From the NCBI GenBank assembly GCA_013791885.1, contig VMSZ01000025.1, positions 1 through 35,702 of the forward strand: a stretch of DNA of 35,702 bases, read 5' to 3'. The notes under the pieces were generated by a model, which had not been told where the DNA came from, made no database searches, and saw only the letters and a list, made by a program, of their open reading frames with translations. Numbering within the stretch: the first letter of the stretch is position 1; each line of letters opens with the position of its first letter. Of this stretch, positions 1-35,702 are shown piece after piece. The stretch comes from Sulfurimonas sp. Its GTDB lineage: Bacteria; Campylobacterota; Campylobacteria; Campylobacterales; Sulfurimonadaceae. Position numbers and translations under genes: made by a program.

Positions 1-2531
1 GTAAAATACTCAAAGTTTAGAAGCGCAGAGTTATCTGTAATATTGAGTGTGCCATCCATTGTTAAGCTGTTATTTGCAGTTACTACATTTTCGAGTGTCT
101 GACCGCTTAAGAGTCCTTGATTCTCTGATAAAGTTAGAACATTTACCGCTATCGTTGAGTCATCAGCGAATGAAGCATTGTTTGTACGAAGTTGTGAGTA
201 GCTCATAATCGGAGCACTGTCTTCGCCTAATGTAGCATCACTAAAGAGACCGATTTCAAGTGTACCTGTAGCTGTTTGGATGAAGTTATCTGCTTGCGCG
301 TACTTAGAACCAGCAGCATTATGCGGAAGTGAGATAAGACCCGAGTTGGTTAGAGTACCCCTATGGAAAATATTACCGTTTAAAGTACCTTCATTTGTGA
401 CAACGAGATTATTGCCATTAAAATCATTTCCATAAATTGAAAAGCCATTTTTGTCCAGCTCGCCATTTACAAGAGCTGTAATCGTTCCTGTATTTGTAAC
501 TGTTGCAGTGCCGCTGAGAATATCCCACAGATGAACACCATAAGAGTTGTCTTCACCATCTACAGTAATTGTTCCACTGTTTTCTATGCTTGCTGTGCCA
601 CTTATTTGATCCACATAGATACCATATGCAGTAGATGAACCTGAATTTACGGTAATTGTACCACTATTAAGAATAGAAGAGTTACCAAAAAGTCCATCTT
701 CTATGTGAATGCCATATGCATCACCGGCCGCTGTTACCAATATTGTATTGCTATTTAGAATCGAAGTATCATCATAAAGTCCACCCTCTACTTGAATACC
801 GTATGCTCGACTTGAATTCGTGCTTACTCTGATAACACCGCTATTTACAATTGAAGCATTGGTATAAAGATTATTATCGACATAAATACCAGATGCATTA
901 CCACTAGTAGAGTTCACATCTATCACACCGTCTGCTGTATTGACTATACTAGAATCTTCGCCCATATTATACACGTGGATACCGGTAGCTTCATTGTCAG
1001 CTTCTACATGTATCGTACCATCATTTGTAATCGATGTATTTCCACTAAGCGTGCCAGATTCTATACCATATCCACCGCCAGTTGTTGTTATCATGATTGT
1101 GTTACTGTTTATTATGGAAGCATTTTCATTTAAATCATCTGTTCTAATACCATATGTATAGCCACTGCCTCCTACCGCTAAAGTTATCGTACCATCATTT
1201 GTAATCGAAGCGTTTCCATTTAGATTTCTACTTCTGATACCATATCCATCACTTTCCGAAATTGAAGTTATTGCACCACTGTTTACGATTGAAGCATTTC
1301 CATCAAGACTCAATGCAAAAATGCCATAAGAATCACTACCTGTAGAATTTACGTCTATCACACCATCTGCTGCATTGACTATACTAGAATCTTCGCCCAT
1401 AGCGGACGCATAGACACCATACGCATTGCCATCTGCTATTGCGTTTATATCTCCATTATTTACAATTGAAGCATTGTCTTCAAGGGAGTTGGTAAACATA
1501 CCGTATGAATTACTATCTGTAGACGTCACATTAATAGTTCCATCATTGCTAATGCTTGAGTTGCCATTTATTATTTCAGTTTTAATACCCGTAGCAGTTT
1601 CTCGTGCCGTTACATCAATGGTCGCATTTGCAGTATTTTGTATGCTAGAACTTCCGCTTAATGTATTTACGAGTATTCCATTGGCATAAGAACGAAAAGC
1701 TGTAACATTTAGTGTGTCACTATTTATAATTGAAGCTGTATCTAAAAGAGTCCCAGCATTAATGCCATTTGCATGATAGTCAGCAGCTACATTCATTGTG
1801 CCATCATTTACAATTGAAGCGTCACCGGAAAGAGAGCTGGCTGTTATACCGCTGGCATTCCCATATATAGCAGCTTCAGAACTAACATTGAGAGTTCCAT
1901 TATTGACAATTGAAGCATTGTCAGAAAGAGAACCCGTTACTATGCCATAAGCATGGGCATCATAATCGTTGGTTGTTACAGTTATAGTTCCACTATTCAC
2001 AATTGAAGCATTATCAGAAAGAGAACCCGTTACTATGCCATAAGCATCGGCATAGTAATTATTGGTTGTGACAGTTATAGTCCCACTGTTGTTTATAATG
2101 GAACTATTATTTAAATCTGAGCTATATAATCTAATACCAGCTGAATCTTCACCGGCAGTAGCATTGATATCTCCATTATTTGTCAAATTCAGACCAGTGA
2201 CATCTGTTATGAAAATTGCATTTGCTCCCCAATAATAATTATCAGAGACCGTACCATTATTTGTCAGTGTTAATGAATATGGTCCACTGATTTCCAATGC
2301 AATGCTATTATTAGTTACATTTAAAGTTCCATCTACTGTAACACTGGTGTCAGCACACATGGTGATGGATTGCTTTGATGTATTGCTATCTATGATAAAA
2401 GTATCATGGCAAACTGCATGTGCACTTGTACCTATTAAAGAAGAACCTACTAGTAACGCCGAAACGACCAGAGAAATTTTCCCGCCTTTTAATATACGAA
2501 ATCTTGACTTGTAGTCAACCGTATTTTTCAT
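1..2531 (-). CDS. Repetitive autotransporter-like surface protein, N-terminal part (C-terminus outside window)
   Basis: On the minus strand one frame is open from an ATG at 2531 to the window edge (843 codons, no stop seen), so the gene is cut by the boundary. The ATG at 2531 is preceded by a GGGGGAA ribosome-binding site; an in-frame ATG at 2543 lacks one. The product begins with a long basic signal region (around residues 1-38, hydrophobic ISLVVSALLVGSSL, ending SAHA). The rest is rich in N, S, T, G, D and I and made of about 27-32-residue imperfect repeats of the type ASIVNNGTINV...YGI...SLSGN. That pattern fits a parallel beta-helix passenger of a type V (autotransporter) adhesin; this is inferred, because the diagnostic beta-barrel would lie beyond the left edge. 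Ligand or role cannot be told. A type I secreted or two-partner adhesin is the alternative. Confidence 0.8.
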   Translation of the reverse strand, partial: MKNTVDYKSRFRILKGGKISLVVSALLVGSSLIGTSAHAVCHDTFIIDSNTSKQSITMCADTSVTVDGTLNVTNNSIALEISGPYSLTLTNNGTVSDNYYWGANAIFITDVTGLNLTNNGDINATAGEDSAGIRLYSSDLNNSSIINNSGTITVTTNNYYADAYGIVTGSLSDNASIVNSGTITVTTNDYDAHAYGIVTGSLSDNASIVNNGTLNVSSEAAIYGNASGITASSLSGDASIVNDGTMNVAADYHANGINAGTLLDTASIINSDTLNVTAFRSYANGILVNTLSGSSSIQNTANATIDVTARETATGIKTEIINGNSSISNDGTINVTSTDSNSYGMFTNSLEDNASIVNNGDINAIADGNAYGVYASAMGEDSSIVNAADGVIDVNSTGSDSYGIFALSLDGNASIVNSGAITSISESDGYGIRSRNLNGNASITNDGTITLAVGGSGYTYGIRTDDLNENASIINSNTIMITTTGGGYGIESGTLSGNTSITNDGTIHVEADNEATGIHVYNMGEDSSIVNTADGVIDVNSTSGNASGIYVDNNLYTNASIVNSGVIRVSTNSSRAYGIQVEGGLYDDTSILNSNTILVTAAGDAYGIHIEDGLFGNSSILNSGTITVNSGSSTAYGIYVDQISGTASIENSGTITVDGEDNSYGVHLWDILSGTATVTNTGTITALVNGELDKNGFSIYGNDFNGNNLVVTNEGTLNGNIFHRGTLTNSGLISLPHNAAGSKYAQADNFIQTATGTLEIGLFSDATLGEDSAPIMSYSQLRTNNASFADDSTIAVNVLTLSENQGLLSGQTLENVVTANNSLTMDGTLNITDNSALLNFEYF
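913..1401 (-). repeat. Dispersed repeat pair inside the adhesin gene
   Basis: About 50 bases at 913-962 recur with few changes at about 1353-1401 (offset near 440 bases). Both encode MGEDSSIVN followed by an A-A/T-D-G-V-I-D-V-N-S-T stretch. The spacing suggests a higher-order repeat of several 30-residue units rather than a single tandem array. Confidence 0.65.
1906..2091 (-). repeat. Two near-identical adjacent repeat units in the adhesin gene
   Basis: The segments starting at 1906 and 1999 match closely over about 90 bases with a 93-base (31-codon) offset, including the shared stretch from ACAATTGAAGCATT through AACCCGTTACTATGCC. The frame is kept. They are much more alike than the other units, so this looks like a recent in-frame unit duplication. 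Confidence 0.8.
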
Positions 2532-2555
2532 CTTTTCCCCCATTTTTTACAATTT

Positions 2556-2573
2556 TACCCTAATTATAGGGTA
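2556..2573 (-). promoter_or_regulatory. Adhesin promoter -10 covered by a perfect palindrome
   Basis: On the minus strand a TATAAT hexamer (2568-2563) lies about 30 bases upstream of the adhesin ATG. It sits within a perfect 7-bp inverted repeat, TACCCTA-ATTA-TAGGGTA. The palindrome would span roughly -17 to +1, so a repressor operator is a reasonable reading, but no regulator can be named. Confidence 0.5.
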
Positions 2574-2631
2574 GCTCAGATTACCTTAAATAATTTTTAT
2601 TATGGACATTGAGATGTGGAATTACTCTTAA

Positions 2632-2829
2632 TATAGCAAATGTACTCACATTTATGTTAATGAAGTACAAGCCGGGATTATCAGCATTAATCAAGCACGA
2701 CCGCAGTTTTCTGTTTCCGGACCTTTTAACGGTTGGAAGGCCTCCGGCTTTGGAACAGCAGAACATGGTCGATGGAACATAGATTTCTATACTAAAGTAC
2801 AAACAATATATACTTATAACCCTGCATAA
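2632..2829 (+). pseudogene. Possible gene remnant in a GC-richer patch
   Basis: The 443 bases between the adhesin and greA hold no convincing gene. One plus frame is open for 65 codons after a stop at 2629 and ends at TAA 2827-2829. It has no ATG, GTG or TTG with a ribosome-binding site. Its C-terminal part has a plausible protein-like composition (for example SGPFNGWKASGFG and AEHGRWNIDFY). The patch around 2670-2775 is clearly richer in G+C than its flanks. I do not recognise the family. It could be the tail of a decayed or transferred gene, or simply non-coding DNA; a 73-codon frame on the other strand across the same bases is equally unsupported. Confidence 0.25.
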
Positions 2830-2931
2830 TGTACTTCTGTTTAAAGTGATTTTTTTTATAGTTTACAGAAATGATGTGAGCAAATACTCTTAGATTTATC
2901 CTTCATGACAAAAATCACAAGTGAAATTTGA

Positions 2932-2937
2932 TATAAT
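2932..2937 (+). promoter_or_regulatory. Probable greA operon promoter (-10 box)
   Basis: A perfect TATAAT stands 38 bases before the greA ATG, in AT-rich sequence with no clear -35 hexamer. That is common for sigma-70 promoters in Campylobacterota. It would drive the long operon that follows. Confidence 0.5.
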
Positions 2938-2974
2938 CTTTCCAACAAAAATTAAATAAAAACTGAGAATACTT

Positions 2975-3472
2975 ATGCAAAAAATAGAACCGATGACACT
3001 TTTTGGCTACAAAAAACTTCAGGCTGAGGTTAAAGACCTTAAAGAGGTCAAGCGTCCTCGAACCATTAAAGATATAGAGGAAGCGCTTGAACATGGGGAT
3101 TTGAAGGAAAACGCAGAGTACCATGCAGCAAAAGAGCAACAGCGTTTGATTGACGGGCGTTTGGATGAGTTGGCTGAGATTATAGGAAACGCAAGTATTG
3201 TTGACCCGAGCGAATTGGAACATTCTCGTGTCAGCTTTGGCTCTACTGTTGTGATGACTGATCTCAGCACAGATGAAGAGGTGACGTACACCATTGTTGG
3301 GGGCTGTGAAAGTAATCCTGATATGGGACTTATCTCTTTTGGTTCACCTATGGCAAAGCAGCTTTTGGGACGTGAAGAGGGTGACGAAGTGACTATAAAA
3401 CTCCCTAGCGGAGCGAAAAAGTTTGAAATCGAAGAGGTTAAATATCAGGAGATAGTCTTTGAGTGCAATTAA
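2975..3472 (+). CDS. greA: Transcription elongation factor GreA
   Basis: GreA binds the RNA polymerase secondary channel and stimulates cleavage of backtracked transcripts, rescuing arrested elongation complexes. The 165-residue length is normal (E. coli about 158). The N-terminal half is the antiparallel coiled coil carrying the conserved tip EHGDLKENAEYHAAKE, with acidic D42 and E45 expected to position the catalytic Mg2+. The C-terminal half is the FKBP-like domain (from about residue 83, RVSFGSTVVM to LPSGAKKFEI). It is the first gene of a long plus-strand operon; its last 14 bases overlap argC. The short N-terminal lead (MQKIEP before MTLFGYKKL) leaves an internal ATG as an alternative start. 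Confidence 0.97.
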   Translation: MQKIEPMTLFGYKKLQAEVKDLKEVKRPRTIKDIEEALEHGDLKENAEYHAAKEQQRLIDGRLDELAEIIGNASIVDPSELEHSRVSFGSTVVMTDLSTDEEVTYTIVGGCESNPDMGLISFGSPMAKQLLGREEGDEVTIKLPSGAKKFEIEEVKYQEIVFECN

Positions 3473-4463
3473 TGTTGGAATCATCGGCGCAAGCGGTTAT
3501 ACGGGTTTAGAACTTGTAAAAATGCTCTTAAAGCATCCGAAGTTTAAACTGAGTTACATTGCAAATTCGGAGGGTGGAACAACAATAAATGAGTTGCATC
3601 CATCACTGAGCGGTGTTTGTGAAGATGAAGTCAAAAAAGCAGACATGGATGAGTGTGCTGCATTGTGTGAGCTTGTATTTTTGGCTGTACCGCATCAAAC
3701 TGCTATGGCTTACGTAAAACCCTTACTTGCAAAAGGTGTGAAAGTTGTAGATTTGTCAGCTGACTATAGACTTCCTTTAGATATTTATGAAGAATTTTAT
3801 TGCCCACATTCTGACAAAGAAAACCTCATTCACGCAGTGTACGGCTTGCCTGAAATGTTTAGAGAAGAACTAAAATCTGCGAAACTTGTGGCAAATCCAG
3901 GCTGTTTCCCGACTTCTGCCATTTTAGGTCTGCTTCCTTTTATGAGTAAACGCAGTCCAAATACGCCGATTATTGTAGATTCCAAGACAGGTGTCAGCGG
4001 AGCGGGAAAAAAACTCAGCGATGTGACACACTTTGTAAATGTGAACGATAATCTATTTGCCTACAATCCGCTTATGCACAGACATGCTCCTGAGATGGCG
4101 CAAAAATTAGGTGTGAGCTTTGATGAGATAAATTTTGTACCGCATTTAGTTCCTCTGACTCGCGGAATGATCTCTTCAATCTACATTCAAGTAAACGCGG
4201 AGTTTGACGCTGTAGCAGTTTTAAAAGAGTTCTACAAAGATGAACCTTTTGTGCGTGTCTCTAAAAATCCTGTAGATATGAAAAATGTTGCAGGGACAAA
4301 TTTTTGTGACATTTATGTTAAACAAAAAGGTAAAGTGCTCTTTATTTCCAGCTCTATTGACAATCTTATGAGAGGTGCTTCTTCTCAAGCTATTGTAAAC
4401 GCAAACTTGATGATGGGACTTGATGAGTCTCTCGGAGTACCAGATATAGCCTATGTACCGTAG
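3459..4463 (+). CDS. argC: N-acetyl-gamma-glutamyl-phosphate reductase
   Basis: ArgC reduces N-acetyl-glutamyl phosphate to the semialdehyde with NADPH, the third step of arginine biosynthesis, in the cytoplasm. The 334-residue protein opens with the Rossmann nucleotide loop GIIGASGYTG (residues 8-17) and carries the active-site motif VANPGCFPT with catalytic C149. The start is a TTG at 3459, inside greA: there is no in-frame ATG near it, an AGGAGA ribosome-binding site lies 6 bases upstream, and the protein must begin here to include the Rossmann strand. The overlap with greA (14 bases) and with the next gene (11 bases) indicates translational coupling. Confidence 0.95.
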   Translation: MSAINVGIIGASGYTGLELVKMLLKHPKFKLSYIANSEGGTTINELHPSLSGVCEDEVKKADMDECAALCELVFLAVPHQTAMAYVKPLLAKGVKVVDLSADYRLPLDIYEEFYCPHSDKENLIHAVYGLPEMFREELKSAKLVANPGCFPTSAILGLLPFMSKRSPNTPIIVDSKTGVSGAGKKLSDVTHFVNVNDNLFAYNPLMHRHAPEMAQKLGVSFDEINFVPHLVPLTRGMISSIYIQVNAEFDAVAVLKEFYKDEPFVRVSKNPVDMKNVAGTNFCDIYVKQKGKVLFISSSIDNLMRGASSQAIVNANLMMGLDESLGVPDIAYVP

Positions 4464-5196
4464 CGGCATTGAGATAAAAAAAGGTGCGTTTGTCATTTCA
4501 GACGCACACTACTCGCACCTTCGTCCTGAGCTTTTAGAATTTATAAAAGCCATCCACTCCAAACAATTTCAGCCGACACAACTTATTTTAATGGGTGATA
4601 TTTTTGATGCACTTTTTGGTGGAATTCCTTACACTTGTGATGAAAACGCAGAGATGGTTCAACTGATAAACGCAATATCTTTAGAGATAGAAGTGATATA
4701 CTTAGAGGGAAATCACGATTTTAATCTTCAAAAAGTTTTCCCTTATGCAAAAGTATTTAAGATTTCTCAGCAGCCTGTTTCTTGCAGTTATGAAGGCAAG
4801 AAAATTCTTTTAGCCCATGGCGATTTCGGAGGTGATTTTGGGTACCGATTGTATGTTACCCTCATTAGAAATCCTCTGCTTCTTTTTGTGCTCAAATATG
4901 TGGATATTCTCACAAGTCACTCTATTCTAAAAAAGCTTGATGCGTATCTTGGAAAAAAAGATGATTGTAAAGAGTTTACAGGTTTTCAGGCTTTTATCGA
5001 GAGAAGATTATCAGATAAATTTGTGTGTGATTATTTTATAGAGGGCCACTTCCACCAGAATAAAGGCTTGGAATTAAAAGATTTTACATATATTAACCTA
5101 GGGGCTTTTGCTTGCAATCAAAGATACTTTGTTGTAGAATCTTTGCAAAATAAAGCACTATTAGAAGAAAACATTTTTTCTAAGGGGATGAAATGA
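4453..5196 (+). CDS. Calcineurin-like metallophosphoesterase, possibly a UDP-2,3-diacylglucosamine hydrolase
   Basis: The 247-residue protein has the complete dinuclear metal-site signature of calcineurin-like phosphoesterases: SDAH (D17, H19), MGDIFD (G48-D49), EGNHD (N87, H88), AHGD (H122) and EGHFH (H199, H201). The order and the GDIFD form resemble LpxH, which cleaves UDP-2,3-diacylglucosamine to lipid X in lipid A synthesis. From general knowledge, Campylobacterota are reported to use a different calcineurin-like enzyme (LpxJ) for this step, and this gene could be that enzyme; I cannot separate the two by eye. It overlaps argC by 11 bases and cheV by 4 (ATGA), so it is expressed with them although the functions are unrelated. 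Function beyond the fold is inference. Confidence 0.75.
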   Translation: MYRSGIEIKKGAFVISDAHYSHLRPELLEFIKAIHSKQFQPTQLILMGDIFDALFGGIPYTCDENAEMVQLINAISLEIEVIYLEGNHDFNLQKVFPYAKVFKISQQPVSCSYEGKKILLAHGDFGGDFGYRLYVTLIRNPLLLFVLKYVDILTSHSILKKLDAYLGKKDDCKEFTGFQAFIERRLSDKFVCDYFIEGHFHQNKGLELKDFTYINLGAFACNQRYFVVESLQNKALLEENIFSKGMK

Positions 5197-6131
5197 AAGA
5201 AAAAGCACTCAAGGTCGGCTCTAATGAGATGGAGCTTGTAGACTTTCGTATATTTAAGCAAGAAGACGGCGAAGTATATGAGGGCATCTATGGCATAAAT
5301 GTCTCTAAAGTACGTGAAATTATTCGCATACCTGTTTTGACTGATTTGCCGGGAACACCTGAGTTTATAGAAGGTATTTTTGACTTACGAGATGTGGTAA
5401 TTCCTGTTGTGAATTTGGCAAAATGGATGGGGATAGTTCAGCCCGAAAATGTTGAAAAAAATTCAAGAGTCATTATTACGGAATTTAACAATGTTCTTAT
5501 CGGTTTTATCGTACATGAGGCAAAAAGAATACGAAGAATAAGCTGGAGCAATATTGAGCCTGCTGCGTTTTTAAGCAGTTCTGATACTATTGACGGAAGT
5601 AAAATTACCGGTGTAACAAAGATAGAAGATGACAATGTTCTGCTTATCCTTGATTTAGAGAGTGTTGTGCAGGACTTGGGACTCTATGCGCCGGATATCA
5701 ACGACATTCCAAAAGAGTTGGAAAAATTCAGTGGAACGGCTCTCATTTTGGATGATAGTGCTACTGCAAGAAAAATTGTCAAAGAAGCGCTTGTTAAAAT
5801 GGGATTTGATGTTATTGAAGCGATTGACGGAGAAGACGGGCTTGACAAGCTTTATCAGCTTGCAGAGATGTATCCTGAGGATATCGCGAATACATTGAAG
5901 CTTATTGTTTCGGATGTCGAGATGCCGAGAATGGATGGTTTCCACTTTGCAGCGAAAGTTAAAAAAGATGGCAGATTTAATAATATTCCTATTCTTTTTA
6001 ACTCATCTATAAGTGATCATTTTAGTGAAGGCAGAGGTTTAGAAGCAGGCGGAGAAGCTTATTTGGTTAAGTTTGAAGCAGGTCCATTTTATGATGAAGT
6101 AGCACGAATTGTTCGTGCGCATATTAAGTAG
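5193..6131 (+). CDS. cheV: Chemotaxis coupling protein CheV (CheW-REC fusion)
   Basis: CheV couples methyl-accepting receptors to CheA and carries a receiver domain that can adjust or buffer the signal. Residues about 14-170 form a CheW-like domain (IYGINVSKVREIIR, FDLRDVVIPVVNL). Residues about 182-312 form a receiver domain with the acidic pair D187/D188, phospho-acceptor D241 in VSDVEMPRMDG, a serine at about 271 and K293. The 312-residue length is normal. It starts by ATGA overlap with the phosphoesterase gene and is followed 9 bases later by cheA, the cheV-cheA-cheW order usual in Campylobacterales. Confidence 0.95.
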   Translation: MKEKALKVGSNEMELVDFRIFKQEDGEVYEGIYGINVSKVREIIRIPVLTDLPGTPEFIEGIFDLRDVVIPVVNLAKWMGIVQPENVEKNSRVIITEFNNVLIGFIVHEAKRIRRISWSNIEPAAFLSSSDTIDGSKITGVTKIEDDNVLLILDLESVVQDLGLYAPDINDIPKELEKFSGTALILDDSATARKIVKEALVKMGFDVIEAIDGEDGLDKLYQLAEMYPEDIANTLKLIVSDVEMPRMDGFHFAAKVKKDGRFNNIPILFNSSISDHFSEGRGLEAGGEAYLVKFEAGPFYDEVARIVRAHIK

Positions 6132-6140
6132 GAGTTAAAT

Positions 6141-8555
6141 ATGGATGAATTTCAAGAAATATTACAAGATTTTTTAGTTGAGTCTTTTGAGCTTATTGAG
6201 CAGTTAGACCAGGATTTAGTAGAGCTAGAGAACAGACCTGACGATTTAGAACTTTTAAATGGAATATTTCGCGTTGCGCATACAGTCAAAGGTGCTTCTT
6301 CATTTTTAAATTTTGATGTATTAACACACCTGACTCATCATATGGAAGATGTTCTCAACAAAGCAAGACACGGTGACCTTCGCATCACTCCGGATGTAAT
6401 GGATGTTGTTTTAGAGTCAATTGACCTCATGAAAGCTCTCCTGCATACTATTCGTGATACCAGCAGTGATGGGGGAATAGAAGTTGGGGCTTGTGTTGTA
6501 AAACTTGACAAAATAAGCAGTGGCGAACTTGATGATGAATCTTCATTGGCGGATATGCCTCTTGAAGAAGAGATAGAAGATGAGATAGAAGAAGTTGAAG
6601 ACGCATTGGTGGAAGAAACGCAAGAGCCTGACTATGAGAATATGGCAGACGATGAAATAGAAGCAGAGATAGAGAGACTTCTTAACCAGCGTCAAAATGA
6701 AGATAAAGCTAAACGCGCTGCAAAAATAGCTGCAGGAGAGAGTGTTCCTGAAGCTCCTCCGGCTCCAAGCGAAGAAGAACCCAAACCCAAACCAAAACCG
6801 GCTCCGACTCCAGTTCCGGTAACTCCGGCTCCAAAAGCAGCCGTACGCAAAAATGATGACGATGAAGATTCAGACGCCAGAGCAGCTTCTCCTGCAAAAA
6901 GAGCACCTGCAGCGGTTGAGCAGACTATTCGTGTAGATGTTAAAAGACTTGACCATTTAATGAACTTAATAGGGGAACTTGTTCTTGCTAAAAACAGACT
7001 GATTAAAATCAACGATGATGTTGAAGAACGTTATGAGGGCGAAGAGTTTTTAGAAGAGCTTAATCAGGTTGTTTCTATTGTATCTCTTGTTACAACAGAC
7101 CTTCAGATAGCTGTTATGAAGACAAGAATGCTTCCTGTGGGGAAAGTGTTTAACAAGTTCCCAAGGATGATTCGCGATTTAACACGTGAACTCAATAAAA
7201 AAATAGAGCTTGAAATATCCGGCGAAGATACAGAACTTGATAAATCAATTGTCGAAGAGATAGGCGATCCTTTGGTTCACATCATTCGTAACTCATGCGA
7301 TCACGGAATTGAAATGCCGAGCGTACGTATAGCAGCCGGCAAAGATGAGACAGGAATTATAGGCCTTAAAGCATACAATGAAGGGAATCAGATTGTTATT
7401 CAAATTGATGATGACGGAAAAGGTCTTGATGTTGAAATGCTTAAACAAAAATCTATTGAAAAGGGAATCATAACAGAGAAAGAAGCAGATGCGATGAGTG
7501 ATAAAGAAGCATTTGCACTTATTTTTAAACCTGGATTTTCTACTGCGGCATCTGTCACGAACGTAAGCGGACGCGGAGTCGGTATGGATGTTGTAAAAAC
7601 AAATATCGAAAAACTCAATGGTATAATCGACATAGAGAGTGAGATTGGAGTCGGGACTTCAATGAAGTTGAAAATTCCTCTTACTTTGGCAATTATCCAA
7701 GCTCTCTTGGTTGGTGTTCAAGAAGAATATTATGCTATTCCTTTAGCTTCGGTTTTAGAGACGGTAAGAATTTCCAAAGATGAGATTTATACTGTTGAGG
7801 GCCGTTCAGTAATGAGACTTCGCGAAGATATTTTATCGTTGGTACATATAGGCGATATCTTTGAAGTTGAACGCATCCTTGATGGCAGTGAACATGCTTA
7901 TGTTGTTGTTCTTGGACTTGGTGCGCAAAAACTAGGTCTTATTGTAGATACCTTAGTGGGTCAAGAAGAGATAGTTATAAAATCTTTGGGAGACTATTTA
8001 AAAGGTATAGATGGAATTGCCGGAGCAACAATAAGAGGAGATGGAGGAGTGACACTTATTGTCGATGTTGTAGCTCTGATGGATATGGCAAAAAATGTCA
8101 AATCAACAGTGACTTCATCCAATAGTGAAGCATCTCAACTCTTAAAAGAAAAATCTAAAGCCAGTGATTACAAGGTGATGGTAGTAGATGATTCTAAAAC
8201 AGACAGAACTATCATGAGAAAATCTTTAGAGTCCTTAGGAATTACACTTATTGAAGCAACAGACGGACAAGAAGCACTCAATATATTAAAGCAGGGTGAT
8301 CATAATTTTGATGCTATGCTGATAGATATAGAGATGCCGAGAATGGATGGTTATACACTTGCTTCAGAGATTAAAAAATACAACAGATATAAAAATCTTC
8401 CATTGATTGCAGTGACATCAAGAACGGGCAAATCAGACCGTATGAGAGGCGTTGAATCTGGAATGATAGAGTATATTACGAAGCCATATTCAGCGGATTA
8501 TTTATCGAGTGTAGTTCAGAGAAATATTAATTTTAAATCGGAGTTCTTATCATGA
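6141..8555 (+). CDS. cheA: Chemotaxis histidine kinase CheA with C-terminal receiver (CheAY)
   Basis: CheA autophosphorylates in receptor arrays and passes phosphate to CheY. Domains in order over 804 residues: Hpt with phospho-histidine H47 in RVAHTVKGAS; an acidic then proline-rich linker at about 150-265 (runs of E, then PKPKPKPAPTPVP); dimerisation helices (about 268-340, HLMNLIGELVLAKNRL); HATPase with HIIRNSCDHGIE, DDDGKGLD and SGRGVGMDVVK; a CheW-like regulatory domain; and a receiver domain from about residue 677 with phospho-acceptor D729 in LIDIEMPRMDG. I see no P2 (CheY-binding) domain; the low-complexity linker occupies its place. The fused receiver is the CheAY form known in Helicobacter and Campylobacter, where it can act as a phosphate sink. 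cheW starts within its stop codon. Confidence 0.96.
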   Translation: MDEFQEILQDFLVESFELIEQLDQDLVELENRPDDLELLNGIFRVAHTVKGASSFLNFDVLTHLTHHMEDVLNKARHGDLRITPDVMDVVLESIDLMKALLHTIRDTSSDGGIEVGACVVKLDKISSGELDDESSLADMPLEEEIEDEIEEVEDALVEETQEPDYENMADDEIEAEIERLLNQRQNEDKAKRAAKIAAGESVPEAPPAPSEEEPKPKPKPAPTPVPVTPAPKAAVRKNDDDEDSDARAASPAKRAPAAVEQTIRVDVKRLDHLMNLIGELVLAKNRLIKINDDVEERYEGEEFLEELNQVVSIVSLVTTDLQIAVMKTRMLPVGKVFNKFPRMIRDLTRELNKKIELEISGEDTELDKSIVEEIGDPLVHIIRNSCDHGIEMPSVRIAAGKDETGIIGLKAYNEGNQIVIQIDDDGKGLDVEMLKQKSIEKGIITEKEADAMSDKEAFALIFKPGFSTAASVTNVSGRGVGMDVVKTNIEKLNGIIDIESEIGVGTSMKLKIPLTLAIIQALLVGVQEEYYAIPLASVLETVRISKDEIYTVEGRSVMRLREDILSLVHIGDIFEVERILDGSEHAYVVVLGLGAQKLGLIVDTLVGQEEIVIKSLGDYLKGIDGIAGATIRGDGGVTLIVDVVALMDMAKNVKSTVTSSNSEASQLLKEKSKASDYKVMVVDDSKTDRTIMRKSLESLGITLIEATDGQEALNILKQGDHNFDAMLIDIEMPRMDGYTLASEIKKYNRYKNLPLIAVTSRTGKSDRMRGVESGMIEYITKPYSADYLSSVVQRNINFKSEFLS

Positions 8556-9046
8556 GTGACAAATTAAAAGAGATTATCAGTCAGCAGAATGAGAGACAAA
8601 ATGTTGTTTTATCTCAGTTAGATGACATAGTTCAATTGGTTGGCTTTGTGATTGGAGATGAGGAGTATGCGGTTCCTATATTATCTATTCAAGAGATTAT
8701 TAAACCATTTGAATGGACGAGAGTGCCTCAGGTACCGAAATATGTTTTAGGCGTCTTTAACCTGCGCGGTTCCGTTATTCCTCTTATTGATCTAAGAGCG
8801 AAGTTTGGAATACAAACAAAAAAACATACAGATGAAACGCGTTTTATTGTTATGCGTCACGGTGACGATGTTGCCGGTTTTGTTATAGACAGACTCACTA
8901 TGGCTATAAGAATTAAAAAAGACAAGATTGGACCTGCTCCAGATACCGTAAATGGTGATGATACTCTTATTGACGGTGTTGGAAAACAAGATCATGGGAT
9001 TATTACCATATTAAAAGTGGATAAGTTATTAGAGAGAGATTTTTAG
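8552..9046 (+). CDS. cheW: Chemotaxis adaptor CheW
   Basis: CheW bridges chemoreceptor tips and CheA in the membrane-associated array. The 164-residue protein is a single CheW domain (about 30-160) after a short charged N-terminal segment. It shows VGFVIGDEEYAVPI, VPQVPKYVLGVFNLRG and SVIPLIDLR, the usual receptor and kinase contact strands. The ATG overlaps the cheA stop (ATGA), and an AGTTC-rich context rather than a strong ribosome-binding site points to coupling. The next gene, an ABC permease, begins 10 bases downstream. Confidence 0.95.
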   Translation: MSDKLKEIISQQNERQNVVLSQLDDIVQLVGFVIGDEEYAVPILSIQEIIKPFEWTRVPQVPKYVLGVFNLRGSVIPLIDLRAKFGIQTKKHTDETRFIVMRHGDDVAGFVIDRLTMAIRIKKDKIGPAPDTVNGDDTLIDGVGKQDHGIITILKVDKLLERDF

Positions 9047-9056
9047 TCACTGTAAT

Positions 9057-10178
9057 ATGAATACATCTTCACTCAACATCACCCAAACAGATGAAAGTCT
9101 CTCTTTAAATTTTTTAAGAGAGATTGATATCTACACCCTTACAAAACATCAAGAAACTATCGATAAACTCAATCTTTCAAAAGTAAAAAATGTTGTTATT
9201 AATTTAAGCGCTGTCACTTTTATTGACACGGCAGCAGCAATTTTTTTACACAATTTACAAAAGCAGTTTTCTTCCGATGATACTCAAGTGCAAGTTGTGT
9301 GTGAGAATAAAGAAGTCTTAAAAACACTGGAACTGGTACGTAAAAAACAGGAACCTCAGACACAGCACAAACAGCGTTTAGGTAAAACTTTTGTAGAGAA
9401 ACTAGGGAAGTCAGTCTATCATTACTACAAATCTTTTTTATCCTTTATGGCTTTTTTAGGAGAAGTTTTTACTGCCGTAATATATTATTTGAGTGCTCTT
9501 AAAAACATACGCTTTAAAGAGATAGCATTTGAAATCAATGAGAGCGGCATAAAAGCCGTAGGAATTATTGCACTTACAAGTTTTTTGATAGGCGTTGTTG
9601 TTGCGTATCAATCTGCCTATCAGTTAAAATTATACGGAGCTAATATTTTTATCGTCGATATGTTGGGGCTCTCTATTCTCAGAGAACTCGCTCCTATGAT
9701 GACTGCTATTGTAATTGCCGGGCGAAGCGGCTCTGCGTTTACTGCACAAATTGGGGCTATGAAGATAACAGAAGAGTTAGACGCAATGCGCACCATGGGA
9801 TTTGACCCTTATATGTTTTTAGTACTTCCCCGCATTATAGCTTTAATGATAGCACTTCCTATTTTGATTTTTGTAGCAGATATCGCCGGGATTCTCGGGG
9901 GGATGCTTATTGCTAATATTGATCTTAATATTACTGTGGATCTATTTATGGATAGATTTAGCGATGTTATTGCAGTGAAACATTTTACAGTGGGAATAGT
10001 AAAAGGACCGTTTTTTGCCTTTTTAATAGCAAGTATAGCAATCTATAGAGGTTTGATGGTAGAAAATGACACGCAAAGTATAGGCTTTAATACAACAAAA
10101 AGTGTTGTTGAATCAATTTTTGCAGTTATTATGTGTGACGCACTCTTTTCTATTGCCTTTACAAATCTGGGGATATGA
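9057..10178 (+). CDS. mlaE: MlaE-type lipid ABC transporter permease with N-terminal STAS domain
   Basis: This is the inner-membrane permease of an Mla-like system that moves phospholipid between inner and outer membranes and maintains outer-membrane asymmetry. Residues about 1-100 form a STAS domain (VVINLSAVTFIDTAAA), the role played by separate MlaB in E. coli, so MlaB and MlaE are fused here. The rest (about 140-373) is the MlaE permease with five or six hydrophobic segments and the conserved PMMTAIVIAGRSGSAFTAQI and EELDAMRTMG region. No strong ribosome-binding site precedes the ATG. The 3' end overlaps the ATPase gene by 4 bases (ATGA). Confidence 0.92.
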   Translation: MNTSSLNITQTDESLSLNFLREIDIYTLTKHQETIDKLNLSKVKNVVINLSAVTFIDTAAAIFLHNLQKQFSSDDTQVQVVCENKEVLKTLELVRKKQEPQTQHKQRLGKTFVEKLGKSVYHYYKSFLSFMAFLGEVFTAVIYYLSALKNIRFKEIAFEINESGIKAVGIIALTSFLIGVVVAYQSAYQLKLYGANIFIVDMLGLSILRELAPMMTAIVIAGRSGSAFTAQIGAMKITEELDAMRTMGFDPYMFLVLPRIIALMIALPILIFVADIAGILGGMLIANIDLNITVDLFMDRFSDVIAVKHFTVGIVKGPFFAFLIASIAIYRGLMVENDTQSIGFNTTKSVVESIFAVIMCDALFSIAFTNLGI

Positions 10179-10918
10179 TGAACACGGTTATAGAAGTAAA
10201 AGATGTGAAAACAGTTTTTGGCTCAAGAGTAGTTCATGAGAGTTTAAACCTTACTATACAAAAGGGAGAAATTTATGGCTTGCTTGGTCCAAGCGGATGC
10301 GGTAAAACAACACTGATGCGAGAGATGGTTATGTTGCAAAAATACCATTCCGGAAGTATTAATATTTTAGGCTATGATTTAACGCATATCAGCAGCAGTG
10401 ACGCGCAAAAACTCAGACGCGAGTGGGGTGTTTTGTTTCAGGCAGGAGCACTTTTTTCCTCTTTGACTCTCAAAGAAAATATTGCATTGGCGCTTCAAGA
10501 GTATACAGATCTTTCTCCAAAAATGATTGAAGAGATAGTCCATTTTAAAATCAATCTTGTAGGTTTGAAAAAGAGTGATGCAAATCTTTATCCTTCGCAA
10601 ATAAGTGGAGGAATGAAGAAAAAAGCAGGTCTTGCCAGAGCGCTTGCTATGGACCCGAAACTTCTTTTTTTGGATGAGCCGACAAGCGGACTTGACCCTA
10701 TCTCTGCAAGGGAATTTGACGCGCTTATTTTAGAACTTCGCTCCCTTTTAGGGCTGACTATTGTTATGGTTTCACATGATTTGCAATCTATTTACGATAC
10801 ACTTGACAGAGTTGCAATCATAGATCATAAAAAAATAGCTTATGAGGGATCTTTGGCTAATGTAAAGTCGATTGACAATAAATTTATAAAAACTTTCTTT
10901 GGAAAATATAATGAATAA
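10175..10918 (+). CDS. mlaF: MlaF-type lipid ABC transporter ATPase
   Basis: The cytoplasmic ATPase powering the MlaE permease. The 247-residue protein has Walker A GPSGCGKT (residues 38-45), a Q-loop near LFQAGALFSS, the ABC signature SGGMKKKAGLARALA, Walker B LLFLDEPTSGLD and the switch histidine in MVSHD. The signature variant SGGMKKK matches the MlaF/Ttg2A group rather than amino-acid importers. Two ATG codons stand in tandem (10175 and 10178); either could start. The gene overlaps mlaE by 4 bases and mlaD by 8. Confidence 0.94.
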   Translation: MMNTVIEVKDVKTVFGSRVVHESLNLTIQKGEIYGLLGPSGCGKTTLMREMVMLQKYHSGSINILGYDLTHISSSDAQKLRREWGVLFQAGALFSSLTLKENIALALQEYTDLSPKMIEEIVHFKINLVGLKKSDANLYPSQISGGMKKKAGLARALAMDPKLLFLDEPTSGLDPISAREFDALILELRSLLGLTIVMVSHDLQSIYDTLDRVAIIDHKKIAYEGSLANVKSIDNKFIKTFFGKYNE

Positions 10919-11873
10919 TAAAGTAAATTACACGCTTGTCGGATTTATAGTTCTTTTTGGAATTTCACTTATGATTGGTTTTAGCTATTGGCTATTAAAG
11001 CCTTCAGATGAGGAAGAAACAAAAAAATACTTGGTTTATTTTGATGAATCAGTTCTGGGTTTAAATATAGATGCTCCTGTAAAATACAGAGGAATCAGTG
11101 TTGGTAAGGTTACGCGAGTACGTGTAAATCCAAAAAACTCAGAACAAGTCGAAGTCCTCATTAATATTCTCAACACAACGCCGGTAAAGTCGACAACCGT
11201 GGCACAATTGACCGCGCAAGGAATTACGGGTCTGAGTTATATTAACCTGAGTCTTGGAGATAATAATGCTCCTCCACTTCTCAAACAAGAGGGACAAGAA
11301 CACCCGGTTATTAAATCTATTCCCTCATTTTTTGAGAATTTTGAGAGATCACTTGGCTCCCTCTCGTCGCAACTTTCAACGACACTCAGCGGAACGGAGA
11401 GGCTCTTAAACGAAGAGAATCAGGAACAGATTACCCTTCTTTTACACAGAGCTGCCGGTTTTATGGATAAGATGGAACGTTTATTGGATGATAAGACTAT
11501 CGGTAATATGCAGCAAAGTGCTCAAAACCTGGAATCTATTACAGCCAAAGTAGATAAAGTTGTGCCAAATATAGATAATCTGATACATAAAAGTATTAGC
11601 TGGGAAGATGAAATTTCCGCAAGTCTTGCATCTATCATGAACAGTTATTTGAGTATTAAAGGTGCAATGGATGAAGTAAAAAAAGCAGCTTCAAGCGGTC
11701 AGTTCAACTTCAGGGATATTAGTGCAGATGTTGTTCCGACAATGAATGAGACGCTTATCGAAATGCAGGAGATGATGAATAAGATTGAGGATTCTTTGTA
11801 TAAATATGAGAGAAGTCCAGGAGATGTTTTGTTTAAACAAGAAGAGATTAAAAAAGGTCCAGGAGAGAAATAA
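10911..11873 (+). CDS. mlaD: MCE-domain periplasmic lipid-binding protein (MlaD type)
   Basis: MlaD-type proteins are anchored in the inner membrane and form a hexameric MCE ring that passes lipid through the periplasm. I use the ATG at 10911 overlapping the mlaF stop; an upstream in-frame TTG at 10899 would add four residues without better signals. One N-terminal membrane segment (about residues 9-29) is followed by the MCE domain (about 36-115, VYFDESVLGLNIDAPVKYRG, VGKV, ITGLSYINLSLG). A long helical region follows (about 140-300), typical of longer MCE proteins that build a needle-like extension. At 321 residues it is nearly twice the size of E. coli MlaD. Operon partners support the assignment. 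Confidence 0.92.
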   Translation: MNNKVNYTLVGFIVLFGISLMIGFSYWLLKPSDEEETKKYLVYFDESVLGLNIDAPVKYRGISVGKVTRVRVNPKNSEQVEVLINILNTTPVKSTTVAQLTAQGITGLSYINLSLGDNNAPPLLKQEGQEHPVIKSIPSFFENFERSLGSLSSQLSTTLSGTERLLNEENQEQITLLLHRAAGFMDKMERLLDDKTIGNMQQSAQNLESITAKVDKVVPNIDNLIHKSISWEDEISASLASIMNSYLSIKGAMDEVKKAASSGQFNFRDISADVVPTMNETLIEMQEMMNKIEDSLYKYERSPGDVLFKQEEIKKGPGEK

Positions 11874-12472
11874 TGAAAAACTTTTTATTTATAGCGTTTA
11901 TGACTTTTTTATTTGCAGGATGTGCAAAAGTGGTTCCGGCAGTATCAGAGCTTAGAATAAATTCCAATATTTACGATACTCATTTGAATTCTCAGGCTTG
12001 CAAAGACAAATCTTTAAAAGTAGCCCAATCATTCAGTCCGGCCGTACTTACAAATTTAGACATAATGTACGGGGTCGGCGAGCATAAACAGTTTAGATAT
12101 ACTCAGTCTAAATGGGTACAGAGTCCAAACGCAGCGATTACTTCAGAGATAGTTAACTTTTTAAAATCAAGTAATCTTTTTAGCAGTGTCAATGTTCCAA
12201 AATCAAGAGCGAAAACAGATTATATTCTTGAAGCAAACATAGAAGATTTTATGCAATATTTTACTGAAGATGAAAAGAGCTCATTTGTTCGTGTATCTAT
12301 CACTTTGAGTTTGATAGATACAAGCAAAAACAATGTTGTAAGTATGAAAAATTTCAAAATAGAACTGCCTGTAAAAACGCTTGATGCCGAGGGTGGTGTT
12401 GTAGCATTAAATGAAGCTCTTAAAGAACTGTTGCCTCAAAGCGGTATATGGCTTAATGAGATCTGCAGATGA
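11873..12472 (+). CDS. ABC-type transport auxiliary lipoprotein of the Mla-like system
   Basis: A 199-residue lipoprotein with a short signal peptide and lipobox LFAGC (lipidation at C17). The mature part has alternating strands and helices typical of the PqiC/ABC_trans_aux family, outer-membrane lipoproteins encoded beside MCE systems. The family call rests mainly on position, size and the lipobox; specific residues are weakly conserved. It begins in the mlaD stop (TAATG) and overlaps pepP by 4 bases. It may supply the outer-membrane end of the lipid path, taking the place of MlaA or MlaC, which are not seen here. Confidence 0.75.
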   Translation: MKNFLFIAFMTFLFAGCAKVVPAVSELRINSNIYDTHLNSQACKDKSLKVAQSFSPAVLTNLDIMYGVGEHKQFRYTQSKWVQSPNAAITSEIVNFLKSSNLFSSVNVPKSRAKTDYILEANIEDFMQYFTEDEKSSFVRVSITLSLIDTSKNNVVSMKNFKIELPVKTLDAEGGVVALNEALKELLPQSGIWLNEICR

Positions 12473-13743
12473 TCTCTCAAAAAGAGTATAAAAGCCGCAG
12501 AAAATCTCTTGCAAAGAGACTCTCAGTAAATTCTGTCGGCGTTTTATACAGTGCAAAATATAAAACGCGTTCCAATGATACGGAGTATCCTTACAGACAA
12601 GAGAGTAATTTTTATTATTTGACAGGATTCAAAGAGGATAACGCCTCTCTTGTTTTTGTAAAAACAAAAGCTTCTGTTAAAACATTTTTATTTGTACAGA
12701 AAAAAGATGAAGCCTTAGAACTTTGGAATGGAAAAAGGCTTGGAGCCAAAGAGGCAAAAAAAGAGTTTGATGTTGATGCCGTCTATACCAGCGATGAATT
12801 TCCCCAAAAAATAGAGGAATTCTTAAAAGATAAACACGGCCTCTATTTTGATCTAAACTCACAAGATGAGCGCATCACTACTCTTAAAGAACATGCCAAA
12901 ACACTCAAGTCCCATAAAGATATTATGAGTGAGATTGCTAACATGAGACTTATTAAATCTCCTGCTGAAATAATGATGATTCAAAAGGCGCTTGAAATAA
13001 CACAAGAAGCGCATCATAAGGCTATGAAGCTTCAAAAAGCCGGTAAAAAAGAGTATGAACTTCAAGCTGAGATAGAATATATTTTTAAAAAAAATGGGGC
13101 TTACAGCGACGCATACACTTCCATAGTAGCCTGCGCAAACGCAGCCAACACACTTCATTATGTAGAAAACAATAAGCCTTTGCTCGATGGAGAACTCATA
13201 CTCATAGACGCCGGTTGCGAATATGACTACTATGCAAGTGATATTACTCGAACAATCCCTGTTAATGGCAGATTTTCAAAAGCGCAAAGAGAGCTTTATG
13301 AGATGGTTTTAGATGTGGAACTTCAAATCATAAAAATGGTAAAACCAAAAGTAAAACGCAGTGAGCTTCAAACTAAAGCGGTGAAACTCCTCTGTAAGGG
13401 AATGCTGCGTTTGGGCATACTCAAAGGTTCGCTTGAAAAAAACATTAAAAAAGAGAAGTATAAAAAATATTATCCGCATGGAATAGGGCACTGGATGGGT
13501 ATTGACGTGCATGACCAGTGTCCGTATAAATATGAAAACGGTGATGAAATACCTTTGATGAATGGAATGGTTCTAACCATAGAACCGGGTATTTATATAG
13601 ACAAAGATGATAAAAAAGTACCAAAAAAGTACCGTGGTATCGGTATCCGCATTGAAGACGATATATTAGTGACAAAAAACGGTTATGAAAATCTCTCTAT
13701 GCGTATTGCAAAAACTGTCAAAGAAATTCAAAGATTTTCATAA
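12469..13743 (+). CDS. pepP: Xaa-Pro aminopeptidase (aminopeptidase P, M24 family)
   Basis: This cytoplasmic metallopeptidase removes an N-terminal residue preceding proline. The 424-residue protein has an AMP_N domain (about 1-150, RQESNFYYLTGF) and a pita-bread M24 domain. The five metal ligands are present at the spacing of E. coli PepP: D247, D258, H341 (HGIGHWMG), E372 (TIEPGIY) and E396 (IRIEDD). It is the last gene of the operon, joined to the lipoprotein gene by ATGA. No obvious hairpin follows; the next gene has its own promoter 50-70 bases downstream. Confidence 0.95.
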   Translation: MISQKEYKSRRKSLAKRLSVNSVGVLYSAKYKTRSNDTEYPYRQESNFYYLTGFKEDNASLVFVKTKASVKTFLFVQKKDEALELWNGKRLGAKEAKKEFDVDAVYTSDEFPQKIEEFLKDKHGLYFDLNSQDERITTLKEHAKTLKSHKDIMSEIANMRLIKSPAEIMMIQKALEITQEAHHKAMKLQKAGKKEYELQAEIEYIFKKNGAYSDAYTSIVACANAANTLHYVENNKPLLDGELILIDAGCEYDYYASDITRTIPVNGRFSKAQRELYEMVLDVELQIIKMVKPKVKRSELQTKAVKLLCKGMLRLGILKGSLEKNIKKEKYKKYYPHGIGHWMGIDVHDQCPYKYENGDEIPLMNGMVLTIEPGIYIDKDDKKVPKKYRGIGIRIEDDILVTKNGYENLSMRIAKTVKEIQRFS

Positions 13744-13747
13744 ATCT

Positions 13748-13761
13748 TTGATTTACGTCAA
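13748..13761 (+). promoter_or_regulatory. Crp/Fnr-type operator TTGATTTACGTCAA upstream of the monohaem cytochrome
   Basis: A 14-bp palindromic site TTGAT-N4-GTCAA, one base from the classical FNR consensus. A TACTAT -10 box (13784-13789) is centred 32 bases downstream, which puts the operator near -41.5, the class II activator position. The same motif precedes three other transcription units in this window. Confidence 0.75.
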
Positions 13762-13811
13762 TAATCACTTTCCAAATTCCTGCTACTATCTACACAATAA
13801 AAAGGTTTAAA

Positions 13812-14234
13812 ATGAAAAAAATATTTGTTCTCACGTCTCTTATGAGTGTTCTGGCGTTTACACAGCTAAGTGCTGTGGATGGTTATGAGGTTTACAAGTC
13901 GAAATGCTCGCAGTGTCATATTGAAAATATTTCAAAGGCAGATGTAGTGAAAAATTTTGCAAAAATGAAAGCGCCTCCAATGGTTGAAGTTGCCAACCAA
14001 GTCAAAGGAAATATTATAATCGGTGATGATGACGACGACGTTCATCGTCATGTGGTGAAGCTTTTTATTAAGGACTATATTGATAATCCGCTTCTTGATA
14101 AAAGCATGTGTAACCCTATGGCCTTGGAGAAGTTCGGTGTTATGCCATCGCAAAAAGGCAAACTTACCGCTGATGAAAAAGAAGCTGTTGCCGAGTGGAT
14201 TTATGATAGATATGATGGTGTGAAGTTTCAATAA
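13812..14234 (+). CDS. Monohaem c-type cytochrome, periplasmic
   Basis: A 140-residue secreted protein with a signal peptide (MKKIFVLTSLMSVLAFTQLSA, cleavage near residue 21) and one haem-binding CSQCH at residues 32-36. A methionine in FGVMPS near residue 115 is a candidate sixth ligand. An acidic run GDDDDDVHRH sits at about residues 74-83. It is probably an electron carrier or small sensor cytochrome in the periplasm; the partner is not evident from sequence. It has its own FNR-like promoter and is followed 17 bases later by a hemerythrin gene, so the two are likely co-transcribed and induced under low oxygen or nitrogen oxides. Confidence 0.88.
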   Translation: MKKIFVLTSLMSVLAFTQLSAVDGYEVYKSKCSQCHIENISKADVVKNFAKMKAPPMVEVANQVKGNIIIGDDDDDVHRHVVKLFIKDYIDNPLLDKSMCNPMALEKFGVMPSQKGKLTADEKEAVAEWIYDRYDGVKFQ

Positions 14235-14251
14235 AATTTATAGGACGGATT

Positions 14252-14692
14252 ATGTTATTAGATAAAAATGAGATGCCAATTGTCGCTATGGAGTTTATGA
14301 ATGATGTGCATGCGCAGGACATAGAGATAATTAATGCCCTCTATGAGTTGGTTTTGGCATACGAATCAGAACCGACACAAGAGAACAAGAAGGCTTTGAA
14401 CAGTCAATACAATCTATGGTTTGAGCATACTATAGAACACTTTAGAGGGGAAGAAGTTTTGATGGTTGAGAAAAGTTTCCCTCCCTATCCTATGCACAAG
14501 GGAGAGCATGACAAAGCCCTTGCAGTAATGGATGATGTCTATAGAGCTTTTGAGGCTACAAGTGACATAGTAATGATGAAACAGTATATTTCCCAAACAG
14601 TGCCGCAATGGTTTGTGCAGCATATACAGAGTATGGATACAGTAACAGCGATGTTTTTTAAATCGGGACTTAGCCCTTGTTCTATGAGATAA
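14252..14692 (+). CDS. Bacteriohemerythrin
   Basis: A 146-residue single-domain hemerythrin. All di-iron ligands are visible: H20, H63, E67 (EHFRGEE), H82 and H86 (HKGEHD), H124 and D129 (HIQSMD). There is no signal peptide or membrane segment, so the protein is cytoplasmic. The family binds O2 reversibly and some members bind NO; roles as oxygen store, oxygen scavenger or NO handling are known of the family and cannot be told apart here. It follows the monohaem cytochrome under the same FNR-like promoter and an AGGACGG ribosome-binding site precedes the ATG. Confidence 0.92.
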   Translation: MLLDKNEMPIVAMEFMNDVHAQDIEIINALYELVLAYESEPTQENKKALNSQYNLWFEHTIEHFRGEEVLMVEKSFPPYPMHKGEHDKALAVMDDVYRAFEATSDIVMMKQYISQTVPQWFVQHIQSMDTVTAMFFKSGLSPCSMR

Positions 14693-14725
14693 GTAAGAGT
14701 ATTCTAAACCTCTGCTCATAATCTG

Positions 14726-14768
14726 AAGTTAAGATGCAGTGCCTGTGCCAATAACTTAGCTTTTTTTT
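14726..14768 (+). terminator. Probable terminator after the hemerythrin gene
   Basis: AAGTTA (14726-14731) pairs with TAACTT (14752-14757) and an eight-base T run follows at 14761-14768. The loop is long (20 bases) and includes a possible inner stem, so the hairpin is only moderately convincing. It lies between convergent genes. Confidence 0.45.
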
Positions 14769-14772
14769 GAGA

Positions 14773-15201
14773 TTAGTTGTAGCTGTAACTCCAGCCCGTA
14801 AGACTCTCTATTTTTGCTTCATTATAGTTATCGGAATCTGCTAAAAAATCCATAACATGCATAACAGCATACGGAATGCTTCTTTGGTCTTCAGGTTTGA
14901 CCAGAAGAAGTGGCATAGGAGTGTCTTGAAGACTTTGGGAAAAGCCTACGGGCATAAGTTTACTCATAAGTTCTGCCGGTTTTTTTATTTTATTCTCATC
15001 TAAAAATTTATCTAAAATTGCTGCTTGAACATCTTGAGGAAGTTCTTCTGACGTGTTTAAAAATATAGTAAAGTGTATAGGCGTATCTTTAAAATGAGTA
15101 GGGGCAGGTGCCGCCATAAGAATGTACTCTACATTTTCGAGATGTTTTGATATCTCTATGGGTTCAAAATATTTATCTGTTTTTATTGCGTTTGCTTGCA
15201 T
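14773..15201 (-). CDS. Conserved-looking protein of unknown function, divergent from cytochrome c553
   Basis: I do not recognise this 142-residue soluble protein. I start it at the ATG at 15201 (MQANAIKTDK) because an AAAAGGA ribosome-binding site precedes it; the frame extends 11 codons further without one. It has no signal peptide, haem motif or cysteine cluster. Visible stretches are EYILMAAPAPTHFKDTP and a C-terminal SLTGWSYSYN. It is transcribed away from the cytochrome c553 gene, with a TATAAT box on the minus strand at 15224-15229. A 15-codon copy of its 5' end survives at 15752-15799, showing that this gene was partly included in a tandem duplication. Confidence 0.7.
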   Translation of the reverse strand: MQANAIKTDKYFEPIEISKHLENVEYILMAAPAPTHFKDTPIHFTIFLNTSEELPQDVQAAILDKFLDENKIKKPAELMSKLMPVGFSQSLQDTPMPLLLVKPEDQRSIPYAVMHVMDFLADSDNYNEAKIESLTGWSYSYN

Positions 15202-15266
15202 GGTAGTCCTTTTGTAAATTGTAATTATACTCAAGAAGAATTTACAGGAGATTAGTTTTTTGAAAG

Positions 15267-15280
15267 TTGATATAAGTCAA
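15267..15280 (+). promoter_or_regulatory. Crp/Fnr-type operator TTGATATAAGTCAA upstream of cytochrome c553 copy 1
   Basis: This has the same TTGAT-N4-GTCAA form as the site at 13748. The likely -10 box TAAAAT (15303-15308, within TATAAAAT) is centred 32 bases downstream, again the class II geometry. The site lies between divergent genes and is about 55 bases from the minus-strand transcription start, so it could also affect the unknown gene at 14773-15201. Confidence 0.75.
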
Positions 15281-15335
15281 AGCTTTTAACATGTAATCAT
15301 TATAAAATTTGTCTGTTCAATATATGGAGAGAAAT

Positions 15336-15632
15336 ATGAAAAAAGTTTTACTGGCAGGTGTGGTTGTCCTTGGTTTATTTTCAAATGTGTGCGCAGAAGA
15401 TGGTGCGGCTCTTTACAAAAAGTGTGCATCTTGTCATGGACAAGCAGGTGAAAAAGTTGCTTTGGGAAAAAGCAAAATCATTAAAGATATGTCAGAACAA
15501 GAAATCGTCGCTGCAATGAAAGGTTACCAAGACGGTTCATACGGCGGACCAATGAAAGGCCTTATGAAAGGTCAAGTTGCTTCTTTAAACGCAGAGCAAA
15601 TCGAAGTTATAGCAAAACATATAGCAAAGTAA
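15336..15632 (+). CDS. Cytochrome c553-type monohaem cytochrome, copy 1
   Basis: A 98-residue small periplasmic electron carrier. Signal peptide MKKVLLAGVVVLGLFSNVCA, haem motif CASCH, and methionines in GGPMKGLMKG that can provide the axial ligand. The C-terminal helix ends IAKHIAK. The ATG at 15336 has a GGAGAG ribosome-binding site; an upstream TTG at 15309 would disrupt the signal peptide. Family members carry electrons from the bc1 complex to periplasmic reductases or oxidases. It is the left copy of a tandem duplication (the partner is 15921-16217), with intact promoter and FNR-like operator. Confidence 0.92.
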   Translation: MKKVLLAGVVVLGLFSNVCAEDGAALYKKCASCHGQAGEKVALGKSKIIKDMSEQEIVAAMKGYQDGSYGGPMKGLMKGQVASLNAEQIEVIAKHIAK

Positions 15633-15639
15633 CTTCTTC

Positions 15640-15661
15640 TCCACCAGCTTCGTTTGGTGGA
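15640..15661 (+). terminator. Stem-loop after cytochrome c553 copy 1
   Basis: A 7-bp perfect stem TCCACCA / TGGTGGA with an 8-base loop lies 7 bases after the stop. No T run follows, so it may stabilise the mRNA or terminate poorly. The equivalent hairpin in copy 2 keeps pairing through a compensatory A-T to G-C change. Confidence 0.5.
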
Positions 15662-15667
15662 TGATTC

Positions 15668-15720
15668 AAGCAGTATAGAAAAAGTCCTCCAAAAGTCTGA
15701 TTCAAAGCACTATACTGCTT
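15668..15720 (+). repeat. 11-bp inverted repeat between the two cytochrome copies
   Basis: AAGCAGTATAG (15668-15678) is perfectly complementary to CTATACTGCTT (15710-15720), separated by 31 bases. A TTTACTCACTTTATAATTTT segment follows. It could be a second, larger terminator hairpin or a protein-binding inverted repeat. Only the left arm has a counterpart after copy 2. Confidence 0.55.
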
Positions 15721-15751
15721 TACTCACTTTATAATTTTAGAAAATCACTCT

Positions 15752-15799
15752 TTAGACGGGTTCAAAATATTTATCTGTATTTATTGCATTTTTTTTCAT
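15752..15799 (-). pseudogene. Micro-ORF left from duplication of the divergent unknown gene
   Basis: On the minus strand ATG at 15799 opens a 15-codon frame, MKKNAINTDKYFEPV, ending in TAA at 15752. It matches the first residues of the 142-residue gene (MQANAIKTDKYFEPI) and is also preceded by a similar GTAATTATGCTC-type upstream region. It is the truncated copy created at the duplication edge. Whether the peptide is translated is unknown. Confidence 0.75.
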
Positions 15800-15852
15800 A
15801 GTTATCTTTTGTAAATTGTAATTATGCTCAAGAAGATTAATTTATGTGAAAT

Positions 15853-15866
15853 GTGATATGAATCAG
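15853..15866 (+). promoter_or_regulatory. Degenerate Crp/Fnr-type operator upstream of cytochrome c553 copy 2
   Basis: GTGATATGAATCAG aligns base for base with the intact operator of copy 1 but differs at the outer base of each arm and carries ATCA in place of GTCA. The -10 candidate TAGAAT (15889-15894) is centred 32 bases downstream. Binding is probably weaker or of different specificity. Confidence 0.55.
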
Positions 15867-15920
15867 GAATTATTTTATGCAAAAATGATAGAATGTTTGT
15901 ATCAAAATCAGGAGAATAGT

Positions 15921-16217
15921 ATGAAAAAAGTTTTATTGGCAACAGTAGTTGCTCTTGGCATGTTTACGAGTTTAAACGCAGATGACGCTGCAACACTTTA
16001 TGAGAAATGTGTAATATGCCATGGTAAAGCAGGCGAGAAGGTAGCTTTAGGCAAAAGCAAAATAATCAAAGATATGTCTCAGGCAGATTTTATCGCTTCA
16101 CTTAAAGGGTACCAAGACGGTTCATACGGCGGAGCTCAAAAAGGGCTAATGACGGCACAGGTTAAATCTCTTGATGATGCTCAAATAGAAGCTATTGCTA
16201 AACATATAGTAAAATAA
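15921..16217 (+). CDS. Cytochrome c553-type monohaem cytochrome, copy 2
   Basis: A 98-residue paralogue of the cytochrome at 15336. Signal peptide MKKVLLATVVALGMFTSLNA, haem motif CVICH, and C-terminal IAKHIVK. The PM of copy 1 (GGPMKGLM) is replaced by AQ (GGAQKGLM), so if the axial ligand is shared it must be the methionine of GLM. The ATG at 15921 has an AGGAGA ribosome-binding site 6 bases upstream; the frame extends 25 codons further but that part is duplicated promoter DNA. Periplasmic electron transfer is the expected role, with altered redox partner or potential possible given the changes around the haem. Confidence 0.92.
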   Translation: MKKVLLATVVALGMFTSLNADDAATLYEKCVICHGKAGEKVALGKSKIIKDMSQADFIASLKGYQDGSYGGAQKGLMTAQVKSLDDAQIEAIAKHIVK

Positions 16218-16224
16218 TCTTCCC

Positions 16225-16250
16225 TCCGCCAACTCTGCTTGGCGGATATT
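16225..16250 (+). terminator. Probable terminator after cytochrome c553 copy 2
   Basis: An 8-bp perfect stem TCCGCCAA / TTGGCGGA with a 6-base loop is followed by TATTTT. It starts 7 bases after the stop codon. It is the counterpart of the hairpin at 15640. Confidence 0.65.
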
Positions 16251-16343
16251 TTAAGCAGTAAGAGTAAAAAAACCTCCAAATACCAGATACAGAGTGTTGT
16301 ACCGCATCTCTTTCATCTAAGAACCAGCATAGGAAAAAGTATT

Positions 16344-16979
16344 ATGAATGTAAAAGATTTTTATATGTTTCGGGATCTTTCCGGTGACTTGGTGAAGGTT
16401 CTTGAATCAAAAATTATGAAACACAAGTATGAAAAGGGGAGTATAATTTTTTACAGCGGAGACAGTTCACAGAATCTCCGCATACTGGCAAAAGGAATGG
16501 TGAAACTTTATAAGCATAACTCGAATGGGGAAGAGTTAGTTTTGCATTATTTTAAAAATCAATCTCTTTTAGGTGAAATGGCAACTTTTGAAGATATTCC
16601 TTACCCTGCGAACGCAATTGCCGAAACAAGTTGTGATATCTGGACTATTAAAAAAGAAGATTTTATTGCCTTGCTTGAAGCAACTCCCAAGCTTGCACTT
16701 CAGATTATAACTTCTATGGGTATGAAAATTAAAATGCTTGAAAGCAGTATTGATTTAAACATCTCAAAAAATTCTATGCAAAGAGTGGCATCACTCATGT
16801 TAAATACAATTGAGATATTTGATGAACTCTCAAGGATTAAAATATCTGCAATTCTTAACATGACGCCTGAGACGCTCTCTCGCAGAATTCAACTTTTAAG
16901 ACAAGAGGGCGCAATAGAAGTAGTAGGAAAAAAAATCATTATTCAAGATAGAACACTTCTTAAAAAATATCTCGAATGA
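16344..16979 (+). CDS. Crp/Fnr-family transcriptional regulator
   Basis: A 211-residue regulator. Residues about 10-125 form a cyclic-nucleotide-binding-type beta-roll (EKGSIIFYSGDSSQNLRIL, LLGEMATFED); after the long dimer helix a winged helix-turn-helix carries MTPETLSRRIQLLRQEG. The E-x-x-S-R in the recognition helix is the FNR signature for TTGA half-sites. FNR's N-terminal cysteines are absent (one Cys in the protein), so it does not carry the FNR 4Fe-4S cluster; haem, NO or another ligand is possible. I start at the ATG at 16344 with AGGAAA 7 bases upstream. An in-frame TTG at 16239 lies in the preceding terminator stem and adds 35 codons unlike the family. It is a candidate reader of the TTGAY-N4-GTCAA sites. 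Confidence 0.9.
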   Translation: MNVKDFYMFRDLSGDLVKVLESKIMKHKYEKGSIIFYSGDSSQNLRILAKGMVKLYKHNSNGEELVLHYFKNQSLLGEMATFEDIPYPANAIAETSCDIWTIKKEDFIALLEATPKLALQIITSMGMKIKMLESSIDLNISKNSMQRVASLMLNTIEIFDELSRIKISAILNMTPETLSRRIQLLRQEGAIEVVGKKIIIQDRTLLKKYLE

Positions 16980-17005
16980 AATTATTTAAAGAGTAATTAC
17001 TTCAG

Positions 17006-17314
17006 TTATAAGCCGCTGCTGAGTTGGCGTTTTACATCTTCTGTGGCCATGCTTATATTCCAAACAGGTTCCCAAACAACTTCTGCTGCTGCGTTTTGTG
17101 CATTTGGAAGCTCCCTTAAGACGGCTTCTTCTACCCATTGAACTATCATTTGGTGCAGTGGACAAGCTTGCGTACTGAGCGTCATTATAACTTTAACATT
17201 TCCGGCTTCATCACAGTTTGCATCATAAATAAGCCCCATTTCTACGAGATTAAATCCGACTTCAGGGTCATTTACCGTTGAGACTGCTTTAAATATTTCA
17301 TTTTTTGTGTACAT
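17006..17314 (-). CDS. MIP18/DUF59-family protein (PaaD/SufT-like)
   Basis: A 102-residue single-domain protein of the MIP18 (DUF59) family: DPEVGFNLVEMGLIYD and VIMTLSTQACPLHQMI, the latter holding the conserved cysteine. Family members help assemble or deliver iron-sulphur clusters (SufT, PaaD, eukaryotic MIP18). A cytoplasmic role in maturing a metalloprotein of the same operon or region is inferred. It is the last gene of a three-gene minus-strand operon, 3 bases after the membrane protein gene, with its AAGGAT ribosome-binding site over that stop. Confidence 0.85.
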   Translation of the reverse strand: MYTKNEIFKAVSTVNDPEVGFNLVEMGLIYDANCDEAGNVKVIMTLSTQACPLHQMIVQWVEEAVLRELPNAQNAAAEVVWEPVWNISMATEDVKRQLSSGL

Positions 17315-17317
17315 AAT

Positions 17318-18550
17318 TTATCCTTTAAAATTAATCATAAAAAGTATGTCTTTAAGTAAAAACAGAGCACTCATTAACATGAAGCTAAGCCCAGCCAAGT
17401 AAATTTGTTCCAGTTCAAACGCAATGGCAAGAGCTACGAGAACAAAACCGGTGACATTGTAAAAAAACAACAAAGCAGAACTTTTTTTTGGAACCATCTC
17501 TGCGAGCATAGGAACTTTTTCTTTTCCGACAAGCGGGGCAAATCGCTCAAACCAGATAAGAAAAGGAATTATTTTATAAAAATGGCCTAAAATCAGAGAA
17601 CCCAAAACGCCATAGAACATGACAAAACCAAGTAAAAGAAGAACTTGATTGGCTGTGGAGAAAAAATAAAAAATACCAAGAAAAAGGCTCATAAGTAGAG
17701 AAACGCTGAAAAATAGCAAATAGTAGTAATAGATATCTTTTTTAACTCGGGCTCTTGTTTTATAGATGAGATACAACTCGTATGCATAGAGACAAAAGGC
17801 AAGCAGTAAAAGACCATAGCCCAGGTCACTGAAAAGTGCATAAGAGTACTCTCCCAGAGAAACAAAGAAAATTGCCGCAGACAAAAAATACAAAGAGTAT
17901 TGTAAAAATCTTTTATCAAAAGAGTGTGAGAGCCAAAACATAGGCACCAAAATGTAACTCATGCCTATAATACTAAAACCCACATAGCCATATAAAACCA
18001 GATATATATGGATATTTAAGAGTTTGTTTACATCTACATCTATAAATCCGCTGTATCCAAACGCCATAATGAGTCCGACTATGACGCCTAGAAGTAAAAA
18101 AATATTTGCGAGCAAAACCGCGTAAAATGAGAAATTGAGCTTTTTTGCTTTTGAAATGGTGGCAAAGGTTTCAGCCAAAAAGATTAAAAATGAGATGAAA
18201 ACGATAACACCGCCAAAAGATAAAAGAACGGGAGTGTTGTAAAATCCGAGTACCATTAAAAGTGTTCCGATAAAAAGCAGGGGGTAGATTGCATAATAAA
18301 GCTCTACAGCAAAATGCTCAACTTCAAGAACAACGGGCACAAGTTGTGCCATAGCTCCAAATATTGACATCATGACAAAGCCAAGCAGCATGAGATGCAC
18401 AAACGCGAGAGTATTGTTCCCAAGTGTGTGCATTGTTGAGATATCAAAGCTAAAAAGAAAAATTACAGTAGAGAAATAGACTAACACAGCCGTAATAAAA
18501 TAGGGTGCTACAAGTCTAAAAGGGGGCGCAAACTGCTGAGAGATATTCAT
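17318..18550 (-). CDS. Polytopic membrane protein resembling haem-copper oxidase subunit I / NnrS
   Basis: A 410-residue integral membrane protein with about 12 hydrophobic segments. Histidines sit within membrane helices at FVHLMLLGF, NIHIYLVLYGYVGFSIIG and LGHFYKIIPFLIWF. This recalls haem ligands in haem-copper oxidase subunit I or the NnrS family linked to nitrogen-oxide metabolism. The six-histidine and cross-link pattern of a true oxidase or NO reductase is not evident, so catalytic activity should not be assumed. It sits between a DUF2249-like and a DUF59 gene in an operon with an FNR-like operator, suggesting a job in denitrification or NO tolerance. The family name is uncertain; the membrane topology and histidines are what I see. 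Confidence 0.6.
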   Translation of the reverse strand: MNISQQFAPPFRLVAPYFITAVLVYFSTVIFLFSFDISTMHTLGNNTLAFVHLMLLGFVMMSIFGAMAQLVPVVLEVEHFAVELYYAIYPLLFIGTLLMVLGFYNTPVLLSFGGVIVFISFLIFLAETFATISKAKKLNFSFYAVLLANIFLLLGVIVGLIMAFGYSGFIDVDVNKLLNIHIYLVLYGYVGFSIIGMSYILVPMFWLSHSFDKRFLQYSLYFLSAAIFFVSLGEYSYALFSDLGYGLLLLAFCLYAYELYLIYKTRARVKKDIYYYYLLFFSVSLLMSLFLGIFYFFSTANQVLLLLGFVMFYGVLGSLILGHFYKIIPFLIWFERFAPLVGKEKVPMLAEMVPKKSSALLFFYNVTGFVLVALAIAFELEQIYLAGLSFMLMSALFLLKDILFMINFKG

Positions 18551-18558
18551 CGCTGCGT

Positions 18559-18888
18559 TTAACCGTTACAACTGTTTTGACTAAAGTCCGTTGTTTGGTC
18601 GGCATTGTGTTTTTTAGTAAAAACAACTTTTACGCGTCCATCGCCAAGATTGCTCTCTTCAAAATCAAACTCTGCTTCGATTTTTGGAAAAAGGCCGCCG
18701 GGTGATTTGTGGTTTATCATAACAAGTTTGCTGTTTTTATCAAGGAGTTGGAGACCTAGCATTGCGTTTACCATAGGTTCGGGAGGAGGAGTGGCACTTG
18801 TGTCAAAAGTGTAAACTGTCACACCGTCGATATTTTCTTTAAAAAAAGGAACTGTCGCTCCCTGTACTTCTATTTGATTGTTTTGCAT
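18559..18888 (-). CDS. Small DUF2249-like protein
   Basis: A 109-residue soluble protein. The segment PPPEPMVNAMLGLQLLDKNS followed by LVMINHKSPGGLFPKIEAEF resembles the DUF2249 core, which adopts a small alpha/beta fold similar to TusA/SirA and is often found beside hemerythrins and denitrification genes. A function is not established. The C-terminus holds a lone Cys (NSCNG). It is the first gene of the operon; the start ATG at 18888 is preceded by an AAGGGAAA ribosome-binding site and by an FNR-like operator and -10 box. Confidence 0.65.
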   Translation of the reverse strand: MQNNQIEVQGATVPFFKENIDGVTVYTFDTSATPPPEPMVNAMLGLQLLDKNSKLVMINHKSPGGLFPKIEAEFDFEESNLGDGRVKVVFTKKHNADQTTDFSQNSCNG

Positions 18889-18944
18889 CGTATTTCCCTT
18901 GTGTTGCGTTTGTGGTAGTTTATACTATTGTGCATAGTTAAACA

Positions 18945-18958
18945 TTGACAAACGTCAA
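18945..18958 (-). promoter_or_regulatory. Crp/Fnr-type operator TTGACAAACGTCAA upstream of the DUF2249-like operon
   Basis: A perfect palindrome of the form TTGAC-N4-GTCAA. On the minus strand a TATAAA box (18924-18919) is centred 30 bases away, again class II spacing. It controls the three-gene operon 18888-17006. Confidence 0.75.
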
Positions 18959-19002
18959 CAAAAGGGGAAATTATTGAGTAGTTCACATTACGTATTTTTT
19001 CT

Positions 19003-19023
19003 CCCCTATCCGACAGATAGGGG
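19003..19023. other. Stem-loop CCCCTATC / GATAGGGG
   Basis: A perfect 8-bp stem with a CGACA loop. No T run lies on the 3' side on either strand, so it is not a standard terminator. It is the first of four hairpins between the nap operon end and the DUF2249-like operon. Confidence 0.5.
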
Positions 19024-19057
19024 TAGCTTTAGGGGGTTGTAGGTGAAAAGCGTTCTG

Positions 19058-19082
19058 AAAAATCCAACTGCTTGGATTTTTT
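19058..19082 (-). terminator. Probable terminator of the nap operon
   Basis: AAAAATCCAA and TTGGATTTTT form a perfect 10-bp stem around a CTGC loop. The outer A/T runs make it work in either direction; on the minus strand it ends the nap operon about 85 bases after its last stop codon. Confidence 0.7.
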
Positions 19083-19097
19083 AGCTGTGGAACCAGA

Positions 19098-19119
19098 GGC
19101 TATATGCGCAAGCATAGCC
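19098..19119. other. Stem-loop GGCTAT / ATAGCC
   Basis: A 6-bp stem around ATGCGCAAGC, where inner GC pairs may also form. It lies between the nap terminator and the 19133 hairpin. Confidence 0.4.
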
Positions 19120-19132
19120 GCCGGCGTCCCTG

Positions 19133-19162
19133 CTACGAAAACGGACGAGTTCGTTTTCGTAG
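19133..19162 (-). other. Long stem-loop directly after the last nap-operon gene
   Basis: CTACGAAAACG (19133-19143) and CGTTTTCGTAG (19152-19162) form a perfect 11-bp stem with an 8-base loop. It stands a few bases beyond the stop of the 93-residue gene. It may terminate transcription together with the hairpin at 19058 or protect the mRNA 3' end. Confidence 0.6.
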
Positions 19163-19167
19163 TCGCA

Positions 19168-19449
19168 TCAATTAGTAAGAGATTCACCTTTTTTCTTTTC
19201 TATTTCTGCTTGATGGGCAGCCATCTCAAGTCGTATTTCATCCATGACATGGGGTGGAACATTCGCGTCTTTGCTCCATCTTACTTCATCGATGTGACCG
19301 CCGTAATCACTTCCAAAATCTTCAACTTTCTGAGAATACTCATCGAGATTCAGACAAAACGCAACTCTGCCGTCTCCTGTGTCTTTAAGTTCGATAAACC
19401 ATTGCCCGTTGTCGTCTATTTTAATGATTGATTCAAAAACTACGCTCAT
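19168..19449 (-). CDS. Small protein of unknown function, last gene of the nap operon
   Basis: I do not recognise this 93-residue soluble protein. It is acidic, with SVVFESIIKIDDNGQWFIEL, a stretch rich in D/G (EDFGSDYGGH) and a charged C-terminal helix (AAHQAEIEKKK). It has no signal peptide and a single cysteine. It starts 2 bases after the napD stop, so it is co-expressed with the nitrate reductase genes and may assist assembly or regulation. Continuous reading frame, tight spacing and hairpins after the stop argue for a real gene. Confidence 0.7.
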   Translation of the reverse strand: MSVVFESIIKIDDNGQWFIELKDTGDGRVAFCLNLDEYSQKVEDFGSDYGGHIDEVRWSKDANVPPHVMDEIRLEMAAHQAEIEKKKGESLTN

Positions 19450-19451
19450 AT

Positions 19452-19841
19452 TTACTCTTTGTGTGTCGCATTAAAAGTTTGGGCAAAGCCTTCTAAATCT
19501 TTCTTTTTCAAATCCCCGTTGTAAACAATATCTGCAGGATCAATTGTGTCATCATTTAACATTTTAGGCACAACATCACCGTTGTTGATAACTTCCATGT
19601 GTGCGTCAAGCTCATCTTCGCTGTATGCCATCTGCATATCAGCCGACATAACATGCGGGATGCCTTCAACAACTCGGAGTTTTTTGAGCTCTTCTTCTAC
19701 ACCTTCACCCTCAATAGTGATAATGATTCTTCCCTTTTCATCATGGAAGTGGTAATCACAAACCTCACAGTTTTTTAAACTCTCAACAACTTCATCTATG
19801 TATTTTGGCAGTGTTTGTACTACTATGCTTGAAATATTCAT
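19452..19841 (-). CDS. napD: NapD, chaperone for NapA maturation
   Basis: NapD binds the Tat signal peptide of NapA and holds it in the cytoplasm until the cofactor is inserted. I start at the ATG at 19841 with an AAGGAAAA ribosome-binding site; the frame extends 38 codons upstream with unlikely, overlapping sequence. The 129-residue product shows MNISSIVVQTLPKYIDEV and a ferredoxin-like beta-alpha-beta pattern through HVMSADMQMAYSEDE. About 40 residues after the core (NNGDVVPKMLNDDT onward) are longer than E. coli NapD. Its position near the 3' end of the operon is typical for Campylobacterota. Confidence 0.85.
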   Translation of the reverse strand: MNISSIVVQTLPKYIDEVVESLKNCEVCDYHFHDEKGRIIITIEGEGVEEELKKLRVVEGIPHVMSADMQMAYSEDELDAHMEVINNGDVVPKMLNDDTIDPADIVYNGDLKKKDLEGFAQTFNATHKE

Positions 19842-19869
19842 TTTTATTTTCCTTAATTCTTTATTTTGA

Positions 19870-20313
19870 CTATTCGTATGTAACTGTTCTGGTTTTTTCA
19901 CCGTTTTCTTTGCGCATTTTATCATACAACCTTTGGTGTTCGAGCTTTTGCTCAAAGGTGATAGGCGTTCGCAAAGATTTGTACTCTACCAAAACGCCGT
20001 CTTTGTAGACGCCGGAGATAATAGCGTGAACCCAGTAAAAGCCTTTGTCTTTGCGGAGATTTTTGACGATTCCGCTCCACTGCTTTTCCTCTTTTATAGT
20101 GAGCCATAACTCTTTAAAAACTACACTAGGCATATCCGGATGTCTTACAAGGCTGTGAGATTTTCCGATGAGTTCCGCTTCTGTATAACCGCTGATTTCA
20201 CAAAAAGTTTCATTCGCATAGGTAATTATCCCTTGAAGATTCGTTCTTGAAATAATAAGTTCATCTTCTGGAACAACAGTCTCTATTAAAAATTCCGATT
20301 CATTGTACTGCAT
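19870..20313 (-). CDS. Single PAS-domain protein inside the nap operon
   Basis: A 147-residue soluble protein made almost wholly of one PAS domain (about residues 15-125): NLQGIITYANETFCEISGYTEAELIGKSHSLVRHPDMP, then WSGIVKNLRKDKGFYWV (quoted in parts). It is most like the PAS domain of Aer-type aerotaxis receptors, which bind FAD, including the HPDMP segment. It lacks a membrane anchor, kinase, GGDEF or MCP output, leaving only a short C-terminal helix (about 128-147). It lies between napL and napD with an AGAGGTGA ribosome-binding site. A redox-sensing partner for chemotaxis receptors or for a regulator is possible; this is inference. Confidence 0.85.
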   Translation of the reverse strand: MQYNESEFLIETVVPEDELIISRTNLQGIITYANETFCEISGYTEAELIGKSHSLVRHPDMPSVVFKELWLTIKEEKQWSGIVKNLRKDKGFYWVHAIISGVYKDGVLVEYKSLRTPITFEQKLEHQRLYDKMRKENGEKTRTVTYE

Positions 20314-20322
20314 ATTTCACCT

Positions 20323-21270
20323 CTATTTAATTTTATATAAATTAATGACTTTGTCGTCACTTGACACTAAAAATTCATCTTCATTTAAAAACAAAATATT
20401 TGTCGGCGTCATTTTGTTCCCGCCATAACGGGTCAGCTCTTTTTGCGTTTGTCTTTCAAAAAGTGTAATGTTGTTGTGCTCATCACTTGAAAAAGCCACA
20501 AGATTAGCACTTGGTGAGAGACCAACAGAGTAGACGAGAAAGCCGGATGTTTTGTAGTATGCTGAGCCAGTTTTTTGGTTGTATACAACAACACGTCTGT
20601 CTTGTCCTGCGGTGACGATAATGGAGTTTTTATTTTGAACCTGAAAAACATTGTCAAGATTTTGGCCTTTGAGCGTTTTTAAAAGTTTTGCATCTTTAAG
20701 AGAGTAAATTTTCAAAGCTCCGCTTTCATCTGCAACAACCACTTCATCTTTTTTTTCATTAAGTGCAAAGTTGGAAAATTTTGACTGAGAGACTTGAAAT
20801 TGATAGTTTATTGCTTTTTTATCTATGTCATACGAGATGAGTTCGTTACTTAAAAGTGCTAAAAGAAGCGTGTTTTCGTCAATGAACTTGGCCTTTGCAA
20901 TTGAAAGCATCTCGCTTGATGCAATAAGAAGCTTCGTTTTGTTGTCAGAATGAATGTACACTTGCGCAAAACCGGAATTTCCTTGAGATAAAATCAAAAC
21001 TTTCTCTTTCAAAACATCGACGGAATAAATCTTTGCCTCTATCTTGTCGCCCATAAAGTCGGTAATTTTTTCTACCTCAATTTTAGAGAGCATATCTTTT
21101 GTATTGATATCAAAAATGTCTACACATCCGGCATCTGTTGCGCTATAGAGTTTATTCTCTGTGAAAACGATATCTCGCACTCCACCGCTTGCATTAAAGC
21201 TTGCAATAGGCATTTTGAGAGAACCAGCAAAGAGAGATGAGATAAAAAAAATTAAGAGCAAAATTTTCAC
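20323..21270 (-). CDS. napL: NapL, periplasmic beta-propeller protein
   Basis: NapL is an accessory protein of Campylobacterota nap operons with uncertain function. I start at a GTG at 21270 overlapping the napF stop (GTGA); this gives a 315-residue protein beginning with a signal peptide (KILLLIFFISSLFAGS). The longer frame would run through napF in another phase. The mature part shows WD40/YVTN-type repeats, for example VRDIVFTENKLYSATDAGCVDIFD, EVVVADESGALKIYSL and IIVTAGQDRRVVVYN. Order after napF matches known napFL pairs. Confidence 0.85.
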   Translation of the reverse strand: MKILLLIFFISSLFAGSLKMPIASFNASGGVRDIVFTENKLYSATDAGCVDIFDINTKDMLSKIEVEKITDFMGDKIEAKIYSVDVLKEKVLILSQGNSGFAQVYIHSDNKTKLLIASSEMLSIAKAKFIDENTLLLALLSNELISYDIDKKAINYQFQVSQSKFSNFALNEKKDEVVVADESGALKIYSLKDAKLLKTLKGQNLDNVFQVQNKNSIIVTAGQDRRVVVYNQKTGSAYYKTSGFLVYSVGLSPSANLVAFSSDEHNNITLFERQTQKELTRYGGNKMTPTNILFLNEDEFLVSSDDKVINLYKIK

Positions 21271-21758
21271 GACAAAGCCTTTATATCTATTGCATAGCTT
21301 GGACATCTGCTGATGCAAAATCCGCATGCGGTACATTTTAATGGGTCTATGAGCGGCATAAACATAGCACGAAATTCTATAGCATCTTCCAAACAAGGGT
21401 CTTTACATGAAAAACACATAACGCCGCTCCAACTCAAACAAGTAGCTTGGTTGATTGTGACATCTGCGTTTATCAGTTGTTTATTTTCAATTTTTAGAAC
21501 GCCGAATTCACACGCAGTAGCGCAATCATCGCAGTAGGTGCAACCACTTTTTAAGAAATCAAGAGAGGGCGTTTTGTCGGCGTTAATGATAATAATCTGC
21601 TCTTGGCACAAAGCGGCGCACTTGCCATCGCATTTCTGACATTCTGTGTCAAATGCAGATATATTACCAAAATAAGGCGGACGAATCAACAAACTCTCTT
21701 GCTTTTGCTCTGTTTTAAACGATGAAGCAAGAGAGCCAAAAAGCTCTCTTCTATTCAT
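21267..21758 (-). CDS. napF: NapF, iron-sulphur accessory protein
   Basis: A 163-residue cytoplasmic ferredoxin-type protein implicated in NapA maturation. Four cysteine groups are visible: C40/C43/C47/C51, C73/C76/C79/C83, C107/C115/C118/C122 and C142/C145/C148/C152, so up to four 4Fe-4S clusters could bind, the first being irregular. It begins MNRRELFGSLASSF, like other NapF proteins. It lies 5 bases after napB and overlaps napL by 4 bases. Confidence 0.9.
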   Translation of the reverse strand: MNRRELFGSLASSFKTEQKQESLLIRPPYFGNISAFDTECQKCDGKCAALCQEQIIIINADKTPSLDFLKSGCTYCDDCATACEFGVLKIENKQLINADVTINQATCLSWSGVMCFSCKDPCLEDAIEFRAMFMPLIDPLKCTACGFCISRCPSYAIDIKALS

Positions 21759-21763
21759 AAGTT

Positions 21764-22453
21764 TTAGTGGCCTCCGCCGTCAAGATGACCAGCTTTAGAG
21801 TCGCTGTTATCCAAATCATTTGCTGTTACTTGTGAGTCGCCGCCTATAATTGTGTTGAGTCCGTCTGTTAACTTAGAACCACTCCATGTAGACTTGTTCG
21901 CACCGTCTTTATCTGTATACTGTGCTTGAAAGTTATTCTCAACAAGTTGCCCGTCACTTTGAGGAGCATGACATTGAGAACAGTTAAATCTGGCACCTGC
22001 AAGTGCGTCGAGTTTTTTGATAGATATATCGTTTTTCATAGTATCTGCAGGTAGTTTAAACTCTTTTCCATCATACGTCGGATGCGGTCTAAAGTCTGTA
22101 AAGTGTGAAGCCGGAATAGGCGTTGCACCCATATCTGCTGCAACTTCGGGCATATGACAACTTACACACTGATTGTCATTGATAGTAATTGGCAACATTC
22201 CTTCCACATCATGTGGAATCATCGGCGGAGCATCCTGAAATGCTCTTTTTATTTTTGTACTCGTTCCTGCTGTATCTGTCGCGTAGCTTGTTTTACTAGC
22301 AACAGTATCTGACTCTTTACTTAAAGATGTCTTTCTGAGTCCTAAAGACTCTTCACTAATACTCGGAGTTACTGTACTTGCAGCATAGAGTGAACTCGCC
22401 ATCAAAAGTGCTGCAGCTCCAAAGGCAAGTGTTATCTTAGTTATTGTTTTCAT
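21764..22453 (-). CDS. napB: NapB, dihaem cytochrome subunit of nitrate reductase
   Basis: NapB is the periplasmic electron-donating subunit of NapA. It has a signal peptide (through SSLYAA, about residue 25) and two haem sites, CVSCH (96-100) and CSQCH (158-162), with PMIPHDVEG before the first, as in the family. At 229 residues it is longer than E. coli NapB (about 150): there is a Ser/Thr-rich stretch after the signal peptide (about 27-70) and a roughly 45-residue polar tail after the core ending HLDGGGH. The ATG lies within the 3' end of napH (17-base overlap), where GGGAGAAG provides the ribosome-binding site. Confidence 0.93.
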   Translation of the reverse strand: MKTITKITLAFGAAALLMASSLYAASTVTPSISEESLGLRKTSLSKESDTVASKTSYATDTAGTSTKIKRAFQDAPPMIPHDVEGMLPITINDNQCVSCHMPEVAADMGATPIPASHFTDFRPHPTYDGKEFKLPADTMKNDISIKKLDALAGARFNCSQCHAPQSDGQLVENNFQAQYTDKDGANKSTWSGSKLTDGLNTIIGGDSQVTANDLDNSDSKAGHLDGGGH

Positions 22454-23282
22454 TTTCTTCTCCCAATTTTTTATTCTGAGCTAATTTTCTAATAGAAAAT
22501 CCTAAAGCATCATCATCGCAGACCTCAATACATCTGGCACAGTTTGTACACTCGCCGGATAATACAGGTAAACTTTGTTTTCCAACCATATGGAGTACTT
22601 GATGTTCAGGACAAACTACTTTACATTTCATACATAAAGTACAATTCTCTTCTGTATGATGTACTCTAATGAGACTGAAATTCCCAAGTAAAGAGTAAAA
22701 TCCACCAAGAGGACATACATGTCCACACCATCCATTTTTTAAAACAAACAGATCAAAAAGAAAAATTATAAGTATCGCAGCCCAACCAAAACCCAGGCCG
22801 AATATAATTCCTCTGTGTACCATAGCAATAGGCGAGATAAACTCAAACGCAGTTACTCCCATCATAAACGAGATTATGAGGCTTAAAGCTAAAACCCAAT
22901 ATCTCATTTTTCTAGAGACAGATTGTCTGCTTGGCAGAGTATCTACACCTATTTTTCTTCTTAAATAATTTGCTGCGTCTGTAATCATATTTACAGGACA
23001 AACCCAGCTACAAAAGATGCGTCCGCCTAGTACAAGATAAAACGCAGTAATAATCCCAGCTCCAATGAGCAAGTTCATTGCCAAAACTCCGCCTGCAAAC
23101 AGCATTTGCAATACTGCATAAGGATCACTCAGCGGAACCAAACCAAAAACAAGAGATGAACTCAGGTTCCCTTGAAGTATTTTCCATCCCCAAGCATTCG
23201 CTCCGAAATATAAAAATAACAAGCCAATCTGAGTCACTCTTCTTAAAACAAGGTATCTATAACTGTTCCATAGAGTTTTCAT
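22437..23282 (-). CDS. napH: NapH, membrane iron-sulphur quinol dehydrogenase subunit
   Basis: NapH with NapG oxidises membrane quinol and feeds electrons to NapB in bacteria lacking NapC. The 281-residue protein has four membrane segments (about 15-35, 60-85, 128-150, 160-182), two CxxxCP motifs (CSWVCP at 91-96, CGHVCP at 186-191) and two 4Fe-4S motifs near the C-terminus (CTLCMKCKVVCP at 214-225, CTNCARCIEVC at 245-255). Its ATG overlaps the napG stop (TAATG). Confidence 0.95.
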   Translation of the reverse strand: MKTLWNSYRYLVLRRVTQIGLLFLYFGANAWGWKILQGNLSSSLVFGLVPLSDPYAVLQMLFAGGVLAMNLLIGAGIITAFYLVLGGRIFCSWVCPVNMITDAANYLRRKIGVDTLPSRQSVSRKMRYWVLALSLIISFMMGVTAFEFISPIAMVHRGIIFGLGFGWAAILIIFLFDLFVLKNGWCGHVCPLGGFYSLLGNFSLIRVHHTEENCTLCMKCKVVCPEHQVLHMVGKQSLPVLSGECTNCARCIEVCDDDALGFSIRKLAQNKKLGEENENNN

Positions 23283-24070
23283 TAGTATAAATCCTCAGAA
23301 TCATTTAAAGAATCTACAGCGCTATCTTTACTTATTTCTGTCGTTGTTGTTTTGGAAGTTGCGTTTTCTAAACGTTTTTCATCTTCCTTATCCCAACCTT
23401 TAATGTAATAATCACCAGCACGACCAAGTGCAGTTTCTCTAGGAAGCACAAAAATAGATGCTTTTTCAGTTACACAAGCTCTCTCACAAAGTCCACATCC
23501 TGTACATACATCACTATCAACTATAGGTTTCATAAAAGCATGCTTGCCGGTACGCTCATTTTTTGAGTACTCAATTGTAATTGCAGTTCCCAAAAGTGGA
23601 CAAGCTCTGTAACATGCATCACATTGTATACCCCAAAACGCTATACAGTTTTTGGAATCTACAACGGCTACACCCATGTCTGCAATGTTTATGTCAAGTT
23701 TGCCGTCTGTCGTAACACTTGCCGCATCAAGAGCCCCCGTTGGACAAACGGGAACACAAGGAATATCTGTACACATATAACAAGGTACATCTCTTGGAAT
23801 AAAATAAGGTGTTCCAAGAGGTTTGTTATCACCCGGCTTTGCAAGCAATAGCGTATCAAACGGACAGGCTTCAACGCATAGGCCGCATTTGATACAGGTA
23901 GATAGAAAATCGTCCTCTTTAATTGCTCCGGGAGGACGAAGAAGCAGTGTTGATGCTGTTACTTCATCAACGTACGCACTCCAAACTAATCCACCCACAG
24001 CGGCTAGGCCTACGCCTCTTGCCATGTTTAAAATAAATTTTCTTCTATCACTTATTACTTGTTTTTTCAT
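23282..24070 (-). CDS. napG: NapG, periplasmic iron-sulphur quinol dehydrogenase subunit
   Basis: A 262-residue Tat-exported ferredoxin partner of NapH. The N-terminus carries a twin-arginine motif, DRRKFILN (residues 8-15), followed by a hydrophobic stretch. Four 4Fe-4S motifs follow: CIKCGLCVEACP (59-70), CYMCTDIPCVPVCP (97-110), CIAFWGIQCDACYRACP (142-158) and CTGCGLCERAC (189-199). A Ser/Thr/Asp-rich tail (about 235-262) is variable. It begins 5 bases after napA and is joined to napH. Confidence 0.95.
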   Translation of the reverse strand: MKKQVISDRRKFILNMARGVGLAAVGGLVWSAYVDEVTASTLLLRPPGAIKEDDFLSTCIKCGLCVEACPFDTLLLAKPGDNKPLGTPYFIPRDVPCYMCTDIPCVPVCPTGALDAASVTTDGKLDINIADMGVAVVDSKNCIAFWGIQCDACYRACPLLGTAITIEYSKNERTGKHAFMKPIVDSDVCTGCGLCERACVTEKASIFVLPRETALGRAGDYYIKGWDKEDEKRLENATSKTTTTEISKDSAVDSLNDSEDLY

Positions 24071-24075
24071 GTTGC

Positions 24076-26889
24076 TTACGCTTTATAAATTTTTACAGCA
24101 CATTTTTTAAAGTCTGTCTGTTTTGACTGTGGACAGGTTGCATCTAAACAAACTTTGTTAATGAATACTTTTTCATCAAACCAAGGTACGAAAACAAGTC
24201 CGCGTGATGGTCTGTTTCTTCCTCTTGTCTCAACTCTTGCTTTTACTTTACCACGGCGAGATTCAACCCAGCAAAGTTCCCCTTGTTTTACATCATAAGT
24301 TTTTGCATCTTCTGGGTGCATGTAACATAATGCTTCAGGCACAGCGCGATAAAGTTCAGGTACACGCATTGTCATAGTTCCAGAGTGCCAGTGTTCAAGC
24401 ACACGACCTGTACTTAACCATACCGGATATGCAGTATCTGGCATTTCTGGTGGATCCATGTACGGACGCGCAAATATTTTGGCTTTATTGGCAAGACCGG
24501 TTTTTTCTTCTTTTGTAACGCCTCTTAAGTCACCAAACGGAAGTGCTTTCGCAAGTGTTCCGTAGAATGCGTGTGAATTTCCGCTTTCTTTTGTAGCTTT
24601 TGCAGCATATGGATCGTACTGCGCATTAAATCTCCATTGTGTTTCTTTACCATCAACAACAGGCCATTTAAGTCCACGAACTTTGTGATAAACATCAAAC
24701 GGAGCTAAGTCATGACCATGACCGCGACCAAACGCAGCATACTCTTCAAAAAGGTATTTATGAATGAAGAAGCCATAGCCTTTAAATACTTTACCGTCAC
24801 TGCCTACGACATTTCTTTTATCTCCATATCCTTCAGTATTGTCATAGCCTTTTTGGATTGGATCATTTTGGTCAAGTTTGTAAGATTGTGCAATTTTGTT
24901 GGCAAATAAAATCTCATACATTGTAGTGTCTTCAGTGTATCCCATAGCTTTTGCTTTTGGAATCATATCTTCAAGCGCTTCTTTTCTTGGACCGCTTGGA
25001 GCATAAGAACCCCATACATCTTTAACTGTAAATCTTTTTGACAACTCAACCCATTGCCAAGTATCACTCATGGCATCACCTACAGGAAGAACTTGTTGTC
25101 TCCAGTGCTGCGTACGACGCTCTGCGTTTCCGTATGCGCCCCATTTTTCATAAATCATAGCCGATGGCAAGATAAGGTCTGAAACTTTTGCAGAGATACC
25201 AGGGTATCCGTCAGAAGTAACAATAAAGTTGTCCATCTCACGAGCAGCTTTAATCCAGTGTGTTGCACTTGCAGTATCTTGGTATGGATTACAAACATTT
25301 ACCCATGCAAATTTAATAAGACCGTCTTCAATATCTCTGTGGATTTTCATAATGTCTTGAACACCAACGGCGTTGATTGTTCCCTCAGGAACCATCCATT
25401 TATTCTCAACAATTTTTCTATGTGCCGGATTTGCAACCATCATGTCCGCAGGCAAGCGGTGTGTAAATGTTCCAACTTCTCTGGCTGTTCCACATGCCGA
25501 AGGCTGTCCTGTAAGAGAAAATGCTCCGTCACCCGGTTTTGCTTGTTTGTTTAGTAGAAAGTGAACATTGTACGCAAGCGTATTAACCCATGTACCACGT
25601 GTATGTTGGTTCATACCCATAGTCCAGAAACTTACAACTTTTCTATTTTTTTCTATATATAAATCCGCTAGCGTTTGAAGTTTTTTCTTAAACTCATTGA
25701 TATCTTCATCAGGGTTACCTTTTGAAATGCTTGCAACATAATCAAGTGTATATGGCTCCAAGAATTTTTTGTAATCATCAAAAGAAATTTCCCAGTGTGC
25801 AAGGCCTGCATTTTTATTTACCATCATATCGCCTTCTTTATAGCCATATGGCGCTAAAGCAGGTGCTTCTGTAGCAGAAACCGTTTTTTGCATCTCTTTA
25901 GAGATAATTTCCATCTCTTTGTCAGTATATTTGCCTTCTTTTACGGACTTTTCGTCACTTCTTCTCATACCATAGCCCATATTTACAGGACTTGCTGCAA
26001 AAACGATATGTTTTTTTACGAAATCCCAATCAATAGATTCCGGATTATTGTAAACAATTTCACGAGCGATATAGTTCCAAAGTGCAAGGTCAGTATTTGG
26101 TGTGAAAATAATTTCTATATCTGCCAAGTCTGAAGTTCTGTGTCTATATGTTTGAATAGAGATAACTTTTACACGCTCAGGATCTGAGAGTTTTCTGTCA
26201 GTTACGCGTGACCAAAGAATAGGGTGCATCTCAGCCATATTTGAACCCCAGGCAACAACCGTGTCTGTAAGTTCAATATCGTCGTAACAGCCAGACGGCT
26301 CATCAATACCGAATGTTTGGTAAAAACCGACAACAGCAGAAGCCATACAGTGACGTGCATTTGGATCAAAGGCGTTAGAACGGAAACCGCCTTTCATTAG
26401 TTTTTGAGCCGCATAGCCTTCCATAACGGTATATTGCCCAGAGGCAAAAACACCGACAGCTTCAGGACCGCCGGATTTTAGTGCTTTTTTGATGTTGAGT
26501 TCCATTTCATCAAAAGCTCTTTTCCAGCTTACAGGTGCAAATTTTCCATTTTTATCAAAGTTTCCTTTGGCATCAACTCTAAGTAAAGGTTGCGTTAATC
26601 TGTCTGCACCGTACATAATTTTTGCATTAAAATAACCCTTGATACAGTTTAAACCTCTATTTACAGGTGCTGCCGGGTCGCCTTTAACTGCTACAATTTT
26701 CCCATCTTTTGTAGCCATCATAATTCCACAGCCGGTACCGCAAAAACGGCAAGCTGCCTTGTCCCATCTCCAATTCGCCTCAGCTTCGTTTGCGGCTGCT
26801 TGCACATTGCTCGGTACTGCCATACCCATCGCTGCTGCTGCAGATGCTGCTGCTGAGCTTTTAAGAAATTCTCTTCTTGAAAGTGACAT
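24076..26889 (-). CDS. napA: NapA, periplasmic nitrate reductase catalytic subunit
   Basis: NapA reduces nitrate to nitrite in the periplasm using Mo-bis-MGD and one 4Fe-4S cluster. The 937-residue length matches Campylobacterota NapA. A Tat signal (SRREFLK at 4-10) is followed by cluster cysteines C47, C50, C54 and C82 ([16 protein letters not shown]) and the molybdenum-ligand C181 in NARHCMAS. The C-terminal molybdopterin-dinucleotide-binding region includes [18 protein letters not shown] strong GAGGAG ribosome-binding site precedes the ATG. It is the first gene of the operon napA-G-H-B-F-L-PAS-D-unknown, driven by an FNR-like promoter; there is no napC. Confidence 0.98.
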
Positions 26890-27003
26890 GTTATCTCCTC
26901 TATGATCATTTTTTTAAAATTTAGCAACTACTAAAATTACTATTTTCAACGCCGCCTAAATTCTATTACGGCTAAATGGTATCACTTTGGGGGATTAAAA
27001 TCT

Positions 27004-27017
27004 TTGACTTAGGTCAA
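27004..27017 (-). promoter_or_regulatory. Crp/Fnr-type operator TTGACTTAGGTCAA upstream of napA
   Basis: A perfect TTGAC-N4-GTCAA palindrome 115 bases before napA. On the minus strand the -10 candidate TACCAT (26981-26976) is centred 32 bases away, giving the class II position. It leaves a nap leader of about 80 bases with no obvious structure. Confidence 0.75.
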
Positions 27018-27068
27018 GTGCTTAATAAATTATATTAAGAAATTTTTTATATTGAGAGGCAAAACTGC

Positions 27069-27091
27069 CCAGTAGCGTTAAATGCTACTGG
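27069..27091 (-). terminator. Stem-loop at the end of the PilJ-like sensor gene
   Basis: CCAGTAGC and GCTACTGG form a perfect 8-bp stem around a 7-base loop; the stop codon of the sensor gene (27080-27078) lies in the loop. A short TTTT follows on the minus strand after GGGCAG, so it is a plausible but weak terminator separating this operon from napA. Confidence 0.55.
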
Positions 27092-28085
27092 TTTGACAGG
27101 ATTTTGTAAGTTTTTCAAGTTCTTCTTTTAAATTTTGTAATTTTTTAGTTGACTTAATGAGACCTTCTGCGGATGCAATAGCAATATCTTCACTATTATT
27201 GAGATATTTGGAACTTAATGATTTATCTTTAAGTTCATCTAATATAGTGTCAAATTCGTCTGTAATTTCTTCAAGTTTTAAAGCTGCGTTTTGAGATTGA
27301 AGCAGGGCTTCATTCGAGTAGTCCATAGCAGAATTTATTTTCTTAATAAAACAGTTGATAGTATCGCTGACTTCTAAAATTTCGCTCTCTGCGTTTATAT
27401 TCAGAGGTTGAATTTTCTCTGTGGATTCTTCATTTATGAGCCTTTTTGAATATTCCATAAATTCGTCAACATGGGATTCTATCAAACGCAGCTGCACGAG
27501 GGCATAGATGAAAATTAAAAGCAGAGCAAATGCACTTATATATTGAAATGTTTTGATGTATTCGGTTTTACTTTCACTATAGAGTGTATACATTGTCACA
27601 AGTTTATCGACATTGTCAAGGAGTATTGTGTTGTTTTTATAGATAGAAGTTACAATATGATTAAGTTGGACTTCTTTATCGGCATCATTTGCATTAAGAT
27701 GGAGTTTAAAATTTTGAATGTCTTCATGAAAATCATTCCAAAGTAGACTGACTTGTTTAAGTTGTTCTGCAATTTTTGGCGTTGGAGCTGATGCTATCCC
27801 TCTGTCTTGTTCCCCATGCTTAAGAGTATTTAAACCGCTAATAAATTCATCTACTGCTGCGTTTAACTCATAAAAATCTTTGTTGGAACTGTAATGGATG
27901 TAAAAGATATTTTTAGAAATTTTTTGCGTGAGCATTCTTTGCTTCCCTGCTATGTTTATAAGCAAAGCATCTTTGGCGTTTTGTTGATTGAGATAAATTG
28001 TTGTAACAATAACGCTGAGCATAAGTACAACAAGAAGAGCACCCAAGATTTTTATTTTAGAACTTATAGTATTGAATTTAAACAT
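27078..28085 (-). CDS. PilJ/NarX-like membrane sensor without an output domain
   Basis: A 335-residue membrane protein: TM1 about residues 12-32, a periplasmic domain starting with INIAGKQRMLTQKISKN (about 43-58), TM2 about 180-202, then a cytoplasmic helical region with strong coiled-coil character to the end. The AGKQRMLTQ box is the hallmark of PilJ-type periplasmic domains, relatives of the NarX/NarQ nitrate-sensing domain, where the corresponding arginine contacts nitrate. No histidine-kinase, MCP signalling, GGDEF or phosphatase domain is present. It is the last gene of an operon with a Crp/Fnr regulator and directly precedes napA. A nitrate or nitrite sensor acting through protein contact is a reasonable guess. 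Confidence 0.78.
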   Translation of the reverse strand: MFKFNTISSKIKILGALLVVLMLSVIVTTIYLNQQNAKDALLINIAGKQRMLTQKISKNIFYIHYSSNKDFYELNAAVDEFISGLNTLKHGEQDRGIASAPTPKIAEQLKQVSLLWNDFHEDIQNFKLHLNANDADKEVQLNHIVTSIYKNNTILLDNVDKLVTMYTLYSESKTEYIKTFQYISAFALLLIFIYALVQLRLIESHVDEFMEYSKRLINEESTEKIQPLNINAESEILEVSDTINCFIKKINSAMDYSNEALLQSQNAALKLEEITDEFDTILDELKDKSLSSKYLNNSEDIAIASAEGLIKSTKKLQNLKEELEKLTKSCQTSSI

Positions 28086-28086
28086 T

Positions 28087-28749
28087 TTATTCTCCTTTAT
28101 AAATAGCTTGTAAAGCCGGTTTGTCTAAGATAACGACATTGCCATTTTCAATATCTATTATGTCGCTTCTTTTTAATCTTTTTAAAACGCGTGAAAGCGT
28201 TTCAGGTTGAATATGAAGCATAAATGAAACTTCTTGGCGTTTGAGTTGATTGAAAATACTCAAGTCATCATTCAGCATGAACGCGACTTTTGCAGTAGCA
28301 TCAAAAACAAGTTCTCGATTTACTACACAGTGAAGTTGGTGGTTTTTTAAAAGAATTTCATTGATGAATTCATTGTTGAGAATATTTTTGGATAAAAAAA
28401 GATTTTTAAATTCTGTAAAATTGATTTCCAATATAATACTGTCTTCAAGAAATTCTGCGTTTGAGACGCAATATATAGATTCTGATTCGAGTGTTGTGAG
28501 TTCGGATATAAGGGAATTTGCATATATATGATAAAGAAATATCTCATTTGAAAATTTGTCAATTTTATAAATTTTCAAAATTCCCGAAGCTAGGAAGAAG
28601 AGCTTGTTGCTTGTGTCGTTTTCATAATAAAGTATAGAGTTCTTTGGATAGCTGGAAATATTTGATATTTCAGCAAGCGTCAAAAGCTGTTCTTTAGTCA
28701 AAGATTTAAAAAAGCTCAATTCTGCAATGTAGTCCAGTTTACTTTTCAT
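28087..28749 (-). CDS. Crp/Fnr-family transcriptional regulator upstream of nap
   Basis: A 220-residue regulator: N-terminal sensory beta-roll (about 10-125, PKNSILYYENDTSNKLFFL), dimer helix and C-terminal helix-turn-helix with HIQPETLSRVLKRLKRSDII. The recognition helix has the E-x-x-S-R of FNR, fitting TTGA half-sites. The FNR cysteine set is missing, so direct oxygen sensing by an iron-sulphur cluster is unlikely. It lies 1 base before the PilJ-like sensor gene and 1 base after the small upstream gene, so the three form an operon next to napA. It is a strong candidate for control of nap and of the other TTGAY-N4-GTCAA promoters. Confidence 0.9.
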   Translation of the reverse strand: MKSKLDYIAELSFFKSLTKEQLLTLAEISNISSYPKNSILYYENDTSNKLFFLASGILKIYKIDKFSNEIFLYHIYANSLISELTTLESESIYCVSNAEFLEDSIILEINFTEFKNLFLSKNILNNEFINEILLKNHQLHCVVNRELVFDATAKVAFMLNDDLSIFNQLKRQEVSFMLHIQPETLSRVLKRLKRSDIIDIENGNVVILDKPALQAIYKGE

Positions 28750-28750
28750 A

Positions 28751-29068
28751 TTATTTTTTTAAAAAATCTCGTAACTCGATATATTCTTCTTCAATTGTTT
28801 TCATGTTCTGTAACATTTTAATCTCATCTATTCCTGTATTGTCTTTTAAAAATTCTTCTCTCCATTGTATATTTTTAGAAAGTTCTTCGAGCCCTGTCGT
28901 CACATATTCCAGCATCTTGTCAATCTGGCCTCCGCTAATTATTCCGTCACCGTCTGCCTTATAAAAAAGCAAAGCAAACTCTCCCATATCCTGAGAGAAT
29001 CTAAAGTCATCAGCAATATTTTTTACAATCTGTTTTATACGTTTATTTTTAAATTCTCTTTTTGCCAT
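28751..29068 (-). CDS. Small protein of unknown function with an EF-hand-like loop
   Basis: I do not recognise this mostly helical, charged 105-residue protein. I favour the ATG at 29068 (MAKREFKNKR) because an extended -10 (TGCTAAAAT, minus strand 29109-29101) would start transcription at about 29094; the frame is open to an ATG at 29134 without a ribosome-binding site. The segment KADGDGIISGGQ resembles an EF-hand calcium loop, but position 1 is K and position 12 is Q, so calcium binding is doubtful. It is the first gene of the operon with the Crp/Fnr regulator and PilJ-like sensor. Confidence 0.65.
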   Translation of the reverse strand: MAKREFKNKRIKQIVKNIADDFRFSQDMGEFALLFYKADGDGIISGGQIDKMLEYVTTGLEELSKNIQWREEFLKDNTGIDEIKMLQNMKTIEEEYIELRDFLKK

Positions 29069-29128
29069 TGCAATTTGCCTATTTTTGAATTTGTCCTTGT
29101 ATTTTAGCATAATATATGTTCTAAAGTT

Positions 29129-29143
29129 TGGCATGAGATATGC
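29129..29143 (+). promoter_or_regulatory. Candidate sigma-54 promoter for the diguanylate cyclase gene
   Basis: TGGCATGAGATATGC matches the sigma-54 pattern TGGCACG-N4-TTGC at all but two positions, with exact GG to GC spacing (10 bases between). Transcription would start near 29154, leaving a 17-base leader with an AGGGAG ribosome-binding site. Confidence 0.45.
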
Positions 29144-29170
29144 TTAATATTTTAGATCATAGGGAGCAAT

Positions 29171-30427
29171 ATGCAGTTTTTAGAAGCTTTAAGGCTTAGA
29201 AGTAAGCTATTTTTTCTTTTTCTTCTCATAAGTTTTGGACTTGTTGTCGTAGGCGTGATGGGTGCATTCAATATAGAAGCGATGAAAAAAAATATCGATT
29301 CTGTCTATTTTGGCTCACTTGTTCCCGTAACAGAGTTAAATGAAATTTTGCAAACCTATCATAACGGACTAGCCAACAGTATCTACGCCTCAAGGGAATC
29401 TCAAATGAGCCCTTCAGAACTCTCTTCAAAAATTCAAAATTCTATTTTTAAAATTAATAACTTATGGGACAGCTATGAACATCATTTTAAAAGAGACGAT
29501 GAGCAGCAATATGTAGAATATACAGGACACGAAATAGAAGTAGTAAATGATTATTTTCGAAGGCTCTCAACTGCGGCCATGAATGGCTCTGACATGAGCA
29601 GAGTTTCACTTAATACGCTTGAACACAAGATAACGCATGTGCACAACGTAATACAAAAACTTATAAGTTATGAAGTGAAAATTGCCCAATATGAAAGAAG
29701 AAAATTTTTGGATACATATAACATGAGTATGGCACAATTGGGATTTATATTGTTCTCAATCCTGATTGGAGTGATGCTTATCTCTTATTATGTGTTTAGA
29801 AGTATTCAAAAAGATCAAAGCCGACTTGAAATCACAACTTCAAGACTCAAAAAAGCAAATAAAAAACTTGAAAACGCGTCTTATACTGATTCTCTTACCT
29901 CGCTTAACAATAGGAGATACTTTAATATAGTGTATGACCGAGAACTCAAACGTGCTAAGCGCGAAAAAAGTTATATAACATTTATGATGTTAGACATAGA
30001 CTTTTTTAAACAATACAATGATACTTATGGACATATAGAAGGTGATTTTGCCTTAAAAAGTGTAGCCAAAGTTTTGACGGATACGCTCAAACGTCCTACA
30101 GATTTTGTGTTTAGGCTTGGAGGAGAAGAGTTTGGTGTTTTACTGACACACACTGATGAATCCAGCAGTGCAAAGCTTGCACGTGATATATGCACTGCAG
30201 TAAAAGCAAGAGAAATAAAGCATGAAAATTCAAAAGTTTGTGAGTATGTGACTATTTCAATAGGAGTTGTCTGCTGTATAGCTGACGAGGCATTAAATGA
30301 GGAAATTTTAATCTCTCGTTCAGATGAAATGCTTTATGAGGCAAAGAAAAACGGAAGAGACGGTTATGTTATAACTTCAAATATTAGTGAATGCCAAACG
30401 CAGGCCACAGAAGAGGCAACAGCTTAA
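29171..30427 (+). CDS. Membrane-bound diguanylate cyclase
   Basis: This enzyme makes c-di-GMP from two GTP. The 418-residue protein has TM1 (about residues 12-32), a periplasmic helical sensor of the four-helix-bundle MCP type (about 35-185), TM2 (about 188-212), a coiled-coil linker and a GGDEF domain from about 240. The active-site motif is GGEEF (317-321), competent for synthesis, and the product-inhibition I-site RPTD (308-311) stands five residues before it. A possible sigma-54 promoter precedes it. Its stop overlaps the stop of the convergent SUI1-like gene by three bases. Signal sensed is unknown. Confidence 0.93.
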   Translation: MQFLEALRLRSKLFFLFLLISFGLVVVGVMGAFNIEAMKKNIDSVYFGSLVPVTELNEILQTYHNGLANSIYASRESQMSPSELSSKIQNSIFKINNLWDSYEHHFKRDDEQQYVEYTGHEIEVVNDYFRRLSTAAMNGSDMSRVSLNTLEHKITHVHNVIQKLISYEVKIAQYERRKFLDTYNMSMAQLGFILFSILIGVMLISYYVFRSIQKDQSRLEITTSRLKKANKKLENASYTDSLTSLNNRRYFNIVYDRELKRAKREKSYITFMMLDIDFFKQYNDTYGHIEGDFALKSVAKVLTDTLKRPTDFVFRLGGEEFGVLLTHTDESSSAKLARDICTAVKAREIKHENSKVCEYVTISIGVVCCIADEALNEEILISRSDEMLYEAKKNGRDGYVITSNISECQTQATEEATA

Positions 30428-30768
30428 TGCCCATGTTTAAATCTAAAACCTTCTTGGAGTAAAAGTTCTTTTAACTTGACTTGCAACTCTCCTTGGAACT
30501 CCATCCAAGACTCTTTGTAGCTTCCCCCGCATCCCAACTTTTTCTTAATGAGTTTAAGAAGAGTCTCCGCATCATCTTTAGAGATTTGAAAAGGACCGGC
30601 AAGAGTGACTGTTTTTCCACGGCGTTTCTCTTTTTTAAAGAAAAGAAAATGTTTTGATGGTTCACAAATTTCATTCGAAATTTCACTTTTTCTAGAACTT
30701 TGTACCTCCGCCCAGCCATCTTCTATTTCGGCACCGATGAAAAGGTCTAGTTTTTTCCCTCTACTCAT
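30424..30768 (-). CDS. SUI1/eIF1-like translation factor (YciH family)
   Basis: A 114-residue protein whose C-terminal half is the SUI1 fold: LAGPFQISKDDAETLLKLIKKKLGCGGSYKES (quoted in part), with the conserved GCGG loop and WMEFQGE strand. Bacterial members are thought to bind the small ribosomal subunit and affect start selection; the exact role is unclear. It overlaps the DUF1653 gene by 8 bases at its start and is convergent with the diguanylate cyclase gene. Confidence 0.85.
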   Translation of the reverse strand: MSRGKKLDLFIGAEIEDGWAEVQSSRKSEISNEICEPSKHFLFFKKEKRRGKTVTLAGPFQISKDDAETLLKLIKKKLGCGGSYKESWMEFQGELQVKLKELLLQEGFRFKHGH

Positions 30769-30976
30769 TGCTTTGACCTATATATTTAAACCGGGGCACT
30801 TCTTTGGAATCAATAGTAATTGTTTCAAAGAACATCGCATAAGGTCTTACCCATAGACCTTCATCACCATAAAGAGCACGGTAAAGTACCATCAACTCTT
30901 CAGTTTCGCTATGTCTAACAGTATCTATAACTTCATAGCGATTGCTTTTGTAATGCTCATAGATACCGGTTTTCAT
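30761..30976 (-). CDS. DUF1653 family protein
   Basis: A 71-residue single-domain protein: GIYEHYKSNRYEVIDTVRHSET, then LMVLYRALYGDEGLWVRP and FKYIG, the DUF1653 signature (compact beta fold, possibly nucleotide or small-ligand binding). Function unknown. It begins immediately after the DUF5718 gene stop and overlaps the SUI1-like gene, so all three are co-transcribed. Confidence 0.88.
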   Translation of the reverse strand: MKTGIYEHYKSNRYEVIDTVRHSETEELMVLYRALYGDEGLWVRPYAMFFETITIDSKEVPRFKYIGQSNE

Positions 30977-31834
30977 TTAGATAACTTTTTGTGCTAAAAC
31001 ACTCATACCATCTTGTACGTAGTGATGCTCTTGCAAGCTTTTTACTACATTGTCCAAGCTTGAAATATTTCTATTGTAGAGAACTACCAATACTTCATCG
31101 CCATGCTTTAAAAATGTTTTTTCTCCATACTCCGTGTATCTTGTTGCACCGATACTTATGATGGCTTCTTTTGGATAGTCACATGCAACGATGTATTCTT
31201 CAAGTGCCTCAAGTGGACCAAAATCCTCTTGAGTAGTGATTTGATTAAGCATCCAGTCATTCAGTTTTTCATAAAAGTAGCTATAACCGTTAAGCTCTAC
31301 ATTCTCGCCATAAGCATGAAGCTCACCATCGCGACGTAAAAAACTGCAAATAGAGTAGTTATCCATTACTCCGCCATCTTCAAATTTGTCAATGGCAATC
31401 AGTTGATTACTAAAGCCCTTAGAATTTTCACCCCAGTTTTTTTTGTCGCTTATTTTAGAAGCACCGGCAACTCTAATGGAGCAGTCATTATAGGCACCAA
31501 AATATGTAGGTGTTATTTTGGAAAGTTTGCCGGCTGTGTATTCCAGGTCACAAACTAGCCCAACTTCCGGTTCTGCTTGGACATTTACAGCTTCTTTTGG
31601 AAGATAAATATTATCAGCTGAGAGCGGATAAGTTGTGAGAATCTTTTTTGCTGTGAGATTTGCTGCGTTTTCCGGTTTGTTTGGAAGGGGAAGATAAAAT
31701 GGAAACATACCCTTAGGAGCAGCTTCTTCTGCTGTTATAACGTCTTTGAAGTCTTCGAGTTCACCAGCCTGTGCTAAATGAAGAGCGAAGTTGCCTGCAA
31801 TACCTAAACCTAAGAATTTTTTATATTTTGCCAT
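30977..31834 (-). CDS. DUF5718-like protein
   Basis: A 285-residue cytoplasmic protein. I start at the ATG at 31834, which has an AAGGAAA ribosome-binding site; the frame runs 16 codons further. The N-terminal GLGIAGNFALHLAQAGELEDF and later SKGFSNQLIAIDKF and RRDGELHAYGEN match what I recall of the DUF5718 family, which may have a fumarylacetoacetase-like fold. No function is established. The sequence TAKKILTTYPLSADNIYLP and VGLVCDLEY are consistent with an FAH-like substrate pocket, but catalytic use is not shown. First gene of the group with DUF1653 and SUI1. Confidence 0.65.
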   Translation of the reverse strand: MAKYKKFLGLGIAGNFALHLAQAGELEDFKDVITAEEAAPKGMFPFYLPLPNKPENAANLTAKKILTTYPLSADNIYLPKEAVNVQAEPEVGLVCDLEYTAGKLSKITPTYFGAYNDCSIRVAGASKISDKKNWGENSKGFSNQLIAIDKFEDGGVMDNYSICSFLRRDGELHAYGENVELNGYSYFYEKLNDWMLNQITTQEDFGPLEALEEYIVACDYPKEAIISIGATRYTEYGEKTFLKHGDEVLVVLYNRNISSLDNVVKSLQEHHYVQDGMSVLAQKVI

Positions 31835-31892
31835 TTTATTTCCTTGTTTAATTTTATAAATGAGAGAAAAGCCTTCTCTCATCTGAAGTTAT

Positions 31893-33509
31893 TTAACTTT
31901 TACGCAGTTCACCTTTTTCTTTTGCTTCTGCAAATTCTTCATAAGAACCTTTGAAGTCGACATAAGAGCCATCAGCATGAAGTTCAATAATACGGTCTGC
32001 ATATGCATCGAGTAACTCACGGTCATGAGACACACAAATAACATTACCTTTGAACTCATGCAAAGCCTCACCAAGTGCAACAATAGCTTCAAGGTCAAGG
32101 TGGTTTGTCGGTTCATCCAGAACTAAAAAGTTTCCGCCTTCAAGCATCATTTTACTGAGCATCATTCTATGTTTTTCACCACCAGAGATACTTTCAACAG
32201 ATTTTTCTTGTTGCTCACCATTAAAGAGCATACGACCCAAACAGTTTCTAATTTCTGCAATATCGCGTTTAGGGTCAAAGCCTCTTAACCAATCGTATAG
32301 AGTTCCTTTGCCTTCGATGATGTCAGCAGTATCTTGAGGAAAATAGCTATTTTCAATTGTAGCTCCCCAATGTACTTCTCCGCCACAGCTTGGTTTCATC
32401 TCTTCCATGAGAATTTTAAGGAGTGTAGTTTTACCAACACCGTTTCCGCCGATGATAGCAATTTTTTCACCCGGATCGACTTTAAAACTTACACCTTGTA
32501 AAACTTTATTGTCTCCATATGAATGACAAATATTGACAACATTGAGTGCTTCATCACCCATAGCTCTTTTTGCTTTAAATACAATGCTCGGGTCACGGCG
32601 TGATGAAGGTTTAATATCTTCAATAACAAGTTTATCAAGTTTTTTCTGTCTTGATGTGGCTTGTTTAGCCTTAGAAGCATTTGCGCTAAATCTACGAACG
32701 AAGGCTTCAAGTTCTTCTTTTTCTTTTTCTTTCTTAGAGTTATTGAGTTCATTTTGTTTCGCGATTACGTTTGCTGCTATGTACCAGTCATCATAATTTC
32801 CTGTGAATTCACGAATTTTTTGGTAATCCACATCGAGAATATTTGTTACAACAGCATTTAAAAAGTGTCTATCGTGAGAGATGACAACCATTGTCCCTTC
32901 ATGTCTTTGAAGCTCATTCTCAAGCCAAGTGATTGTTTCAATATCCTGATTATTTGTAGGCTCATCGAGGAACAATACATCAGGTTTTGGGTATAACACT
33001 TGTGCTAAAAGAACCTTGAATTTGTCTGCACTGTCAAGACTGCTCATGAGGTTGTTATGCTGTTCAGCTGGAATACCGACATTCTCAAGAATTTTTGCTA
33101 TGTTTACATCATATTCATAGGTTGGATCTTCTTCAACACAGATGGTCTCAAGTTCAGCCAAACGGTTATTGACGGCATCATCTTCAAAGTCACCGCTCAT
33201 ATAGAGTTCCTCTTTTTCTTTGATGGCATCGTAAAGTCTTTTGTTGCCGTAAAGAACAGCATCCATAATTGTGTAATCTTCGAAAGCATATTGATTTTGA
33301 CCTAAAACGCCAACTTTATTCGATTTAGGAATAATTACTTCTCCATCATACTCTTTGATTTCACCGCATAATATTTTTAGAAAAGTTGTTTTTCCGGCAC
33401 CATTTGCACCGATGAGGCCGTAGCGCTTATGGCGGTCTAGTTTGAGGTTTATATCTTGAAATAGAACTCTATTTCCAAAACGCATAATTAAATTTTGTAC
33501 TGTTACCAT
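31893..33509 (-). CDS. ABC-F ATPase, YbiT-like
   Basis: A 538-residue protein with two ABC domains and no membrane segments; ABC-F proteins bind the ribosomal E site and help translation or confer antibiotic protection. Domain 1: Walker A GANGAGKT (34-41), a signature degenerate as in YbiT (SLDSADKFKVLLAQ), Walker B LFLDEPTNNQDIETI. Domain 2: GGNGVGKT, SISGGEKHRMMLSK, LVLDEPTNHLDLEAI. The linker contains FSANASKAKQATSRQKKLDK, as in the YbiT group. In domain 1 the D-loop has Q where the family has L (NNLD). It has its own promoter upstream and ends about 60 bases before the DUF5718 gene. Confidence 0.9.
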   Translation of the reverse strand: MVTVQNLIMRFGNRVLFQDINLKLDRHKRYGLIGANGAGKTTFLKILCGEIKEYDGEVIIPKSNKVGVLGQNQYAFEDYTIMDAVLYGNKRLYDAIKEKEELYMSGDFEDDAVNNRLAELETICVEEDPTYEYDVNIAKILENVGIPAEQHNNLMSSLDSADKFKVLLAQVLYPKPDVLFLDEPTNNQDIETITWLENELQRHEGTMVVISHDRHFLNAVVTNILDVDYQKIREFTGNYDDWYIAANVIAKQNELNNSKKEKEKEELEAFVRRFSANASKAKQATSRQKKLDKLVIEDIKPSSRRDPSIVFKAKRAMGDEALNVVNICHSYGDNKVLQGVSFKVDPGEKIAIIGGNGVGKTTLLKILMEEMKPSCGGEVHWGATIENSYFPQDTADIIEGKGTLYDWLRGFDPKRDIAEIRNCLGRMLFNGEQQEKSVESISGGEKHRMMLSKMMLEGGNFLVLDEPTNHLDLEAIVALGEALHEFKGNVICVSHDRELLDAYADRIIELHADGSYVDFKGSYEEFAEAKEKGELRKS

Positions 33510-33559
33510 GATTTTTCTCTTTTGTAGTAGGCTTTATTGTGAGCCCATTATTTTTCGCG

Positions 33560-33565
33560 ATTATA
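33560..33565 (-). promoter_or_regulatory. Probable -10 box for the ABC-F gene
   Basis: A perfect TATAAT on the minus strand (33565-33560) about 50 bases upstream of the ABC-F ATG, without a clear -35 hexamer. Confidence 0.45.
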
Positions 33566-33588
33566 GCTAAGAGTTGTTTAAAACATGT

Positions 33589-34869
33589 TTATTTTCCAAG
33601 ATAGAGTTGTCTTGGTCTTGCTATTTTCATGGTTTTGTCTTTTTTGAATTCTATCCATTGTGTAATCCAGCCAACTGTCCTGCCAATCACAAATACAGGG
33701 GTAAACATTGATTTTGGGATTTTAAGTGCTGTTAAAATAACACCCGAATAAAAGTCTATATTTGGATATAAGTTTCTTTTTATAAAATACTCATCATTTA
33801 AGGCAATTTCCTCTATTTTATGAGCAATATCCATAAGATGAGAATCTAAAACCAGTTCTTTTTTGAGTTGATCTTGCAGCTCTTTGAGTATTTTTGCTCT
33901 GGGGTCAAAATTCTTATAAACGCGGTGGCCAAATCCCATGAGTCTAAAGCTGTCATTAGGGTCTTTGACTCTGGCTATAAATGAATCAACATTTTCAACA
34001 GAGCCTATCATCTCAAGTTGAGCAATTACAGATTCATTTGCTCCGCCATGCGCTCTTCCCCAAAGAGCAGAGATACCTGCGCTGATTGCTACATAAGGGT
34101 GTGCTCCGGTTGACGCTACACTTCGTACAGTCGTTGTTGACGCGTTTTGCTCATGATCAGCATGCAGAGTGAAAATAGTGTCGAGTGCTTTTATCTCTAT
34201 TTCTCTGATGACATTTTCACCCTTTATATTGCGGTGCATTTTCCCTCCAGGATAGGCACGAAGCATATACAAGAAGTTTTCACTAAAGGATCTGTCAATG
34301 TCTGGATGAATAAACGGTGCTCCAATAGAATGTCTAAATGCAAACGCAGCTATGGTAGGGATTTTTGCAATGATACGTCTTGCCATCTCCTGATAGTCAT
34401 TTTCATTGTTAATATTAAGATGGTCATAGTAAAAGGTGGAGAGTGCAGCAGTAGCAGCTGAAAGAGTAGCCATAGGATGAGCACCGGCTGGAAAAGCCTG
34501 AAAAAGGTGTCTTAGTCCCTCATGCAGAAAGGCGCGATGGCGGAGTTCTAAATCAAAATCATTTAACTCTTCCTCTGAAGGCAGTTTTGAGTTTAAGAGT
34601 AAATAGCAAACATCAAGATAAGAGTGTTTCTGAGCAAGCTCACTAATCTCTATGCCCCGGTAGCGAAGTTCCCCTTTCGTACCGTCAATAAAAGTAATAT
34701 CAGATTTACAACTTGCAGTGGAAGTGTAGCCGTTGTCGTAGGTAAACATACCTGTCTGTGTATAAAAAGTAGAAATATCTACAACACTAGGCCCTCTCGT
34801 AGCATCCACTATGTCAAACTCGTACTCTTTATTTGTTCTGTTGTCTATAATAGTTACCGTATTTTTCAC
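33589..34869 (-). CDS. gltA: Citrate synthase
   Basis: Citrate synthase condenses acetyl-CoA with oxaloacetate. The 426-residue protein is the type II (NADH-sensitive hexamer) length. Catalytic residues are present: H274 in GRAHGGAN, H315 in GFGHRVYKN and D372 in NIDFYSG; LHADHEQNAST (235-245) is also conserved. The start is a GTG at 34869 with AGGAG 7 bases upstream. In Sulfurimonas relatives carbon fixation runs through the reductive TCA cycle, where the cleavage is done by ATP-citrate lyase, so this enzyme would serve glutamate synthesis or oxidative flow. It stands alone, divergent from a GNAT gene. Confidence 0.96.
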   Translation of the reverse strand: MKNTVTIIDNRTNKEYEFDIVDATRGPSVVDISTFYTQTGMFTYDNGYTSTASCKSDITFIDGTKGELRYRGIEISELAQKHSYLDVCYLLLNSKLPSEEELNDFDLELRHRAFLHEGLRHLFQAFPAGAHPMATLSAATAALSTFYYDHLNINNENDYQEMARRIIAKIPTIAAFAFRHSIGAPFIHPDIDRSFSENFLYMLRAYPGGKMHRNIKGENVIREIEIKALDTIFTLHADHEQNASTTTVRSVASTGAHPYVAISAGISALWGRAHGGANESVIAQLEMIGSVENVDSFIARVKDPNDSFRLMGFGHRVYKNFDPRAKILKELQDQLKKELVLDSHLMDIAHKIEEIALNDEYFIKRNLYPNIDFYSGVILTALKIPKSMFTPVFVIGRTVGWITQWIEFKKDKTMKIARPRQLYLGK

Positions 34870-35024
34870 TTTAAACTCCTAAATAATATTTAGTATTTGA
34901 GCATACTATTATTAAATTACTTATTCTTATATTAGAGGTAATTTTAAGATTATATATAAAGAAATATTTATTAAAAAATTGTTTTTTTCAATGCACATGT
35001 AGATTCTAGAAAATGTTACTAAAT

Positions 35025-35030
35025 TATAAT
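35025..35030 (+). promoter_or_regulatory. Probable -10 box for the GNAT gene
   Basis: A perfect TATAAT 12 bases before the ATG in the very AT-rich 172-base divergent region between gltA and the acetyltransferase gene. The short distance implies a leader of only a few bases and weak or leaderless initiation. Confidence 0.4.
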
Positions 35031-35041
35031 AAACTTACATT

Positions 35042-35458
35042 ATGCAGATACGAGAATTAACTTTAAAAGAATTAGAAACAGCCTACGGAGTCGTGTGTCA
35101 GTTAAGGGAACATCTTTCATACAAAGAGTTTGAAGATTTAATTTATGACATGAGACATATAGAATACAAAATGTTTGGAATTTTTGAACGCGGGGAGCTT
35201 ATAAGCTATGCCGGCGTCAGTGTAAGTACAAACTTGACATATAAACGCCATCTTGTTGTACATGATTTTGTAACAGATATCAATTATAGAAATAATGGCT
35301 ATAAACATATGATGTATGAATATCTGAGAGATTATGCAAAAACATGCATGTGTGAAAATATAGTATTAATAAAAGAGATGCAAGAAGAAAATGAATATAT
35401 ATGCAATGGTAAAAATTTTTTTAAGAAAGAAAGTTGCCTTTTTGTAGAAAAAATATAA
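35042..35458 (+). CDS. GNAT-family N-acetyltransferase
   Basis: A 138-residue single-domain protein with the GNAT pattern: strand FGIFERGELISYAGVSV, LVVHDFVTDINYRNNGY leading into the acetyl-CoA pyrophosphate loop R-N-N-G-Y-K (a reduced Q/RxxGxG/A), and helix MMYEYLRDYAK. It would transfer an acetyl group from acetyl-CoA to a small molecule or protein amine; the substrate cannot be inferred. It is a single gene with no clear ribosome-binding site, transcribed from the AT-rich region next to gltA. Confidence 0.8.
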   Translation: MQIRELTLKELETAYGVVCQLREHLSYKEFEDLIYDMRHIEYKMFGIFERGELISYAGVSVSTNLTYKRHLVVHDFVTDINYRNNGYKHMMYEYLRDYAKTCMCENIVLIKEMQEENEYICNGKNFFKKESCLFVEKI

Positions 35459-35613
35459 ATAGCTATTTTTAATAGTTGATTTAGATAGTTATATGTACGG
35501 CTAAATTACTTACATAATATATAGGCTTTTATAAAAATATTTTATTTGTAAACAATTCGAAAATTCCCCACAATCTCTCTAATATTTTAAGAATCTTCTA
35601 AGCATATACTCCC

Positions 35614-35619
35614 TATAAT
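35614..35619 (+). promoter_or_regulatory. Strong promoter-like -10 box with structured leader running off the right edge
   Basis: The last 244 bases contain no complete gene. TATAAT at 35614-35619 is followed by a G+C-richer segment with short stems (CCTAA-AGT-TTAGG near 35642; CTTC-AAGTA-GAAG near 35664). An ATG at about 35686 (MFEII) has no good ribosome-binding site. A leader of an rRNA or other stable RNA operon, or the 5' region of a protein gene, are both open. Confidence 0.35.
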
Positions 35620-35702
35620 TCCCGTCCACAAACACAGAGACCTAAAGTTTAGGCCTAGAGGGACTTCAAGTAGAAGCCGTCGAATATGTTTGAGATCATT
35701 GA

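Follow-up and report, generated by a model that had tools for sequence, protein, structure and literature searches.

Nss/DNR-type Crp/Fnr operators with a fixed promoter geometry predicted at napA and accessory genes of a Sulfurimonas genome

Respiration of nitrogen oxides in Campylobacterota has been linked to Crp/Fnr-type activators, among them NssA, NssB and NssC of Wolinella succinogenes, which upregulate the nitrate, nitrite and N2O reductases (Kern and Simon 2016, as described in PMC6682613, PMC8139620 and PMC11539149). In Nitrosophilus labii HRV44, Crp/Fnr sites were reported at napA, norE, nosZ and nosB, with regulator genes upstream of the nap and nor clusters and, for napA, norE and nosB, exact TTGA-N6-TCAA sites whose first base lies 48-49 bases upstream of the predicted transcription start, this evidence coming from one species and being inferred from sequence and RNA-seq coverage (PMC11539149). 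NssR of Campylobacter jejuni is cited for its globin targets (Elvers et al., by title, in PMC8139620 and PMC11539149), and further study is said to be needed on the sensing of nitrate, NO and N2O by regulators of the Nss type (PMC8139620).

We analysed a 35,702-nucleotide stretch of a Sulfurimonas sp. genome (contig VMSZ01000025.1 of GCA_013791885.1, hereafter the window), in which an earlier note had placed four Crp/Fnr-like operators at 13748, 15267, 18945 and 27004. All four were found exactly at these positions, which are also the only exact places of TTGAYNNNNRTCAA in the window. Read in gene direction, the operators are TTGATTTACGTCAA (13748-13761, plus strand, upstream of a cytochrome c and hemerythrin gene pair), TTGATATAAGTCAA (15267-15280, plus, c553-type cytochrome), TTGACGTTTGTCAA (18945-18958, minus, DUF2249/COX1-like/DUF59 operon) and TTGACCTAAGTCAA (27004-27017, minus, napA), with GTCAA as the promoter-proximal arm in all of them and TTGAT or TTGAC as the distal arm. 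Each is followed by a -10 candidate of the form TANNNT, namely TACTAT (13784-13789), TAAAAT (15303-15308), TAAACT (18917-18922) and TACCAT (26976-26981), separated from the operator by exactly 22 nt; this amounts to 32 bases centre to centre in every case, and with the hexamer defined in this way the distance to the -10 boxes claimed earlier can be read as a single value rather than a range of 30-32. The 15267 operator can also be read divergently, as TTGACTTATATCAA with TAAATT at 15239-15244, toward a gene at 14773-15234. A decayed operator copy with two mismatches, GTGATATGAATCAG, lies at 15853-15866 (plus) before a second cytochrome copy, within a locus starting at window position 15821, with TAGAAT again at 22 nt. 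The fixed spacing, together with the published predicted starts in N. labii, fits the class II geometry previously proposed (operator near -41.5). As the TANNNT definition was chosen after inspection of these four promoters, it is tested independently by the orthologous promoters of relatives described below.

Profile scans agreed with the gene contents assigned before. The 13748 operator precedes genes for a c-type cytochrome (Cytochrome_CBB3, 13812-14234, plus) and a hemerythrin domain protein (14252-14692, plus), and the 15267 operator precedes the first copy of the c553-type cytochrome (15336-15632, plus; scanned with a longer start at 15309), for which the scan (Cytochrom_C) supports a c-type cytochrome and the name c553 is that of the earlier note. 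On the minus strand follow the DUF59 gene (FeS_assembly_P, 17006-17314), a gene for a 12-helix COX1-like membrane protein (17318-18550; profile match below cut-off), the DUF2249 gene (18559-18888; below the Pfam cut-off, E 1e-5) and the nap cluster (19452-26889), comprising napA, napG, napH, napB-like, napF-like, beta-propeller, PAS and napD genes, the napB-like and napF-like matches both lying below the NCBIfam cut-off. The COX1-like protein is predicted to adopt the fold of a haem-copper oxidase or NO reductase catalytic subunit (model pLDDT 84.6), with structural matches to the cbb3 subunit (Z 32.8) and NO reductase (Z 32.4). Such catalytic subunits have six conserved histidine ligands; among 11 sequences of the COX1-like protein, compared by position in sequence alone, only four histidines were invariant (52, 181, 209 and 323) rather than six, and an assignment as NO reductase was rejected even though the fold fits. 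Thermus DrpA/DrpB and Haloferax DUF2249 proteins link the DUF2249 domain to nitrate respiration or denitrification, and the accessible text of these reports makes no link to a DUF2249/COX1-like/DUF59 operon (PMC6282519, PMC11218638). Operators with a TTGA-N6-TCAA core stand at genes of nitrogen-oxide respiration, as expected of an Nss/DNR-type regulon. We consider it very probable that Crp/Fnr activators of the Nss/DNR type act at the four sites to switch on nitrate respiration and its accessory genes.

A PF13545 search of the genome returned three HTH_Crp_2 proteins, two of them encoded in the window. These are the two candidate binders proposed earlier; both are present, but they belong to different clades. 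The first, crp16 (16344-16979, plus; helix TPETLSR), falls in a clade that holds most of the regulators adjoining the COX1-like operon in relatives, whereas crp28 (28087-28749, minus; helix QPETLSR) belongs to a clade mostly adjoining nap or nos, and its best PDB match is DNR of Pseudomonas aeruginosa (3dkw, E 6e-7). In this window no exact operator stands directly before the 16344 gene or the 28751-27078 gene row; among 30 crp28-type loci in relatives, 13 have an exact operator within 300 nt, seven of them at the 22-nt spacing. FNR holds its 4Fe-4S cluster with four cysteines. Since the products of 16344 and 28087, encoded next to the targets, carry an E-x-x-S-R recognition helix and only one and two cysteines, respectively, they are not FNR-type iron-sulfur sensors. 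The operators could instead belong to an oxygen-sensing FNR or to another Crp/Fnr protein, such as the third one, encoded on contig C62, while the local regulators act elsewhere; the FNR-type core is TTGA-N6-TCAA too, a third protein does exist, and a search by PF13545 alone may have missed other types. We regard this as improbable, since the C62 protein has SVRTVISR in place of the E-x-x-S-R helix and a single cysteine near its C-terminus and is therefore unlike the FNR sensor, whereas both local regulators carry that helix and sit among the operators.

Adjoining crp28 is a gene for a PilJ-domain membrane protein (INIAGKQRMLTQ; 27078-28085, minus; PF13675), which keeps the Gly, Arg and Met that contact nitrate in the chemoreceptor McpN and is a candidate for the nitrate input. 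A PilJ homologue adjoins 26 of 30 crp28-type genes, the other four having no PilJ neighbour within the stretch examined, and in the paralogous pair on the nos side the receptor has other residues at the three contact positions (G to N, R to K, M to A or T). We found no literature description of a PilJ partner for a nap-side Nss-type regulator; the recurrence of this pair, with contact residues retained beside nap but not beside nos, opens the question of Nss-type sensing to direct test.

The promoter footprint was then sought in relatives, in locus sets consisting of the best 30 matches per search, a non-random sample of genomes not independent of each other (the COX1-like, napA, cytochrome and c553 sets including our own genome). 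Among the usable loci, an exact upstream site was found in 33 of 42 DUF2249/COX1-like loci (TANNNT at 22 nt in 33), 26 of 29 napA loci (21), 24 of 30 nosZ loci (24) and 27 of 29 loci of the haem-d1 gene NirDL (26). For the 13812-type cytochrome and c553, half of the loci had no exact site, the remaining 15 of 30 each having TANNNT at 22 nt in 14 and 11, respectively, and all of the c553 sites starting 64-70 nt upstream of the aligned start. Every other spacing stayed at 17 cases or fewer in each of the six sets. Across 41 genomes of the genus, the composite promoter (TTGAYNNNNRTCAA, 22 nt, TANNNT) occurred 271 times versus 27 for a reversed-pattern control, and the first open frames behind 80 of 83 composite matches listed from nine genomes included hemerythrin and DUF2249/COX1-like genes as well as nosZ, NirDL and napA. 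Targets in relatives also took in a globin-like gene, whose match lay below the Pfam cut-off. In one Campylobacteraceae locus a single operator precedes a c553-DUF2249-COX1-like-DUF59 gene row, and 1-2 kb beyond it lie genes of the crp28 and PilJ types. Counting against the reading, this genome lacks the nosZ and haem-d1 genes that anchor the regulon elsewhere. The regulon proposed earlier is upheld, but not as a purely local one: the four window promoters appear to form the local portion of a Crp/Fnr regulon of the Nss/DNR type that extends more widely. Because the same promoter arrangement stands before nitrate- and nitrous-oxide-respiration genes in relatives, the uncharacterised DUF2249/COX1-like/DUF59 and cytochrome and hemerythrin genes can be placed in a nitrogen-oxide respiratory programme, a tie suggested before and now supported by the relatives' footprints of all four promoters, the genus-wide excess and the published relative.

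The GTCAA arm, present in all four window sites, had been taken as a distinction from the ATCAA of FNR; as a fixed, distinct specificity this was rejected, because the same operons in relatives often carry ATCAA. Rather, the inner base depends on the gene, nosZ promoters being mostly TTGAC-N4-GTCAA and haem-d1 promoters nearly always ending in ATCAA. Within-genome comparisons did not support napA as a clean C/G-class member: against NirDL the bases were G/A in three genomes, the reverse in none and the same in seven of ten (p 0.25), against the COX1-like operon the counts were one, one and five of seven the same, and for nosZ against napA six, one and two of nine the same (p 0.125). That Gln or Thr in the recognition helix (QPETLSR or TPETLSR) reads the inner base was weakened by DNR, which has IQPETFSR yet a TTGATnnnnATCAA motif, and a separation of nos-side regulators by A for E in the helix did not hold, as QPATLSR is found in eight rows of the nap-side branches too (L162, L164-L170). 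An HcpR-like regulon was also considered, since for several deltaproteobacteria and cyanobacteria the HcpR motif has been predicted as TTGACnnnnGTCAA, whose half-sites recur in two of our four operators; but the relatives' promoters also use TTGAT and ATCAA, and the targets identified belong to nap, nos and haem-d1, making this reading very unlikely.

In 1000 first-order Markov sequences with the length and composition of the window, TTGAYNNNNGTCAA occurred on average 0.26 times per sequence, four places being reached in 1 of 1000, and the composite promoter 0.021 times (maximum 2), compared to five in the window, where four sites yield five composites because the 15267 site reads in both directions. 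The 2.52 Mb genome contains eight distinct TTGAYNNNNGTCAA places, four of them within 13.3 kb (probability ~6.5e-5 for eight uniform points) and three of the other four inside open frames of >150 codons; a further composite site, on contig C20, was set aside because an open frame contains it and it could be part of a coding region. Genome-wide, the bare site was not enriched, with 13 strand matches versus 16 for the reversed control, and the one-mismatch 14-bp pattern was only weakly enriched in the window (14 versus 9.05 expected, a level reached in 5 of 100 shuffles). The signal is carried by the site cluster and the promoter architecture. Chance or base composition, by which short palindromes would arise in A+T-rich intergenic sequence close to weak -10-like hexamers, would accord with these bare-site and one-mismatch results, but is scarcely credible given that 0 of 1000 simulations reached the observed composite number, that the genus-wide excess is large, and that one spacing dominates in orthologous promoters.

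For the Nss/DNR-type reading, we infer binding, activation and the identity of the binding protein as follows. A dimer would bind TTGAY-N4-RTCAA centred at -41.5, overlapping the -35 position, and, by class II activation, recruit RNA polymerase to the TANNNT -10 box, which would occupy -12 to -7. At napA, the protein most likely to bind would be the product of 28087 and, since 27078 adjoins it and keeps the McpN contact residues, the likeliest input would be periplasmic nitrate, via the PilJ receptor domain; control of the DUF2249/COX1-like operon would more likely fall to its neighbour, the product of 16344. A joint reading for Sulfurimonas-type bacteria, with a two-letter operator code, a nap-side Crp/Fnr protein driven without a kinase by a separate PilJ membrane receptor for nitrate, and a nos-side receptor for another signal, is tentative and on balance doubtful. 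If true, all promoters would share the outer TTGA/TCAA core and a 22-nt spacing, and membership of a sub-regulon would be set by the inner base pair, with TTGAC..GTCAA as the code for nosZ (often nap) and TTGAT..ATCAA as that for haem-d1 and the DUF2249/COX1-like operon. Four sites seen by eye thereby become a conserved type of promoter for which Campylobacterota genomes can be scanned.

Compared with known systems, the 27078 protein shares its PilJ domain with the P. aeruginosa nitrate chemoreceptor McpN (PDB 6gcv; PMC6381276), but has Lys in place of McpN Ala59, adjoins a Crp/Fnr gene, and yields no domain besides PilJ in a Pfam scan. DNR is akin to the 28087 protein in its helix and its denitrification regulon, though in its motif, as given in the accessible text of PMC1274295, it differs from the TTGAC and GTCAA arms common here. 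NssR of C. jejuni is likewise an Nss-type Crp/Fnr of the same phylum (PMC8139620, PMC11539149), and its globin targets have a counterpart in the globin-like gene of relatives, but the text of PMC8139620 reports no sites identified upstream of its nap genes, unlike the napA operator found here. The gene-dependent half-sites found here go without mention for N. labii in the portion of PMC11539149 consulted. The Wolinella Nss regulon, as described in the literature, likewise has a TTGA-N6-TCAA core and Crp/Fnr proteins that, in Campylobacterota, activate the nap, nrf and cnos genes; by contrast, the targets in the window include the cytochrome and hemerythrin pair and the DUF2249/COX1-like/DUF59 operon.

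The earlier note had placed four operators in the window, at 13748 (before the cytochrome c and hemerythrin genes), 15267 (cytochrome c553), 18945 (the DUF2249/COX1-like/DUF59 operon) and 27004 (napA), and had given them all a GTCAA right arm and a common spacing to the -10 box. These claims were borne out: the coordinates were exact, no other exact TTGAYNNNNRTCAA place was found in the window, the right arm was GTCAA in 4/4 in gene direction, and in all four promoters a TANNNT hexamer (TACTAT, TAAAAT, TAAACT and TACCAT, in site order) started exactly 22 nt after the operator. Provided that the site centre lies at -41.5, the operator would by arithmetic occupy positions -48 to -35 and the hexamer positions -12 to -7, which in established promoter numbering is a class II layout. 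The composite of operator, 22 nt and TANNNT occurred on average 0.021 times per simulated window (maximum 2 in 1000 simulations) and five times in the real one, the fifth because the 15267 operator also reads divergently. On the minus strand (15239-15280), TAAATT stands at 22 nt toward a divergent gene (14773-15234) in which no Pfam family was found, and judging from the sequence this operator may serve two promoters; the operator of a Campylobacteraceae locus, L075, is likewise readable in two directions. A second c553 copy (15921-16217), 68% identical to the first, is preceded at 15853-15866 by a decayed operator (2 mismatches), from which TAGAAT, resembling a -10 box, has kept the 22-nt distance.

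In the 2.52 Mb genome there were eight distinct TTGAYNNNNGTCAA places, four of them in the window and three of the remaining four within open frames of >150 codons. Genome-wide, the bare pattern was not enriched (13 strand matches vs 16 for the reversed control); the composite with one mismatch gave 28 matches vs 13 for the control. Outside the window, ATGACTTGCATCAA with TATAAT at 22 nt (one mismatch) starts 71 nt before the start codon of a MoaA-type gene (G000:C26:71710, L025) with Radical_SAM and Mob_synth_C domains, a plausible target since NapA needs the molybdenum cofactor. A one-mismatch operator with TATAAT also precedes a multi-PAS protein (G000:C59:25151, L031), and 394 nt upstream of nnrS an exact composite falls within an SPL-like open frame (G000:C20:47213, L010); similar stretches recur in relatives, and either coding constraint or an internal nnrS promoter is possible.

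Across 41 genomes of the genus, own genome included, the composite was found 271 times, compared to 27 for the backwards pattern. Targets, taken as the first downstream open frame (none for seven matches), were surveyed for the 80 of 83 composite matches listed in nine genomes, some being a single operator read in both directions; two of the three omitted were COX1-like promoters already covered as L051 and L054. Among the listed matches, the three largest target clusters had eight each: nosZ, the haem-d1 gene NirDL and a membrane protein of 108 residues. Six matches led to a small lipoprotein-like protein (in three cases at a distance of some 400 nt), four each to DUF2249/COX1-like, to napA and to a protein which, judging from its sequence, we take to be a primase, and three to NnrS; pairs or singletons included globin-like, hemerythrin, cytochrome and HPP genes, among others; in an aminopeptidase-side and an NnrS-side pair the operator lay within a coding frame. 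The names nosZ, NirDL, hemerythrin, cytochrome and HPP come from a Pfam scan of one member per cluster, globin-like from one scanned member below the cut-off, and NnrS from a homologue in the own genome. At L225 (G125:C104), L243 (G113:C59) and L266 (G099:C60), the operator precedes a 43-residue open frame (near 143-275 in gene direction) that starts like a signal peptide and ends in a conserved KPNHPxxxxY tail, directly upstream of a primase-looking gene; this frame was not found in L212, and L227 has 61 residues with a similar tail. Neither nosZ nor NirDL was found in the own genome (99.99% complete), and therefore only part of the relatives' regulon is left there.

To follow the promoters in relatives, we took 30 loci per operon, the best matches of a family search with the own genome counted in; nosZ and NirDL, absent from the own genome, were reached via the regulon. 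The COX1-like set gained 12 loci of named records (labels including Sulfurimonas, Arcobacter, Aliarcobacter and Campylobacteraceae), with L040 and L070 apparently one genome entered twice, and one napA and one NirDL locus were left out for missing upstream sequence. The exact site was present at 33/42 usable COX1-like loci (TANNNT at 22 nt in 33), 26/29 napA (21), 15/30 cytochrome (14), 15/30 c553 (11), 24/30 nosZ (24) and 27/29 NirDL loci (26). The runner-up spacing across all six sets was 25 nt, before nosZ (17 cases). Relatives' COX1-like proteins are 35-73% identical to the window's, which argues that the promoters were probably kept by selection rather than recent descent.

The operators differ in their inner bases, the fifth base of the left arm and the first of the right. 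C/G predominated before nosZ (20 of 24; T/A 3, C/A 1) and napA (14 of 26; C/A 8, T/A 2, T/G 2), and T/A before NirDL (17 of 27; C/A 9, T/G 1, C/G 0), COX1-like (22 of 33; C/A 4, T/G 4, C/G 3) and cytochrome genes (8 of 15; T/G 6, C/G 1), the inner base being kept while the N4 spacers vary. Within genomes, the promoter-proximal base was G for nosZ and A for NirDL in 19/21 (reverse 0, p 3.8e-6), and G for nosZ and A for COX1-like in 13/17 (reverse 0, p 2.4e-4), both p-values overstating independence since the genomes are related; napA lacked such consistency. The window's COX1-like operator is C/G, although T/A or T/G stands at L040/L070, L069 and L074, whose proteins resemble the window's most closely.

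Three HTH_Crp_2 proteins are encoded in the own genome, two of them among the four operators. In a tree of 48 regulator rows, with several long branches flagged, a branch of 100/100 support separated 15 rows, holding the 16344 regulator and most regulators adjoining COX1-like operons, from 33, holding the 28087 regulator and mostly adjoining napA or nosZ. The recognition helix reads TPETLSR in 10/15 of the former, and QPETLSR (15) or QPATLSR (18) in the latter; in genomes of QPATLSR rows (A for E; e.g. L146-L151, L162, L164-L170) the operators retain a TTGA/TCAA core. The helix alone does not account for the operator classes, because DNR, the P. aeruginosa regulator and best PDB match of 28087, also has IQPETFSR. 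A role of the regulator in determining the operator arms fits one locus, L075, where a single C/G operator (TTGACTTAGGTCAA, TAGAAT at 22 nt) heads a c553-DUF2249-COX1-like-DUF59 row near a regulator of the 28087 clade and then a PilJ gene, bringing together two window operons and the window's regulator pair.

As for the COX1-like membrane protein (17318..18550, minus strand), its structure model (pLDDT 84.6, built from 11 sequences) matched a cbb3 oxidase subunit (Z 32.8, 383 residues, 13% identity) and an NO reductase (Z 32.4, 376 residues, 13% identity), identifying it, by the model, as a haem-copper-oxidase-fold protein. With four invariant histidines, its ligand set is apparently incomplete; that it handles NO or transfers electrons is a guess.

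Genes of the 28087 type have an exact site within 300 nt in 13/30 loci (7 at 22 nt), and a PilJ-domain gene accompanies them in 26/30, always on the same strand; in the window it directly follows 28087 (27078..28085, minus strand). The P-box reads AG-x-x-R-M in 18 of the 26 and N-x-Q-K-(A/T) in 7, L149 giving no letters. Going by coordinates, 15 of the 18 share a contig with napA and are no more than about 7 kb from it, the other three being on contigs without a napA match; six of the 7 adjoin nosZ, and L148 is on a different contig from its nosZ. In the P. aeruginosa nitrate chemoreceptor McpN, nitrate is reported to be contacted by Gly58, Ala59 and Met62 and hydrogen-bonded by Arg61, and R61A did not recognise it (PMC6381276); the 27078 protein retains G, R and M, but K replaces A. 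From the gene order, we infer that 28087 gets its signal from 27078.

Regulons of this type are already known in Campylobacterota, as published work on NssA/B/C (PMC6682613, PMC8139620, PMC11539149) and N. labii (PMC11539149) describes, and no description of a PilJ partner of such a regulator was found in searches of an open-access library. Set against these systems, the window's operators are well supported as a new regulon member, with details corrected, and the operator classes and the regulator-PilJ receptor pair are the parts that merit testing.
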